From: Paraburkholderia largidicola
Lineage (GTDB): Bacteria > Pseudomonadota > Gammaproteobacteria > Burkholderiales > Burkholderiaceae
Length of the DNA: 64,000 nucleotides
Assembly (NCBI RefSeq): GCF_013426895.1
Contig: NZ_AP023174.1
Coordinates: 434,001 to 498,000, forward strand
Reading direction: 5' to 3'
Shown here: piece by piece, positions 1 through 64,000 of the stretch
Layout of the letters: each line of letters opens with the position of its first letter
Numbering within the stretch: position 1 is the first letter of the stretch
Translations under genes and position numbers: made by a program
The notes under the pieces: model-generated
What the model was told of the DNA's origin: nothing
The model's database searches: none
The model's input: only the letters and a program-made list of their open reading frames with translations

Positions 1-1158
1 GGCAACGGCGGGCTGGGCCTCGTGCTCGGCATGCTGGGGCTCGGCATCGCCATCAGCGAATTGCCGTGGGGATTGCTCACCGACCGTTGGGGTGACCGGC
101 GCGTGTTGCTGCTCGGTCTTCTGACGACGGCGGCCGCGCTGGCTGCGATGGCAGTCTTCGTGGTGCCGCGCGGCGCCGATGCGCCGGGCATCGTGCCGCT
201 CGCGCTCGGACTGCTCGCCGTCGGGTTGCTGGGCGGCAGCGTCAATGGATCGAGCGGGCGCGCGGTGATGGCGTGGTTTCGCGAAGGCGAGCGCGGCCTC
301 GCGATGAGCATCCGGCAGACGGCCGTGCCCGCAGGCGGCGGACTGGGCGCGATTGCGCTGCCGGCGCTTGCCGCGCATGTCGGCTTTGTGGGCGTGTACG
401 GTGTGCTCGCCACGCTGTGCGCGGTGACCGCGTGGTTCGCGTGGCACTGGCTGCACGAGCCACCCGTCGCGGCTGCGCAGGGGGGCCCGCATGCAGCGTC
501 GGTCGGCGCCGCCGCTGCTTCGCCTGCCGAGCCTGCCGCGTCCGTTTCGCCGCTGCGCGATGCCGGCGTGTGGCGTGTCGCGCTGGGCATCGGCGTGCTG
601 TGCGTGCCGCAACTCGCGGTCGTGACGTTCGCGACGGTCTTTCTGCACGACTTCGGCCATGCCGGCGTGTTCGAGATCAGCGCGACGATGGCCGCCGTGC
701 AAACGGGCGCTGCCGTCGCACGCGTGTGGAGCGGGCGCTGGACGGACCGGCACGGCAACCGGCGCCAATACATGCGCGCCTGCAGCGTGCTGACGGCGCT
801 GCTGTTCGCGACGCTCGCGCTGATCGCGGCGGGCACGGGCGGCGCGCACGGCGCGATCACGATCGTGCTCGCGGCGATGGTGATGCTCGGTGGCGTGAGC
901 GCGTCCGCGTGGCACGGCGTCGCCTACACGGAACTGGCGACGCTCGCGGGCACGCGCCGCGCGGGCACCGCGCTGGCGATGGGCAACACGTGCGCATTCA
1001 TGACCCTGTTCGTCACGCCGCTTGCCATTCCGCCACTGCTCGCGGCGACCTCGTGGCCGGCCGTTTGGGCGATCGCGAGTGTGTGCGCGCTGCTCGCGCT
1101 GCCCGTCTTTCCGCGGCCTGTGCGCACGGCGCGGTATGTGTCGAGAGTCAGGGCGTGA
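1..1158 (+). CDS. MFS transporter, 5' end outside window
   Basis: Probable inner-membrane major facilitator permease; the substrate cannot be told. The frame is open from base 1 with no convincing start, so the N-terminus is missing. The visible protein begins inside a TM helix followed by the loop 'GLLTDRWGDRR', an MFS motif A (G-x-x-x-D-x-x-G-x-R-R). About ten hydrophobic segments follow, with an Ala/Pro/Ser-rich central cytoplasmic loop near residues 155-180 and a second motif-A-like loop 'SGRWTDRHGNRR' at the start of the second half. This is the usual 6+6 arrangement. It ends with TGA at 1156-1158, about 30 bp before a strong hairpin-T-run terminator, so it is the last gene of its transcript. 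Confidence 0.85.
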   Translation, partial: GNGGLGLVLGMLGLGIAISELPWGLLTDRWGDRRVLLLGLLTTAAALAAMAVFVVPRGADAPGIVPLALGLLAVGLLGGSVNGSSGRAVMAWFREGERGLAMSIRQTAVPAGGGLGAIALPALAAHVGFVGVYGVLATLCAVTAWFAWHWLHEPPVAAAQGGPHAASVGAAAASPAEPAASVSPLRDAGVWRVALGIGVLCVPQLAVVTFATVFLHDFGHAGVFEISATMAAVQTGAAVARVWSGRWTDRHGNRRQYMRACSVLTALLFATLALIAAGTGGAHGAITIVLAAMVMLGGVSASAWHGVAYTELATLAGTRRAGTALAMGNTCAFMTLFVTPLAIPPLLAATSWPAVWAIASVCALLALPVFPRPVRTARYVSRVRA

Positions 1159-1190
1159 TCGTGTCGATACTTTTTTGAAGGTCCTTTTTG

Positions 1191-1220
1191 GCGTTCGGCC
1201 ATGAACCGGACGCTTTTTTT
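1191..1220 (+). terminator. Rho-independent terminator after MFS gene
   Basis: The 8-bp stem GCGTTCGG (1191-1198) pairs with CCGGACGC (1206-1213) with one T-G wobble and a 7-nt loop. It is followed at once by seven T residues (1214-1220). It separates the MFS gene from the AT-rich signalling region. Confidence 0.85.
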
Positions 1221-1806
1221 ATTTTGGCGCTATTTCTTCGAGGTGGAGTTAATCGAATTGATTGTGTAATCGGAAATCGATGTGATCTGTCTGATATTTC
1301 TGTCATGAAAGTCAGAATTATTTTAGAGGTTGATTTTTATTGGTTTCAATTTCTAAGCGCGTTCTCCTCTCAAGAGCATACTGTGTCACCGTGATTCTGT
1401 AGAGTGGCTCATATTTACCTTGAATCTAAGATGCACTGGCGCAATTCTGCGAGCGTGGGCCTGATGCACCGACTGTCTCCTTGCTATAGAGCCCTGTGCG
1501 CTATGGTTTCCTAGCAAGCCTTTGGAAATTTCGGAAATAGCATGACGAATAGGGTTAAGCGCTATCTCAATGGAAAAAGGCCCGTAATGGGTAATAATTC
1601 AACGAAACTTCTATTTTGTCTTTGAATCGGCCATTGATTCGGAACTCTCTGATATTCCATTTCTGCCTCGGATGTTTTGATGCGTTTTGTCGGACCATGA
1701 TTCGTTATATGTCGCGAGCGTTGTCGTAAAACGGGCTCGTTTCGACGTTGCTGCGAAATGAGCATTTCGACATCGACAAACACAAACCAATAACAAGGCG
1801 GCAATA
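1221..1806. other. AT-rich non-coding leader before the response regulators
   Basis: This stretch of nearly 600 bp has no credible gene. It is strikingly AT-rich for this genome: 1261-1380 contains only 42 G/C in 120 bases. It holds the start-proximal sequence for the first response regulator, including a purine-rich AAGGCGG just before the GTG at 1807, and short TTTCC/GGAAA inverted motifs near 1507-1537. Composition and position suggest a long regulatory region or a remnant of transferred DNA; I cannot tell which. Confidence 0.6.
1507..1537. promoter_or_regulatory. Candidate BvgA-like binding motifs
   Basis: TTTCCTA (1507-1513) is followed by GGAAA (1524-1528) and the overlapping palindrome TTTCGGAAA (1529-1537). 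TTTCCTA-type inverted heptads are the known primary binding motif of Bordetella BvgA. The downstream regulators belong to that NarL/RcsB/BvgA group, so autoregulation is plausible. AT-rich DNA gives such matches by chance, so this is a weak call. Confidence 0.25.
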
Positions 1807-2475
1807 GTGAATCTTCGAATCATGCTGGCAGACGATCATCCGTTTGTTCTGCTCGGTATCCGGGCCACGCTCGTGGCGCATGGAGGATTCACGATCGTCG
1901 GTGAGGCGACGAACCCTTCGTCACTCGTTCAACTGATGGGCAAGACGTCGTGCGATGTGCTGGTCACGGACCTGACCATGCCGGATGCGTCGGGCGACGC
2001 CGACGACGGGCTGCGGCTCATCCGGCGCATCCGGGGCGGCTGGCCCGCTGTGCGCATCGTCGTGCTCACCAGCCTGACCAATGCGGCCATCCTCCGGTCG
2101 ATCATGTCCGACGGCGTGATCGGCATGCTCAACAAAAGCGAATCGATGGACGAACTGGCTGCGGCAATCCGTGCAGCGGGCGCGGGCCGTTCCTACGTCA
2201 GCCAGTCCATCCTGCTGACGCTCGCAGAAGCGAGCGGCGAACCGCTTGGCATGTCGCCCATGCGCAATCTTTCCCCGCGCCAGGCCGAGGTGATCCGCAT
2301 GTTCGTGCGTGGCAAGTCGATTTCCGAAATTGCCCGCGACCTGGGGCGGGATGTCCGAACCATTAGCCGGCAAAAGCGCGACGCAATGGCAAAGCTGGGC
2401 GTCAGCAATGATCCAGGGCTTTTCGCATTCGTGCGAGCATACGGTCTTGCTCGGGAAGCTGTGCAGGATAACTAA
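1807..2475 (+). CDS. LuxR/NarL-family response regulator 1 (RcsB/BvgA-like)
   Basis: Two-component DNA-binding response regulator of 222 aa. The N-terminal receiver domain has the acidic pair D9-D10, phospho-acceptor D55 in 'VTDLTMPD', the switch Thr in 'VVLTS' and the conserved K110. The C-terminal LuxR-type HTH (about residues 155-210) carries 'LSPRQAEVIRMFVRGKS' and 'RTISRQKRDAMAKLGV', which is the RcsB/BvgA version of the recognition helix. The start is GTG at 1807, supported by AAGGCGG just upstream. A short acidic insert (DASGDADDG) follows the phospho-site, as in RcsB-type receivers. It is the first of three tandem paralogues upstream of an aquaporin and a BvgS-like kinase, so that kinase is the obvious candidate partner. 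Confidence 0.9.
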   Translation: MNLRIMLADDHPFVLLGIRATLVAHGGFTIVGEATNPSSLVQLMGKTSCDVLVTDLTMPDASGDADDGLRLIRRIRGGWPAVRIVVLTSLTNAAILRSIMSDGVIGMLNKSESMDELAAAIRAAGAGRSYVSQSILLTLAEASGEPLGMSPMRNLSPRQAEVIRMFVRGKSISEIARDLGRDVRTISRQKRDAMAKLGVSNDPGLFAFVRAYGLAREAVQDN

Positions 2476-2608
2476 TGAAATGCCATCGCCAACGATGCAT
2501 TGAAATTCAGAGAAGTCTTATGTCGGGGAGCGGTTGAATGTCTGATCCTCAGCCGGCTAAGGGCTCGCAAATTAATACCAAGCTACAGAGCACAGGGAGC
2601 GACCAAGC

Positions 2609-3319
2609 GTGAATATCAGAAAGGATGTGACACTGCCAATCCGCACCATCATCGCCGACGACCACCCGCTGGTCCTGCTCGCGATGGAGAATCTGATGTC
2701 AGGGTTTCCGAACATCGAGATCGTTGGGAAGGCAACGGACTCATCGGAATTGTTCGCCGAGGCGCAGCGTGTCAAATGCGAGCTTGTCGTCATGGATCTG
2801 TACATGCATGGCGGCGCATATGGCGACGGTGTCGACATGGTTCGGCAGTTCAAGGAACGTCATCCTGACGTCGTCGTCGTGGTGCTGACCATGGAGACCG
2901 CGGCGGACTCCTTGCAAAAGGTCATTTCGCTGGGCGTGGGGGCGGTCGTCAGCAAGCGCGACCGTATCGATCTGATTCATGTGGCGATCATCACCGCGTT
3001 GGCGCACGAATGTTATGTCGGTCCCGCTATTCGCGCATTGCTCGCGGACGCCACGTTGTCGCGCCGGATCGACTATGTCCGACAGGTTCTTTCGCGACGC
3101 GAACTCGAAGTGTTGACCCACTATGCGACCGGGCGCGGCGTGACGGAAATTGCGCTGAGGCTCGGTCGCAGTGTCAAGACGATCAGCGCGCAGAAATGCA
3201 CGGCAATGCGCAAGCTGTCGCTGCAGAGCGATGCCGATCTGTTCCGGTTCGCCGTCGAACATGGCCTGGTGCCTGAAGATCCATCAAGAGGCTCCGGCGC
3301 GTCAGGCAAAAAAGGCTGA
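2609..3319 (+). CDS. LuxR/NarL-family response regulator 2 (RcsB/BvgA-like)
   Basis: Response regulator of 236 aa, starting at GTG 2609 with a weak AGGGAG-like purine run about 10 bp upstream. The receiver domain shows D17-D18, phospho-acceptor D63 in 'VVMDLYMHGG', the switch 'VVLTME' and K116. The LuxR HTH (about 160-215) contains 'LSRRELEVLTHYATGRG' and 'KTISAQKCTAMRKL'. A Gly/Lys-rich tail follows. The usual MP after the phospho-aspartate loop is replaced by MHGG, as in RcsB-like proteins. About 130 bp separates it from the first regulator, so it may have its own promoter. The three paralogues differ at many positions and are not recent duplicates. Confidence 0.9.
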   Translation: MNIRKDVTLPIRTIIADDHPLVLLAMENLMSGFPNIEIVGKATDSSELFAEAQRVKCELVVMDLYMHGGAYGDGVDMVRQFKERHPDVVVVVLTMETAADSLQKVISLGVGAVVSKRDRIDLIHVAIITALAHECYVGPAIRALLADATLSRRIDYVRQVLSRRELEVLTHYATGRGVTEIALRLGRSVKTISAQKCTAMRKLSLQSDADLFRFAVEHGLVPEDPSRGSGASGKKG

Positions 3320-3407
3320 CGCAGCGAAGCTGCCACCCTGGCGAAGTGACCGTCCTCGAGGGGAGCGCGCTGTACGGTGACGGTCCATCAAACAAGATCA
3401 CAACAAG

Positions 3408-4049
3408 ATGGAAAACAAGATTCGCGTCATCGTCGCCGACGATCACGCGTGCGTGCGCATGGGCGTCAGGTGTTTGCTGGAACAGATCGCACATGTATCG
3501 GTGGCGGGCGAAGCAGTGAACACGCAGGCGCTCGCCGAACTGCTCGATGCATGCGCATGCGACGTCGTCGTAACGGATATTGGCATGCCGGGCATTGACG
3601 GAGAAAGCAACGCGATCCAGTTCTTGCGGCGGCTGCTGTATCACACGCCTCAGTTGCCGGTTGTCGTGCTCACCATGATCCATCAGCCGTCGATCCTGAT
3701 GGGGCTGCTGCAGCATGGCGTTGCCGCGATCGTCGACAAGCGCGACATCACCGCATCATTGGTTCACGCGATCGATGCCGCGCTGACTGGCCAGGGCTAT
3801 CTGTCCAATCACGCGCGGGCCGCCATTGCGAAGGCGGGCACACCGCAACCGCGGGCGGGCGTGATGAGTGCGGGCGAATGGAAAGTTTTCACGATGTACG
3901 TGAGCGGCCTGACGATTGGCCAGATTGCCGCCAGGCTGAACCGCAGCGCAAAGACGATCAGCACGCAGAAGCGCAATGCGATGCGCAAGCTCGGGCTTGA
4001 GACGGAGGCTGATGTCATCGACTACGCCTGCCAGATCGGTCTTACCTGA
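3408..4049 (+). CDS. LuxR/NarL-family response regulator 3 (RcsB/BvgA-like)
   Basis: Response regulator of 213 aa, ATG at 3408. Receiver residues D11-D12, phospho-acceptor D57 in 'VVTDIGMPG' and K111 are all present, so it should be phosphorylatable. The C-terminal HTH (about 150-205) has 'KTISTQKRNAMRKLGL', almost the RcsB consensus, although the first HTH helix reads 'MSAGEWKVFTMYVSG' rather than the usual 'LSPRExEVL'. It lies about 90 bp after regulator 2, with an AT-poor gap of about 180 bp before the aquaporin. A role in the same pathway as its two neighbours is inferred from position only. Confidence 0.9.
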   Translation: MENKIRVIVADDHACVRMGVRCLLEQIAHVSVAGEAVNTQALAELLDACACDVVVTDIGMPGIDGESNAIQFLRRLLYHTPQLPVVVLTMIHQPSILMGLLQHGVAAIVDKRDITASLVHAIDAALTGQGYLSNHARAAIAKAGTPQPRAGVMSAGEWKVFTMYVSGLTIGQIAARLNRSAKTISTQKRNAMRKLGLETEADVIDYACQIGLT

Positions 4050-4233
4050 ACGATTTCGGAGTTGTCCGATTTTCTGTCTCGTTCGTTCGACCAACAATCT
4101 CCTGTTGGACTCCCGGATCACGGGGGCGCGGCGCCAACGCCATTGATTCGCCATGCAAATCAATCGAAACCGGGCGCAAGCATGTAGGGCCGTCCTAAAA
4201 AGTCGTCGGGGCGGCGCCGTTACGGGAGGATGC

Positions 4234-4980
4234 ATGTCAGGGCTGGGAAAGCGATTGGTGGTCGAAGGTGCCGGGACGGCGTGGCTGGTGTTCGTGGGAT
4301 GCGGCACGGCCGTCCTCAACAGCGGCGCGCCAGGCAACAGCGTGCTGGCTGTGCCCCTCGCATTCGGTCTCGCGCTGGCGACAGCGACTTACGTGCTCGG
4401 GCGCTTCTCCGGCGCTCATTTCAATCCGGCCGTCACTGTCGGTTATGTGATGGCGCAGCGGTTTCCCGTTCGCGATCTCGCGCCCTATATCGCCGCGCAG
4501 GTGCTTGGTGCGCTTGTGGGCGCGGCGCTGCTCGTCTACATCGCCAGCGGCCGTCCCGGCTTCGAACTCGCAGCGAGTGAATTCGGCGCAAACGGATACG
4601 GCGACCATTCTCCTGGCGACTATCCGCTTCATTCCGCGGTGGCCGTCGAAATCACCATGTCCTTTGCGTTCGTGCTGGCGCGCATGCTGGTGTCCAACGG
4701 TCAATCGGCGAATCTGATCGATCCGCTCGTATCAGGCGTGTGGTTGATGCTGAGCTACGCCGTCGCGACGCCCATCACGAACGGGTCGTTGAATCCCGCG
4801 CGTTCGACCGGACCGGCTTTGTTCGTCGGAGATTGGGCGCTCGACCAGTTGTGGCTCTTCTGGGCGGCTCCGCTGGCGGGCGGCCTGCTCGCCGGCCTGC
4901 TCCATTCGCGATTGTTCCGCGAGCCGGGCGATATCTTCGCGCGGCCGCCCCGCGAGAGCCGGCGCGGCAAGTCGGCGTGA
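4234..4980 (+). CDS. Aquaporin/MIP-family channel with atypical filter
   Basis: Six-helix inner-membrane MIP channel, 248 aa, closest in layout to AqpZ. The start at 4234 is chosen because GGGAGGA lies just upstream; an in-frame ATG at 4153 has no such site. Both NPA boxes are intact: 'HFNPAVTVG' (64-66) and 'LNPARSTGPAL' (187-189). Aligning by hand to E. coli AqpZ, the aromatic/arginine filter residues F43, H174, T183 and R189 become F44, Y175, G184 and R190. Two of the four differ from a classic water channel and also from GlpF (W/G/F/R), so the transported solute is uncertain. It ends 10 bp before the hybrid kinase and probably shares its transcript. Confidence 0.88.
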   Translation: MSGLGKRLVVEGAGTAWLVFVGCGTAVLNSGAPGNSVLAVPLAFGLALATATYVLGRFSGAHFNPAVTVGYVMAQRFPVRDLAPYIAAQVLGALVGAALLVYIASGRPGFELAASEFGANGYGDHSPGDYPLHSAVAVEITMSFAFVLARMLVSNGQSANLIDPLVSGVWLMLSYAVATPITNGSLNPARSTGPALFVGDWALDQLWLFWAAPLAGGLLAGLLHSRLFREPGDIFARPPRESRRGKSA

Positions 4981-4990
4981 GCGTACGCAC

Positions 4991-7900
4991 ATGTACCGTT
5001 CGCGCATCTCCACTCTTTCCCGTGTTCATTCCACATATCGCGCCTGGCTGAGCGGCGTCCGTCTGGCGCTGAAGGTAGGCCTCGCGCTGCTGTTGATACT
5101 GCTCAGCGGTCAGCCGGCCCATGCCGCGCTCGGCGCGCGTCCACAAGCGTTTCCTTCCAGACTGGTAGTCGGCGTGTTGACCAATGGCTGGTCGCCGTTC
5201 GAGATGTTTCAGGAAGGCCGGTTCACCGGGATGAGCGTCGACTATCTGCGTGCCGTCGTTGGACCGGACGTCGAAATCACGACGAAGTCCTATCCCGACC
5301 TGAATCAGCTACTCGCAGCGGCATGCGCGGGCCACGTCGATGTGTTGACGAGCATCGCCCGCACGCCGGAGCGCGAGCATTGCCTGTCGTTCTCGGCGCC
5401 GTATTTCCGTGGATCGACTTCCGTCGTGACACGGGCGAGCAATGCGATGGCTTTGACGGGCGAGGCGCAGCTGCAAAGCGCGCACATCGCCATCGAGCGC
5501 GGGTTCGCGCTCGGCGCCGTTCTACGCGAGCGCTTTCCGCGCGCACGTATCGATAGCTTCACCGACACGCTTTCCGCGTTGCGCGCAATCAAGCGGGGTG
5601 AAGACGACGCCTATTTCGGCTTTACGCCTGCCGTGCGGCACTATCTGGCCGACCCGGAATTCCGTGATCTGAGTGTCGCATTCGAGGAAACGGGCCAGGC
5701 GAGCGAAATGCGCTTCGCCGTGCCCGCCGCGAAAAGCGACCTGCGCGACAAGCTGGACCGCGGACTGTCCGCGATGCGACCGGACGACGAAGCCGTCATC
5801 CGGGCGCGCTGGATCGGCGGCAGCTTCGAATCGCGGCCCGAGCCGGCGGTGTCCAATCTCGTGCTGAGCCGTGAAGAGCAGGCATGGCTCAGGTCGCTGC
5901 CGCCGCTCTCCGTCGGCTTCGACGCCGACTGGGCGCCGTTCAGTACGCTCGACGACCTCGGCCGCCCTTCGGGCATCGCTGCCGACTATCTCGACTATCT
6001 GGGCCGCACGCTCGGCCTTTCGTTCCACCGCGCGCCAGCGAAGGACTGGACGACCACCATCACCGATTTCAACCGCGGCAACGTTGCGTTGCTCGCGACC
6101 GCCACGCGCAATGATCCGCAAATTGAACGCGCGACTTTTACCCGCGCGTATGAGACCTATCCGCTCATCATCGTCGCGCGCGAAGCCGAACCTGCCGCGC
6201 GCAGCCTGAGCGACTTTGCCGCGCGGCGCATTGTGGTGTCGATACATAGCCAGGGTGCGGTGCCACTCGAGTTGTACGGCATCGTCGCCAAGCACACAAC
6301 CGTCGCGCCCAATCTCGATGCGGCGCTGAAACTGCTGGCCGCCGGCGGCGCCGACGCGCTGGTCGGCAACGTCGCGGAAATCGACGCCGCGCTGACCCGG
6401 GAATATGCGGGCGTGCTGAAGGTGGTCGGTGTGGTGCGCGAGCCAGATCCCGTCGGCTTCGCGGTGCGTGACGATCTTGCGCCGCTGGCGGGACTGATCG
6501 ACCGCGCACTGCTGGCGATGCCCGCGTCGGAGCGCCAGCGCATCCGTCAGAAATGGGTAACGGGCGACGCACCGCCGCAAGGCGGCTGGAGTGTCACGGC
6601 ACTGCGGCTGCTGCCCGTGCTGATCGGCATCGGCGTGGTGTTGCTGGTGACCTTGCGAGCGTACATGTTGTTGCAGCGCGAAGTCAGCCGGCGCGAGCGC
6701 ACCGAGCACGAACTCGAATCGCAACTGAACTTCCAGCAGACGATGATGGAAATGGTCCCGTATCCGCTCGTCGCAAAAGACCTGCAAGGGCGGTACATCG
6801 GCGTCAACCGGGCTTATGAGCAGGCGACGGGGCTCAGGCGTGAAGCCGTGATCGGCCGCACGAGCGCGGAGGTTCATGCCTGGGGCGAGGACAACAGCTT
6901 GCGTCTCGAGCAGTTGACACGCGAGGCGCTACGAAGCGGCGAGGCCACGCAGATCGAGCTCGAGTTCGAAGACAGCCAGTACGATAGCCGCCACGGACTC
7001 TTTTGCGTGTGCGTCTGCAACGGCGTCGACGGCACGCCGCTGTGCGTGCTCGGCACCCTCGTCGACATTACGGATATCCGCCGCGCCGAAATGCTGGCAA
7101 GCGAGACGCAGCGGCGTCTCGTCGATGTGACCAGTTCGTTGCCGGCCGTGGTATTCCAGTTGCGCCGCGGGCTCGATGGCCAGTACACGTTCCCCTATGT
7201 GGGCGGCGATACCCAACATTTGCTGGGCTACGACAGCGCCGTGCTGATGCGCAGCGCCACGCTCGATTTCGGCACCATCTGCGCGGACGACCGTCCCGGC
7301 GTCGTCGCCGCGCTCGAGCGTTCCGCTGAACTGTCGGAACCTCTGCACCTGGAGTTCCGGATCGACGGTCCCGGCGAGCAGCGCTGGGTTCGCGCGGAAC
7401 TTGTGCCGCGTCGCGAATCGAGTGACGCCACCGTCTGGAGCGGGTATTGGGTTGACGCGAGCATCGAACGGTTGCGCGCCGACGAACTGGCGCGAGCGCG
7501 CGATCTGGCTGAGGCGGCGTCGCGCGCGAAGGACGATTTCCTCGCGATGATGAGTCATGAAATCCGCACGCCGATGAACGGCGTGCTCGGACTCGTCGAA
7601 GTCCTGGAGCGCACCCGTCTCGATGCCGACCAGGGCGAGATGCTTGGGATGATTCATGAGTCGGCGGGTGCGCTGCTGCAGATTCTCGACGATCTGCTCG
7701 ATTATTCGAAGATCGAGGCGGGACGACTGACCATCGAATCCGAACCGATCGACCTGCGCGACCTCGTCGATACAGCGGTTGGCCTGTTGGCGGGGCGCGC
7801 GCATGAGAAAGGTCTGAAAGTGCGCGTCGATATCGATCCGCAGGTCGCCGCAACGCTGCGCGGCGACAGCGTGCGCTTGCGACAAATCCTGTTCAATCTG

Positions 7901-9452
7901 CTGGGCAACGCGATCAAATTCACGCCGCGGGGCGAGGTCGATGTGAGCGTGAAGGTGGTCGAGCAGAGCGGGGCCGGGCAAACGGTCGAGATCACCGTCG
8001 ACGATACGGGTATCGGAATCGAGCCTGAAGTCCCAGGCGCGCCTGTTCGAGCCTTTCGTGCAGGCGGAATCGTCGACAACACGGCGCTTCGGCGGCACGG
8101 GCCTGGGGCTGACGATCTGCCGCAAACTGGTCGCACTGATGGGCGGCACGCTGTCGCTCTCGAGCACGCCCGGCGAAGGCACGCACATGACGCTGCGCAT
8201 GATGATGCCGCTCGAAATGCAGCAGTACACGGCGGGCGGATTGCGCGGCAAGCGCGGCATCGTCGCGACGCCGGATGCTTGCGTCGGTAGGGCGCTCGCG
8301 CACTTCGGCGCGGCGCTCGGCATCGAACTGCGTTGCATCGGCGCCGACCTGGCCGAGTTGCGCGATCCGCAAGCGCTGCGAGGCGTGGACCTGGTGTTCG
8401 TCGGCGACGGCGTCGAACTGCCGGCGGCCGTCGCGCAGTCCGGCGCGAAAATCATCAGCCTGACCGAGAAGCCGAAGCCAACAGGCTATCGGATCGTCGA
8501 TAACGCGGTGCGCGTGAGCATCAACCCGATCTCGTGGCGCGGCTTGAGCGCGGCCTGCGCGGCCGCGCTGACGGGCCTTTCACCGACACCCGCGCGTGAT
8601 CCCGGCGCAGGCGAAGCCGTCACCGCCGCGCCCGATCGCGAGCGCGCGATCACATGCGGGCGTCTCGTGCTCGTCGCCGAAGATCACCCCGTGAATCAGG
8701 AACTGATCCGCCATCAACTGGCGCTGCTCGGTTTCGCGTGCGACGTCGTCAATGACGGCGCGGAGGCACTCGAAGCACTCGATGCGACCCCGTACGGTTT
8801 TCTGATTACCGACTGCCATATGCCCATCATGTCCGGCTACGAATTGGCGCGGTCCGTGCGCGAAAGAGAGCAACTGACGAACGCGCATCTGCCGATACTC
8901 GGGATCACCGCGAACACCGCACCTGAAGATCTGAATGCATGTCGCGAAGCGGGCATGGACGATTGCCTCGTCAAACCGACGCGCCTTGCCACGTTGCGAG
9001 AGTATCTGAGCCGCTGGTTCGGCGCGGACAGCGCGCGGCCCGCCACGCAAGGTGACGCGACGGCTGCCGTCGTCGTGGACGCGGGATCTGAAAACGTCGG
9101 CAGCATGGCATTCGTTCCCGTCGATCTCAGCCAGCTGACGCAGATCTGGGGCAGCGAATCGACGGTCAAGTCGCTGCTCGATGCATTCGTGTCGGCCGTG
9201 CGCGACGATATGCGTGCGTTGCCGCCGCTGTTGAACGACCCCGATGTCACGGCATTGCGTCAGTGGCATCATCGCGTCGCTGGCGCGGTGGGCGTGTTGC
9301 AGTATCCGCCTCTGCTCGGCGCGCTCGAACAGTACCGGCGGCAATTGACCACGGCGCCGTCGGACACGCTGCGCAGTGAAGGCATTGCGCTCGTGCGCGC
9401 GTGCAATACGATGCTCGACGGCATCGAAGAGCAGGCGGCGCTGCTCGCCTGA
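4991..9452 (+). pseudogene. BvgS-like hybrid sensor histidine kinase, frameshifted
   Basis: Inner-membrane hybrid kinase whose reading frame breaks at 8032-8034 (GTCCCAGG). Removing one C restores a continuous 1486-aa protein. Order: signal peptide (to about residue 46), two periplasmic SBP_bac_3 (Venus flytrap) domains (about 58-270 and 305-525), a TM helix (about 534-558), two PAS domains (about 575-825), HisKA with H856 in 'MMSHEIRTPMNG', and HATPase_c with N-box 'LFNLLGNAIKF' and 'DDTGIGIE' before the break. '[19 protein letters not shown]' follows in the other frame, then a receiver domain with D1274 in 'LITDCHMP' and an Hpt-like domain with H1427 in 'HHRVAGAVG'. As written, the first frame stops at 8290, inside the catalytic domain, giving 1099 aa. 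Either the gene is inactive, one base is a sequencing error, or a +1 shift is used. Confidence 0.88.
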
Positions 9453-9614
9453 CTTCACGTTCTCTTCCTGCTTCGCAGCGCTTTGCACCGCTGCGCGTGT
9501 GTCACGCGCAGCGCGTCGAATTGCACTAGTATGTGCTGGCGCATGAGACGGCGTCCGCTTACGCACTGCGCGTAAAGCGACGCCGATCCAGCGCGCAAAG
9601 ACCCGGAGAGAACG

Positions 9615-10049
9615 ATGATTACAATTCAAAAGCTGAGCATGGTTGCTGTCCTGTGGGCGCTGGCGTCGGGTGTCGCACTGGCGGATACGGTGGAATTGAA
9701 GGCCGACCTCGAGCCGTCGAGCGAGGTGCCGCCGCGCGTGAGTCATGGACATGGCGCACTGAGCGCCACCTTCGATACTTCGACCAGAACACTCAAGTGG
9801 ACAGCGACTTACGAGAGCCTGTCGGGTCCCGTGACGATGGCGCACTTCCACGGTCCCGCGCCCGTCGGGCAGAACGCCAAGGTGCAGGTGCCCATCGACA
9901 AGAACGCGTTGGCCAGTCCGATCAAAGGCTCCGCGACGCTCACGGAGCAACAGGTCACGGATCTGATGGGCGGTCAGTGGTACTTCAACGTTCACACCGC
10001 GCAGAATCCGACGGGTGAAATTCGCGGCCAGGTGTTGCCGGCGAATTAA
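9615..10049 (+). CDS. Secreted CHRD-domain protein
   Basis: Small exported protein of 144 aa with a typical Sec signal peptide (cleavage near 'VALA-DTVEL', residue 23). A single CHRD (chordin-type) beta-rich domain fills the rest; hallmarks are 'LKADLEPSSEVPP', 'MAHFHGPAPVGQNA', and the ending 'WYFNVHTAQNPTGEIRGQV'. Bacterial CHRD proteins are periplasmic or secreted and have no settled biochemical role. A GGAGAG box precedes the ATG. The gene stands alone, about 160 bp after the kinase and before a perfect terminator, so it is probably monocistronic. Confidence 0.9.
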   Translation: MITIQKLSMVAVLWALASGVALADTVELKADLEPSSEVPPRVSHGHGALSATFDTSTRTLKWTATYESLSGPVTMAHFHGPAPVGQNAKVQVPIDKNALASPIKGSATLTEQQVTDLMGGQWYFNVHTAQNPTGEIRGQVLPAN

Positions 10050-10071
10050 ACGAAGCACGCAATGCAAGACG

Positions 10072-10111
10072 ATGGCCGGAACCGTCAGCGGCGGTTCCGG
10101 CCATTTTTCTT
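10072..10111 (+). terminator. Rho-independent terminator after CHRD gene
   Basis: A perfect 13-bp stem, 10072-10084 with 10092-10104 (GGCCGGAACC paired with GGTTCCGGCC at its core), 7-nt loop, followed by TTTTTCTTTTC. Confidence 0.92.
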
Positions 10112-10218
10112 TTCAAACGGTGCGTGCTTATCCACCCGGCCAATAGAAGCCGCCTTCGATTGAAGCGCGTCGAAAGCCACGTACCATGGCGATTCAACCC
10201 GCGATGGAGAGTGTCCCG

Positions 10219-11169
10219 ATGAGTTGGCAAAGCGCCCTGGCATGCTGGTTCCTGCGCCGTCAGTTTCATCCGCAGACGCGGCATCCGACGATCAGCGCCG
10301 AACGCGCGCGCCGCATGACGGCGAAGCGCGCGTACACGCCGCGTGTGCCGTCGGGCTGGATGCTGGATGAACGCTATGGCGAGCAAGACTGGCCGCTGCG
10401 CGGCGAGTGGCTGACGCGCGTCGACGGCAGGCACGCGGCGACGATCCTCTATCTGCATGGCGGCGGCTATTACTTCTGCTCGCCGCAGACGCATCGCGCG
10501 GCGACCTTTGGTCTTGCCTCGCGCAGCGGCGCGCGAGTGTTCTCGCTCGATTACCGGCTCGCGCCCGAGCACCCGTTTCCCGCGGCACTCGACGATGCTT
10601 TGGCCGCGTACCGTCGCCTGCTCGAAGACGACACCAGGCCCGAGTCGATCGTAATCGCAGGCGATTCGGCGGGCGGCGGCCTCGCGCTCGCGACGCTCGT
10701 CGCGTTGCGCGATGCAGGCGAGCCGTTGCCGGCGGGCGCAATCCTGTTTTCGCCGTGGACCGATCTCGCGGCGACGGGCGCGTCGCTGCAAACCAATGAC
10801 GGCATCGATCCGATGTTTCATGGCCCTTCCATCGCACGGGCTGCGAGGCTTTATCTCGCCGACACGCCGGCTACGCACCCATACGCATCGCCGCTCTACG
10901 CGGACCTGAAGGGCTTGCCGCCGCTCTTCATGCAGGTGAGCAGCACAGAAGTCCTGCTCGACGATTCGCGCCGCGTCGCGGACAAGGCGCGCACCGCGGG
11001 TGTCGATATCGACTTTGAGATCTGGCGCAAGATGCCACACGTGTGGCAGCTCTGGGCGCCGTTCATTCCCGAAGCGCGCCGTGCGCTCGATCTCGCCGCG
11101 CGCTTCGTCGTGCGGGTCACGAGCGGGCCGCGCGGCGTTCATCCGGCGAGCGAAAGGTCGATCGCCTGA
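10219..11169 (+). CDS. HSL-family alpha/beta hydrolase (esterase)
   Basis: Predicted cytosolic carboxylesterase of the bacterial hormone-sensitive-lipase (GDSAG) family, 316 aa. The oxyanion-hole motif 'LHGGGYYF', the nucleophile elbow 'GDSAGGG', an acid in 'EVLLDDS' and the catalytic His in 'KMPHVWQ' appear in the expected order and spacing. Start 10219 is preferred over an in-frame ATG at 10186 because GGAGAG lies 7 nt before it. The 3' end overlaps the convergent EcsC gene by 31 bp, which may couple their expression through antisense ends. The natural ester substrate cannot be inferred. Confidence 0.88.
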   Translation: MSWQSALACWFLRRQFHPQTRHPTISAERARRMTAKRAYTPRVPSGWMLDERYGEQDWPLRGEWLTRVDGRHAATILYLHGGGYYFCSPQTHRAATFGLASRSGARVFSLDYRLAPEHPFPAALDDALAAYRRLLEDDTRPESIVIAGDSAGGGLALATLVALRDAGEPLPAGAILFSPWTDLAATGASLQTNDGIDPMFHGPSIARAARLYLADTPATHPYASPLYADLKGLPPLFMQVSSTEVLLDDSRRVADKARTAGVDIDFEIWRKMPHVWQLWAPFIPEARRALDLAARFVVRVTSGPRGVHPASERSIA

Positions 11170-11981
11170 TACGCGGCCTGCACGGCGTCCGTGCCGTACT
11201 GGCGTTCGAGCCGGCGCACGGTGAAGTGGCCGTGCGCGACCTGCTGGAAGTGGTCGATGAACACGGTGTTGACCATCGCGCCGAGCACCGCGCCGATCGC
11301 CGGAATCGACTTCGCGGCAATCTGCTCGCTCACCTGCACCGAGAAACGCGCCGCGATCGTGTTCAACAGCCGCAACAGCGCCGCCGAGCCATGCGTAGTA
11401 AAACCCTTCGTCGCAATCTCCGACGACGCTTTCGACACCGCCTGGGCCAACGCGCCGCGCATGATGAAGTAGCCGTAGTCGGCGTCATCGTCGGCTTTCG
11501 ACGTGCCGCCCATTCCTAGCACCGTCAGACATTGCAGTTGCGTATCGACGGAAGTCAGATCCTCGCCCTCGCTGCGCGCGATGTCGCAGATCGAGCGGAA
11601 CATCAGGGTGGTCGTGACGGGCAACTCGACGGGCAGCGCAAACAGCCCGAATGCGCCGCCCGCTGCGCCCGTCGTCGCCACCGCGAACTTGTGCAGCAGG
11701 TTGCTCGGCCGGTCGCTGACGCCGAGCGGCGCGCCACCCATCGGACGCCCGAGCGTGCGCAGCGCGATCTGCAGGCATTTGCGCAGCGCAAGTTGCGTCG
11801 CGTCGTTGACCTTGTCGCTGGCAATCGCCGGCATGCGCGACATCAGCTTTTCCATCGGCGAGCCGACGATGCTGGCGAGCTTCATCGTCAGCGCCGGGCT
11901 TTCGAGCTCGTGTTTGGCGCGGCGCAGGGCGGTGAGATCGTCGGCGGAAAGCGGCGCGGCGGCGAGCATAGTGGGTTCCAT
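11139..11981 (-). CDS. EcsC-family protein
   Basis: 280-aa member of the EcsC family, named after a Bacillus protein next to the EcsAB ABC transporter; its biochemical function is unsettled. The sequence shows a charged N-terminal helix region, a central hydrophobic Gly/Ala-rich stretch around 'TTGAAGGAFGLFALPVELP' (about residues 105-125) that could insert in a membrane, and 'DIARSEGEDL' just after it, which is typical of the family. A GGGAG box sits 4 nt before the ATG at 11981. It overlaps the esterase tail-to-tail and is divergent from the DHA2 exporter 140 bp away. Confidence 0.85.
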   Translation of the reverse strand: MEPTMLAAAPLSADDLTALRRAKHELESPALTMKLASIVGSPMEKLMSRMPAIASDKVNDATQLALRKCLQIALRTLGRPMGGAPLGVSDRPSNLLHKFAVATTGAAGGAFGLFALPVELPVTTTLMFRSICDIARSEGEDLTSVDTQLQCLTVLGMGGTSKADDDADYGYFIMRGALAQAVSKASSEIATKGFTTHGSAALLRLLNTIAARFSVQVSEQIAAKSIPAIGAVLGAMVNTVFIDHFQQVAHGHFTVRRLERQYGTDAVQAAYQAIDLSLAG

Positions 11982-12092
11982 GAATCTCCCTGAATCTCGG
12001 AATTTTTAGAAGCGTCGGATCAGACGACAGCGATGAAGGTCGCAATCGACGCACCCGGATTAGAGCCATTCAGCATGGTATGATTCCTTATC

Positions 12093-12106
12093 GTTGACTC
12101 GTCAAC
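12093..12106. promoter_or_regulatory. Candidate MarR operator
   Basis: GTTGACtcGTCAAC is a 6-bp inverted repeat with a 2-bp centre. It ends 16 bp before the exporter start codon, where it would overlap promoter or initiation sequences. A MarR regulator is encoded downstream of the exporter, and MarR dimers bind short palindromes of this kind. Autoregulation is inferred. Confidence 0.5.
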
Positions 12107-12122
12107 TGTTGTTCGATCAAAA

Positions 12123-13718
12123 ATGGCCGTGCACACCGCCGCCCACCATTCGAGTGGGCAAGTTTTACCGTTCCGGGAGTCGCTGCTGGCGATGCTCGGC
12201 GTCTCATTCGTCTCGATGCTCGTCGCGCTCGACCAGACCGTGGTCGGCACCGCGCTGCCGACGATCGTCGCGGATCTCAAAGGCTTCGAACTGTACGCGT
12301 GGGTCGCGACGTCGTATCTGCTGACGTCGGTGATCACCGTGCCGATTTTCGGGCGCCTCGGCGACTACTACGGGCGCAAGCCGTTCGTGATCGCATCGAT
12401 CATCGTGTTCACGGGCGCATCCGTGCTGTGCGGCGCGGCCAACAACATGCTGTTTCTGGTGATTGCGCGCGGGTTACAGGGCATCGGCGGCGGCATGCTG
12501 GTCGGCACCGCGTTCGCCTGTATCCCCGATCTCTTTCCCGACTCCGTGGTCCGGCTGCGCTGGCAGGTGCTGATGAGCTCGGCGTTCGGCATCGCGAATG
12601 CCATCGGTCCGTCGCTCGGCGGCTTTCTCACGCAGTACTACGGCTGGCGCTCGGTGTTCTACGTGAATCTGCCCGTCGGCCTGCTGTCGCTGTTTTTCGT
12701 CTGGCGTTATCTGCCGCATCTGCGGCATGTCGTCCACGAAGGCAAGATGCGGCTCGACTGGCCAGGCGCGTTGCTGATCGCGATGTCGCTCGGCAGCTTG
12801 CAGATGTTCGTCGAGTTGCTGCCGAAGCACGGTGTGACGGCTTCGGCGCTTGCGTTGCTGGTCGTGAGCGTCGCGTGCGCGATTGCGCTGTGGAAATGGG
12901 AAAAGCGCTTCCCGCAAGCGATTCTTCCCATCGATATGTTCCGCAACAAGAGTCTGTCCGCGCTGTTCGTGCTGGCCGTGCTCGGCGGTTTCGCGATGTT
13001 CTCGCTGCTGTTCTATGCGCCGCTGCTGTTCCAGGGCGGCTTCGGCATGACGCCGAACGAGGCTGGCCTCGTGATTACGCCGCTCGTCGTGTTCATCACG
13101 ATTGGCAGTATTGCGAATGGGCGCATCGTGTCGCGCGTGCCGAATCCGAATGTGATGCTGTTCATCGGCTTTGCGCTGTTCGCGGCGGCGTCGCTCGGCG
13201 TGGTGATCGCGACGCGCTCGATGCCTCACTGGCTGCTGATGCTGTTCATGACCTTCGGCGGGCTCGGCCTCGGCTTCGTGCTGCCGAATCTCACCGTGTT
13301 CGCGCAGCAGACGGCAGGCCGCGAGCATCTCGGTATCGCGACGGCGTTGTTGCAGTCGCTGCGGATGATAGGCGGGATGATCGGCACCGCGCTGACGGGC
13401 ACGCTCGTCACGCATATGTATGCGAGCGGCGTGCGTAGCGCGCTCGATGGCGATCAGGCGAGCCAATGGTTCGCCGATCTCGGCGATCCGCAAATCCTCG
13501 TGAACCGCGACGCGCAGCACACGCTTTTGAGCGAACTCGCGAAGGCAGGGCACAATGGCGCCGTGCTGCTGGAGTCGGCGCGCGAGTCGCTGGTGGGCGC
13601 GATCCATATCGGCCTGATGCTCGGCGCGCTGGTGTCGCTGTTCGCGATCTGGCAGAGCCGGCGCGTGCCGCCCGTCAAGCTGCGCAAGCAGATCGAGCCG
13701 GTCATCCACGCGGATTGA
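12123..13718 (+). CDS. DHA2-family (EmrB/QacA) MFS drug exporter
   Basis: 531-aa inner-membrane proton-coupled exporter with 14 predicted TM segments. The first helix carries 'LDQTVVGTALPTI' (DHA2 motif D1), loop 2-3 has 'GRLGDYYGRKP' (motif A), and helix 5 has 'GPSLGGFL' (motif C, antiporter signature). The 14-TM length matches EmrB/QacA rather than 12-TM Bcr types. No membrane-fusion partner such as EmrA is adjacent. The ATG at 12123 has no clear Shine-Dalgarno, and a palindromic operator lies just upstream. The MarR gene follows after 35 bp in the same direction, a standard efflux-plus-regulator pair. The substrate is unknown. Confidence 0.9.
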   Translation: MAVHTAAHHSSGQVLPFRESLLAMLGVSFVSMLVALDQTVVGTALPTIVADLKGFELYAWVATSYLLTSVITVPIFGRLGDYYGRKPFVIASIIVFTGASVLCGAANNMLFLVIARGLQGIGGGMLVGTAFACIPDLFPDSVVRLRWQVLMSSAFGIANAIGPSLGGFLTQYYGWRSVFYVNLPVGLLSLFFVWRYLPHLRHVVHEGKMRLDWPGALLIAMSLGSLQMFVELLPKHGVTASALALLVVSVACAIALWKWEKRFPQAILPIDMFRNKSLSALFVLAVLGGFAMFSLLFYAPLLFQGGFGMTPNEAGLVITPLVVFITIGSIANGRIVSRVPNPNVMLFIGFALFAAASLGVVIATRSMPHWLLMLFMTFGGLGLGFVLPNLTVFAQQTAGREHLGIATALLQSLRMIGGMIGTALTGTLVTHMYASGVRSALDGDQASQWFADLGDPQILVNRDAQHTLLSELAKAGHNGAVLLESARESLVGAIHIGLMLGALVSLFAIWQSRRVPPVKLRKQIEPVIHAD

Positions 13719-13753
13719 CGGGAATGTCAGCGCTTTTGAATCGAAGATAGATC

Positions 13754-14230
13754 ATGGAAGAACAGGACCGCGTCGCTATCCTGCATCAGTTTGGACGTAC
13801 ATACCGCGCATTCATGTCGGCGTTCGAAGGACGCGTCGGGCATCCGATGCCGCGCTGGCGCATTCTGCTTGCGTTGTACGAGCAGGCGGGCGAATCGTCG
13901 CAGAAGAAACTGGTCGAACGCTTGCGCATCGATCCGGGCGCGCTGACGCGACAGCTGAAGTCGCTCGAGGCGATGGGCTGGATTTCGCGCAGCATGGATG
14001 AGCGCGACAATCGCATCACGAATGTGAAGCTCACGGCGGAAGGCCACGCCGCGATCGAAGCGAGCCTGCCGAACCGCAATGCGTTCCTGCACGATACGAT
14101 GGCCGCCTTGCCCGACGATGTGCTGGCTGGCCTGTCGAGCGCGCTGACGATGCTCGAGGCCCGCATCGGCGAAGTGGCTGCAACTTCGTCGTCCGCAACG
14201 GGCGAAGAGGCCGCTCAAGCCGGGCGATAA
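13754..14230 (+). CDS. MarR-family transcriptional regulator
   Basis: 158-aa winged-helix regulator. The DNA-binding core runs from 'MPRWRILLALYEQ' through the recognition helix 'IDPGALTRQLKSLEAMGWI' to the wing 'RSMDERDNRITNVKLTAEG', which carries the family DERDxR pattern. The N- and C-terminal helices would form the dimer interface. It is encoded directly after the DHA2 exporter, so it most likely represses that operon through the palindrome at 12093-12106 and releases it on binding an exported phenolic or drug; this is inferred. A strong terminator ends the unit. Confidence 0.9.
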   Translation: MEEQDRVAILHQFGRTYRAFMSAFEGRVGHPMPRWRILLALYEQAGESSQKKLVERLRIDPGALTRQLKSLEAMGWISRSMDERDNRITNVKLTAEGHAAIEASLPNRNAFLHDTMAALPDDVLAGLSSALTMLEARIGEVAATSSSATGEEAAQAGR

Positions 14231-14236
14231 GCCGAT

Positions 14237-14275
14237 AAAAAAACGGCGCTGTGTCGCGAGACGCAGCGCCGTTTC
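14237..14275. terminator. Bidirectional terminator between marR and D-amino-acid deaminase
   Basis: A long stem AAACGGCGCTG / CAGCGCCGTTT (14241-14251 with 14263-14273) is extended inward by GTC/GAC around a GCGA loop. A-runs on the left and TTT on the right let it serve both converging genes. Confidence 0.85.
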
Positions 14276-14288
14276 GATCGAAGAAGAA

Positions 14289-15566
14289 TCAGAAAAACGT
14301 TTCGATCACTTCCGTCACGCGATACGACGGATCGACCACCAGCACCTGACGCCACTTGTCGAACGTCAGGCACGGATGCGAGATGTCGAACGCGATCATG
14401 TCGCCGACTTTCAGATCGGCGCCTGCGGGAATCCGCAGATAGGCGTGCTGATCCATCAAGCCGAAAATTTCCCAGCCTTCGTCGGCCGCGACGTCGCGCG
14501 GCGCCTGCGTGCCCGGACGATAGTGCTTCGCGGGTTCAGGGTAGCCAGCGTCGAATGCCGAGTCACGCTTGCCCAGGCCGATGATCGCGCGATCAGGCTC
14601 CGGAATGGACTGCACGTACGCCCACAGATGCAGCGCGGGCAACAGCCCTTCGCCCATGCGCTTTGCGACGGGATTGCGCTTGAAAATATCCGTTTGCGCC
14701 TTGCGATAGATGCCGACATCGTGCGTCAGGTAGCAGCCAGGGCGCAGCACGATCTCGATGCGGTCTTTGCGCGACGCCTTCGAGAACTCTTCCGCGACCA
14801 CGTCGTACCATGCCGATCCCGCGCCCGACAGCACGGCCGGCGTGCGCGCGAAGCGGCCCTTGTCCGACAGTTCGAGCGTGAGCTTCACGGCGCTGCGCAG
14901 AAAGTCGCGCACTTCCTGTTCTTCCTTCAGCACGCCTTCATACAGTTCGATGCCCGCGAGCTTCAACGAATCCGGGTAACGCGCGATCGCATCGAGCACG
15001 GCATGGGTTTGTGCGTCATCGCGCACACCTGTACGGCCGCCCGGCACGCCGAGTTCGACCAGTACCTGCAACTGCTTCTTCACCGAGCCGAAGAACTTGC
15101 CGAGCTGATCGACGCCTTCGACGGAATCGACGAGACAGAAGAACTCGAAGTCCGGATCGCTGAGCAACTCCGCGATCATCAGCATGTTGCGCTTGCCGAC
15201 CAGCTGGTTCGCCATCAACACGCGCGATACGCCGCCGTGATACGCGGCGCGCACCTGATGTGCCGTCGCCAACGTGATGCCCCACGCGCCCGTTTCGATC
15301 TGGCGGCGGAACAGTTGCGGCGCCATCGTGGTCTTGCCGTGCGGCGCGAGCTTCACGCCGTACTCGGCGACGAATGCCTGCATCCATTTCAGGTTGTGCT
15401 CGATGCGGTCCGCGTACAGGACGGCGGCGGGCAGACTCACGTCCTCGTCGAGCAGATTCCATTCGAGACGCGTTGCATCCGTCAGTTGGATGCTCGTCCC
15501 CGGCACGTTGCCCAAGCCCTTGCTATAAGGGTCGATCGTGGCTCCCTGATAGTTTGTAACTTTCAT
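14289..15566 (-). CDS. PLP-dependent D-amino-acid deaminase (fold type III, DSD1-like)
   Basis: 425-aa cytosolic PLP enzyme of the alanine-racemase-fold D-threonine aldolase/D-serine dehydratase family. The Schiff-base lysine is K78 in 'KLAPHGKTTM', and the C-terminal 'SHPCLTFDKW' supplies the His-x-Cys metal pair (H397, C399) seen in zinc-dependent D-serine dehydratases. The start at 15566 (MKVTNY) is chosen over the ATG 15 bp upstream because AGGA lies at proper distance. It would convert free D-amino acids to 2-oxo acids plus ammonia. The neighbouring deacylase releases D-amino acids, and RidA removes the reactive enamine/imine intermediate, so the cluster forms a logical pathway. Divergent from the RpiR regulator. 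Confidence 0.88.
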   Translation of the reverse strand: MKVTNYQGATIDPYSKGLGNVPGTSIQLTDATRLEWNLLDEDVSLPAAVLYADRIEHNLKWMQAFVAEYGVKLAPHGKTTMAPQLFRRQIETGAWGITLATAHQVRAAYHGGVSRVLMANQLVGKRNMLMIAELLSDPDFEFFCLVDSVEGVDQLGKFFGSVKKQLQVLVELGVPGGRTGVRDDAQTHAVLDAIARYPDSLKLAGIELYEGVLKEEQEVRDFLRSAVKLTLELSDKGRFARTPAVLSGAGSAWYDVVAEEFSKASRKDRIEIVLRPGCYLTHDVGIYRKAQTDIFKRNPVAKRMGEGLLPALHLWAYVQSIPEPDRAIIGLGKRDSAFDAGYPEPAKHYRPGTQAPRDVAADEGWEIFGLMDQHAYLRIPAGADLKVGDMIAFDISHPCLTFDKWRQVLVVDPSYRVTEVIETFF

Positions 15567-15607
15567 GTCATCCTGCTCCATCGGCCAGTTAAATCGAATC
15601 GAAGTTG

Positions 15608-15629
15608 ACTTTCGTATGTTACCGAAAGT
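15608..15629. promoter_or_regulatory. Inverted-repeat operator in divergent promoter
   Basis: ACTTTCG-N8-CGAAAGT is a perfect 7-bp inverted repeat between the divergent D-amino-acid deaminase and RpiR genes, 42 bp from the deaminase start. Half-site spacing of 15 bp centre to centre fits a dimeric HTH protein. The adjacent RpiR regulator is the obvious ligand. Confidence 0.55.
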
Positions 15630-15684
15630 ACGATGTTTGATGAAATGTTATTTAGTACCACGCGTGCGGCGAGCAATGTTACCG
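15616..15684 (+). repeat. Three direct ATGTTA(CCG) repeats in the rpiR promoter region
   Basis: ATGTTACCG occurs at 15616-15624 and again at 15676-15684, with ATGTTATTT at 15645-15653 between them. The 29- and 31-bp spacings are close to three helical turns, so the sites lie on one DNA face. The first copy lies in the 8-bp spacer of the inverted repeat and runs 2 bp into its right arm. The pattern supports placing the rpiR start downstream, at 15708. Confidence 0.4.
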
Positions 15685-15707
15685 GCGGCGCGTGGCGCTT
15701 GCGAGCC

Positions 15708-16598
15708 ATGAACTCCACCGCCGAACCCGTTGCTTTCGACATTGTCGCCCGCATTGCAGAATGCGCGCCTGAATTGCGCTCGGCCGAGCGCAAGGTCGCG
15801 GCGTTGATTCTCGACGATCTGACGGGCGCGTCGCGCGCGAGCATCGGCGCGTTGGCCGAGCGGGCGCAAGTGAGCGTTGCGACGGTGACGCGCTTCGCAA
15901 AGGCGGTCGGCTGTCGCGACGTGCGCGAACTCAAGCTGCGGCTCGCGCAGGCGGCCGCCGTCGGTCAGCGGTTCCTGCAGCCTGGCGCACAGGCAGACAC
16001 GCCTGAGCCATTGGCGACGCGTGTGTTCGACGAGTTGCAGACGGCGCTCACGCACAACCATCAGTTGCTGTGTCAGGCGCCTGTCGCGCAGGCCGCGGCG
16101 GCGCTGCGCGAAGCCCGCATGATCTACGTGTTCGGCATGGGCGGCGGTTCGACGGCGCTGGCTGACGAAATGCGCTTTCGGCTCGTGCGACTGGGGCGGC
16201 CGGTTGCGACGTATCAGGACGGTTTGCTGCAGCGCATGGTTGCCTCGACGGTCTCGCGCGATACCGTGGTAATCGCGCTCTCCACGACCGGGCGCGTGCC
16301 GGAGATGGTCGACAGCTGCAAGATCGCGCGCAGCTATGGCGCGACGCTCATCACGGTGACGGCGCCCGCGTCGCCGCTCGCGAAGATGGCTGACTGGGTG
16401 ATTCCCATCGTCGCGTTCGAAACCGACTTCATCTACAAGCCGTCGTCGTCGCGCTACGCGATGATGATGGCGCTCGACGTGCTCGTCACCGAACTGGCCG
16501 TGAGCCTCGGCGACGAGAGCCGCGAACTGCTGCGCCGCATGAAGCATGCGCTCGATGCGCATCGCGGCGGCGGCGACCGACAACCGCTAGGAGATTGA
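15708..16598 (+). CDS. RpiR-family transcriptional regulator (HTH + SIS)
   Basis: 296-aa regulator with an N-terminal HTH_6 domain ('LRSAERKVAALILDD' through 'AQVSVATVTRFAKAVGC') and a C-terminal SIS sugar/phospho-ligand domain ('IYVFGMGGGSTALADEMRFRL', 'VVIALSTTGRVPEMV'). Start 15708 is preferred. An earlier in-frame ATG at 15633 would put the promoter repeats inside the gene and add an unrelated tail. No good Shine-Dalgarno is visible. It is divergent from the deaminase and 3 bp from the deacylase gene, so it likely controls both directions. The effector is unknown; SIS domains usually bind phosphosugars, which is not an obvious match for D-amino-acid metabolism. Confidence 0.87.
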   Translation: MNSTAEPVAFDIVARIAECAPELRSAERKVAALILDDLTGASRASIGALAERAQVSVATVTRFAKAVGCRDVRELKLRLAQAAAVGQRFLQPGAQADTPEPLATRVFDELQTALTHNHQLLCQAPVAQAAAALREARMIYVFGMGGGSTALADEMRFRLVRLGRPVATYQDGLLQRMVASTVSRDTVVIALSTTGRVPEMVDSCKIARSYGATLITVTAPASPLAKMADWVIPIVAFETDFIYKPSSSRYAMMMALDVLVTELAVSLGDESRELLRRMKHALDAHRGGGDRQPLGD

Positions 16599-16601
16599 TC
16601 C

Positions 16602-18089
16602 ATGCATTCGCACCCCGAAGCCGCCGATACGCTGATCGTCGGCGCGCAACTGTACGACGGCACGGGCGCGCCGCCTGCCGAACGCGACGTCGCGTTGCGC
16701 AATGGCAAGATCGCCGCCATCGGCAATCTGTCGAACTGGCTGGCCGAAGAGGTGATCGAGGCGAACGGCCGCGCGCTTGCCCCGGGCTTCATCGACGTGC
16801 ACACGCACGACGACACGCACGTGATCCGTTCTCCGCAAATGCTGCCGAAGATCACGCAGGGCGTGACGACGGTGATCGTCGGCAATTGCGGGATCAGCGC
16901 GTCGCCTGTGTCGCTCAAGGGCGATCCGCCCGACCCGATGAATCTGCTCGGCGCGCGCGATGCGTTCCAGTATCCGACGTTCGCCGCGTATGTCGATGCC
17001 GTGAATCAAGCGAAGCCTTCCGTGAATGTCGGCGCGCTGATTGGGCATACGGCGCTGCGCAACAACCATATGGACCGGCTCGACCGCGCGGCGACGCGCG
17101 AGGAAATCGACGGGATGCGCGCGCAGCTCGAAGAGGCGCTTGCTAACGGCGCGTTGGGTTTGAGTTCAGGGCTCGCGTATAGCTCCGCCTTCGCCGCGCC
17201 GACGGAAGAAGTGATGGCGCTCGCTGAGCCGCTCGCGGTGGCGGGTGCGTTGTACACGACGCACATGCGCACCGAGTTCGATGCGATTCTCGATGCGATG
17301 GACGAGGCGTACCGCATCGGCAAGCACGCGCGCGTGCCCGTCATCATCTCGCACCTGAAATGCGCGGGGCCGTCGAACTGGGGGCGCAGTGCGGAAGTGC
17401 TCGCGTCGCTGGAAGGCGCGCGGCAGTTTCATCCTGTCGGCTGCGACTGTTATCCGTACAACCGCAGTTCGTCGACGCTCGATCTGAAGCAGGTGACGGG
17501 CGATATCGACATCACGGTCACGTGGTCGACGCCGCATCCTGAGATGGCGGGGAAGCTGATCAAGGACATCGCCGCCGAGTGGGGTATCACGCAGCAGGAA
17601 GCGGGCAAGCGCCTGCAACCGGCGGGCGTCGTGTATCACAACATGTCCGAGGACGATGTGCGGCGCATTCTGTCGCATCCCGCGACGATGGTCGGCTCCG
17701 ACGGCCTGCCGAACGATCCGCTGCCTCATCCGCGTTTGTGGGGCGCGTTTCCGCGCGTGCTGGGCCACTATGCGCGCGACCAGCAGCTGATTCCGCTGGA
17801 AGAAGCGATTCGCAAGATGACGAGCTTGTCGGCGCGGCGCTTCGGGTTGAAGGAGCGGGGCGAAGTGCATATCGGCTATCACGCCGATCTCGTGCTGTTC
17901 GACCCGGCGCGCGTGCGTGATGCGGCGACGTTTGAGAAGCCGCAGCAGGCGGCGGATGGTATCGACGCGGTGTGGGTGAATGGCGTGTTGTCGTATCTCG
18001 ATGGCAAGCCGACGGGCGAGCGCGCGGGCAAGTTTGTGGCGCGTGGAGCGACGGCGGCGTCGCGGGCCGAACTCACGCAGGCATTTTGA
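16602..18089 (+). CDS. N-acyl-D-amino-acid deacylase (D-aminoacylase)
   Basis: 495-aa zinc amidohydrolase that hydrolyses N-acyl-D-amino acids to D-amino acid and carboxylate. Metal-binding residues fall exactly where expected for D-aminoacylases: H67 and H69 in 'IDVHTHDD', C96 in 'VGNCGIS', later histidines in 'YTTHMRTE' and 'IISHLK', and the catalytic Asp in 'VGSDGLPND'. A beta-sandwich formed by both termini closes with 'YHADLVLFDPARV'. The start follows the regulator stop by 3 bp with GGAG just before it, so the two are co-transcribed. Likely cytosolic, since no signal peptide is seen. Confidence 0.92.
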   Translation: MHSHPEAADTLIVGAQLYDGTGAPPAERDVALRNGKIAAIGNLSNWLAEEVIEANGRALAPGFIDVHTHDDTHVIRSPQMLPKITQGVTTVIVGNCGISASPVSLKGDPPDPMNLLGARDAFQYPTFAAYVDAVNQAKPSVNVGALIGHTALRNNHMDRLDRAATREEIDGMRAQLEEALANGALGLSSGLAYSSAFAAPTEEVMALAEPLAVAGALYTTHMRTEFDAILDAMDEAYRIGKHARVPVIISHLKCAGPSNWGRSAEVLASLEGARQFHPVGCDCYPYNRSSSTLDLKQVTGDIDITVTWSTPHPEMAGKLIKDIAAEWGITQQEAGKRLQPAGVVYHNMSEDDVRRILSHPATMVGSDGLPNDPLPHPRLWGAFPRVLGHYARDQQLIPLEEAIRKMTSLSARRFGLKERGEVHIGYHADLVLFDPARVRDAATFEKPQQAADGIDAVWVNGVLSYLDGKPTGERAGKFVARGATAASRAELTQAF

Positions 18090-18141
18090 ATTTTTGCGTT
18101 CGCATTGGGTGCGGACGCGCTTACGTTACAGGAGTTGAACG

Positions 18142-18528
18142 ATGAAGCGTTATGGCGTTGAAGGTGGCAAGGGAACGGGCGGTCAGGTGATGCCGTTTGC
18201 GCGTGCGGTCGAGGCGGATGGCTGGCTGTTCGTGTCGGGGCAGACGCCGATGGAAAACGGCGAAGTGATCAATGGCGGGATTGTCGAGCAGTCGCACAAG
18301 ACCATTCAAAACGTGCTGGCGATTTTGACCGAGGCCGGGTATGGGCCTGAGCACGTCGTGCGGTGTGGGGTGTGGCTCGATGATCCGCGGGACTTTGCTT
18401 CTTTCAACAAGGTGTTCAAGGAGTACTTTGGGGCGAATCCGCCTGCGCGGGCATGTGTTGTGTCTTCGATGGTGATCGACTGTAAGGTTGAGGTTGATTG
18501 CGTTGCTTATAAGAAGCCTGCGGCTTAA
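18142..18528 (+). CDS. RidA/YjgF-family enamine/imine deaminase
   Basis: 128-aa RidA-superfamily protein with 'PFARAVEADGWLFVSGQTPMENGEV' and the C-terminal 'ARACVVSSMVIDCKVEVDCVAYK' typical of the trimeric fold. Family members hydrolyse 2-aminoacrylate and related imines made by PLP dehydratases. The Arg usually found in the 'PxRxxV' substrate loop appears here as 'NPPARACVV', so deaminase activity is plausible. An AGGAG box precedes the ATG. It completes the deacylase-deaminase-RidA pathway. The last third of the gene has unusual T/G-rich synonymous codons (18481-18540 has 43 G+T and only 6 C of 60 bases), matching the skewed DNA leading into the repeat element. Confidence 0.9.
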   Translation: MKRYGVEGGKGTGGQVMPFARAVEADGWLFVSGQTPMENGEVINGGIVEQSHKTIQNVLAILTEAGYGPEHVVRCGVWLDDPRDFASFNKVFKEYFGANPPARACVVSSMVIDCKVEVDCVAYKKPAA

Positions 18529-18575
18529 GGTTTTTGGTTTTGCTGCGTAAGCGGTGTGGTTTGCTTGCTTTTGCT

Positions 18576-19232
18576 CTGGCATCCGCGTTTTGTTATTGGT
18601 GCTTCAAGCGTTGCCCCTGTGCGGGGCGGCACCTACTTTTCTTTGCCGCCGCAAAGAAAAGTAGGCAAAAGAAAGCGGCTCACACCGCCAGCCCGTGTTC
18701 ATATCCACGGGCCCTCAACGTCCCCACACTTCACACGGCAGCGCACTGGTTTGCATTCGTTGCCAACGCTTTTAACGCGCGCCTCACCCGCTTCAAATTC
18801 GTGTGCACGGAACGGCGGCAGCGAACGGCGTGTGCCGCCCAGGTGGCAAACTCTGTGTAGGTTGTCGCGGCTTATGCGTTAGCGTTCTTACGGCGTTGGG
18901 CGCGTGCGCAATCGGTCCGGGGTGATGCGTGTGGAGCACCGAGGGCCTACACACAGTTTGCCACCTGGGCGGCAGTGGACTATCTGGCGCGGCATGCTGC
19001 AGTGCGGGTAAGTGAAGTGGGTGAGGCGCGCATTTAGAGCGCTGGCAACGGACGTGGGTCACGTGGTTGCCGTGTGAAGCGTAGGAACCTTTGGGGGCCC
19101 TCAGGCAAATACAAGAACTGGCGGTGTGAGCCGCTTTCTTTTGCCTACTTTTCTTTGCGGCGGCAAAGAAAAGTAGGTGCCGCCCCGCACAGGGGCGACG
19201 CGTGAAGCAAGCTAACGAATCGCGGATGCCAG
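18576..19232. repeat. Large inverted-arm repeat element, copy A
   Basis: A 657-bp non-coding element between the convergent ridA and queF genes. It opens with CTGGCATCCGCG and closes with its complement. Each arm has a GCCCC/GGGGC hairpin (18613-18627; 19182-19196) and a 15-bp-stem hairpin, CCTACTTTTCTTTGC with GCAAAGAAAAGTAGG (18632-18665; 19144-19177). Further in, the arms share inverted blocks CTTCACACGGCA, CGTTGCCA and CCAGGTGGCAAACT. The variable blocks differ between arms: GCGGCAGCGA at 18815-18824 on the left, and a different 25-bp block at 18975-18999 on the right. The 85-bp centre is not symmetrical. Near-identical copies occur at 44656 and 53630. Confidence 0.9.
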
Positions 19233-19321
19233 CGAAAGCGAAAGCGAAAGCGCAAACGCAAATGCAAATGCCGTTACGCGGATGCCAGCGCAAAGCGCAA
19301 AAACCCCCAAGCGTCGCAGAC
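19233..19321. other. A+C-rich outer flank of copy A
   Basis: Just outside the core, GAAAGC-type hexamers are repeated in tandem (about 19234-19258) and degrade into CAAATG units. A second GCGGATGCCAGCGC follows at 19278-19291, then AGCGTCGCAGAC (19310-19321), which also ends copy C. The strand is A+C-rich (39 of 60 in 19261-19320, only 6 T). No gene is seen. Confidence 0.6.
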
Positions 19322-19328
19322 AGAAAAA

Positions 19329-20153
19329 CTACTGCCTTGCAGTCCGCAAATTATCCGGCATCGGCAGATTAAAGTTCGTGCGGAAAGGATTGATATCCAG
19401 CCCACCGCGCCGGGTATAGCGCGCATACACAGCCAGCTTCACAGGCTGACAAACCTTGAGCACATCGAGAAAGATCTTCTCGACACATTGCTCATGAAAC
19501 CCCGTATGGTTTCGATAAGAAATAATGTACCGCAGCAAAGAGGCGTGATCGATCTGCGGCCCCACGTAGTGGATCTGAACAGAACCCCAATCAGGCTGCC
19601 CCGTCACGGGACAATTAGACTTCAAAAGATTGGAGAACAAGGTCTCCTCAGTGGGCGCCTCATCAAGCGCCGCCTTGAGCAACGAAGCATCCGGCAGATA
19701 AACATCCGTATCCAGATCGAGGCGGTCCAGCGAAGTCCCTTCAAACTCATCGAGTGCGAGCTTGGAAAACTCCGCCGGCGGATAAAGATGCAACGAAACA
19801 GATGACCCGCACGCAGCAGAAACGTCCCGCTTGATCGTGTCACGAACGGTCTCGATCGAATCGAACGCGGTCTGCGCAAATGACCCGAGATAAAGCTTAA
19901 AAGACTTCGACTCAACGATATTCGGCGAATCCGCCGGAACAAAGAAGGTCGCAATTGCAATCTGCGGCTTGCCGCGCGCATTGAGCCACGACAGCTCGTA
20001 AGCGTTCCAGATATCCGTGCCGAAAAACGGCAGCGTCGCGCCAACGCCTATCTGCTCGCGCGCATTCTTGCGCGCAATCGGAAAGAGCAGCGATGCATCG
20101 TACTGTTCGGTGTAGCTGGACGGTTTGCCCAGCGGTGATTGTTCGGGTGTCAT
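19329..20153 (-). CDS. queF: NADPH-dependent 7-cyano-7-deazaguanine reductase QueF
   Basis: 274-aa type II (bimodular, E. coli-like) QueF, which reduces preQ0 to preQ1 in queuosine tRNA biosynthesis. The nucleophilic Cys sits in '[12 protein letters not shown]', with the conserved Asp seven residues later. The NADPH/QueF loop '[15 protein letters not shown]' and the C-terminal '[29 protein letters not shown]' are intact. Its ATG overlaps the stop of the upstream 5'-nucleotidase by 4 bp, so translation is probably coupled. The 3' end faces repeat copy A. Its + strand near the element shows raised A+C. Confidence 0.95.
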
Positions 20154-21052
20154 GATGCGTTCACGATGCCACTCAGCACATGCCCGATCGCTGTCACGTC
20201 ACGGGCCGATTCGCAGTGGCGAATTTGGTCGTCGAAGAAAAAGTCCGGCTCGAACTCGCGCAAAAACGCGCTCTTGTCGAGCCCGCCAAGAAACATCGCT
20301 TCGTCGATTTCGATGTTCCAGGCCATCAAGGTGCGTATCGCCCGCTCATGCGCAGGCGCCGAACGCGCCGTCACCAGCGCAGTGCGAATGTGCATCGGCG
20401 CGGCTTCGTCAGCCAGCGTCTGCAGTCGATGCAACGCTTTCAACAAAGGCTTCAAAGGTCCATCGGCAAGCGGCAAATCCTTGTTGTCGATCTCATGACC
20501 GACGAACGCGCCCAAGCCGTCCTTCTGAAACACGCGCTCTGCCTCGTCGGAAAACAGCACCGCGTCGCCGTCGAACGCAATGCGGATTTCGTCCGGATAC
20601 TTGCTCGCCATTTTCGCCGATTCGGGCAACACGCGTGCAGCGGGAAATCCAGCGGCCAGCGCATCGCGCACGTCGTCCTGATTCGCCGACAGAAACAGCG
20701 ACGCATTCAGCGGCTTCAGATACGCGAACGGTGCGCGGCCGCGTGTGAACACCCCGCGCTCGATCGCCAGCCCGTGCTCGCGGCATGAACTGAACGCGCG
20801 CAAGCCGCTGATGGGATCGCTGCGCGACAGAATCACGACTTCCACACAGTGCCCACCCGTATTCAGCGCAAGCAGCTTGCGAATCAGCGGAAACGCAACG
20901 CCCGGCTTGGCCGGCACGTTCAGACGCTCGCGCTGCAGCGCTTCGTAGTCGCGCAGATTGCCGTCCTCGTACACACGGTTCTCTTCCTCGAAATCAAACA
21001 GCGCGCGCGAGGAGATCGCCACTACCAGTTTGTCGTCGAGCGAAAAGGCCAT
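20150..21052 (-). CDS. Cytosolic 5'-nucleotidase (cN-I family)
   Basis: 300-aa protein matching the 5'-nucleotidase cN-I family. It begins '[20 protein letters not shown]', where the family's active-site Asp lies in 'FDFE', and later has '[16 protein letters not shown]' and '[27 protein letters not shown]', the C-terminal Asp-rich motif. It would dephosphorylate nucleoside monophosphates. Its 4-bp overlap with queF suggests a nucleotide or deazaguanine salvage link, but that is inference. Only about 12 bp separates it from ilvA upstream, so the three minus-strand genes probably form one transcript. Confidence 0.88.
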
Positions 21053-21064
21053 ACGCGTGCTTCG

Positions 21065-22588
21065 TTATCCGAGGAACAGTCGATACACCGGGTTCAACGT
21101 CTCTTCCCAATACGGATAGCCGAGCGTCGCAAGGAAGCGCGCGAATTCCGAATCTTCCGCCGACGGCACCTGAATGCCGACAAGGATCGAGCTGTAGTCC
21201 GCGCCCTGGTTCCGGTAATGGAAGAGGCTGATATTCCAGTTCGGCGCCATCGACGACAGGAACTTCATCAGCGCGCCGGGCCGTTCGGGAAACTCGAAGC
21301 GGAACAGGCGCTCGTCATGCGCGAGCGCAGACCGTCCGCCGACCATGTAACGAATATGCTGCTTCGACAGTTCGTCGCCCGTCAGATCGACGGTGGCGAA
21401 GTTGTGCGCCTCGAACGCGCCCTTGATCTGCGCGGACTCGCTGCGATTGCGGATCTGCACGCCGACAAAGATATGGGCCGACGCCGAATCCGCAATACGG
21501 TAGTTGAACTCGGTGACGCTGCGCGTGCCGACCAGTTCACAGAAACGCTTGAAGCTGCCGCGTTCTTCGGGAATCGTCACCGCGAACACGGCCTCGCGCG
21601 CCTCGCCGACTTCCGCGCGCTCCGCGACGAAGCGCATGCGGTCGAAGTTCATGTTCGCGCCGGACGTGATGGCGATCAGCGTCTGGTTTTCGATGCCTTC
21701 ACGTTCCGCGTACTGCTTCGCGCCCGCGACGGCCAGCGAGCCGGCCGGCTCCAGCACGCTGCGGGTGTCCTGAAAGACGTCCTTGATCGCCGCGCACAGT
21801 GCGTCGGTGTCGACGGTCAGCACTTCGTCGAGATATTCCTGGCACAGGCGGAACGTCTCTTCGCCGACCAGCTTGACGGCCGTACCGTCCGAAAACAGGC
21901 CGACTTCGTTCAGCGTCACGCGCTTGCCCGCCTTCAGCGATTGCGCCATCGCGCACGAATCGTCCGTCTGAACGCCGATCACCTTGATCTCCGGGCGCAC
22001 CGATTTCACGTACGCCGCGATGCCCGCCGCGAGACCGCCGCCGCCGATGGGAACGAAGATCGCGTGAATGGGCGCCTGATGCTGGCTCAGCACTTCCATT
22101 GCGACCGTGCCCTGGCCGGCGATCACGTATTCGTCGTCGAACGGATGGACGAAGGTGAGGCCGTGTTGTTCCTGCAGTTTGACGGCGTGCGCGTAGGCGT
22201 CGCTGAACGATTCGCCCGACTGCACGACTTCGACGGTCGGGCCACCATGTGTGCGCACGGCATCGACCTTCACCTGCGGCGTCGTCACGGGAACGACGAT
22301 GATCGCCTTCACGCCCATGCGGGCCGCCGACAACGCGACGCCTTGTGCATGGTTGCCCGCCGAAGCCGTAATCACGCCGCGCGCGAGGGCGTCGGCGGGA
22401 ATGTGCGCCATCTTGTTGTAGGCGCCGCGCAGCTTGAACGAGAAGACGGGTTGATTGTCTTCGCGCTTCAGGTAAATCGGGTTGCGCAGCCGTGCGGACA
22501 GATTCCGCGCATGTTCGAGTTCGGTCTCACGCGCGACGTCGTAGACGCGGGCGGTGAGGATTTTCTTCAGGTAGTCGTGGGAAGCCAT
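21065..22588 (-). CDS. ilvA: Threonine ammonia-lyase, biosynthetic
   Basis: 507-aa PLP enzyme deaminating L-threonine to 2-oxobutanoate, the first step of isoleucine synthesis. The Schiff-base K52 is in 'VFSFKLRGAYNK', the phosphate-binding loop is 'PIGGGGLAAG', and the catalytic domain extends to about residue 320. Two C-terminal ACT-like regulatory repeats follow ('VFAVTIPEERGSFKRFC' and 'RLFRFEFPERPGALMKFL'), which in the family mediate isoleucine inhibition and valine activation. Length matches E. coli IlvA. It starts a minus-strand run with the nucleotidase and queF. A 594-bp non-coding gap lies upstream. Confidence 0.95.
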   Translation of the reverse strand: MASHDYLKKILTARVYDVARETELEHARNLSARLRNPIYLKREDNQPVFSFKLRGAYNKMAHIPADALARGVITASAGNHAQGVALSAARMGVKAIIVVPVTTPQVKVDAVRTHGGPTVEVVQSGESFSDAYAHAVKLQEQHGLTFVHPFDDEYVIAGQGTVAMEVLSQHQAPIHAIFVPIGGGGLAAGIAAYVKSVRPEIKVIGVQTDDSCAMAQSLKAGKRVTLNEVGLFSDGTAVKLVGEETFRLCQEYLDEVLTVDTDALCAAIKDVFQDTRSVLEPAGSLAVAGAKQYAEREGIENQTLIAITSGANMNFDRMRFVAERAEVGEAREAVFAVTIPEERGSFKRFCELVGTRSVTEFNYRIADSASAHIFVGVQIRNRSESAQIKGAFEAHNFATVDLTGDELSKQHIRYMVGGRSALAHDERLFRFEFPERPGALMKFLSSMAPNWNISLFHYRNQGADYSSILVGIQVPSAEDSEFARFLATLGYPYWEETLNPVYRLFLG

Positions 22589-23182
22589 GCGGGTGACGCG
22601 CGATGCGCTATTTCGGACGGGAAAGGATCAATGATAGCGCCAACCGTCTGTCCGGACGCGGCTGATCCGGGATTTGTCCGATTGCGTTCGCTTTATCGGC
22701 AAGCTTGGCCAGCCGACCGGACGGTCGAAAAATCGGGCTCAACGTGGACACGGACGCGATGCATTTTGCGGGCGTCGCCGCCGGGCATTTTCGTGGCGAA
22801 TTCTGGCAAGCCAACGCGCAAAGGCTTGTCGCGCGGACATTCAGGCGTCAACGCGCAATAGGATCATGCGGTAGAATCCTATTTTGGAACAAGGATCGGA
22901 AGATGCACTGGCAGCCTCGGATCGCCCATTTGATGCCCGTCCCGCGCGAGTCTCGTCCCGCGGCGCAGCGGCACGTGCGGCATTCACGATCGTGTAGCTG
23001 CCTCTGAGCGCCCGCGAGGCGACCGGTCACCCACGTTCCAGCCATATCCCCGGCGATCCCGGGCGCTGGCCTGCCGGTTGCGGCTTCGCACACTAGAAAG
23101 ATTTCCAGCATTGCGCCCCACGCGCATTGTCAGCGGGCCTCAGCGATGAGTGCGCGCCGCTGACCTACCGAGTCGTCCAAAC
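22589..23182. other. Divergent intergenic region ilvA / FAD oxidoreductase
   Basis: 594 bp between two divergent genes with no credible coding frame. It must hold both promoters. TAGAATCC at 22873-22880 is a possible -10 box but has no partner at the right distance. Composition is typical of the genome and no strong hairpin with a T-run, T-box or leader peptide rich in branched-chain residues was found. Confidence 0.5.
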
Positions 23183-26100
23183 ATGAACGCACCTCAAGTT
23201 TTCGATCCGCACGGCGCCGCCGCCACCGTTGCCGCCGACGCCGAACCGCGTCTGCGCGAAATCCCGTACAACTACACGTCGTTTTCCGACCGCGAAATCG
23301 TTATTCGCCTGCTCGGCGACGAAGCCTGGGCCGCGCTCGACGAACTGCGCGCGGAACGCCGCACCGGCCGCTCGGCGCGCATGCTGTACGAAGTGCTCGG
23401 CGATATCTGGGTCGTGCGCCGCAATCCTTACCTGCAGGACGATCTGCTCGACAACCCGAAGCGCCGCGCGCTGCTGATCGAAGCGTTGAATCACCGTCTG
23501 ACCGAAATCGAAAAGCGCCGCCGCGCCGACCTCGTCGAACATGGCGACGATGCGGGCGTCGATCGCGCGGCGCGTGTCGAAACGCTGGTCGCCGCCGCGC
23601 GCCGCGCCGTCGATGCGTTTGCGGGTGAGTTCGAGAAGATGGCCGAGCTGCGCCGCCGCTCGACCAAGGTGCTGGGCCGCCAGACGCAGAAGGACAACAT
23701 CCGTTTCGACGGCCTTGCGCGTGTTTCGCACGTGACGGACGCGACCGACTGGCGCGTCGAATATCCGTTCGTCGTCTTGACGCCGGACTCGGAAGCCGAA
23801 ATCGCCGGTCTCATCAAGGCGTGTTTCGAACTCGGCCTGACCGTGATTCCGCGCGGCGGCGGCACGGGCTATACGGGCGGCGCGGTGCCGCTGACGCCGT
23901 TCTCGGCTGTCATCAACACTGAAAAGCTCGAACAGCTCGGCGCGGTCGAACTGACCGAATTGCCCGGCGTCGCGCACAAGGTGCCGACCATTTTCTCCGG
24001 CGCAGGCGTCGTCACGCGTCGCGTGACGGAAGCGGCCGAGCAGGCGGGCTATGTGTTCGCCGTCGATCCGACCTCGCTGGACGCATCGTGCATCGGCGGT
24101 AATGTCGCGATGAACGCAGGCGGCAAGAAGGCGGTGTTGTGGGGCACGGCGCTCGACAACCTCGCGTGGTGGCGCATGGTCGACCCGGAAGGGAACTGGC
24201 TCGAAGTCACACGCCTCGATCACAACCTCGGCAAGATTCACGACATTCCCGTCGCGCGCTTCGAACTGAAGTGGTTCGACGGCGAATACGCGCCGGGCGA
24301 AAAGCTGCTGCGCACCGAGTCGCTCGACATCGAAGGGCGGCGTTTTCGCAAGGAAGGTCTCGGCAAGGACGTCACGGATAAATTCCTCGCTGGTCTGCCG
24401 GGCATCCAGAAAGAAGGCTGCGACGGCCTGATTACGTCGGCGCGCTGGGTGCTGCACAAGATGCCCGCGCATACGCGCACGGTCTGTCTGGAGTTCTTCG
24501 GCCAGGCGCGCGAAGCGATTCCGAGCATCGTCGAAATCAAGGACTATCTGTTCGAAACGTCGAAACAGGGCGGCGCGATTCTCGCGGGCCTCGAACACCT
24601 CGACGAGCGTTATCTGCGCGCGGTCGGCTACGCGACCAAGAGCAAGCGCAATGCGTTTCCGAAGATGGTGCTGATCGGCGATATCGTCGGTGACGATGCC
24701 GATGCCGTCGCGACGGCGACGTCGGAAGTGATCCGCATGGCCAACGGCAAGAGCGGCGAAGGCTTCGTCGCCGTGAGCGCCGAGGCGCGCAAACGCTTCT
24801 GGCTCGACCGCAGCCGCACGGCCGCGATCGCGAAGCACACCAACGCGTTCAAGATCAACGAAGACGTCGTGATTCCGCTCAACCGCATGGGCGAGTATAC
24901 GGACGGCATCGAGCGCATCAACATCGAACTGTCGATCAAGAACAAGCTGCAACTGGTCGACGCGCTCGAAGCGTTCTTCAAGAGCGGCAAGCTGCCGCTC
25001 GGCAAAAGCGACGACGCGAACGAAATTCCGAGCGCCGAACTGCTCGAAGATCGCGTGCAGCAGGCGCTCGAACTGCTCGGCCATGTGAAGAAGCGCTGGG
25101 AATTCCTGCGCGACAAGCTCGATCTGTCGTTGCGTGAAGCGCAGCACTATCTGGTGGGACTCGGCTATGCGGGGCTCGCGGAGAAATTCGCGGATCGTGT
25201 CGACGATCAACCGGACGCGAACGTGTTCCATATCGTCCAGGATCGCACGGTGCGCGTGTCGTGGAAGCAGGAGATCCGCGCGGAACTGCGCCAGATCTTC
25301 AACGGCGGCGAGTTCAAACCGATCCTCGACGAAGCGCAGGCCATCCATAAGCAGGTGCTGCGCGGCCGCGTGTTCGTCGCGCTCCACATGCACGCGGGCG
25401 ACGGCAACGTTCACACGAACATTCCCGTCAACTCCGACAACTACGAGATGCTGCAGGACGCGCATCACGCGGTGGCGCGCATCATGAAGCTCGCGCGTTC
25501 GCTGGATGGCGTGATTTCCGGCGAGCACGGCATCGGCATCACGAAGCTCGAATTCCTGACGGAAGACGAGATCGGCGAATTCCGCGCGTACAAGCAGCGC
25601 GTCGATCCGCATGGCCGCTTCAACAAGGGCAAGCTGCTCGAGGGCGCCGATTTGCGCAACGCGTACACGCCGTCGTTCGGGCTGATGGGCTATGAATCGC
25701 TGATCATGCAGCAGTCCGATATCGGCGCGATCGCCGATTCGGTGAAGGACTGCCTGCGCTGCGGCAAGTGCAAGCCCGTGTGCGCGACGCACGTGCCGCG
25801 CGCGAACCTGCTGTACAGCCCGCGCAACAAGATTCTCGCCACGTCGCTGCTGGTCGAGGCGTTCCTGTACGAAGAGCAGACGCGCCGTGGCGTGTCGATC
25901 AAGCATTGGGACGAGTTCAACGATGTCGCCGATCACTGCACCGTCTGCCACAAGTGCGTGACGCCGTGTCCGGTGAAGATCGACTTCGGCGATGTCACGA
26001 TGAACATGCGCAATCTGCTGCGCAAGATGGGCAAGAAGAAGTTCAACGCGGGCAACGCGGCGGGCATGTTCTTCCTCAACGCGACGAATCCGCAGACCAT

Positions 26101-27268
26101 CAATCTCGCGCGCACCGCGATGATGGGCGTCGGCTACAAGGCGCAGCGTCTCGGCAACGACGTGCTGAAGAAGCTCGTCAAGAAGCAGACGGCGCATCCG
26201 CCCGCGACGACGGGCAAGCCGCCTGTGGTCGAGCAGGTGATCCACTTCGTCAACAAGAAGATGCCGGGCAACCTGCCGAAGAAAACGGCGCGCGCGCTGC
26301 TCGACATCGAAGACAACAAGATCGTGCCGATCATCCGCAACCCGAAGGCCACGACGGTCGATTCGGAAGCGGTGTTCTATTTCCCCGGCTGCGGTTCCGA
26401 GCGCCTGTTTTCGCAGGTCGGTCTCGCGACCCAGGCGATGCTGTGGGAAGCGGGCGTGCAGACGGTGCTGCCGCCGGGCTATCTGTGTTGCGGCTATCCG
26501 CAGCGCGGCTCGGGGCAGTTCGACAAGGCCGAACAGATCGTCACGGATAACCGCGTGCTGTTCCACCGTGTCGCGAACACGCTGAACTATCTCGACATCA
26601 AGACGGTGGTCGTGTCGTGCGGCACGTGTTACGACCAGCTGGCGGGCTACGAATTCGAGAAGATCTTCCCGGGTTGCCGGATCATCGACATCCACGAATT
26701 CCTGCTGGAGAAGGGCATCAAGCTCGAGGGTGTGACGGGCACGCGCTACATGTATCACGACCCGTGCCACACGCCGATCAAGACGATGGACCCGGTCAAG
26801 CTGGTCAATGAGCTGATGGGGGCCGAAAAGAACGACGGCTACAGGATCGAGAAGAACGATCGTTGTTGCGGCGAGTCGGGCACGCTGGCTGTCACGCGTC
26901 CGGATATTTCGACGCAGGTGCGCTTCCGCAAGGAAGAGGAAATCCGTAAGGGCGCGGCGAAGTTGCGCGGTATTCCCGTTGTCGCCGATGCGGGCGCGAA
27001 TGCGCAGCCGGGTTCGGTGCTGAAGGCCGGCGACGGCCCGCAGCCGAACGGCGCAACGAATGGTGCAACAAGCGGCGCGGCCACCGACGTCAAGATCCTG
27101 ACCAGCTGCCCGTCCTGTCTGCAAGGCCTGTCGCGCTACAACGAAGACGCGAATATCGAAGCGGACTATATCGTTGTCGAAATTGCGCGACACGTGCTCG
27201 GCGAGAACTGGATGGCCGACTATGTGCAGCGCGCGAACAATGGCGGAATCGAGCGCGTGCTGGTCTAA
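23183..27268 (+). CDS. Giant FAD-linked oxidoreductase / Fe-S protein (DUF3683, GlcD-GlcF-like fusion)
   Basis: 1361-aa fusion. The N-terminal about 190 residues match the DUF3683-type extension. Then comes a VAO/FAD_binding_4 domain ('[12 protein letters not shown]', about 222) with the FAD-oxidase C-terminal domain ('[16 protein letters not shown]', '[14 protein letters not shown]'). Two 4Fe-4S clusters follow ('[11 protein letters not shown]' about 857; '[12 protein letters not shown]' about 919). Two CCG domains come last ('[10 protein letters not shown]', '[11 protein letters not shown]', 'CGTCYDQL', 'RCCGESG'). This combines glycolate-oxidase/D-lactate-dehydrogenase subunits in one chain, so it should oxidise a D-2-hydroxy acid and pass electrons towards quinone. 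Start 23183 (MNAPQV) is chosen over a GTG 33 bp upstream. Ubiquinone genes lie downstream. Confidence 0.9.
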
Positions 27269-27301
27269 TGGCACGATATAAGGTTCCGCTCGAGGACGAC
27301 G

Positions 27302-27730
27302 ATGGACTGTATCTTCTGCCGTGAGGACGGCGGCGATGTACTGTGGCAGGACGACACGCTGCGTGTCGTCCTCGCCGACGAACACGACTACCCCGGATTT
27401 TGCCGCGTGATCTGGAACAGGCATGTCGCCGAGTTTTCCGATCTGGGCGACGGCGAGCGCGACCGTGTGATGCGCGTGGTGTATGCCGTCGAGCGCGCGA
27501 TCCGGCGCATCCTGCAACCCGTCAAAGTGAATCTGGCGAGTCTCGGCAACCAGGTGCCACACGTGCACTGGCATGTGATCCCCCGGTTCTCCAACGACGC
27601 GCATTTTCCGCTGCCCATCTGGGCGCCGCGCCAGCGCACGGTTTCCGAGGCGATGCTGTCGCAGCGGCGCGCGCAGGCCACATTGCTGCGCGAAGCGGTA
27701 CGCGGCGAAATCGAACACGCTCTCGCCTGA
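27302..27730 (+). CDS. HIT-family hydrolase
   Basis: 142-aa histidine-triad protein. It starts 'MDCIFCREDGG', typical of Hint/HIT proteins with an N-terminal Cys pair, and ends the core with 'PHVHWHVIPRF', an H-x-H-x-H triad. Members hydrolyse nucleotidyl phosphoramidates or dinucleoside polyphosphates. GAGGA lies 6 nt before the ATG. It follows the FAD/Fe-S gene by 33 bp and precedes the DUF971 gene by 7 bp, so it is probably in that operon. Confidence 0.92.
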   Translation: MDCIFCREDGGDVLWQDDTLRVVLADEHDYPGFCRVIWNRHVAEFSDLGDGERDRVMRVVYAVERAIRRILQPVKVNLASLGNQVPHVHWHVIPRFSNDAHFPLPIWAPRQRTVSEAMLSQRRAQATLLREAVRGEIEHALA

Positions 27731-27737
27731 GGTCATC

Positions 27738-28151
27738 ATGAGTGGATTGAAACCCGACACGCCGGTGCCCGCCGGCGTCGTCGTTCATGCCGTGTCGCGC
27801 GTGCTCGAACTGCAGTACGCGGGCGGCAAGAGTTACCGCGTGCCGTTCGAACTGATGCGCGTCTATTCGCCTTCGGCGGAAGTGCGCGGCCACGGCCCGG
27901 GCCAGGAGACGCTGCAGACAGGCAAGCGCGAAGTGTCGATCACGGCGCTCGAAGGCGTCGGCAACTACGCATTGCAGCCGACTTTCTCCGACGGCCATAA
28001 CACAGGCATCTATTCGTGGGACCTGCTGTGGGACCTTGCGACCCGCCAGGACGAACTGTGGGCCGAGTATTTCGACAAACTTAAAGCGGCAGGCGTCGAC
28101 CGGGACGCGCCGATGCCCGTATCCGGCCCTGCGCACGGCCACAGACACTGA
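27738..28151 (+). CDS. DUF971 (GBBH-like N-terminal) protein
   Basis: 137-aa stand-alone DUF971 domain, related to the N-terminal domain of gamma-butyrobetaine hydroxylase. Recognisable parts are 'LELQYAGGKSYRVPFELMRVYSPSAEVRGH', 'ITALEGVGNYALQPTFSDGHNTGIYSWDLLWDLA'. It has no catalytic residues I can name. In many proteobacteria it is encoded next to ubiE, as here (73 bp before it), which suggests a link with quinone or Fe-S metabolism; that is context only. Confidence 0.88.
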   Translation: MSGLKPDTPVPAGVVVHAVSRVLELQYAGGKSYRVPFELMRVYSPSAEVRGHGPGQETLQTGKREVSITALEGVGNYALQPTFSDGHNTGIYSWDLLWDLATRQDELWAEYFDKLKAAGVDRDAPMPVSGPAHGHRH

Positions 28152-28223
28152 TACGATTCCCGGCCTTCCCGTCGCTTGATGCGGCGCAACAATTTCTCAG
28201 AATACGCGAAAGGACGAAGCGCG

Positions 28224-28955
28224 ATGACCAAAACCCACTTCGGCTATCAGACAGTCGACGAACAGGAAAAAGCGAAGAAAGTGGCCGGCGTGTTCCACTC
28301 GGTCGCCTCCAACTATGACCTGATGAACGACCTGATGTCGGGCGGGATGCACCGTGCGTGGAAGGCGTTCACGATCGCGCAGGCCAATGTGCGGCCCGGC
28401 TACAGGGTGCTCGACATCGCGGGCGGCACGGGCGATCTGTCGAAGACCTTCGCGAAGCAGGCAGGCGAGACGGGCGAAGTCTGGCACACGGACATCAACG
28501 AATCGATGCTCCGCGTGGGCCGCGACCGTCTGATCGACAAAGGCATCATCACCCCGACGCTGCTTTGCGACGCCGAAAAGATTCCGTTTCCGGACAATTA
28601 CTTCGATGTGGTGACGGTGGCATTCGGCTTGCGCAACATGACGCATAAGGACGCAGCGCTCGCCGAAATGCGCCGCGTGCTGAAACCGGCCGGGCGCGTG
28701 CTCGTGCTGGAGTTCTCGAAGGTGTGGGACCCGCTCAAGAAGGCGTATGACGTCTATTCTTTTAAGGTGCTGCCATGGCTCGGCGAGCGCTTTGCCAAGG
28801 ACGCCGAGAGCTACCGCTACCTGGCTGAATCGATCCGCATGCATCCGGACCAGGAAACTTTGAAAACGATGATGGAACAAGCTGGCCTCGAAGCCGTCAA
28901 ATATTACAATTTGTCAGCTGGCGTGGTAGCCTTACATGTGGGGACAAAATACTAG
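28224..28955 (+). CDS. ubiE: Ubiquinone/menaquinone C-methyltransferase UbiE
   Basis: 243-aa SAM-dependent methyltransferase for the C-methylation step of ubiquinone (and demethylmenaquinone). It shows '[25 protein letters not shown]', SAM motif I '[15 protein letters not shown]' and the family signature '[30 protein letters not shown]'. ATG 28224 (MTKTHFGYQ) has AAAGGA upstream and matches the normal N-terminus; an in-frame extension to 28176 is rejected. It is followed after 38 bp by a Tim44-domain gene, then ubiJ and ubiB. Confidence 0.96.
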
Positions 28956-28993
28956 TGTCCCTAACTTCTCGTTTTTAAAAGGAAATTGCAGAA

Positions 28994-29983
28994 ATGTCTG
29001 ATTCGAACCTGTCATCTCGTTGTAAGGTAAAGGGGGCATGGGCGAGGAGAATCGGACTGATCGCGATGGTCGGCCTGATTTCGATCGGCACGCTGGCCTC
29101 GCTCGACGCCGAAGCGAAACGCATGGGCGGCGGCCGCAGTATCGGGCGTCAGTCGAACATCACCCAGCCGTCACAGCAATCGGCGCCTTCGCCGTCACCG
29201 GGTGCGCCGTCGCAGGCGATGCAGCAGCAGCGTCCCGCCACGCCGCCGCCCACGCCCGCCGCGCAGCCTAACCGCTCGCGCTGGCTCGGACCGATCGCCG
29301 GTCTGGCGGCGGGTCTCGGCATCGCAGCGCTGCTGTCGCACTTCGGTCTTGGCGAAGCGTTCGCCGGCATGATGTCGAACCTGATCGTGATCGCATTGAT
29401 TGCCTTCGTCGCCGTCTGGCTGATCCGCAAGTTCCTCGGCCGCAAGCGCGACGCGCAGACGCCGGCATACGCGGGCGGCGCGCCGACGCTGAACGCGGGC
29501 GGCACGGGTTATTCGCAGGAGCCGCGCTACACGGCACCGCCGGCTGGCTCGTATCTCGGGCCGCAAGGCAACCCGCTGACCACGCCTGAAGTCGCAACCT
29601 CGCCGGCCGTTCCGGCAGGCTTCGATACGGAAGCTTTCCTGCGCAACGCGAAGGTCTACTTCGTGCGTCTGCAGGCCGCGTGGGACGCGGGCAACATGGA
29701 CGACATCCGCGAGTTCACGACGCCTGAAATGTTCGCCGAGGTGAGGGTCGACCTCAGCTCGCGCGGCGCCGAAAAGAACCAGACCGACGTCGTGAAGCTG
29801 GACGCCGACCTGCTGGGCGTCGAAGATCGCGGCAGCGAATATTTCGCGAGCGTGCGCTTCCACGGCCTGATCCGCGAAACGTCGGGCGGCGCGGCGGAGT
29901 CGTTCGAGGAAATCTGGAACCTGTCGAAGCGAACCGGCGAAGGCTGGCTGCTTGCAGGCATCCAGCAAGCGAATCATCACTGA
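28994..29983 (+). CDS. Tim44-domain membrane protein
   Basis: 329-aa protein with an N-terminal membrane/signal segment ('IGLIAMVGLISIGTLASLDAEA'), a Pro/Gln/Ala-rich low-complexity linker (about 55-95), two further TM helices ('WLGPIAGLAAGLGIAALLS', 'LIVIALIAFVAVWLI') and a C-terminal Tim44-like domain (about 205-325) ending 'EEIWNLSKRTGEGWLLAGIQQA'. Bacterial Tim44-domain proteins are envelope-associated and poorly characterised. It is retained between ubiE and ubiJ, so it may help organise the Ubi complex at the membrane; this is speculative. A hairpin terminator follows. Confidence 0.85.
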   Translation: MSDSNLSSRCKVKGAWARRIGLIAMVGLISIGTLASLDAEAKRMGGGRSIGRQSNITQPSQQSAPSPSPGAPSQAMQQQRPATPPPTPAAQPNRSRWLGPIAGLAAGLGIAALLSHFGLGEAFAGMMSNLIVIALIAFVAVWLIRKFLGRKRDAQTPAYAGGAPTLNAGGTGYSQEPRYTAPPAGSYLGPQGNPLTTPEVATSPAVPAGFDTEAFLRNAKVYFVRLQAAWDAGNMDDIREFTTPEMFAEVRVDLSSRGAEKNQTDVVKLDADLLGVEDRGSEYFASVRFHGLIRETSGGAAESFEEIWNLSKRTGEGWLLAGIQQANHH

Positions 29984-30044
29984 TCCCGTAAAGGATTAGC
30001 CGTTCGGCAGAGCCAGCCTCGAAGCGAACGGACGTTACAATAGG

Positions 30045-30082
30045 AACCCGCGTCGGCAGTCGCCGGCGCGGGTTTTCTCTTT
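30045..30082 (+). terminator. Terminator-like hairpin just before ubiJ
   Basis: AACCCGCG (30045-30052) pairs with CGCGGGTT (30067-30074), followed by TTCTCTTT. The hairpin ends about 10 bp before the ubiJ ATG at 30092, so it would either end the Tim44 transcript or lie in the ubiJ leader. Confidence 0.65.
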
Positions 30083-30091
30083 CCACTGCCG

Positions 30092-30739
30092 ATGACCCTT
30101 GCCGCCAAGCCCTTCGCTGCTGCCGTCAACCATCTGCTCGCTCGCGAAACGTGGGCGCGCGAACGTCTCACCCCATACGCCGGCAAGACTGCGCGGCTGT
30201 CCTGTCCTCCCGTCACGCTGATCCTGCTGGTACAACCGGACGGCTATCTGAGCGCCGTCGACGAAAGCGAAGCGCACAACGCGTTCGACGTCACCGTCTC
30301 CGTGCCGCCGGACGCCGTCCCCGCGTTCCTGCAAGGCGGCCAGGCGGCCGTGATGAAGCATGTGAAGATCGAAGGCGACGCGGAGTTCGCCACGGTCATC
30401 GCGAAGCTCGCCGAGCATCTGCGCTGGGAGCCGGAAGAAGATCTGGCAAAGGTGATCGGCGACGGGCCCGCGTGGCGGATCGCGTCGGTAGCGCGCACGG
30501 TCGGCGACCATGCGCTGCGCACGGGCCGCAATCTGCTCGAATCGGTAGCCGAATATCTGCTGGACGAAAACCCGCAGCTCGTGCGCCGCACCGCGCTCGA
30601 CGACTTCAACGTCGAGCTGGCGCGCGCTCGCGACGCGCTCGCGCGCGTCGAGAAGCGCATCGAGCGTCTCGAACAGAAGGTCGAAGCCCGCGGCGCCAAT
30701 GCGCCGGGCGGCGCCGCCACGTCGCGCGGCACGCGCTAG
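30092..30739 (+). CDS. ubiJ: Ubiquinone biosynthesis accessory factor UbiJ (SCP2 domain)
   Basis: 215-aa protein with an N-terminal SCP2 sterol-carrier-like lipid-binding domain ('FDVTVSVPPDAVPAFLQGGQAAVMKHVKIEGDAEF') and a C-terminal helical/coiled-coil segment ('ARARDALARVEKRIERLEQKVEAR'). UbiJ binds polyprenyl intermediates in the soluble Ubi complex with UbiK and the hydroxylases. Position directly before ubiB supports the call. There is no obvious Shine-Dalgarno between the hairpin and the ATG. Confidence 0.9.
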   Translation: MTLAAKPFAAAVNHLLARETWARERLTPYAGKTARLSCPPVTLILLVQPDGYLSAVDESEAHNAFDVTVSVPPDAVPAFLQGGQAAVMKHVKIEGDAEFATVIAKLAEHLRWEPEEDLAKVIGDGPAWRIASVARTVGDHALRTGRNLLESVAEYLLDENPQLVRRTALDDFNVELARARDALARVEKRIERLEQKVEARGANAPGGAATSRGTR

Positions 30740-30754
30740 TCACCGGGCTCAACC

Positions 30755-32338
30755 ATGCGTTTCCTGCGTTTCCTCAAGATTTTCTTTACCGTTATCCGCT
30801 TCGGGCTGGACGAGATGATGCTGAGCCGCATCAACGACCGCCGCGTGCGGATGTTGCTGCGTATCACCACGATCGGCCGGAAGTTCGACCAGCCGCCGGG
30901 CGTGCGGCTGCGTCTCGCGCTCGAAAGCCTCGGCCCGATTTTCGTGAAGTTCGGCCAGGTGCTGTCCACGCGCCGCGACCTGCTGCGTCCCGACATCGCC
31001 AGCGAGCTTGCCAAGCTGCAGGATCAGGTGCCGCCGTTCGACTCGGCGGTGGCGATCGCCATTATCGAAAAGTCGCTCGGCGCGCCCGTCGATACGATCT
31101 TCGACGACTTCGAGCGCGTGCCTGTGGCCAGCGCGTCGATTGCGCAGGTCCATTTCGCGACCTTGAAGACGGGCCAGCACGCGGGCAAGCAGGTCGCCGT
31201 GAAGGTGTTGCGGCCGAACATGCTGCCCGTGATCGATTCCGATCTCGCGCTGCTGCGCGACATCGCCGTGTGGGCAGAGCGGCTGTGGGCCGACGGCAAG
31301 CGTCTGAAGCCGCGCGAAGTGGTCGCGGAATTCGACAAGTATCTGCACGACGAACTCGACCTGATGCGTGAAGCCGCGAACGGCAGCCAGCTGCGGCGCA
31401 ACTTCGCGGGCCTCGATCTGCTGCTCGTGCCGGAAATGTACTGGGAATACTGCACGGCGAACGTGCTCGTGATGGAACGGATGGTCGGCGTGCCGATCAG
31501 CCAGGTCGATATGCTGCGGGCGGCGGGCGTCGATATTCCGAAGCTCGCGCGCGAAGGCGTCGAGATTTTCTTCACGCAGGTGTTCCGCGACGGCTTTTTC
31601 CACGCGGACATGCACCCCGGCAACATTCAGGTCAGTCTCGATCCGGTGCATTTCGGCCGCTATATCGCGCTGGATTTCGGCATCATCGGCGCGCTATCGG
31701 ACTTCGATAAGAACTATCTCGCGCAAAACTTTCTCGCGTTCTTCAAGCGTGACTATCACCGCGTCGCGACGCTGCATCTGGAATCCGGCTGGGTGCCGCC
31801 CACCACGCGCGTCGAAGAACTGGAAAGCGCGATTCGCGCGGTCTGCGAGCCGTATTTCGATCGCGCGCTGAAGGACATCTCGCTCGGCCAGGTGCTGATG
31901 CGGCTCTTCTCGACGTCGCGCCGCTTCAACGTGGAAATCCAGCCGCAACTGGTGCTGCTGCAGAAGACGATGCTGAACGTCGAAGGGCTGGGCCGTTCGC
32001 TCGACCCCGAACTCGACTTGTGGAAGACCGCGAAGCCGTATCTGGAACGCTGGATGAACGAGCAGATCGGCGCGAAGGGCTGGTACGAGCGTCTGAAGAT
32101 CGAGGCGCCGCAGTGGAGCAAGACGCTGCCGCAACTGCCGCGGCTGATTCATCACGCGCTGGCCCAGCGTCATGACGCGCAGCAGCGAGGCATCAACGAC
32201 GAAACCATCCGCCAGATTCTGCTGGAGCAGAAGCGCACGAACCGGCTGCTGCAAGGTCTGCTGATGTTCGGCGTGGCCGTGGGCGTCGGTGCCGTGCTGG
32301 CGCGCGCGTGGCTCGCCATCGCGTACGGCGGTTATTGA
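30755..32338 (+). CDS. ubiB: Atypical kinase/ATPase UbiB
   Basis: 527-aa ABC1/ADCK-family protein needed for ubiquinone synthesis. The KxGQ-type motif reads '[18 protein letters not shown]', the Ala-rich loop region '[12 protein letters not shown]' and the ADCK ExD signature '[19 protein letters not shown]' are intact, as are '[10 protein letters not shown]' and the DFG motif in 'IALDFGIIG'. A C-terminal TM hairpin ('[27 protein letters not shown]') anchors it in the membrane. It starts 15 bp after ubiJ and is clearly co-transcribed. Confidence 0.96.
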
Positions 32339-32357
32339 ACTCGCACGAGGTTGACCG

Positions 32358-32996
32358 ATGAGCGATCCCAAGCCAACTGTTTCTCCCGCGCCGCCCGCTT
32401 TCGAAAGCCGCGATCCGAACGCACCCGGCTTCTGGGACGAGCGCTTCGAACGCGGCTTCACGCCGTGGGATCAGGCGGGCGTGCCGTCGGCGTTCAAGGC
32501 GTTCGTCGACCGGCACGCGCCGATGCCGGTGCTCATTCCCGGCTGCGGCAGCGCGTACGAGGCATGGTGGCTCGCCGAAAAAGGCTGGACGCTTCGGGCG
32601 ATCGACTTCGCGGCCCATGCGGTCGAAGCCGCCCGCGCTCAGTTGGGCGCGCATGCGAGCCTCGTCGAACAGGCGGATTTCTTCACGTACACGCCACCAT
32701 TCCAGACGGGCTGGATCTACGAGCGGGCATTCTTGTGCGCGATGCCGCCGTCGCGGCGCGCGGACTGGCTGGCGCGCATGGCTGAACTCTTGCCCGCTGG
32801 TGGGCTGCTCGCTGGTTTCTTTTTCATTGGCGACGAGGGTTCACCAAAAGGCCCGCCGTTCATCATCGAGCGTGCCGAACTCGACGCGCTGCTGTCGCCC
32901 CATTTCGAGTTGCTGGAAGACGAACCCGTCAGCGACTCGATCCCCGTCTTCGCCGGAAGGGAGCGTTGGCTGACATTGCGTCGGCGCGCTGCATAG
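32358..32996 (+). CDS. TPMT-family class I SAM methyltransferase
   Basis: 212-aa methyltransferase of the thiopurine S-methyltransferase family. 'FWDERFERGFTPWDQAGVP' and the SAM loop 'VLIPGCGSAYEAWWLAEKGW' followed by 'IDFAAHAVEAARAQL' are characteristic, as is 'YERAFLCAMPPSRRADW'. Relatives methylate thiols, halides or metalloids; the substrate here is unknown. It begins 19 bp after ubiB, so it is probably co-expressed with the Ubi genes. Confidence 0.88.
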   Translation: MSDPKPTVSPAPPAFESRDPNAPGFWDERFERGFTPWDQAGVPSAFKAFVDRHAPMPVLIPGCGSAYEAWWLAEKGWTLRAIDFAAHAVEAARAQLGAHASLVEQADFFTYTPPFQTGWIYERAFLCAMPPSRRADWLARMAELLPAGGLLAGFFFIGDEGSPKGPPFIIERAELDALLSPHFELLEDEPVSDSIPVFAGRERWLTLRRRAA

Positions 32997-33156
32997 GCGC
33001 ACTACGTCAAGGGCTTGATTCCCGGTTCCGCCGACCTCATCTAAAGAGTGGCGGCTGCGTCGGCCGTTCCACCCCGAATTCCGGGGCGTGCCATTGTTTG
33101 CGGCTATAATTCAAGGCTTTGCAAGCGTTCTAAGAGATTTCAGTAGGGACAAGGTC

Positions 33157-33528
33157 ATGCCGATCTACGCTTATCGTTGCCAGTCATGCGGCTTCGCGAA
33201 GGACGTGCTCCAGAAAATGAGCGACGCCCCGTTGACGCAATGCCCGGAGTGCGGAACCGATGCTTTCCGCAAGCAGGTCACCGCCGCCGGCTTCCAGCTG
33301 AAGGGTTCGGGCTGGTACGTCACGGACTTCCGCGGTGGCAATTCAGGCAACAACGCGGGCAACAATTCGGGCGGCGCTGCCAGCAACGCCTCGGACGCGT
33401 CAGCGTCCAAAACGGACAGCAAGCCGGATGCGGCGGGTTCGTCCGACAGCGCCGCTTCCACGACTGCGGCGGCTGCCGCACCGGCGCCGGCAGCGGCATC
33501 CGCTCCCGCGAGCGGCTCGGGTACCTAG
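33157..33528 (+). CDS. FmdB-family zinc-ribbon protein
   Basis: 123-aa protein with an N-terminal zinc ribbon: 'MPIYAYRCQSCG' and 'LTQCPECGTDAFRKQVTAAGFQLKGSGWYVTDF' give two CxxC pairs. The C-terminal half (about 68-123) is a Gly/Asn/Ser then Ala/Ser/Pro low-complexity tail. Start 33157 is used because MPIYAYRC is the invariant family start. FmdB proteins are often annotated as regulators of formamidase or amidase genes, with little direct evidence. Next to DUF502 and aspS, as in many Burkholderiaceae. Confidence 0.9.
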   Translation: MPIYAYRCQSCGFAKDVLQKMSDAPLTQCPECGTDAFRKQVTAAGFQLKGSGWYVTDFRGGNSGNNAGNNSGGAASNASDASASKTDSKPDAAGSSDSAASTTAAAAAPAPAAASAPASGSGT

Positions 33529-33594
33529 CAGTTTCGTCACCACGAGTGACGTAGACGCCGCGCAACGCAGTTGCGCGGATTTCTGGCGGTATAC

Positions 33595-34251
33595 ATGACG
33601 ACGAAAAAGACGACGCTCAAATCGGTGTTCCTGACTGGCCTGCTGGTGCTGGTACCTCTTGCCATCACGCTGTGGGTGCTCGGCCTGATCATCGGCACGA
33701 TGGATCAGACGCTGCTGCTGCTGCCCCGTTCGTGGCAGCCGGAGCGGATGCTCGGCTTCCGCCTGCCCGGCCTCGGCGCCGTATTGACGCTCGCTTTCAT
33801 TTTCGTAGTCGGCCTATTGACGCAGAACTTCGTTGGGCAGAAGCTAGTCGGTTGGTGGGAACTGATCGTCGCGCGCATTCCCGTCGTCGGCCCGATCTAC
33901 ACCAGCGTCAAGCAGGTGTCCGACACGCTGCTGTCGTCGAGCGGTAACGCGTTCCGCAAGGCGCTGCTGATCGAATACCCGCGCAAAGGCTCTTATACCA
34001 TCGGGTTTCTGACGGGCATCCCCGGCGGCGACGTCGTCAACCATCTCAAGGAAGACCACGTCAGCGTCTATGTGCCGACCACGCCGAACCCGACGTCCGG
34101 CTTCTTCCTGATGGTGCCGAAAAGCGAAGTGATCGAGCTCGACATGACCGTCGACGCCGCACTCAAGTACATCGTCTCGATGGGTGTCGTTGCTCCGCCC
34201 GCGAATCAGCCGGCGCCGGAGCGCCGCACGCCTGTCGAGCCACCGCTGTAA
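33595..34251 (+). CDS. DUF502 inner-membrane protein
   Basis: 218-aa DUF502 protein with two TM helices ('VFLTGLLVLVPLAITLWVLGLIIGTM' and 'GAVLTLAFIFVVGLLTQNFVG') and a C-terminal cytoplasmic domain containing 'IPVVGPIYTSVKQVSDTLLSS', 'ALLIEYPRKGSYTIGFLTG' and 'PTTPNPTSGFFLMVPKSEVIELDM', all family hallmarks. Function unknown. ATG 33595 follows an upstream in-frame TTG that is less likely. It lies 66 bp after fmdB and 72 bp before aspS. Confidence 0.9.
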   Translation: MTTKKTTLKSVFLTGLLVLVPLAITLWVLGLIIGTMDQTLLLLPRSWQPERMLGFRLPGLGAVLTLAFIFVVGLLTQNFVGQKLVGWWELIVARIPVVGPIYTSVKQVSDTLLSSSGNAFRKALLIEYPRKGSYTIGFLTGIPGGDVVNHLKEDHVSVYVPTTPNPTSGFFLMVPKSEVIELDMTVDAALKYIVSMGVVAPPANQPAPERRTPVEPPL

Positions 34252-34323
34252 TGCCGGCTCGCGTCGCCCGTCACACGGTGCGGCGCGCGCCGTTCAACCA
34301 ATGCAAAACGAAAGACAAACATC

Positions 34324-36123
<1,800 letters not shown>

Positions 36124-36180
36124 ATGTGACCGTTTGCGCAGTTGCGTCGTTAAAACAACGACGTGCGCGCGAAACCACCA

Positions 36181-36216
36181 GCGAAAAAGGCGCGTCATGC
36201 GCCTTTTTCGCTTTTT
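36181..36216 (+). terminator. Rho-independent terminator after aspS
   Basis: A perfect 13-bp stem, GCGAAAAAGGCGC (36181-36193) with GCGCCTTTTTCGC (36199-36211), has a 5-nt loop and is followed by TTTTT. Confidence 0.93.
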
Positions 36217-36297
36217 GCGTTACAGTCGTTGTAAGCTCTGCCGTCCGACATGCAATCGCGCGGTCCAGTCAGCACAACCGCGCCCCGCTTTATCACC

Positions 36298-36774
36298 ATG
36301 CCGAAACCGCCGAAGATTCCGGAATCCGTTCTCGTCGTCATTCATACGCCCGATCTCGACGTGCTGCTCATCGAACGAGCCGACCGGGAGGCCTTCTGGC
36401 AATCCGTGACGGGTTCGAAGGACCACATCGACGAACCGATCGGCGAGACGGCCATCCGCGAAGTGGCGGAAGAGACGGGCATCGTGATCGGCGGCGAGGT
36501 CGTGCCGCGTGAGGCGCTCGTCGACTGGCATCACCATATCGACTTCGAAATCTTCCCGACCTGGCGTCACCGTTATGCGGAAGGCGTCACGCACAACACC
36601 GAGCACTGGTTCAGCCTGCAGGTGCCGCAGCGTCTCGAAGTGACGCTTGCGTCGCTCGAGCACACCGCGCATCTGTGGCTGCCCTGGCAAGAGGCGGCCG
36701 AGCGCTGCTTCTCGTGGTCCAACCGCGATGCGATCCTGCAGCTGCCGCAACGCGTGAAGGAGCGTTGCCGATGA
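36298..36774 (+). CDS. nudB: Dihydroneopterin triphosphate diphosphatase (Nudix)
   Basis: 158-aa Nudix hydrolase of the NudB type, which removes pyrophosphate from dihydroneopterin triphosphate in folate synthesis. The Nudix box runs from 'GSKDHIDEPIGETAIREVAEETG' and contains the REVAEETGI catalytic helix; the Trp/Phe-rich 'DREAFWQSVTGS' before it is typical of NudB. ATG 36298 is preferred over the in-frame ATG at 36250 because MPKPPKIPESVLVVIHT gives the usual N-terminus. Its stop overlaps the clsB start (ATGA), so the pair is translationally coupled. Confidence 0.88.
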   Translation: MPKPPKIPESVLVVIHTPDLDVLLIERADREAFWQSVTGSKDHIDEPIGETAIREVAEETGIVIGGEVVPREALVDWHHHIDFEIFPTWRHRYAEGVTHNTEHWFSLQVPQRLEVTLASLEHTAHLWLPWQEAAERCFSWSNRDAILQLPQRVKERCR

Positions 36775-38033
36775 GCGGCGGCGACGGCCGCCGCTTCGAC
36801 CGGCTGACACAGCATTTGCCCGGCCGGCGCTACTGGTCCAGGTATCGCTTTTGTTCAGGCAACTCGGTGCGCCTGTTCACGGCGGGCGAGACCTACTTTG
36901 CCGCGCTGATCGAACGGATCGACGCCGCGAAGAGCAACGTCGCGCTGGAAACCTACATCTTTTGCGACGACGCCTCCGGCCGTCCCGTCTCCGACGCGCT
37001 GATCCGTGCCGCCACGCGCGGCGTGCGCGTGCGCGTGATCACCGACGGCGTCGGCACCGAGCGCCTGCCGATGTTCAACGACTGGCAGGCGGCAGGCATC
37101 GAGCATCGCATCTACAACCCGCATATCTTCGGTCGATTCGGCTTCTCGCGCACGCACCGTAAGCTCGCCGTCGTCGACGAGACATTCGGGTATTGCGGCG
37201 GCATCAATGTCGTCGACGACTACGATCAGAACGGCACGCGTCTGCCTTACCCCCGTTGGGATTTCGCCGTCGAGCTGGAAGGTCCCGTCGTGGCCGACGT
37301 GCTCGAAGCGTTCGACGTGCAGTGGGAGCGCATCCGCATCGGCCATCGTCCGGCGCTCGTGCCGCCGCCCGTCGGCGGGGCGACGCCGCAAGCCGCGACT
37401 GCGCGCTTCGTGCGCGTGCGCCGCAGCGCCCGTACAGCCGACATGCGCGCGATGGCCGAGCCGTGCGTCGCGTTCGTCGCACGCGACAACTTCGTCAACC
37501 GCCGCGCGATCGAGAGGGCGTATCTCACCGCGATCGGCCAGGCGCGCTCCGAAGTGCTGCTCGCCAATCCGTATTTCATGCCCGGACGCAAGCTGCGGCG
37601 CGCGCTGATCTACGCAGCGCAACGCGGCGTCGACGTGCGTCTCGTGATCGGCAGGAAGGAATTCGCGATGCTCGATTACGCGGTGCCGTTCCTGTATCGC
37701 ACGTTGCTGAAGGCGGGCGTGAAGATCGCCGAATACGAAAAGACCATGCTGCACGGTAAGGTCGCCGTGGTCGACTCGAACTGGGGAACGGTCGGTTCGT
37801 CGAATCTCGACGCGTTGAGCCTGATGCTGAACAATGAGGCGAACGTCGTACTCGTGCTGCATCCGGAGATCGACCAGCTGCGCACGGCGATCGTGGCCGC
37901 GTTCGACGAGGGCCGCCGCATCGACGAAAAGCACTATGCGGCGCGTCCTGCCGGCGAACGCCTGCTGAACTGGTTTGCGTACAACACGTACCGGCTCGCG
38001 ATGAAACTGCTGACGGTGGGCGGCTACGATTAA
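36771..38033 (+). CDS. clsB: Cardiolipin synthase B (phospholipase D family)
   Basis: 420-aa PLD-superfamily enzyme with two HKD motifs: 'HRKLAVVDETFGYCGGIN' (about 129) and 'HGKVAVVDSNWGTVGSSNLD' (about 327). Length and absence of N-terminal TM helices fit ClsB (YbhO-like) rather than ClsA. It makes cardiolipin or phosphatidylglycerol at the inner membrane. The start ATGA overlaps the nudB stop by 4 bp; a longer in-frame extension into nudB is rejected. Confidence 0.88.
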   Translation: MSGGDGRRFDRLTQHLPGRRYWSRYRFCSGNSVRLFTAGETYFAALIERIDAAKSNVALETYIFCDDASGRPVSDALIRAATRGVRVRVITDGVGTERLPMFNDWQAAGIEHRIYNPHIFGRFGFSRTHRKLAVVDETFGYCGGINVVDDYDQNGTRLPYPRWDFAVELEGPVVADVLEAFDVQWERIRIGHRPALVPPPVGGATPQAATARFVRVRRSARTADMRAMAEPCVAFVARDNFVNRRAIERAYLTAIGQARSEVLLANPYFMPGRKLRRALIYAAQRGVDVRLVIGRKEFAMLDYAVPFLYRTLLKAGVKIAEYEKTMLHGKVAVVDSNWGTVGSSNLDALSLMLNNEANVVLVLHPEIDQLRTAIVAAFDEGRRIDEKHYAARPAGERLLNWFAYNTYRLAMKLLTVGGYD

Positions 38034-38168
38034 GAGGCGATACAGAAAAAGGCAGACAAAAGCCGATTCATAATAATCATTAATCGGAGACAACCCAGAT
38101 CAGTTCTGGCAAATGATTCTAAAAATTCCGCATCGTCCTATAGGCGAATGACGGAAAATCAGAACGTG

Positions 38169-38186
38169 TTAGAAACCCGTTTCTAA
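38169..38186. promoter_or_regulatory. Candidate TetR operator
   Basis: TTAGAAACccGTTTCTAA is a perfect 8-bp inverted repeat with a 2-bp centre, 86 bp before the tetR start. Size and symmetry are typical of TetR-family operators, so it probably autoregulates tetR and the fatty-acid genes downstream. Confidence 0.6.
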
Positions 38187-38205
38187 TAAAGTCCTTGTTT
38201 CGCGG

Positions 38206-38234
38206 ACGGTCGCCCACAATAATGGTACGACCGT
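38206..38234. promoter_or_regulatory. Second inverted repeat upstream of tetR
   Basis: ACGGTCG-N15-CGACCGT, 38 bp before the tetR start. Half-sites lie 22 bp apart centre to centre, two helical turns, so it could be a second operator or a promoter-overlapping site. Confidence 0.4.
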
Positions 38235-38272
38235 TCGATTTTTCTTTCGGTTAAATCAGACGGTACACAGCT

Positions 38273-38878
38273 ATGCGAAAAGGCGAACAAACGCGAGCCG
38301 CGATTCTCGATGCAGCACTCGATCTGGCAAGCCGCGACGGACTGGAAGGTCTGACGATCGGCCTGCTTGCCGAGCGCATGCAGATGAGCAAGAGCGGAGT
38401 GTTCGCGCATTTCGGGTCGCGCGAAGACCTGCAGGTCGAGGTGGTGCGCGAATATCACCGTCGTTTCGAGGACGAGGTGTTTTTCCCGAGTCTGCGCGAG
38501 CCCCGAGGCTTGCCGCGCTTGCGCGCAATGATCTCGCGCTGGATCGAGAAGCGCATCCAGGAAGTGACGACTGGGTGCATCTACATCAGCGGCGCGGTCG
38601 AGTATGACGATCGCGCGGACAGCGCGGTGCGCGAGCAACTGGTCGCAAGCGTCACGATGTGGCGCGCGGCGCTCACGCGGGCCATTTCGCAGGCAATGGA
38701 TGAAGGGCATCTGCGCGCGGACACCGATCCGCAACTGATGCTCTTCGAACTGTATAGCTTCACGCTCGGCCTGCATCATGACGCACGCTTCCTGCATCTG
38801 CCCGATGCCGTGCGCCTCACGTGGGCCGCGCTGGAAAAACTGATTGTTTCGTATCAGAGCGAGAGCGCAAGCCGCTAG
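38273..38878 (+). CDS. TetR-family transcriptional regulator
   Basis: 201-aa TetR regulator. The N-terminal HTH reads 'TRAAILDAALDLASRDGLEGLTIGLLAERMQMSKSGVFAHFGSREDL'; the recognition helix 'SKSGVFAHF' is standard. The C-terminal ligand domain is all-helical. It is encoded 94 bp upstream of an acyl-CoA dehydrogenase, thiolase and 3-hydroxyacyl-CoA dehydrogenase set, so an acyl-CoA-responsive repressor is the natural reading, like FadR/PsrA-type TetR proteins; this is inferred from context. Confidence 0.88.
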   Translation: MRKGEQTRAAILDAALDLASRDGLEGLTIGLLAERMQMSKSGVFAHFGSREDLQVEVVREYHRRFEDEVFFPSLREPRGLPRLRAMISRWIEKRIQEVTTGCIYISGAVEYDDRADSAVREQLVASVTMWRAALTRAISQAMDEGHLRADTDPQLMLFELYSFTLGLHHDARFLHLPDAVRLTWAALEKLIVSYQSESASR

Positions 38879-38972
38879 CGGGGCTGGGTGGGTCCTCATC
38901 GAATGGATCCAGACGGCGCGGAGGCTGGCAGCGGAGCTCGAGCCAACACCTTTGGATTGATTGGAGAGACTC

Positions 38973-40760
38973 ATGGGACAGTACGCCGCGCCGTTGCGCG
39001 ACATGCAATTCGTATTGCACGAGCTGCTGAACGTCGAAGCCGAGATCAAACAGATGCCGAAGCACGCTGATCTCGATGCCGACACGATCAACCAGGTGCT
39101 CGAGGAAGCCGGCAAGTTCTGCTCGGAAGTGCTGTTCCCGCTGAACCAGAGCGGCGACCAGGAAGGCTGCAAATACGAAGGCGATGGCGTCGTCACCACG
39201 CCGAAGGGCTTCAAGGAAGCGTACCGGCAGTATGTCGAGGCGGGTTGGCCCGCGCTCGGCTGCGATCCCGACTTCGGCGGCCAGGGCCTGCCAGCGTTCG
39301 TCAACAACGCGCTGTACGAGATGATGAACTCGGCGAACCAGGCCTGGACGATGTACCCGGGCCTGTCGCACGGCGCCTACGAGTGCTTGCACGCGCACGG
39401 CACGCCGGAGCTGCAGCAGGCGTATCTGCCGAAGCTGGTGTCGGGCGAATGGACGGGCACGATGTGTCTGACCGAACCGCATTGCGGCACCGACCTCGGC
39501 ATCCTGCGCACGAAGGCCGAACCGAACAGCGACGGCTCGTACGCGATCAGCGGCACCAAGATTTTCATCTCCAGCGGCGAGCACGATCTCGCCGAGAACA
39601 TCGTTCACCTCGTGCTGGCGCGTCTGCCGGACGCGCCGCAAGGCACGAAGGGCATTTCGCTGTTCGTCGTGCCGAAGTTCATTCCAGACGCGAGCGGCAA
39701 CCCGGGCGAGCGCAACGGCGCAAAGTGCGGCTCGATCGAACACAAGATGGGCATTCACGGCAACGCGACGTGCGTGATCAATCTCGACAGCGCGAAGGGC
39801 TGGCTGGTCGGCGAGCCGAACAAGGGCCTCAACGCGATGTTCGTGATGATGAACGCCGCGCGCCTGGGCGTGGGCATGCAGGGTCTGGGCCTGACGGAAA
39901 TCGCGTACCAGAACTCGCTGGTCTACGCGAAGGAGCGTCTGCAGATGCGCTCGCTGACAGGTCCGAAGGCGCCCGAGAAGGCGGCGGATCCGATCATCGT
40001 GCATCCCGACGTGCGCCGCATGCTGCTCACGCAGAAGGCCTACGCGGAAGGCGCACGCGCCTTCACGTACTGGGCCGCGCTGAACATCGACAAGGAACTG
40101 TCGCACGCCGACGAATCCGTGCGCAAAGATGCCGCCGACCTCGTCGCGCTGCTCACGCCCGTCATCAAGGCCTTCCTGACGGACAACGCGTTCGAAGGCA
40201 CGAACATGGGCATGCAGATCTACGGCGGCCACGGCTTCATCGCCGAGTGGGGCATGGAGCAATACGTGCGCGACGCGCGCATCAACATGATCTACGAAGG
40301 CACGAACTCGATCCAGTCGCTCGATCTGCTGGGGCGCAAGGTGCTCGGCGACATGGGCGCGAAGCTCAAGAAGTTCGGCAAGCTGGTGACGGACTTCGTC
40401 GAGGAAGAAGGCATCAAGCCGGAGATGCAGGAGTTCGTCAATCCGCTTGCGGATATCGGCGACAAGGTGCAGAAGCTGACGATGGAAATCGGCATGAAGG
40501 CAATGCAGAACCCGGACGAAGTCGGCGCCGCAGCCGTGCCGTATCTGCGCACGGTCGGCCACCTGGTGTTCTCGTACTTCTGGGCGCGGATGGCGCGCAT
40601 CGCGCTCGACAACGAAGCATCGGGCGATCCGTTCTACAAGTCGAAGCTCGCCACTGCGCGTTTCTACTTCGCGAAGCTGCTGCCCGAAACGGCCTCGACG
40701 ATCCGCGCCGCGCGCGCCGGCGCGAAGACGTTGATGGAAATCGACGAAGCGCTGTTCTAA
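38973..40760 (+). CDS. Acyl-CoA dehydrogenase (about 600-aa type)
   Basis: 595-aa flavoprotein of the long acyl-CoA dehydrogenase class that has an extra N-terminal segment and a C-terminal AcylCoA_dh extension. FAD-binding 'MCLTEPHCGTDLGILRTKAEP' and 'ISGTKIFISSGEHDLAENIVH', and the substrate region 'QIYGGHGFIAEWGMEQYVRDARINMIYEGTNSIQ', are intact. Homologues include FadE-like and DmdC-like enzymes; substrate chain length is unknown. Start 38973 has GGAGAG upstream. It is first in a beta-oxidation set with the FadN-like and thiolase genes. Confidence 0.9.
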   Translation: MGQYAAPLRDMQFVLHELLNVEAEIKQMPKHADLDADTINQVLEEAGKFCSEVLFPLNQSGDQEGCKYEGDGVVTTPKGFKEAYRQYVEAGWPALGCDPDFGGQGLPAFVNNALYEMMNSANQAWTMYPGLSHGAYECLHAHGTPELQQAYLPKLVSGEWTGTMCLTEPHCGTDLGILRTKAEPNSDGSYAISGTKIFISSGEHDLAENIVHLVLARLPDAPQGTKGISLFVVPKFIPDASGNPGERNGAKCGSIEHKMGIHGNATCVINLDSAKGWLVGEPNKGLNAMFVMMNAARLGVGMQGLGLTEIAYQNSLVYAKERLQMRSLTGPKAPEKAADPIIVHPDVRRMLLTQKAYAEGARAFTYWAALNIDKELSHADESVRKDAADLVALLTPVIKAFLTDNAFEGTNMGMQIYGGHGFIAEWGMEQYVRDARINMIYEGTNSIQSLDLLGRKVLGDMGAKLKKFGKLVTDFVEEEGIKPEMQEFVNPLADIGDKVQKLTMEIGMKAMQNPDEVGAAAVPYLRTVGHLVFSYFWARMARIALDNEASGDPFYKSKLATARFYFAKLLPETASTIRAARAGAKTLMEIDEALF

Positions 40761-40771
40761 ACGCATCGCGA

Positions 40772-40848
40772 GGCGGCGCAAGACAGCCATGCGCCGCCGT
40801 CACACTCACACACATATGCCGCGCGCGCACATCGAAGCCTGCGCGCGG
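40772..40848 (+). other. Two hairpins between acyl-CoA dehydrogenase and FadN-like gene
   Basis: GGCGGCGCA (40772-40780) pairs perfectly with TGCGCCGCC (40790-40798), and CCGCGCGC (40819-40826) with GCGCGCGG (40841-40848). Neither has a T-run, so they look like mRNA-stability or processing hairpins rather than terminators. Confidence 0.4.
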
Positions 40849-40885
40849 TAACTCGCGACACCGCATAACGCCCCGGAGGAACGAC

Positions 40886-43321
40886 GTGAGCAATCTGATC
40901 ATTCGCAAGGTCGCCGTACTCGGCGCCGGCGTGATGGGCGCGCAGATCGCTGCGCACCTGATCAACGCGAAGGTGCCCGTGCTGCTGTTCGACCTGCCAG
41001 CCAAAGAAGGCCCGAAGAACGGCATCGCCCTGAAGGCGATCGAAAACCTGAAGAAGCTGTCGCCCGCGCCGTTCGGCGTGAAGGACGACGCGCAATATAT
41101 CCAGCCCGCGAACTACGACGACGACATCGCAAAGCTTGCCGAATGCGACGTGGTGATCGAGGCGATCGCCGAGCGCATGGACTGGAAGCACGATCTGTAC
41201 AAGAAAGTCTCGCCGCATATCGGCCCGAACGCGATCTTCGCGAGCAACACATCGGGCCTGTCGATCACCGAACTGTCGAACGGCTTCTCCGACGAACTGA
41301 AGGCGCGCTTTTGCGGCGTGCACTTCTTCAATCCGCCGCGCTACATGCATCTGGTCGAACTGATCCCGACCACGGCGACGCGCCCGGAAATCCTCGATCA
41401 ACTCGAAACGTTCCTGACTAGCGTGGTCGGCAAGGGCGTCGTGCGCGCGAAGGACACGCCGAACTTCATCGCGAACCGCGTCGGCATTTTCTCGATCCTC
41501 GCGGTCATCAAGGAAGCCGAGAAGTTCGGTCTGCGCTTCGATGAAGTCGACGATCTGACGGGCAGCCGCCTCGGCCGCGCGAAGTCAGCGACGTTCCGCA
41601 CGGCGGACGTGGTCGGTCTCGACACGATGGCGCACGTCATCAAGACGATGCAGGACAACCTCGCCGACGACCCCTTCTTCCCGGTCTACGAAACGCCCGC
41701 CGTGCTCGCTGGCCTGGTGAAGCAGGGCGCGCTCGGCCAGAAGACGGGCGCGGGCTTCTACAAGAAAGAAGGCAAGGCGATCAAGGTGCTCGACGCGAAG
41801 GCGGGCAGCTATGTCGACGGCGGCGGGAAGGCGGACGAACTGGTCGGCCGCATCCTCAAGCGTCCGCCTGCCGAGCGCCTGAAGCTGCTGCGTGAATCGC
41901 AGCATCCGCAGGCTCAGTTCCTGTGGGCGATCTTCCGCGACGTATTCCATTACATCGGCGTGCATCTGGAGTCGATCGCCGACAACGCGCGCGACGTCGA
42001 TCTCGCGATCCGCTGGGGTTTCGGCTGGAACGAAGGTCCGTTCGAAGGCTGGCAGACGGCGGGCTGGAAGCAGATCGCCGAGTGGGTGCAGGAAGACATC
42101 GCGGCAGGCAAGGCGTTGTCGAACGCGCCGTTGCCCGCTTGGGTGCTGGAAGGTGTCGTGGCCGAAAAGGGCGGCGTACATACGAACGAAGGTTCGTGGT
42201 CGCCGGCTGAAAAGCGCTTCGTGCCGCGCTCGTCGCTGTCCGTGTACGACAGGCAGGTATTCCGCGCGCCGCTCGCAGGCGAGACAGGCGCCGATCCGAA
42301 GACGTATGGCAAGACCGTGTTCGAAACGGATGCCGTGCGTGCATGGGTCGACGATCGCGCCGGCGAGAACGACGTGTTGATCGTGTCGTTCAAGAGCAAG
42401 CTGAACACGATCGGACCGTCGGTGATCGACGGCATCACGCAGGCGATCGATGTCGCCGAGAAGGACTACAAGGCCGTGGTGATCTGGCAGCCGACGTCGT
42501 TGAAACTCGGCGCACCGGGCGGTCCGTTCTCAGCGGGCGCGAATCTCGAAGAAGCGATGCCCGCGTTCATGATGGGCGGCGCGAAGGGCATCGAGCCGTT
42601 CGTGAAGAAGTTCCAGCAAGGCATGCTGCGCGTGAAGTATTCGAACGTGCCCGTGGTCGCGGCCGTGTCGGGTATCGCGCTCGGTGGCGGGTGCGAACTG
42701 GTGCTGCATAGCGCGAAGCGCGTCGCCCATGTCGAGAGCTATATCGGTCTGGTCGAAGTGGGCGTCGGTCTCGTGCCGGCGGGTGGTGGTCTGAAGGAAG
42801 CGGCGTTGCGCGCGGCGGAAGCTGCGACGCAAGTCGGCGCGACCAATGATCTGCTCAAGTTCCTGCAGAAGTCGTTCGAAAACGCGGCGATGGCGAAGGT
42901 TTCCGGTTCGGCGCTCGAAGCCCGCGCGATGGGCTATCTGAAGCCGTCGGACACGATCGTTTTCAACGTCTTCGAACTGCTCGATACCGCGAAGAAGGAA
43001 GCGCGTGCGCTGGCCGCAGCGGGCTATCGTCCGCCGCTGCGTGTAACGCAGGTGCCGGTTGCCGGACGCTCGGCGATTTCGACGATCAAGGCGTCGCTCG
43101 TCAACATGCGCGATGGCCGTTTCATCAGCGAGCACGATTACCTGATCGCGAGCCGCATCGCGGAAGCGGTGTGCGGCGGCGACGTCGAAGCGGGCAGTCT
43201 CGTCGATGAAGAATGGCTGCTGGCGCTGGAGCGTCGCGCGTTCGTCGAGTTGCTCGGCACGCAGAAGACGCAGGAACGGATCATGGGCATGCTGCAGACG
43301 GGCAAGCCGGTGCGCAACTGA
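40886..43321 (+). CDS. 3-hydroxyacyl-CoA dehydrogenase / enoyl-CoA hydratase, FadN-like
   Basis: 811-aa bifunctional beta-oxidation enzyme in the FadN domain order (dehydrogenase first, hydratase last), opposite to E. coli FadB/FadJ. The NAD-binding fold starts 'KVAVLGAGVMGAQIAAHL'; the catalytic His region is 'FCGVHFFNPPRYMHLVELIPT'. The C-terminal crotonase-like part has 'GPFSAGANLEE' and 'AVSGIALGGGCELVLHSAKRVAHVESYIGLVEVGVGLVPAGGG', with the Glu positions expected for hydratases. The start is GTG 40886, fixed by GGAGGA 6 nt before it; the frame is open far upstream but that part has no domain content. Confidence 0.92.
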   Translation: MSNLIIRKVAVLGAGVMGAQIAAHLINAKVPVLLFDLPAKEGPKNGIALKAIENLKKLSPAPFGVKDDAQYIQPANYDDDIAKLAECDVVIEAIAERMDWKHDLYKKVSPHIGPNAIFASNTSGLSITELSNGFSDELKARFCGVHFFNPPRYMHLVELIPTTATRPEILDQLETFLTSVVGKGVVRAKDTPNFIANRVGIFSILAVIKEAEKFGLRFDEVDDLTGSRLGRAKSATFRTADVVGLDTMAHVIKTMQDNLADDPFFPVYETPAVLAGLVKQGALGQKTGAGFYKKEGKAIKVLDAKAGSYVDGGGKADELVGRILKRPPAERLKLLRESQHPQAQFLWAIFRDVFHYIGVHLESIADNARDVDLAIRWGFGWNEGPFEGWQTAGWKQIAEWVQEDIAAGKALSNAPLPAWVLEGVVAEKGGVHTNEGSWSPAEKRFVPRSSLSVYDRQVFRAPLAGETGADPKTYGKTVFETDAVRAWVDDRAGENDVLIVSFKSKLNTIGPSVIDGITQAIDVAEKDYKAVVIWQPTSLKLGAPGGPFSAGANLEEAMPAFMMGGAKGIEPFVKKFQQGMLRVKYSNVPVVAAVSGIALGGGCELVLHSAKRVAHVESYIGLVEVGVGLVPAGGGLKEAALRAAEAATQVGATNDLLKFLQKSFENAAMAKVSGSALEARAMGYLKPSDTIVFNVFELLDTAKKEARALAAAGYRPPLRVTQVPVAGRSAISTIKASLVNMRDGRFISEHDYLIASRIAEAVCGGDVEAGSLVDEEWLLALERRAFVELLGTQKTQERIMGMLQTGKPVRN

Positions 43322-43337
43322 CGAGAGGGAATTTCAA

Positions 43338-44537
43338 ATGACCAAGCAATTACAGGACGCATACATCGTCGCCGCGAGCCGCACACCGATCGGCAAGGCG
43401 CCGCGTGGCATGTTCAAGAACACGCGCCCGGACGAACTGCTGGTGCACGCGATCAGATCCGCCGTGGCACAAGTCCCTGGGCTCGATACGTCGCTGATCG
43501 AAGACGCGATTGTCGGCTGTGCGATTCCCGAAGCCGAGCAAGGCTTGAACGTGGCGCGGATGGGCGCGTTGCTTGCTGGCTTGCCGAACACGGTGGGCGG
43601 CGTGACGGTGAACCGCTTCTGCGCCTCGGGCGTGACGGCGCTGGCGATGGCGGCGGATCGTATTCGCGTCGGCGAATCGGACGTGCTGATCGCAGGCGGT
43701 TGCGAATCGATGAGCATGGTGCCGATGATGGGCAACAAGCCGTCGCTGTCGCCGCACATTTTCGATCGCAATGAAGATGTAGGCATTGCGTATGGCATGG
43801 GCCTGACGGCCGAGAAGGTTGCGGAGCGGTGGAAGGTGAGCCGTGAGCAGCAGGATCAGTTTTCTGTCGAATCGCATCGCAAGGCGGTGGCTGCGCAGCA
43901 GGCGGGCGAGTTCGACGACGAAATCGCGGCCTACACGATCACCGAGCGTTTCCCCGATCTGGCGACGGGCGAAGTCAAGGTGAAGACGCGTGAGGTGAAG
44001 CTGGATGAAGGTCCGCGTGCGGATACGTCGATGGAAGGGCTGGCGAAGTTGCGGACGGTGTTTGCGAACAAGGGCTCGGTGACGGCCGGGAATAGTTCGC
44101 AGACTTCGGATGGCGCAGGCGCGTTGATCGTGGTGTCGGAGAAGATTCTCAAGCAGTTCAATCTGACGCCGCTGGCCAGATTCGTCAGCTTTGCTGTGCG
44201 CGGTGTGCCGCCGGAGATCATGGGCATCGGGCCGAAGGAAGCGATTCCGGCGGCGCTGAAGGCCGCTGGGCTCAAGCAGGATGATATCGACTGGATCGAG
44301 TTGAATGAGGCTTTTGCTGCGCAGGCTTTGGCTGTGATCGGTGACCTTGGGCTCGATCCTTCGAAGGTTAATCCGCTTGGCGGGGCTATTGCGCTTGGGC
44401 ATCCGCTTGGGGCCACTGGAGCGATTCGCGCCGCGACGGTGGTTCATGGCTTGCGCCGGCGGAATTTGAAGTACGGAATGGTCACTATGTGCGTTGGAAC
44501 CGGCATGGGTGCCGCTGGGATTATTGAGCGGGTTTGA
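43338..44537 (+). CDS. Acetyl-CoA acyltransferase (3-ketoacyl-CoA thiolase)
   Basis: 399-aa thiolase. The nucleophilic Cys is in 'VNRFCASGVTALAMA', the His in 'NPLGGAIALGHPLGATGA' and the second Cys in 'MVTMCVGTGMGAAG'. It cleaves 3-ketoacyl-CoA to acetyl-CoA and a shortened acyl-CoA. ATG 43338 is preceded by GAGGGA and follows the FadN-like gene by 16 bp. The set acyl-CoA dehydrogenase, FadN-like, thiolase parallels Bacillus fadE/fadN/fadA. The last 250 bp switch to G/T-ending codons (44281-44340 has 39 G+T of 60) as the gene approaches repeat copy B. Confidence 0.93.
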   Translation: MTKQLQDAYIVAASRTPIGKAPRGMFKNTRPDELLVHAIRSAVAQVPGLDTSLIEDAIVGCAIPEAEQGLNVARMGALLAGLPNTVGGVTVNRFCASGVTALAMAADRIRVGESDVLIAGGCESMSMVPMMGNKPSLSPHIFDRNEDVGIAYGMGLTAEKVAERWKVSREQQDQFSVESHRKAVAAQQAGEFDDEIAAYTITERFPDLATGEVKVKTREVKLDEGPRADTSMEGLAKLRTVFANKGSVTAGNSSQTSDGAGALIVVSEKILKQFNLTPLARFVSFAVRGVPPEIMGIGPKEAIPAALKAAGLKQDDIDWIELNEAFAAQALAVIGDLGLDPSKVNPLGGAIALGHPLGATGAIRAATVVHGLRRRNLKYGMVTMCVGTGMGAAGIIERV

Positions 44538-44655
44538 GTTTTGTGGGGTTTTTGCTTGCGGGCCGCTGGTGTATTAGCGGTTCGCATTTGGGCTGCGCCG
44601 GCATCCGCGATACGGTTTTTGCTGCGCAAGCTGTTTGGTTTTTTGGAAGTTTGCG
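44538..44655. other. G+T-rich flank of copy B
   Basis: Non-coding DNA from the thiolase stop to the repeat core. 44521-44580 has 48 G+T of 60 bases. A stray GGCATCCGCG near 44600 resembles the element end. No gene. Confidence 0.6.
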
Positions 44656-45313
44656 CTGGCATCCGCGTAATGCCTTCGTGCTTCAGGCGTTGCCCCTGTG
44701 CGGGGCGGCACCTACTTTTCTTTGCCGCCGCAAAGAAAAGTAGGCAAAAGAAAGCGGCTCACACCGCCAGTCCTTGTGTTTGCCTGAGGGCCCCCAACCG
44801 GTCTTATGCTTCACACGGCAACGTCTCCATTGGCGCTCGTTGCCAACGCTTTAAATAGAAGTCTCACCCGCTTCAGGCACCCGTATGCGGGGCTGGCGGC
44901 AGCGAACGCTCTCTGCCGCCCAGGTGGCAAACTGTGTGTAGGTTGTAGTGCCGAAAAGGTCGGCGCTCTTACAAGAGACACCGACCTTGTTTTTCCGTCC
45001 GGAGTGATGCGCGTATGGCGCGAAAGCCTGCACACAGTTTGCCACCTGGGCGGCGGCGGACGGTCTGGCGCGGTGTGCTGCGATGCGGGTGCATGAAGCA
45101 GGTGAGGCGTACAGAGAGAACGTTGGCAACGAAGGCGAGCCGGTGCGTTGCCGTTTGAAGCATAGGACCGGTTGGGGGCCCTCAGGCAGGATAAAGGATT
45201 GGCGGTGTGAGCCGCTTTCTTTTGCCTACTTTTCTTTGCGGCGGCAAAGAAAAGTAGGTGCCGCCCCGCACAGGGGCGACGCCTGAAGCACGAAGGCAAA
45301 ACGCGGATGCCGG
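44656..45313. repeat. Large inverted-arm repeat element, copy B
   Basis: A 658-bp copy of the element at 18576, in the same orientation. The end motif CTGGCATCCGCG is at 44656-44667 and its complement (with one change) at 45302-45313. Arm hairpins CCTACTTTTCTTTGC/GCAAAGAAAAGTAGG are at 44711-44744 and 45225-45258. The left-arm marker GCGGCAGCGA is at 44896-44905 and the right-arm variable block at 45056-45080, as in copy A. It lies between two same-strand beta-oxidation genes, so it interrupts a possible operon. Confidence 0.9.
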
Positions 45314-45401
45314 CGGAGAAGCATGCACACACCGGATGCCGGCGGAGAAGCATGCACACACCGGATGCCACCGCAGAACCATGCACACACCGGCTGCGAC
45401 A
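45304..45401 (+). repeat. 29-bp tandem repeat at the edge of copy B
   Basis: Three units, 45304-45332, 45333-45361 and 45362-45390, with a decayed fourth to about 45401. Units 1 and 2 are identical; unit 3 has a few changes. Each begins CGGATGCC, the terminal motif of the large element, so the array grew from the element's end. It stops about 30 bp before the enoyl-CoA hydratase start. Confidence 0.9.
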
Positions 45402-45432
45402 GCAAAGGCGCACCACCATGAAGGAGTCAAAA

Positions 45433-46197
45433 ATGGACATCGAACTCACCCGCACCCACGACGTGCTAACCATCGCCTTCGCCCGCCCGGAAAAGAAAAA
45501 CGCAATCACGGCAGCGATGTATCAAACGATGGCCGACGCGCTGGTCGAAGCGCAACAAGACCCGACCACCCGTGCGGTGCTCATCCGCGGTAGCGCAGGA
45601 ATCTTCAGCGCCGGCAACGACCTCGAAGATTTCATGAAGCAGCCGCCCGTCAGCGACGACGCACCCGTCTTCCAGTTCCTGCGCGCCATCAGCTCGATGG
45701 AAAAACCGCTAGTGGCTTCAGTAGCCGGCGCAGCCGTAGGAATCGGCACGACGCTGCTGCTGCATTGCGACCTGGTCTACGCCGCCGACACAGCGACGTT
45801 CTCGCTGCCATTCGCGCAACTGGGCCTGTGCCCGGAAGCCGCATCGTCGCTGCTGCTGCAACGCGTCGCGGGCTACCAGGGGGCAGCGGAAAAACTGATG
45901 CTCGGCGAAGCATTCGACGCCAAAGAAGCGCAACGCATGGGCTTCGTGAACCGCCTCCTGCCCGCGGCAGAAGTGGACGCGTTCGCCTTGCAACAGGCGC
46001 AGAAGCTGGCCGCCTTGCCCGCGTCGTCGCTCCGCGTGACCAAGCAACTGATGAAGCGCGCCGCGCTGCACGAAATCCAGACCCAAATGACCGACGAAGC
46101 CGTGCATTTCGCAAAAATGCTGCTCGCGCCTGAAGCGAAGGAAGCGTTCAAGGCGTTCTTCGAGAAGCGCAAACCGGACTTCCGCCAGTTCAGCTAA
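45433..46197 (+). CDS. Enoyl-CoA hydratase/isomerase-family protein
   Basis: 254-aa crotonase-family enzyme with 'RPEKKNAITAAMYQTMADAL', the oxyanion region 'AGIFSAGNDLEDF' and 'KPLVASVAGAAVGIGTTLLLHCDLVYAAD'. The CoA and oxyanion contacts are present, but the Glu pair of classical hydratases is not evident, so it may be an isomerase or another crotonase. Start 45433 is fixed by AAGGAG 6 nt upstream; an upstream in-frame extension would be made only of tandem repeat. The first codons are A+C-rich (40 of 60 in 45421-45480). Probably part of the beta-oxidation cluster despite the repeat in between. Confidence 0.88.
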   Translation: MDIELTRTHDVLTIAFARPEKKNAITAAMYQTMADALVEAQQDPTTRAVLIRGSAGIFSAGNDLEDFMKQPPVSDDAPVFQFLRAISSMEKPLVASVAGAAVGIGTTLLLHCDLVYAADTATFSLPFAQLGLCPEAASSLLLQRVAGYQGAAEKLMLGEAFDAKEAQRMGFVNRLLPAAEVDAFALQQAQKLAALPASSLRVTKQLMKRAALHEIQTQMTDEAVHFAKMLLAPEAKEAFKAFFEKRKPDFRQFS

Positions 46198-46218
46198 ACG
46201 GGAATCGAGGCGGCTGCG

Positions 46219-47058
46219 TCAGACAGTGTCGTAATCGACATAGCCCGCTTCGCGACAGAAACTGACCAGCCGCACGCCCGCCTCGCGCGCAATCGTGATC
46301 GCCAGCGACGACGGCGCCGAGATCGTCGCGACCATCGGAATATCGACACGCGCCGCCTTGCGCACCAGCTCATAGCTCGCACGGCTCGACAGAAAGACGA
46401 AGCCTTCCTTCGTGTCGACGCGATCCAGCGACAGCCGCCCGATCAGCTTGTCGAGCGCGTTGTGACGGCCCACGTCCTCGAACGCGTAGTGGATCGCGCC
46501 CGTCGCGTCGCACCACGCGGCGGCGTGCAGGCCGCCCGTCATCTTCGTGAGCGCCTGGTGCGCAGGCAGTTCCTTCGCGGCGCGCGCAATCGCATCAGGC
46601 GCCAGGCGCTGCAGAAAACCCGTATCAGGCACGCGCTCCGGCGCCAGATCGAGCAGATCGATGCTCTCGATCCCGCACACGCCGCAACCCGTGCGGCCCG
46701 ACAGCGCGCGGCGCTTTTCCTTCAGCGCGGCGAATGCCTGCTGCACGACGGTCAGTTGCACTTCCGCATGCGGCAACTTGCCGTCGCGGAACTCGACCTC
46801 GATGTCCTGAATGTGCGCGCCGCGCTCGACAATCCCTTCCGAAATCGCGAAACCCACCGCGAACTCTTCGAGGTCACGCGGCGTGCACATCATCACGGCG
46901 TGCGAAATGCCGTTGAAGACGAGCGCGACGGGCCATTCCTGGCCGACATGATCGGCGACGCTCTCGACCGCGCCGCCGCGGTGACGGCGCACCGCCTGCT
47001 CGACGATGCCCGGTTGTTCGCCCGTATCCAGTTCGTTCACCTGCTGACTCCTGCGCAA
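46219..47058 (-). CDS. fdhD: Formate dehydrogenase accessory sulfurtransferase FdhD
   Basis: 279-aa FdhD, which transfers sulfur from IscS to the molybdenum cofactor of formate dehydrogenase. The persulfide-carrying CxxC is in 'GRTGCGVCGIES'. Other family marks are 'ICTPRDLEEFAVGFAISEG'-like text (here 'MMCTPRDLEEFAVGFAIS'), 'MTGGLHAAAWCDATG' and 'FEDVGRHNALDKLIGRL'. No formate dehydrogenase subunit is in the window. It ends 21 bp from the convergent hydratase gene and is divergent from a nitrate-reductase-associated gene. Confidence 0.95.
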   Translation of the reverse strand: MRRSQQVNELDTGEQPGIVEQAVRRHRGGAVESVADHVGQEWPVALVFNGISHAVMMCTPRDLEEFAVGFAISEGIVERGAHIQDIEVEFRDGKLPHAEVQLTVVQQAFAALKEKRRALSGRTGCGVCGIESIDLLDLAPERVPDTGFLQRLAPDAIARAAKELPAHQALTKMTGGLHAAAWCDATGAIHYAFEDVGRHNALDKLIGRLSLDRVDTKEGFVFLSSRASYELVRKAARVDIPMVATISAPSSLAITIAREAGVRLVSFCREAGYVDYDTV

Positions 47059-47158
47059 AAATGCTGCGACCCGGCTTTGGGCCGCCGCGCCGCCAATATG
47101 GTTCTAAAATACCTCAGACCGGCATAGCGCGTTGGCCACCGAATAAGAGGAATCTGTC

Positions 47159-47635
47159 ATGGGACTCAATGATGCGCCCCTGCTGTTCAACTTCGAGGTC
47201 GAATCCTCGGAGAATCTGAAATTCATTCCGATGGTCGTCCGATTCAATCTCGACCGCTTCGGGCTGCGGATTTCGCTCGAACAATGGCAGATGCTGCCGC
47301 ACGAAGACCGCGTGCTGCTGGCGCGCTTTCCCGTCGAAGACGACACTGAGATCGAGCCGAACTTCGATCACGCCCTCTTCGAGATGATGCGCACGCACGC
47401 GAACATCGAGCCCGAATGGTTCACGCCCGAGGATAACCCGGCATGGCGCGACACTGCAGCCGTGCCGGATACCGTTCTGAATCAGGCACAACTCGCCAGT
47501 CTGACGGCGCCGAGCGCCGCGCAGTGGGCGCGGCTCGAGCCATTTCAGCGCTATGTGCTCGCCAAACTGTCGCGCAAGACGGCGAGCAATCATGATTTCC
47601 AGCCGGCAATGAAGGAATTTGGCCTCGCCAGCTGA
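47159..47635 (+). CDS. Nitrate reductase-associated protein (Nitr_red_assoc family)
   Basis: 158-aa protein resembling the small conserved nitrate-reductase-associated family known from cyanobacteria and proteobacteria: 'NFEVESSENLKFIPMVVRFNLDRFGLRISLEQWQMLPHEDR', followed by a helical C-terminus. No catalytic motif; role unknown. It is divergent from fdhD across 100 bp, so both may serve molybdoenzymes. GAGGAA precedes the ATG. Confidence 0.8.
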   Translation: MGLNDAPLLFNFEVESSENLKFIPMVVRFNLDRFGLRISLEQWQMLPHEDRVLLARFPVEDDTEIEPNFDHALFEMMRTHANIEPEWFTPEDNPAWRDTAAVPDTVLNQAQLASLTAPSAAQWARLEPFQRYVLAKLSRKTASNHDFQPAMKEFGLAS

Positions 47636-47829
47636 ATCTGGCGCAAGATTTTTTCGGTTTTACCCTCAATCTCTTCCGATCGCTGCCGTTATCCAAAGGT
47701 TGGCGCGTAAAGCGCTGCGCCCGGCTGCGCCTCGTTCGTCCGCGCCGTCCGTGCGTGCCGCATATGACTGCGCATCTGACTGGCTTCCCGCGCGCCCCCG
47801 CCTGCAGGATCGAACGACGTTCGGAACCT

Positions 47830-50800
47830 ATGATCTCTTTTCTATCGAAGCGGCTGCTGATCAATCTGGCGGTCGTCGCTGCTGCGGTCGGCGCGAACGC
47901 CTTCGTCGCGTACACGCAGATTTGCGGACAGCGCGACGCCGATGCGCGCACGGTCCGCTCGACGGCCATCCGCCAGAATCTGGAAGCCTATCGCGCGACG
48001 CTCGAAGACGGCCTCGACATGCTCGGGCGTTACGAGGCAACGGCCGAGCCCGCGTCCGCCAATGCCGTGCCCGCCATGTCGGCTTCGCTCGCGAAGATCG
48101 ACCGGGCGCTGCACGAGCAGCTGGCGAACCAGCCGAATGTCTCCGGCGCGCTCGCGCAGCTCACGTCCGACGGCTCGCGTCTGCAGCAGGACATTGCGCT
48201 CGCGCTCGCCAAAACCACTGCGCCGGAGCAGGACGGCTCGCGCGCCTGGGCCGCGCAGACCTATACGCGTCTCGGGATGGAAGTCGACCGGCTCGAAGCG
48301 CGGATGGACCAGTTGCGCGCCGAAGAAGACCTGGCACTGAAGGCGGCGCTCGATGCATCGATGCGCGATTCGCGCTACGCGATGCTGTTCCTGATCGTGA
48401 CGATGCTCGCGGGCAGCGGACTGCTGATCTACACATTCGGCGCGCGTGAAAACGTCGCGCGCGAAAAGCTGCGTATCGCGAAAGCGCTGCATCGGCACGA
48501 CGAGCGCTTTCGCGGGCTGTTCGAACAGCATCCCGTGCCGATGTACATTTTCGACCGCGATACGCTGCGCTTTCTCGCTGTCAACGCGGCGGCCGTGCAG
48601 CAATATGGCTATTCCGAGAGCGAATTCCTGGCGATGACCGTGCGCGCGATCCGCCCGCACGCCGAAGTGGCACGGCTCGAATCGCACTTGCAGCGCAGCG
48701 ACGTGGCGCCGGGCGGTCCGCGCACGATGGCGGGCATCTGGCATCACCGGCGCAAGGACGGCTCGCAGATCAGCGCCGACATCTCGTATCACGCGATGAC
48801 CTTCATGGGCCGGCCCGCGCTGTTCGTGCTCGCCGACGACGTCACCGAGCAGATCAACGCCGAAGCCGAAGCGCAGCGTTCGAACCAGATGCTGGAAACG
48901 GTGATCGACAACATCCCGCAGCGCATTTTCTGGAAAGACAAGGAGCTGCGCTATCTCGGCTGCAACATGGCCTTCGCGCGCGACGCGGGCCTCGCGTACC
49001 CGGAGCAGGTGATCGGCAAGCGCGACGAGGACATGCCGTGGCGCGCATTCGCCGACGATCTGCGCGGCCAGGATACGGAAGTGATGGCCTCCGGCGTGCC
49101 GAAGATGAACTACGAAACCGACATACTGATCGACGGCGTACATCGCACGACGGTGACGAGCAAGCTGCCGTTCACCGACAGCGACGGCCGCGTGATCGGC
49201 GTGCTCGGCTCATACACCGATATCACTGAGCGCAAGCGCGCGGACCTCGCGCTGCGCCTGCAAAGCCGCGCGCTCGACGCGAGCGTCAACGCGATTCTGA
49301 TTACGGCGCCGTCGAAGGAAGGCAATCTGATCGAGTACGTGAACCCGGCGTTCAAGCGCATTACGGGCTACGATCCGCAGGAAGTGATCGGCCAGGATTG
49401 CCGCCTGCTGCAGCGCGACGACCGCGATCAGGAAGGCATTGTCGGGATCCGCCAGGCGCTCGCGGCAAACCGCGAAGTGAGCGCGGTGCTGCGCAACTAT
49501 CGCAAGGACGGCGCGCTGTTCTGGAATCAGCTGTATATCGCGCCTGTGCCGGATGCCGATGGGCAGACCACGCATCACATCGCCGTCATCAACGACGTCA
49601 CGGCGCTGATCCGCTATCAGGAACAGCTCGAATATCAGGCGAACTACGACAGTCTCACGCGCCTGCCGAACCGCAATCTGCTGCGCGACCGGCTGCAGCA
49701 TGCGCTGATCGTCGCGCAGCGGCATCACAAGGGCGTGGCCGTCGTGTTCATCGATCTCGATGGCTTCAAGAACGTCAACGATAGCCTCGGGCATAGCGTC
49801 GGCGACAGGCTGCTGTCGGTGGTCGCGGACCGTCTCGCACGTTGCGCGCGGGCCAGCGACACGGTTGCGCGTCACGGCGGCGACGAGTTCGTGATCGTCA
49901 TGACGGATACCGTCGACGAGCAGTCGCTGATCGCGTGGATGGAGCGCGTGCGTGCGTCGATTTCGGAGCCGGTGTGGCTCGACGGCACGGAGTTGTATGT
50001 CGGCTGCAGCATGGGCGCGAGTCTGTTCCCGCAGGACGGTGACGACGCCGAAACGCTGATGAAGAAAGCCGACCTTGCGATGTACCGCGCGAAGGACATG
50101 GGCCGCAACACGTTCCAGTTCTATCAGCCGGAGATGAACGTGTCGGCGGGCGCGCGGCTGAATCTGGAGCGGCGTCTGCGCCGCGCGCTGCGCGACAACG
50201 AGTTCCTGTTGCATTACCAGCCGCAGGTCGATATCGAAACGGGGCAGGTGGTCGGCATGGAAGCGCTGGTGCGCTGGAGCGACCCGGAAGTCGGGCTGAT
50301 TCCGCCGTCGCAGTTCATCCCCGTTGCCGAGGAAAGCGGGCTGATCGGGCCGCTGTCGGAATGGGTGCTGCGCGAAGCGTGCCGCCAGAACAAGGCGTGG
50401 CAGGACGAAGGCTTGCCGGCTGCGCGCGTGTCGGTGAACCTGTCGGCGCGGCAGTTCCAGCAGCGCGATATCGCGAAGCTCGTGATGCAGGTGCTCGAAG
50501 AGACGGGGCTCGACCCGCAGTATCTCGAACTCGAACTGACCGAGAGCACCATCATGCGAAACGCGGAAGAGGCCGTGTCGATGCTCAACGAACTGCACGC
50601 ACTCGGCATTGGCCTGGCCATCGACGACTTCGGCACGGGTTATTCGAGCTTGAGCTATCTCAAGCGCTTTCCGGTGGATCGGTTGAAGATCGACAGGTCG
50701 TTCGTGTCGGATATCGGCGAATCGTCGGACGACGAGACGATCACGTCCGCGATCATTGCGCTCGCACATTCGCTGAATCTGCAGGTGATTGCGGAAGGGG

Positions 50801-50952
50801 TGGAGACGTCGACGCAGCTCGACTTCCTCAAGGAGCGCGCCTGCGACGAGATGCAGGGCTACTTCTTCGCGAAGCCGATGCCGCACGATGCGATTCCCGG
50901 CATGCTGCAGCGGGGCGCCGAGAACGCAGCGGTCATTGCTGCTAACGCCTGA
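47830..50952 (+). CDS. Membrane PAS-GGDEF-EAL cyclic-di-GMP protein
   Basis: 1040-aa inner-membrane signalling protein. Two TM helices (about 10-30 and 178-198) bracket a periplasmic helical sensor. Three PAS domains follow (starting near 'FDRDTLRFLAVNAAA', 'IDNIPQRIFWKDKE' and 'NAILITAPSKEGNLIEYV'), then GGDEF with intact 'RHGGDEF' (about 682) and inhibitory I-site 'RASD' five residues before it, and an EAL domain with 'EALVRW', 'LTESTIM' and 'DDFGTGYSSL'. Both catalytic signatures are complete, so it could make and degrade c-di-GMP. Start 47830 (MISFLSKRLL) is preferred over an in-frame ATG at 47755. Monocistronic. Confidence 0.9.
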   Translation: MISFLSKRLLINLAVVAAAVGANAFVAYTQICGQRDADARTVRSTAIRQNLEAYRATLEDGLDMLGRYEATAEPASANAVPAMSASLAKIDRALHEQLANQPNVSGALAQLTSDGSRLQQDIALALAKTTAPEQDGSRAWAAQTYTRLGMEVDRLEARMDQLRAEEDLALKAALDASMRDSRYAMLFLIVTMLAGSGLLIYTFGARENVAREKLRIAKALHRHDERFRGLFEQHPVPMYIFDRDTLRFLAVNAAAVQQYGYSESEFLAMTVRAIRPHAEVARLESHLQRSDVAPGGPRTMAGIWHHRRKDGSQISADISYHAMTFMGRPALFVLADDVTEQINAEAEAQRSNQMLETVIDNIPQRIFWKDKELRYLGCNMAFARDAGLAYPEQVIGKRDEDMPWRAFADDLRGQDTEVMASGVPKMNYETDILIDGVHRTTVTSKLPFTDSDGRVIGVLGSYTDITERKRADLALRLQSRALDASVNAILITAPSKEGNLIEYVNPAFKRITGYDPQEVIGQDCRLLQRDDRDQEGIVGIRQALAANREVSAVLRNYRKDGALFWNQLYIAPVPDADGQTTHHIAVINDVTALIRYQEQLEYQANYDSLTRLPNRNLLRDRLQHALIVAQRHHKGVAVVFIDLDGFKNVNDSLGHSVGDRLLSVVADRLARCARASDTVARHGGDEFVIVMTDTVDEQSLIAWMERVRASISEPVWLDGTELYVGCSMGASLFPQDGDDAETLMKKADLAMYRAKDMGRNTFQFYQPEMNVSAGARLNLERRLRRALRDNEFLLHYQPQVDIETGQVVGMEALVRWSDPEVGLIPPSQFIPVAEESGLIGPLSEWVLREACRQNKAWQDEGLPAARVSVNLSARQFQQRDIAKLVMQVLEETGLDPQYLELELTESTIMRNAEEAVSMLNELHALGIGLAIDDFGTGYSSLSYLKRFPVDRLKIDRSFVSDIGESSDDETITSAIIALAHSLNLQVIAEGVETSTQLDFLKERACDEMQGYFFAKPMPHDAIPGMLQRGAENAAVIAANA

Positions 50953-51015
50953 TCGTCAGGCATTTCACGTTGGAACATTCAAGGCCGCGCCCTGCGTGGG
51001 CACGGCACGCCGGCT

Positions 51016-51411
51016 TCAGTCCAGTTCCGGCAAGGCGCGCGGGCGGCGGTCGCTGTCCGTCGCGACGTAGGTGAGGGTCGCTTCCGTCACTTTTACCGTT
51101 TCTTCCGAGAGGCTCATGCGCTGCGCGTAGACCTCGACGGCGACCGTTACCGAGGTGTTGCCCGTCTTCACGATATCCGCGTAAAAGCTCAGCAGATCGC
51201 CGACGAACACCGGCTGCTTGAACACGAACGAGTTGACGGCGATGGTTGCAACGCGGCCGTTCGCGCGGCGGCTTGCGGGAATCGAGCCGGCGATGTCGAC
51301 TTGCGCCATGATCCAGCCGCCGAACACATCGCCATGGACGTTCGCATCCGACGGTTGCGGGACGACGCGCAGCGCGCACGGTTTCTGCGGGAGATTGAGA
51401 GTCTGGGTCAT
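51016..51411 (-). CDS. Acyl-CoA thioesterase (hotdog fold, YciA-like)
   Basis: 131-aa hotdog thioesterase that hydrolyses acyl-CoA to free acid and CoA. Core 'RVVPQPSDANVHGDVFGGWIMAQVDIAGSIPA' carries the conserved Asn/His-Gly-Asp region and helix; 'AVNSFVFKQPVFVGDLLSFYADI' is the second family block. An ATG 12 bp further upstream (51423) is also possible; neither has a strong Shine-Dalgarno. It is convergent with the c-di-GMP gene and divergent from the ABC exporter. Confidence 0.9.
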   Translation of the reverse strand: MTQTLNLPQKPCALRVVPQPSDANVHGDVFGGWIMAQVDIAGSIPASRRANGRVATIAVNSFVFKQPVFVGDLLSFYADIVKTGNTSVTVAVEVYAQRMSLSEETVKVTEATLTYVATDSDRRPRALPELD

Positions 51412-51679
51412 CGGGTCATCCATGAATTCAGTTGAGCCGACAGGGATGGCGCTCGCGACGACGGCATGACCGGGAAGACCAGTGTCAGCGCGGCGAAAGC
51501 GGCGCCAGCCGGCTTCTGCGACAATATTGCCAGATCAGGAATTGTACGGGAAAGCGCACGGTGGAACTTATTGCCAGCGTGTCGCGTTCGGAATGCTGTT
51601 CGGTTCGTCGAACGCACTTGCCCGTCACGTTCCCCACGAGTCACGCGTCAAGCGTGCTGGCTTTCCCCACAATAGAACC

Positions 51680-53569
51680 ATGCGTCGCTATTCCGCTTCG
51701 TCCGAACCGTCGCCGATTTCGAATCAGCCGCGCAACGACTGGCAAACCATCGTCTCGCTGCTGCCGTACCTCGCGACCTACAAGTGGCGCGTGGTGTTCG
51801 CGCTCAGCTGCCTGATTGGCGCGAAGGTTGCCAATCTCGGCGTGCCGATCGTGATGAAGCGCATCGTCGACAGTCTTGCTTCCGTGCAGCACCTGACGGC
51901 GCTCGGCCGCGCGACGAATGCACCGGCCGTCGTGCTGCTGGGCGGCGTGGGGCTGCTGGTGGTGGCATATGCCGTCGTGCGTCTGTCCACTTCGCTCTTC
52001 ACCGAGCTGCGCGAAATCCTCTTCTCGAAGGTGACAGAAAGCGCGGTGCGTCAACTGGCGCTGAAAGTGTTCCGGCATCTGCATGCGCTGTCGCTGCGCT
52101 TTCATCTGGAGCGGCAGACGGGCGGCATGTCGCGCGATATCGAACGCGGCACGCGCGGCATCACGCAACTGATTTCGTATTCGCTCTACAGCATTCTGCC
52201 GACGCTCGTCGAAGTCGGCCTCGTGCTCGGTTTCTTCGTCGTCAAATACGAGGCGTACTACGCGATCGTCACGTTCATCGCGCTGGCTGCGTACATCACG
52301 TTCACAGTAAAGGTGACCGAGTGGCGTACGCATTTTCGCCGCACGATGAATGAGCTCGATTCGAACGCGAATTCGCGCGCCATCGATTCCTTGCTGAACT
52401 ACGAGACGGTCAAGTACTTCAACAACGAAGAGTGGGAAGCGCAGCGTTACGACGAGAACCTGAAGCGCTATCGCGCGGCGGCGATCAAGTCGCAGAACTC
52501 GCTGTCGGCGCTGAACTTCGGGCAACAGGCGATCATCGGCACCGGGCTCGTGTTTATTCTCTGGCGTGCGACGCAGGGCGTGATGGCAGGGCGGCTGACG
52601 CTCGGCGATCTCGTGCTGATCAACACGTTCATGCTGCAGCTTTATATTCCGCTGAATTTTCTTGGCGTCGTGTATCGCGAGCTGAAGCAGAGCCTTACCG
52701 ATATGGACCGGATGTTCACGCTGCTCGGCGCGGCGCGCGAAGTGCCCGATGCGGTCAATGCGTTGCCGCTCGTCGTGCGCGGCGCGCAGGTGAGCTTCGA
52801 GCATGTGAACTTCGCGTACGAGCCAGCGCGGCAGATCTTGCATGACGTGAGCTTCACGATTGCCGCGGGCACGACGACGGCTGTGGTTGGTCACAGCGGA
52901 TCGGGCAAATCGACGCTCGCGCGGCTGCTGTTTCGCTTCTACGATCTGGATCGTGCGACGGGTGGCGCGATTCGCATCGACGGGCAGGATATTCGCGATG
53001 TGACGCAGGATTCGCTGCGCGCGTCGATCGGTATCGTGCCGCAGGATACGGTGCTGTTCAACGACACGATCTACTACAACATCGCGTATGGCAGGCCCTC
53101 GGCGACGCGCGACGAAGTGATCGCGGCGGCGCGCGCGGCGCATATTCACGAGTTCATCGAGAGCTTGCCCAAGGGGTATGACACGCCTGTCGGCGAGCGT
53201 GGGTTGAAGCTTTCGGGTGGGGAGAAGCAGCGTGTTGCGATTGCGCGGACCGTGCTGAAGAATCCGCCTGTGCTGCTGTTCGATGAAGCGACTTCCGCGC
53301 TTGATTCGCGGTCGGAGCGTGCTATCCAGCACGAACTGGATCAGATTGCTCGCGAGCGGACGACGTTGATTATTGCGCATCGGCTGTCGACGGTCGTGCA
53401 TGCGGAGCAGATTATCGTGATGGATAAGGGGCGCATTGTCGAGCGTGGCACTTTCGGGGAGCTTATTCTCGTTGGTGGGTTGTTTGCCCAGATGTGGGCC
53501 TTGCAGCAGGAGCGTGCTGCGCACGCGGAAGAGGTTTTGGATTTGCCCGGCAATGGGGCAGGGGGTTGA
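51680..53569 (+). CDS. Atm1/HMT1-type half ABC exporter
   Basis: 629-aa ABCB-type half transporter: five or six TM helices (about 20-320), then a nucleotide-binding domain with Walker A '[14 protein letters not shown]' (about 404), signature 'LSGGEKQR' (about 511) and Walker B '[12 protein letters not shown]' (about 531). 'INYETVKYF'-like text ('[13 protein letters not shown]') in the TM domain is the mark of the Atm1/HMT1 glutathione-metal exporter group. Start 51680 (MRRYSASS) gives the usual length. The 3' end drifts to G/T-ending codons and the next 50 bp (53581-53630) are 38 G+T as it meets repeat copy C. Confidence 0.92.
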
Positions 53570-53576
53570 GGGGTTT

Positions 53577-53719
53577 GTCTGCGACGCTATGGGGCTTGTT
53601 GCTTGTTGCTTGTTGCTTGTTGCTTGTCGCTGGCATCCGCGTTTTGTTAGCGTGCTTCAGGCGTTGCCCCTGTGCGGGGCGGCACCTACTTTTCTTTGCC
53701 GCCGCAAAGAAAAGTAGGC
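53577..53719. repeat. Large repeat element copy C, left part (split by IS30)
   Basis: An outer motif GTCTGCGACGCT (53577-53588) whose complement is at 55408-55419, then a 7-bp tandem array, then the core end CTGGCATCCGCG from 53630, the GCCCC/GGGGC hairpin and the 15-bp-stem hairpin (53685-53718). The element is cut one base after that hairpin by an IS30-family insertion and resumes at 54818. Confidence 0.88.
53594..53628 (+). repeat. GCTTGTT heptamer array
   Basis: Four perfect and one near-perfect (last base C) tandem copies of GCTTGTT, immediately outside the core end of repeat copy C. The unit is 7 bp, so slippage would not keep a reading frame; it is non-coding here. Confidence 0.92.
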
Positions 53720-54817
53720 GAGTTCTCAAGTTTGAAGTGCAACACCCCGCCTCATATAAGGTGTTGCTATGGAAAAACGATACCAACAACTCCAGCCTGA
53801 AGAGCGGCTGACGATTGCCAGCCAGCATCTGCAGGGTTCAAGCATACGGGCCATGGCCCGTATGCTTGGGCGCTCACCTGCAAGGGTGAGTCGCGAACTG
53901 GCTCGCAACTGCGGGCCTGACCGCTATGCTTCGGTGCCGGCCCAGGCGTTAAGCGTGGCGCGACGTGTGGCTGGCCGGCGCCCCGCCAAGCTCGATCCGC
54001 AGGGTGTTACATGGCGCATCGTCCTCACGCTGCTGGACTGGAAATGGTCGCCTCAGCAGATATCAGGTACGCTCAAACGTATGCACCCGAATGATTCGTC
54101 CCAGCGGGTCTCGCATGAGACCATCTATACGGCTATCTACGCTCGTCCGTATGGGGAACTGCGTCGCCAGCTCGTCGCCTGTCTGCGCCACCATCGCAGC
54201 GATCGCATGCCGCGAAGTCGAGGCACAGACCGGCGCGGTCAGATTCCAGATATGGTCAGCATTCATGTGCGCCCACCCGAGGTGGACGACCGCGTGATGC
54301 CGGGCCACTGGGAAGGCGACTTCATCAAGGGTGCAAACAATGCCTCTTCCGTGGGCGTGCTGGTCGAACGCTCCAGCCGCCTTGTGCTGCTTGCCCGCAT
54401 GGACGATGCGACAGCTGCCTCGGCACTCGCGGGCTTCTCCGCCAAACTGAATTCCATCGCTGCGCCGCTGCGACAGAGCTTCACGTACGACCAGGGCAAG
54501 GAAATGGCCTGCCACCAGGAGCTCGCGGCCGCGACCGGTGTGAAGGTCTATTTCTGCGACCCTCACAGCCCCTGGCAGCGTGGCACGTGCGAGAACACCA
54601 ATGGTCTGCTACGCCAGTATCTGCCCAAGGGCACGGATCTCTCGGTCTACAGCCAGGACGACCTTGATGACATCGCTGACAGCCTCAACAGCCGGCCACG
54701 TGCCACACACGCTTTCCACTCGCCGTTCGAAGTCTTCGCCACCATGCTTGCACTTGCTTCTCAACCTGATAATTCCGTTCACTAGGCATTGTGTTGCGCT
54801 TCACATTTGAAACCGCC
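53720..54817 (+). mobile_element. IS30-family insertion sequence, complete
   Basis: A 1098-bp element inserted in repeat copy C. The ends match imperfectly as inverted repeats; both contain TTTGAAG/GTGAAG followed by GCAACAC (left 53731-53748, right in complement). AGGC occurs on each side (53716-53719 and 54818-54821), and joining the flanks rebuilds the uninterrupted sequence seen in copies A and B, so AGGC (or GGC) is the target duplication. One intact transposase fills it. Confidence 0.92.
53769..54785 (+). CDS. IS30-family transposase
   Basis: 338-aa DDE transposase with an N-terminal HTH ('LTIASQHLQGSSIRAMARMLGRSPARVSREL') and the IS30 catalytic core: D in 'GHWEGDFIKG', D in 'FTYDQGKEM' and E in 'CENTNGLLRQYLPKGTDL'. 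Length and order match full-size family members, with no frameshift, so it should be active. Start ATG 53769 lies 49 bp inside the element. Confidence 0.94.
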   Translation: MEKRYQQLQPEERLTIASQHLQGSSIRAMARMLGRSPARVSRELARNCGPDRYASVPAQALSVARRVAGRRPAKLDPQGVTWRIVLTLLDWKWSPQQISGTLKRMHPNDSSQRVSHETIYTAIYARPYGELRRQLVACLRHHRSDRMPRSRGTDRRGQIPDMVSIHVRPPEVDDRVMPGHWEGDFIKGANNASSVGVLVERSSRLVLLARMDDATAASALAGFSAKLNSIAAPLRQSFTYDQGKEMACHQELAAATGVKVYFCDPHSPWQRGTCENTNGLLRQYLPKGTDLSVYSQDDLDDIADSLNSRPRATHAFHSPFEVFATMLALASQPDNSVH

Positions 54818-55419
54818 AGGCAAAAGAAAGCGGCTAACACCGCCAGTGCTTGTGTTTGCCTGAGGGCCCCCATAGGGTCTTACGCTTCAACCGGCAACGC
54901 GCCAGTCCGCGCCCGTTGCCAACGTCCTCTCTGTACGCCTCACCCGCTCCACGCGCCCGCATTACAGCATGCCGTGCCAGATAGTCCACGGCCGCACAGG
55001 TGGCAAACTGTGTGTAGGCCGTTGTACTCCGCACGCCTCACTTCGGGCTAGTAGCGCACGCGTTCCACCCAATAAGAGCGCCGAGCCATACGACGGGACA
55101 ACCTGCACACAGTTTGCCACCTGGGCGGCACATACCACTCGCTGCCGCTTGCTTGAGTACGGGTATTCGAAGTGGGTGAGGCGTTCATTCGGAGCGCTGG
55201 CAACGGACACCGACCAGGGCATTCCCGTGTGAAGTATGGGGACGTTGGGGGCCCGTGGATAGGAATACGTGCTGGCGGTGTGAGCCGCTTTCTTTTGCCT
55301 ACTTTTCTTTGCGGCGGCAAAGAAAAGTAGGTGCCGCCCCGCACAGGGGCGACGCGTGAAGCACGCTAACAAAACGCGGATGCCAGCGCAAACACAAGCA
55401 AACCACCAGCGTCGCAGAC
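54818..55419. repeat. Large repeat element copy C, right part, inverted interior
   Basis: Continues copy C after the IS. Its left-hand variable block (54965-54989) matches the right-arm block of copies A and B, while TCGCTGCCGC (55139-55148) on the right is the complement of their left-arm marker. The 85-bp centre also matches A and B only when reversed. Copy C thus lies in the opposite orientation. Right hairpin 55298-55331, core end CGCGGATGCCAG to 55386, outer motif AGCGTCGCAGAC 55408-55419. Confidence 0.88.
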
Positions 55420-55426
55420 AAGAAAC

Positions 55427-56137
55427 CTACACGCTTATCAGCTTATCGAGCGCCTCGAGCTGCGCGGGAGTCCCAACGTTCTCCCACAACCCCGTATAAA
55501 GCTCTCCAGTGGCGCGCCTCTGCGCAATCACCTCGCGATAATACGGCGTAAGCGCCCGCCGCGCGCCCGGCGCGAGATCCCGAAACATCCGCGTGTCGTA
55601 AAGCCCGATGCTTCCAAACGTACACCGAGGTCCGCCGTCAAGCGCCAACAGCCCATCGCCGCGCAGAACGAAATCCCCCTCAGGATGAAACGAAGGATTC
55701 GGCACCATCACAAGATGCATCCCAGGCAAATCAGCGGCAGCAAGACGTGCCCCCGGCCCGCGCAGCGTCGAATAATCAAAATCCGCGTACACATCGCCCG
55801 CGACGGCCACGAACACCTCAGGCCTGCCCGAGTCCTCCAGTAACGGCAACGCCTTGGCAATCCCGCCCGCCGTCTCAAGCGCTTCATGCTCCGCGGAATA
55901 ACGCAACTCGACACCAAACCGCGAGCCATCGCCCAACGCATCCTCGATCTGCGCGCCGAGCCAGGCATGATTGACGACAATCGTCGTGAACCCCGCGCTC
56001 GCCAGCCGTTCGATCTGCCATTCAATCAGCGGCTTGCCGCCCACTTTCAGGAGCGGCTTCGGACACGTGTCCGTCAGCGGCCGCATCCGGTCGCCGCGCC
56101 CGGCGGCAAAGATCATCGCTTTGTTCAAATTCTTCAC
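55427..56137 (-). CDS. murU: N-acetylmuramate alpha-1-phosphate uridylyltransferase MurU
   Basis: 236-aa nucleotidyltransferase with the Rossmann-type signature 'MIFAAGRGDRMRPLTDTCPKPLLKVGGKPLIEW' and 'AVAGDVYADFD' metal site. With AmgK it forms the cell-wall recycling shortcut that makes UDP-MurNAc without de novo synthesis. Starts 3 bp after the amgK stop. Its 3' end faces repeat copy C, and the + strand there is A+C-rich (44 of 60 in 55381-55440). Confidence 0.88.
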   Translation of the reverse strand: MKNLNKAMIFAAGRGDRMRPLTDTCPKPLLKVGGKPLIEWQIERLASAGFTTIVVNHAWLGAQIEDALGDGSRFGVELRYSAEHEALETAGGIAKALPLLEDSGRPEVFVAVAGDVYADFDYSTLRGPGARLAAADLPGMHLVMVPNPSFHPEGDFVLRGDGLLALDGGPRCTFGSIGLYDTRMFRDLAPGARRALTPYYREVIAQRRATGELYTGLWENVGTPAQLEALDKLISV

Positions 56138-56140
56138 CCG

Positions 56141-57217
56141 TCAGAACGTGTAGCCGACATCGACGGCGCGGCCTTCGAGGTCGTCGAGCAGCCTGGCGAA
56201 CGGCACGAGCGGCCGGTAACGCTCGCACACCTTCCGTGCATAGCCGATGAAACGCGGCAGATCCGCCATGTAGTGCGGCTTGCTATCGCGATAGTTGATC
56301 CGGCAGAACAGGCCCAGCACCTTGATATGCCGTTGCAGCCCCATCCATTCGAGCTGTCGATAGAACTCGCCGAAGTCTTCATCGACGGGCAGTCCCGCCT
56401 TTTTCGCACGCTCCCAGTAGTACACGAAGCAGTCCAGCTCGAACTCTTCGTCCCAACCGATGAACGCGTCGCGCAGCAGCGACGCCACGTCATACGTGAT
56501 CGGGCCGTACACCGCGTCCTGGAAGTCGAGCACGCCGGGATTCGGACTGGCGATCATCAGATTGCGCGGCATGAAATCGCGCAGCATGAACACCTGCGGC
56601 TGCGCCCGCGCGCTCGCGATCAGCAGCGCGAACGTGCGATCGAGCACGCCGCGCGCTTTCTCATCCACCTCCTGCCCGAGATGCCGGCCGATGAACCATT
56701 CCGGCATCAGCTCCATCTCGCGCTGCAGGAAGGCTTCGTCGAACGGCGGCAGCACGTCGTCGCGCGAGGCGAGCTGCCAGCGGATCAGCGCATCGAGCGC
56801 GTCGCGCATCAGTTTTCTGGCATCGGCGGGACTGCTCTGCTTCAGCGTCGACAGATACGACTGCGTGCCGAGATCGGTGACGAGCATGAAGCCCGCATCG
56901 AGATCCACTTCGAGCACGCGCGGCACGTGGACCCCCGCGTCGGCCAGCAAACCCGCCACCTGCACGAATTCGCGGCATTTTTCGGGCGGCGGCGCATCGA
57001 CGGCGATCACCGTCGCGCCGCCGGCGACAAGCTCCGCGCCGCTGCCCGCGAGGCGGAAGTAGCGGCGAAAGCTGGCGTCGGCGGAAGCGGGCTTCAGCGT
57101 GGCGAGGTCAAGGCCATAGCGGCCGGCGTGGGTTTGCAGCCAGGCGCCGAGAAGCTCGAGCCGGGCGTCCGCCGTGGAAGAAGCGGATGTAAGGGAAGAT
57201 ACGGGGGGAAGCGTCAT
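56141..57217 (-). CDS. amgK: N-acetylmuramate/N-acetylglucosamine kinase AmgK
   Basis: 358-aa aminoglycoside-phosphotransferase-fold kinase that phosphorylates the anomeric hydroxyl of MurNAc. 'ADASFRRYFRLAG' is the glycine-loop equivalent, 'FMLRDFMPRNLMI' the catalytic HxD-like loop (here RDFMPRN) and 'GVLDFQDAVYGPITYDVASLLRDAF' the metal-binding DFQD. Start 57217 (MTLPPVSS) is chosen; the frame stays open far upstream but without homology. Paired with murU and divergent from lptD, as in Pseudomonas. Confidence 0.88.
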   Translation of the reverse strand: MTLPPVSSLTSASSTADARLELLGAWLQTHAGRYGLDLATLKPASADASFRRYFRLAGSGAELVAGGATVIAVDAPPPEKCREFVQVAGLLADAGVHVPRVLEVDLDAGFMLVTDLGTQSYLSTLKQSSPADARKLMRDALDALIRWQLASRDDVLPPFDEAFLQREMELMPEWFIGRHLGQEVDEKARGVLDRTFALLIASARAQPQVFMLRDFMPRNLMIASPNPGVLDFQDAVYGPITYDVASLLRDAFIGWDEEFELDCFVYYWERAKKAGLPVDEDFGEFYRQLEWMGLQRHIKVLGLFCRINYRDSKPHYMADLPRFIGYARKVCERYRPLVPFARLLDDLEGRAVDVGYTF

Positions 57218-57443
57218 GAAAAGCCGGAGACAAAATCGGGGTGGGCAACGTCTTGCCATATAATACCCCACGACTTTTTTGACGCGACTCGCGTCAGTTC
57301 TCGCGCATCTCGTCGGATCGCCCGCCTTACCGCTGCATGAATCGTCAAAAGTTGTGCATTCGATGCCCGATTGCACAGGCGGCAACTCGTGACTGATGAC
57401 CGGGCAAATGAACTGACAGCAGGGCCGATACGCCAAACGATAC

Positions 57444-59813
57444 ATGCCGCCTAGACAGCTTTTCCGAACCACTTCCTCCTCTGACGCCCTGCCGCGCAGA
57501 AGGCGGCTCGCAGCGGCGCTGGTCGCCGTGCCGGGTCTGCTGCCCGCGCTCTCGCATGCGCAGCTGGCGGGAGAGGCGGCGCAGGCGCAGCCGATAGACG
57601 CGCCGTGGGGCCTGCGGCTGGCCCCACAACTCGAAGAACATTCGACACCCAATGGCCAGAGTCCCGCCACGTTCGTGCTGGGCGACTCGACCACGGGCAC
57701 GGCCGACCAGGACATCGCGGCCAAGGGTGCGGCCGAAGTCCGCCGCAGCAACTCGGCGCTGAAAGCCGACGCGCTTCATTACGATCAGGATACGGACATG
57801 GCCGATGCTTACGGCAATGTTCATCTGTCGGGCAACGGGGCCGCATTCTCGGGCCCGGAAGCGCACATGAAGATCGAGTCGAGCGAAGGCTTCATGACCA
57901 CGCCCAAATATCACTTCAATGTGACGGGCGGTTCGGGCAGTGCGGAGCGCGTCGATCTGCTCGACAACGAGCGCTCGGTGTTCACACGCGGCACCTACAC
58001 GGCGTGCCAGTGCGCGGAGGATCCGGCCTGGTACATCAAGGGCAGCGAGTTCGATTTCGACACGGGCGCCGACGACGGCGTCGCGCACAACGGCGTGCTG
58101 TTCTTCCAGGGCGTCCCTGTGTTCGCGAGCCCGTGGCTGTCGTTCCCGCTGTCGGGCGCGCGGCGCAGCGGCCTGTTGCCGCCGACGGCATCGCTCAGTT
58201 CGACCAATGGTTTCGAGCTGTCGCTGCCGTACTACTTCAACATTGCGCCGAATCGCGACCTGACGGTGACGCCGCGCATCCTGTCGAAGCGCGGCGTGCA
58301 GTTGCAGGCGAACTTCCGCTATCTGTCGCCGACCTATAGCGGCTCGATCACGGGCGAATATCTGCCCGACGACAAGATCACGCACACGAACCGGTATGCG
58401 CTGTATATCCAGCACAACCAGAATTTCGGTTCGGGTTTCGGCGGGTACATCTACTACAACAAGGTCTCGGACAACACCTATCCGGAAGACCTGTCGTCGT
58501 CGACGAACCAGTTCCTGAACGGCACGCAGCTGCTGTACCAGCAGGAAGCGGGTCTCACATACAACAACGGGCCGTGGTCCGTGCTCGCGCGCGAGCAGCA
58601 CTGGCAGACACTTTCGCCGTCCACCGCGCCGTACGGACGTGAGCCGCAGTTGAACGTGAAGTACGCGAAGTACAACGTTGGGGGCTTCGACTTCGGCGCG
58701 GAAGCCGACTACTCGCGCTTTCGCATCACGACGGCGGACGCGACGGAAGGCGATCGTGTCGTCTTCAATCCGTACCTCTCGTACTCCGTCGTCGGTCCCG
58801 GTTACTTCGTTACGCCGAAGGTGCAATGGCACTTCGCGTCGTATGACCTGAGCAACATCGGCACGGGCGCGCCCGCTAACCAGCCGAAGAACTTCACGGA
58901 ATCGATACCGACGTTTTCGTTCGATACCGGCCTGATCTTCGACCGCTCGGTGCGCCTGTTCGGGCAGGATTTCATTCAGACGCTGGAACCGCGTCTGTAC
59001 TACGTCTACACGCCGTATCGCAACCAGAGCTTCGCGCCGTTGTTCGATACGGCTGACTCGGACTTCGGGCTCGCGGAAATCTTCACGCCGAACACGTTCG
59101 TCGGTAACGACCGTATCGCCGATGCGAACCGTCTGACGGCCGCCATCACCACGCGTTTCCTGAACCCGGCGACGGGCGACGAGCGCGCGCGCTTCGTGAT
59201 CGCGCAGCAGTACTATTTCCGCGATCAGCGCGTCACGCTGGATCAGACGCAACAGGCGTCGGAGCAGGCCACTCACTCGGACCTGATTCTCGGCGCATCG
59301 CTGAAGCTCGGGGCAGGTTTCGCCTCGGAAACGGCGTTCCAATATAATGCGGACAACAATCAGCTGGTCAAGACCAGTGTCGGCTTCGGGTATAGCCCGG
59401 CAGCAGGCAAGGTCATCAACCTCGGCTACCGTTACACGCGCGCCAACACGACGCTGGACAACCAGCCGATCAACCAGCTGCTGATCTCGGGCCAATGGCC
59501 GCTGATGCACCGCGTCTTCGGTGTCGGGCGGATCAACTACGACCTGAAAGGACACCGCGCCGTCGACGCGCTTCTCGGCGTGCAATACGACGCGGATTGC
59601 TGGACGCTCGGCGTCGGCTTCCAGCGCTACGCAAACGGGGTGAACACGACGGGCAGCCAGACGTCCGGCACGCGGGTGCTCGCGCAGCTGACGTTCAAGG
59701 GGCTGTCGAGCGTCGACAACGGGCTGATGTCCGCGTTCCGCGCGAGCGTGGCGGGCTATCAGCCGCCGCCGCCGCCGCCGCCGCCCGAATCGCAGTTCAA
59801 CAACTACGAATGA
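57444..59813 (+). CDS. lptD: LPS-assembly outer-membrane protein LptD
   Basis: 789-aa OM beta-barrel that inserts lipopolysaccharide into the outer leaflet with LptE. Signal peptide to about residue 39, N-terminal OstA/LptA-like beta-jellyroll (about 85-185), then a large barrel. Cysteines are at 188 and 190 ('CQC') and 719 ('DADCW'); E. coli LptD has four (31, 173, 724, 725), so the disulfide pattern must be simpler. An eight-proline tract ends the protein ('[17 protein letters not shown]') beyond the last strand. A TATAAT at 57259-57264 lies in the divergent promoter gap. Confidence 0.95.
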
Positions 59814-59897
59814 GCGGTTATGAGTGACCGATCGATGCCGCGTCGTTCGCAGAACAGACAAGACGGGCCGAGCGTGCCCGACATCACTGGAGTATCT

Positions 59898-61277
59898 GTG
59901 GCAATCATGAAAAAGCTTCGCCTGGCAACGTTCGCGACCGGCTTCGCTGCGGCCGCTTCCATTCTGCTGGCCGCGCCTGCGCACGCGCAGGCGCTGAGCG
60001 GCAACGGCAATGCGCAAACGGTCGATACGATCGCGGCCGTGGTCAACAATGGCGTCATCACGCAGCGCGAGCTGGACATGCGGATCGGCCTGATCACGAA
60101 GCGGCTGAACCAGCAGCACGCGCCGATTCCGCCTGCGGATCAGTTGCGCCAGCAGGTCCTCAACCAGATGGTGCTGGAGCGCATCCAGCTGCAGAAGGCG
60201 CGCGAAGACGGCATCACCGTCGACGACGCCCAGGTGCAACGCACGCTCGAACGTCTCGCGCAGGCCAACAACATGCCGCTCGAAATGTATCGCGCGCGTA
60301 TCGAGGCGCAAGGCGTGCCCTGGGCGACCTTCATGGGCGACGCCAAGACGGAGCTTATCCTGTCGCGTCTGCGCGAGAAGGAAGTGGACAGCAAGGTCAC
60401 CGTGTCGGACGCGGAAGTGGCGAACTACATTGCGAGCCAGCGTGGGCCGACGGCCGGTCTCACCAGCGATCTGCGCATGGAGCATATCCTCCTGAAGGCG
60501 CCGCTCAACGCGTCGCAGACGGACATCGAAGCGGCGCAGACCAAGGCGAATGGGCTGCTGCAGGAAGCAATGAAGGGCGACAACTTCGAGAAGCTCGCGA
60601 AGGCCAATTCACAGGCGGCGGATGCATCGAAAGGTGGCGACTTGGGCTTTCAGTCGCCGTCCAAACTGCCGGCTGAGTTCGTGACGGCAGCGTCGACGCT
60701 GCGTCCGGGTCAGGTCAATCCGACGGTGATCCGCACCAATGACGGCTTTGAGATCGTGCGTCTCGTCGATCGCCGCTCGGGCCAGGGCGCGACGTCCGCC
60801 GATTCGACCAAGCTCACGCAGACGCACGTGCGCCACATCCTGCTGCGCGTCGGCGACGGCATGTCGGAGCCGCAGGCGCGCCAGAAGCTGCTCGAAATCC
60901 GTCAGGAAATCGAAACCGGTCAAGGCGATTTCGACAAGTTTGCGCGCACCTATTCGCAGGACGGCTCGGCGTCGCAAGGCGGCGATCTCGGGTGGATCAG
61001 CCCGGGCGAAACGGTACCCGAGTTCGAGCGCGCAATGAATGCGCTGCAGGACAATCAGATCAGCCAGCCGGTGCGAAGCGAATACGGCTATCACCTGATC
61101 CAGGTGCTCGGCCGCCGCGAAGCAGAAGGATCGGTCTCGCAACAGATGGACCTCGCGCGCCAGGCCATCGGCCAGCGCAAGGCGGAACAGGCCTACGCCG
61201 ACTGGCTGCGCGAACTGCGCGACACCGCGTATGTCGATTACAAGGCAACCCCGATCACCGGTACCTCCGCGCAATAA
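59898..61277 (+). CDS. surA: Periplasmic chaperone/peptidyl-prolyl isomerase SurA
   Basis: 459-aa periplasmic chaperone for outer-membrane proteins such as LptD and porins. Signal peptide '[20 protein letters not shown]' to 'AHAQA', N-terminal chaperone module, and two parvulin PPIC domains ('[10 protein letters not shown]' about 195 and '[12 protein letters not shown]' about 312, ending '[16 protein letters not shown]'). The start is GTG 59898: GGAG lies at 59889-59892, 5 nt before it, which is better placed than for the ATG at 59907; a frame extension to 59820 is rejected. Directly follows lptD. Confidence 0.94.
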
Positions 61278-61290
61278 CTCTGGAATCGTC

Positions 61291-62292
61291 ATGACCGCTG
61301 CCCAGCCCTCGAACGCACCGCTGAACATCGCGATCACCACGGGCGAGCCGGCTGGCGTCGGTCCTGAACTGACGGCACAGGCGCTCGCTGCTGCGAGCGC
61401 GCACTGGCCCGGCGCGCATTTCACGGTGCTCGGTGACAGCGGCCTGATGACCGAACGCGCGAAGGCGGTCGGGATCGACTGGGCAGTGCAGCAGGGTCGC
61501 AGCATCGTCACGCAGCATCACCCGCTCGCCGCACCCGTGCAGGCCGGCAAGCTCGACGCGAAGAATGGCCCTTATGTGCTGGGCCTGCTCGATGCCGCAA
61601 TCGACGGCGCGCTCGCAGGCACCTTCGACGCCATCGTCACCGCGCCGCTGCAAAAGAGCACGATCAACGATGCCGGCGTGCCCTTCACCGGCCACACCGA
61701 ATATCTGGCGGAGCGCACCAACACGCCGCGCGTCGTGATGATGCTGGCGGGCACGGGCGCAAGGCCGCTGCGCGTCGCGCTTGCCACGACGCATCTGCCG
61801 CTGAAGGATGTGTCGGCGGCGTTGACGGTCGACGGCATCGTCGACACGCTGCGCATCATCGACCATGATCTGCGGCACCATTTCGGCCTGCCCGCGCCGC
61901 GTATTCTCGTCACCGGGCTGAATCCGCATGCGGGCGAAAACGGCTATCTCGGCCGCGAAGAAATCGACGTGATCTCGCCGGCGCTGAAACTGGCGAACGG
62001 GCAGGGCATCGATGCGCGCGGCCCGTATCCCGCCGACACGCTGTTCCAGCCGCGCTATCTGAACGAAGCCGATTGCGTGCTCGCGATGTTTCACGATCAG
62101 GGCCTGCCCGTTCTGAAATACGCGACGTTCGGCGAAGGCATCAATGTGACGCTCGGCTTGCCGATCATCCGCACGTCTGTCGATCACGGCACGGCGCTCG
62201 ATCTCGCCGGCACCGGCCGCGCGGATGCGGGCAGCCTGATCGCCGCAATCGACACCGCAGTTTCCATGGCGCGCAACCGTCGCGCCGCATGA
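61291..62292 (+). CDS. pdxA: 4-hydroxythreonine-4-phosphate dehydrogenase PdxA
   Basis: 333-aa enzyme of the DXP-dependent pyridoxal phosphate pathway. It begins '[21 protein letters not shown]', contains '[14 protein letters not shown]' with a metal His, '[16 protein letters not shown]' and '[37 protein letters not shown]', all family signatures. ATG 61291 follows surA by 13 bp; an earlier in-frame start would lie inside surA. Shares the lptD-surA-pdxA-rsmA operon. Confidence 0.95.
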
Positions 62293-62312
62293 TTTTTTTG
62301 TAGCTTCTATCG

Positions 62313-63143
62313 ATGTCCAACAGTTCAAGCAGACAGCACCAGGGCCACTTTGCGCGCAAGCGCTTCGGACAGAATTTTCTGGTCGACCTGGGCATCATCG
62401 ATTCGATTGTCGACGTGATCCGTCCGCAACGCGGCGAACGCATGGTCGAAATCGGGCCGGGGCTGGGCGCGCTGACGGAACCGCTGATCGGGCGTCTCGC
62501 GACGCCCGAAGCACCGCTGCACGCCGTCGAACTGGATCGCGACCTGATCGGTCGTTTGAAGAAGAAGTTCGGCGAGCTACTCGAATTGCATGAAGGCGAC
62601 GCGCTCGCGTTCGACTTCGGCTCGCTCGCGGCGGAGGGTGACAAGCCGTCGCTGCGCATCGTCGGCAATTTGCCGTACAACATTTCGAGCCCGCTGCTGT
62701 TTCATCTCGCCACCTTCGCGGACCGCGTCATCGATCAGCATTTCATGCTGCAGAACGAAGTGGTCGAGCGGATGGTCGCGGAGCCGGGCACCAAGGCGTT
62801 CAGCCGGCTCTCGGTGATGTTGCAGTATCGCTATGTGATCGACAAGCTGCTCGACGTGCCGCCTGAATCGTTTCAGCCGCCGCCCAAAGTCGATTCCGCG
62901 ATCGTCCGCATGATTCCGTACGCGCCGCACGAACTGCCTACCGTCGATCAAACCACGCTCGGTGAACTCGTCACGGCGGCGTTTTCGCAGCGTCGCAAGA
63001 TGCTGCGCAATACGCTGTCCGCGTATCGCGATACCGTCGACTTCGAAGCGCTCGGTTTCGATCTGCAACGCCGCGCGGAGGACGTGCCCGTCGCAGAGTA
63101 TGTGTCCGTCGCACAGGCCGTATCGGCGGCTTCGCCGAAGTAG
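62313..63143 (+). CDS. rsmA: 16S rRNA dimethyladenosine transferase RsmA (KsgA)
   Basis: 276-aa SAM methyltransferase that dimethylates two adjacent adenosines near the 3' end of 16S rRNA. '[18 protein letters not shown]', SAM motif '[15 protein letters not shown]', and the catalytic '[15 protein letters not shown]' are present. Last gene of the operon, ended by a terminator at 63213. Confidence 0.96.
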
Positions 63144-63212
63144 CCCAGATATCCGTAGCCGCAGCGAGAAAATTCTCAACTACTCGTTGCATTCGCAAAG
63201 GCCAGTGTAGAC

Positions 63213-63236
63213 AGCCCGCAACACGCGGGCTTTCTT
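63213..63236 (+). terminator. Rho-independent terminator after rsmA
   Basis: AGCCCGC (63213-63219) pairs with GCGGGCT (63225-63231), 5-nt loop, then TTCTTTT. Confidence 0.85.
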
Positions 63237-63365
63237 TTATCTTCCCGTCTCTTCATACAGATTAATCTTACGCTTGCTTGCGTTTGCCCATTTGCGCGCC
63301 AGCGACGCCGCACCGCTTTAAGACATTCCACGCACTAAAGCATGCAGGATGGATCAGGAGACGGT

Positions 63366-64000
63366 ATGACGAAGGGGAGCAAGAGACTGAGGTTCTGCGC
63401 GTGGGCGGCGCTTTCGCCCGCGTTGACGTGCGCGACGGCGCATGCGCAATCGAGCGTCACCTTGTACGGCATTGTCGACGAAAGCGTCCGGTATATGACG
63501 CACGTGAACAAGAACGGTGACTCGAGCGTCGGCCTCGGCAACGGCGGCATGTCCGAGAGCCGCTGGGGCTTGCGCGGCGTCGAGGACCTGGGCGGCGGCT
63601 GGTCGACCTTCTTCAAGCTCGAAAACCGTATCTACATCAACAGTGGACAAAGCGATCCGACGCTGCCGTTTTTCAACGAAGCGCAAGTCGGCGTGCAGTC
63701 GACGTCGTACGGCAAGCTGATCTTTGGGCGAATGCCGAACGTGCTGATCGAAGGCATCACGATTGGCGGTTATGGCAGCAACCCGTGGATCCCTTACGAC
63801 TTCAGCTTCCAGCCGGAAGTGACGATGTCGGGCGGCATCTGGACGAGCAATCAGGTGCAGTATCAGGCGCGCGCGCATGACGTGTTGTTGTCGGTCGGAT
63901 ATGCGTTCGGCGGCGTTGCCGGGCACCAGTCGTATGGCTCGCAGTTCGGCGCAGCCGTCGCATACGCGCCCAGTGGCGGTCCAGTGAACATGGGCGGCGC
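63366..64000 (+). CDS. Outer-membrane porin, 3' end outside window
   Basis: First about 211 codons of a Burkholderia-type general porin (Porin_4, 16-strand trimer class). Signal peptide from MTKGSKRLRF to 'ATAHAQ', then 'SSVTLYGIVDESVRYM', the near-invariant first strand, 'SRWGLRGVEDLGGGWSTFFKLENR' (L-x-R-G-x-E-D-L-G-x-G) and 'GVQSTSYGKLIFGR'. ATG 63366 has AGGAGA 6 nt upstream. No stop before the window end, so specificity-determining loop L3 is only partly seen. Confidence 0.92.
   Translation, partial: MTKGSKRLRFCAWAALSPALTCATAHAQSSVTLYGIVDESVRYMTHVNKNGDSSVGLGNGGMSESRWGLRGVEDLGGGWSTFFKLENRIYINSGQSDPTLPFFNEAQVGVQSTSYGKLIFGRMPNVLIEGITIGGYGSNPWIPYDFSFQPEVTMSGGIWTSNQVQYQARAHDVLLSVGYAFGGVAGHQSYGSQFGAAVAYAPSGGPVNMGG

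What the first reader, a model, noticed from the sequence alone, without database searches (positions are those of the whole stretch)
18576..55419. Three copies of a large non-coding element with long inverted arms
Copies at 18576-19232, 44656-45313 and 53630-55386 (the last minus its IS) share about 657 bp with the same plan. The end motif is CTGGCATCCGCG, then a GCCCC/GGGGC hairpin, then a perfect 15-bp-stem hairpin (CCTACTTTTCTTTGC / GCAAAGAAAAGTAGG). Inner inverted blocks CTTCACACGGCA, CGTTGCCA and CCAGGTGGCAAACT follow, around an asymmetric centre of about 85 bp. Conserved paired blocks alternate with variable blocks, as expected if the paired form (cruciform or folded RNA) is selected. 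All three follow a gene's 3' end; two lie between convergent genes. No protein frame is conserved. I do not recognise it as a named REP, BIME or MITE family.
Basis: seen in the sequence. Interest (0 to 1): 0.75.

Follow-up and report, generated by a model that had tools for sequence, protein, structure and literature searches.

The report
Giant palindromic repeats after genes
A soil bacterium carries about 170 copies of an apparently undescribed 655-base near-palindrome placed just after gene ends; the copies seem to stay in place but swap sequence with one another, and two related species keep the same palindromic plan with an unrelated inner sequence.

Summary
Confirmed and extended. The element is real at all three sites and belongs to a genome-wide family: 342 end hairpins, about 170 copies, about 1.2% of a 9.47-Mb Paraburkholderia genome; 100 of 103 intact copies are 654-658 bp. 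It follows gene ends (median 79 bp after a stop; 51 of 103 convergent, 50 tandem, 2 divergent). Within the genome the arms do not covary, and the copies exchange sequence: linkage falls near background within 80-160 bp, and two strains share 20 of 20 chromid sites (0.9% flank divergence) but differ inside the elements in tracts. Between species the arms do change together, and P. tagetis and P. silviterrae have the same ends around an unrelated interior that is again palindromic. Best reading: an outsized relative in kind of REPIN/BIME repeats. Two inverted GTAG-tagged hairpin ends enclose a palindromic spacer, acting on the 3' ends of neighbouring transcripts, with copies kept mosaic by ectopic gene conversion. 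No neighbouring RAYT transposase, target duplication or recent movement was found. Rfam matches only the ends, below cut-off (RF02421). Function is inferred, not shown.

The parts
18576..19232 (+). element copy 1, intact, 657 bp
44656..45313 (+). element copy 2, intact, 658 bp
53630..55386 (-). element copy 3, interrupted by an IS after GTAGG of one end module
18632..18665 (.). 34-bp perfect hairpin, left end of copy 1
19144..19177 (.). 34-bp perfect hairpin, right end of copy 1
18610..18630 (+). GCCCC/GGGGC hairpin followed by ACCTACTTTT: inward-facing, terminator-like
19179..19199 (-). same inward-facing terminator-like hairpin at the right end
18674..18689 (-). GGCGGTGTGAGCCGC hairpin plus TTTCTTTTGCC: outward-facing, terminator-like
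19120..19135 (+). same outward-facing terminator-like hairpin at the right end
18838..18861 (+). inner inverted block (CCCAGGTGGCAAACT...), left
18946..18969 (-). inner inverted block, right
18862..18945 (.). asymmetric centre of copy 1
44711..44744 (.). 34-bp hairpin, left end of copy 2
45225..45258 (.). 34-bp hairpin, right end of copy 2
53685..53718 (.). 34-bp hairpin, IS-side end of copy 3
55298..55331 (.). 34-bp hairpin, other end of copy 3
53769..54785 (+). transposase of the IS in copy 3 (HTH_38 + rve; IS30-type is my reading of the domains)
19277..19288 (-). extra end-motif unit outside copy 1
44598..44609 (+). extra end-motif unit outside copy 2 (1 mismatch)
18142..18528 (+). 128-aa ORF ending 47 bp before copy 1
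19329..20153 (-). 274-aa ORF converging on copy 1

Best explanation
A lineage-specific family of giant REPIN/BIME-like repeats. Two inverted, near-invariant end modules of about 110 bp (end motif, GTAG-tagged GC hairpin, 15-bp hairpin) flank a spacer whose length and palindromic plan are kept while its sequence drifts. The elements sit just after stop codons. Inferred function: they act on transcripts arriving from either side. The nascent 3' end folds into the end-module hairpins, which end transcription and/or shield the mRNA 3' end; read-through meets the second end. Shown: structure, copy number, position, tract-wise exchange between copies, between-species covariation. Inferred: that RNA is the acting form, and that exchange arises when breaks at the hairpins are repaired from another copy (ectopic gene conversion).
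For: Location: 101 of 103 copies follow at least one gene 3' end; 51 convergent, 50 tandem, 2 divergent, against 41/243/71 of 355 background gaps >60 bp (background mostly from chromid sequence); distance to a 3' end has quartiles 50/79/140 bp, to a 5' end 163/215/310. Terminator-like hairpins in both directions at both ends. Ends near-invariant, interior variable. Linkage decays from r2 0.28 (adjacent) to 0.041 at 41-80 bp and 0.012 beyond 320 bp. Two strains: 20 of 20 chromid sites shared, same orientation, tract-wise differences inside; one 183-bp tract is 98.9% identical to the copy at another site of the same genome. Between-species compensatory change. Plan retained with an unrelated interior in P. 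tagetis/P. silviterrae. One covarying pair in the end module: 16 C-G, 11 G-C, 1 U-G, 2 unpaired of 30 chosen distinct modules.
Against: No transcript data. No within-genome arm covariation overall: columns 13-36 are slightly above permutation (z 2.0 and 1.5), columns 277-300 clearly below (z -7.4 and -7.0). A consensus fold is only marginally better paired within copies than permuted (94.8 vs 94.4%), mainly from short-range central pairs that linkage could explain. No strong strand bias of wobble: G.T 2589 vs A.C 2301 cells, so RNA is not favoured over DNA. Several large tracts have no near-exact donor (best 84-90%), though the donor library was partial; exact donors of 37-57 bp are weak evidence. 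Over the strain interval the ends (0.69%) are not clearly slower than the flanks (0.91%). The covarying end-module column breaks the outward terminator-like stem in the G-C lineages (alignment). RF02421 gave no match in L114 and L115 at E<=0.01.
Confidence: 0.5

Rival explanations
1. Selfish non-autonomous mobile DNA (MITE or giant REPIN) moved by an unseen transposase; gene 3' ends are merely harmless landing places.
For: High copy number, lineage-specific expansion (14 of 144 genus genomes, own included, with a match at E<=1e-60), absence at two orthologous sites in P. phymatum, GTAG-hairpin ends like REPs (REP feature from the abstract and passages of PMC3733652).
Against: No RAYT beside the element: 0 of 30 fetched Y1_Tnp loci (33 matches listed) in 13 relatives, and 0 of 2 in the own genome, carry it within up to 1.5 kb. 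No target-site duplication. No gain or loss of an element at 20 chromid sites between two strains.
Confidence: 0.3
2. DNA-level element: a cruciform or array of inverted protein-binding sites for chromosome organisation, supercoil relief between convergent genes, or recombination.
For: Near-symmetric design with little strand bias, enrichment between convergent genes, conserved inverted blocks, exchange between copies.
Against: 50 of 103 copies are between tandem genes; no binding protein was looked for or identified; an RNA role explains the 3'-end position as well.
Confidence: 0.25
3. Passive relic: old inverted duplications homogenised by recombination, without function.
For: Mosaic evolution; no coding signal; ends and flanks diverge at similar rates between the two strains.
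Against: Ends stay near-invariant while the interior of the same recombining copies varies; length is fixed within a few bp; the palindromic plan persists after interior replacement and between-species changes are compensatory.
Confidence: 0.15

Closest known systems
REPINs / REP elements (with RAYT transposases)
   Same: Two inverted conserved ends with a GTAG tag and GC hairpin around a spacer kept by length and hairpin capacity; high copy; gene 3' ends and convergent gaps; used as IS targets. REPIN features from passages of PMC3116915, REP placement from passages of PMC3733652, ISPpu9 inserted in REPs from the start of an abstract (PMC8450116).
   Different: About 655 bp instead of 20-40 bp (REP) or 71 bp between the 16-mer starts of a GI REPIN; no RAYT found beside it; sites static between two strains; interior exchanged between copies.
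BIMEs (bacterial interspersed mosaic elements)
   Same: Palindromic units in opposite orientations, with iterated end units, after genes (definition from the start of the abstract of PMC2817692, and recall).
   Different: Fixed full-length plan in 103 of 118 places examined rather than variable combinations; different sequence.
Rfam RF02421 (Bp1_684, Burkholderia sRNA candidate)
   Same: Sub-threshold full-model matches at both ends, facing outward: 32.9 and 31.8 bits here, 40.4 and 39.3 in a P. tagetis copy.
   Different: Below the gathering score of 44; covers about 113 nt of an end, not the element; no match at E<=0.01 in 2 of the 5 relatives' loci given.
Bidirectional intrinsic terminators
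   Same: GC hairpins followed by T-rich stretches on both strands.
   Different: Far larger, repeated genome-wide, T stretches interrupted; termination untested. Terminator features are recalled.
MITEs
   Same: Non-coding, terminal inverted repeats, many copies (features recalled).
   Different: No target duplication, no parent transposase found, whole body palindromic.

Membership tests
REP / REPIN | GTAG-type tag at the foot of a short palindrome | tested here: met
   GTAGG-TGCC-GCCCC..GGGGC read outward; G and C of the hairpin invariant and GTAGG invariant or >=90% in 30 aligned modules
REP / REPIN | Cognate RAYT (Y1_Tnp) flanked by the repeat | tested here: not met
   2 Y1_Tnp loci in own genome and 30 fetched (of 33 matches) from 13 relatives: none with element or hairpin in up to 1.5 kb
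REP / REPIN | Size 20-40 bp (REP) or 71 bp between end 16-mers (GI REPIN) | tested here: not met
   100 of 103 intact copies 654-658 bp
REP / REPIN | Extragenic, after genes, rare between divergent genes | tested here: met
   51 convergent, 50 tandem, 2 divergent of 103
REPIN | Spacer kept by length and hairpin capacity with compensatory change | tested here: met
   between species and in unrelated interiors; within the genome there is no covariation
REPIN | Evidence of mobility (excision or new insertions) | tested here: not met
   20 of 20 chromid sites shared by two strains; the only empty sites seen are two in P. phymatum
MITE | Target-site duplication | tested here: not met
   no excess of direct duplication of 3-12 bp at boundary shifts -3..+3 in 103 copies
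MITE | Ends shared with an autonomous transposon | tested here: inconclusive
   only Y1 transposases were searched genome-wide; two other ISs sit inside the hairpins as passengers
Rfam RF02421 | Score at or above gathering cut-off | tested here: not met
   best 32.9 bits in the window and 40.4 in relatives, cut-off 44
Intrinsic terminator | GC hairpin followed by T-rich tract | tested here: met
   9 sites in a 1-kb stretch around copy 1 vs 1.9 (sd 1.4) in shuffles; pattern match only
Intrinsic terminator | Transcription ends there | not testable with these tools
   no transcript data held

The most novel reading that the evidence does not exclude
A distinct class of intragenomic sequence population: giant palindromic 3'-end elements fixed in place that no longer spread by transposition but form one freely recombining pool within a cell. 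Selection acts on the folded plan and the two ends, so that the whole interior can be replaced between lineages while palindromy and length are kept. Hairpin cleavage and repair from other copies would be the motor of the exchange.
Probability: 0.3. Interest if true: 0.8.

Novelty: new variant of a known kind. Interest (0 to 1): 0.62.

Why it matters
About 1.2% of a bacterial genome consists of 655-bp near-palindromes of almost constant length, a kind of sequence usually thought unstable (recalled). They mark gene ends, avoid divergent promoters, and exchange sequence fast enough to be seen between strains with 0.9% flank divergence. If the reading holds, they make two questions testable in one organism: how bacteria tolerate hundreds of long palindromes, and whether repeats at gene ends are kept as functional 3' ends or as selfish DNA. 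They also show that absence of within-genome covariation does not exclude a selected fold when copies recombine.

Tried and rejected
Protein-coding element: rejected; no codon periodicity (the longest stop-free runs, median 140 codons against 118 in shuffles, are only somewhat longer). RAYT-mobilised REP: no RAYT seen beside the element. Phage origin: no match in the 50,697 phage records. Rfam: nothing at gathering threshold in the window; MIR918 at relaxed threshold is taken as a hairpin artefact. TSD: none. RNA-strand signature through wobble bias: slight only (the + strand folds better in 33 of 40 copies). Flank-flank pairing (each copy inserted into its own hairpin): only a small excess of within-copy over permuted identity; not pursued. 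A first gene caller was too insensitive and was replaced (63 of 77 annotated stops found, 63 of 65 predictions right; it misses short genes, for example both ORFs next to copy 1). One search crashed on a zero-length row; G069 was dropped and the analysis rerun. The fold was given in a wrong register and is not used. In one search the 5-nt score was set up wrongly (it returned 0 throughout); only its table of loop/segment pairs is used. One search was an empty test script. Nine paper searches (listings and starts of abstracts) showed no description of this element in the open library; the hairpin letters occur in 3 papers, unrelated by title.

Selection limits: the 103 copies came partly from lists showing perfect motif matches first, so invariance of hairpin and inner motif in the sample is favoured. 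Independent counts at <=3 mismatches (342/2 = 171 by hairpin, 350/2 = 175 by inner motif) argue that few copies were missed. Of 118 places in the fetched G000 stretches, 15 were dropped from the alignment as interrupted or partial.
Full report
OBSERVATION. The window is bases 434001-498000 of the contig C1 of a 9.47-Mb, five-contig genome. By two stretches of its replicon C3 it is close to Paraburkholderia sp. 22B1P (99.6-99.7%) and P. largidicola (97-99%). The three reported copies are present as described. A search of the genome scored 40 of 234 candidates; these are (near) full-length copies at 85-87% identity apart from the query itself, and each also matches its own reverse complement at 72-76%. 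The end hairpin occurs 342 times and the inner motif 177+173 times, with zero matches of the reversed control patterns. That gives about 170 copies, about 112 kb, about 1.2% of the genome. In the stretches I fetched first there are 118 element places: 103 distinct intact copies and 15 interrupted or partial ones. Of the 103, 100 are 654-658 bp; mean pairwise identity is 0.826 (range 0.70-0.97).

ANATOMY. From each end inwards: CTGGCATCCGCG; a variable 22-bp block; a GCCCC/GGGGC hairpin; the 15-bp-stem hairpin; a GCGGC...CCGC segment; then alternating conserved inverted blocks and variable blocks to an asymmetric centre. The ends (roughly columns 37-118 and 541-620) are near-invariant, the interior is not. 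Read outward, each end begins GTAGG followed by the GC hairpin, as in GTAG-tagged REPs (family feature from the abstract and passages of PMC3733652). Pattern scans of copy 1 find a terminator-like hairpin facing inward and another facing outward at each end, so each strand meets two. Copy 1 folds as RNA at -473 kcal/mol against -272 for shuffles (z -35.8) and as DNA at z -20.6. Outside the ends, extra CTGGCATCC units are often iterated in mirror image, and flanks are T/G-rich on the left and A/C-rich on the right.

POSITION. With a codon-usage gene caller (63 of 77 annotated stops recovered, 63 of 65 predictions right), 51 of 103 copies lie between convergent genes, 50 between tandem genes and 2 between divergent genes; background gaps over 60 bp, taken mostly from chromid sequence, are 41, 243 and 71 of 355. 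The distance from a gene's 3' end has quartiles 50/79/140 bp, from a 5' end 163/215/310. The caller misses short genes, so these distances are upper bounds.

DOES THE PAIRED FORM MATTER? Within the genome, no sign: pairing between the two arms of a copy equals pairing between arms of different copies (0.717 vs 0.719 over 324 pairs; 0.470 vs 0.474 over 169 variable pairs). By 12-pair blocks, columns 13-36 are slightly above permutation (z 2.0, 1.5) and columns 277-300 well below (z -7.4, -7.0). A consensus fold with G.U pairs has 94.8% of cells paired against 94.4% (sd 0.06%) after permutation; the excess comes mainly from a few short-range pairs near the centre, where linkage could produce it. 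Between species, yes: across 18 sequences (4 species consensuses and 14 single elements from 10 other genomes; G069 dropped) 103 of 324 pairs show two or more Watson-Crick types with both sides changed, against 42-60 when partners are slid by 1-6 columns, and 73.3% of cells are paired against 69.0% (maximum 70.6%) after permuting rows. For columns 1-36 the figures are 88% against 72%, for columns 119-330 63.1% against 59.6% (maximum 61.4%). The pairing register was taken from our own genome's consensus, and these controls do not remove relatedness. A second line: P. tagetis (6 copies) and P. silviterrae (4 copies) share the ends with ours (93-99% over 82-93 bp, one copy of each compared), but the interior has no confident similarity. 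Raw global identity to one of our copies was 0.63 and 0.68, above a 0.57 shuffled-arm baseline, so I tested scores against shuffles: z at most 1.8, and no significant profile match. That interior is itself palindromic: arm identity 0.70-0.76 in all 10 copies against at most 0.69 in shuffles (the arms include a little of the end module), and 7 of 10 interiors match their own reverse complement at E 1e-6 to 1e-11. Arm-to-arm conversion could mimic compensatory change, so this shows that the palindromic plan is maintained, not by which force.

In the end module, one base pair between the hairpin loop and a downstream GCGGC/GCCGC segment covaries: 16 C-G, 11 G-C, 1 U-G and 2 unpaired of 30 distinct modules that I chose to represent the states (0 of 500 shuffles as high on cells with both-side change; the two measures that count pairs or types show nothing). 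Both states occur in P. tagetis and P. silviterrae (alignments). In the table of 514 modules, 475 follow the rule, 35 have an extra G and 4 break it; by an exact rule 23 of 30 unique modules fit against 12.2 on average and at most 19 in 500 shuffles. This is a single column pair and so moderate evidence for a fold that uses the loop.

WHY NO COVARIATION WITHIN THE GENOME: THE COPIES RECOMBINE. Linkage between variable columns falls from r2 0.28 for neighbours to 0.041 at 41-80 bp and 0.012 beyond 320 bp (1/n is 0.010); four gametes are found in 89-100% of column pairs by distance class. At a locus with two elements, flanks of this genome and P. largidicola are near-identical while the interior of one element is replaced (0.825 identity) and the other has an 80-bp tract. 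Between 22B1P and P. largidicola, each chromid has 20 elements and 40 hairpins at <=2 mismatches, all in pairs. All 20 sites find a one-to-one partner in the same orientation, 14 by both flanks and 6 by one flank only, because of IS insertions, rearranged flanks or the end of a fetched stretch. Flanks differ by 0.91% (36 of 42 flanks; 6 dropped as aligned too short or below 90% identity). In the 16 pairs that are full length in both strains the ends differ at 18 of 2624 positions and the rest of the element at 363 of 7851, in tracts. A 183-bp tract with 25 differences from its ortholog is 98.9% identical to the copy at another site of the same genome; three tracts of 37-57 bp match other copies exactly, which is weaker. 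Other large tracts find only 84-90% donors, but the donor library was partial (103 copies from the near-identical G000 plus about 20 per strain). Ectopic gene conversion is the simplest account; allelic import would be expected to carry flanks along (inference).

DISTRIBUTION AND MOBILITY. Fourteen of 144 genus genomes have a match at E<=1e-60, own genome included, four candidates scored per genome. The hairpin at <=3 mismatches is in 24 of 59 genomes searched, own included, all of the same genus. In plasmid records 7 of 19 hits cover at least 80%, all Paraburkholderia; hits in Caballeronia and Burkholderia are partial. Two orthologous sites lack the element in P. phymatum. No target duplication, no RAYT seen beside the element, no phage record. 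Two ISs use it as a target: an IS30-type one after GTAGG (4 copies, 98-99.9% identical) and an IS481-type one in the hairpin loop (6 copies).

WHAT IT IS. It works like a REPIN or BIME: inverted hairpin ends, spacer kept by length and fold, gene 3' ends, IS target. It is not filed as a member: size and RAYT tests fail. Rfam RF02421, a predicted Burkholderia sRNA family, matches both ends facing outward below its cut-off here and in 3 of 5 relatives' loci given; the paper that I take as its source (an assumption) does not mention '684' in its held main text (PMC3521395, find only). This fits the idea that the ends act as RNA but proves nothing. My best guess is a two-way 3'-end element: hairpins at the first end stop or protect each incoming transcript, with the second end as backstop. 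The symmetric design with little strand bias leaves a DNA-level role open. The literature statement is limited to the searches named in Tried and rejected, in an open-access library.

Noticed in passing
window 53722-54817; L049, L060, L067: A 1.1-kb IS30-type IS is inserted at the same point of the end module (after GTAGG) in four copies, in either end.
   Followed up: partly
L031, L032, L056, L087, L099, L104: A 1278-bp IS481-type IS sits in the loop of the 34-bp hairpin in six copies, with a short GC duplication and both arms left.
   Followed up: partly
window 18554-18642 (-) and 19167-19279 (+): Sub-threshold Rfam RF02421 (Bp1_684, Burkholderia sRNA candidate) matches at both element ends, facing outward; stronger in a P. 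tagetis copy.
   Followed up: partly
L169; L132; L185:4180-5140: End-motif units CTGGCATCCGC iterate outward in mirror-image arrays on one or both sides of the element, about 36-46 bp apart in L169 and L132.
   Followed up: partly
flanks of many copies, e.g. L033, L107: Outer flanks often form a second inverted pair, such as TTTTTTTGTCTGCGACGC...GCGTCGCAGACAAAAAAA, G/T-rich on the left and A/C-rich on the right.
   Followed up: partly
L185:4356-5013: At one orthologous site Paraburkholderia sp. PGU19 carries its element in the opposite orientation to the other strains compared.
   Followed up: no
G000:C3:80001-480000; chromids of 22B1P and P. largidicola: Elements are sparse on the third replicon: 1 in 400 kb, and 20 per 2.3-2.5-Mb chromid, against about 170 in the 9.47-Mb genome.
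   Followed up: no
draft contigs G003:C31, G003:C92, G020:C287: Some draft contigs end at or inside these elements, so short-read assemblies may undercount them.
   Followed up: no
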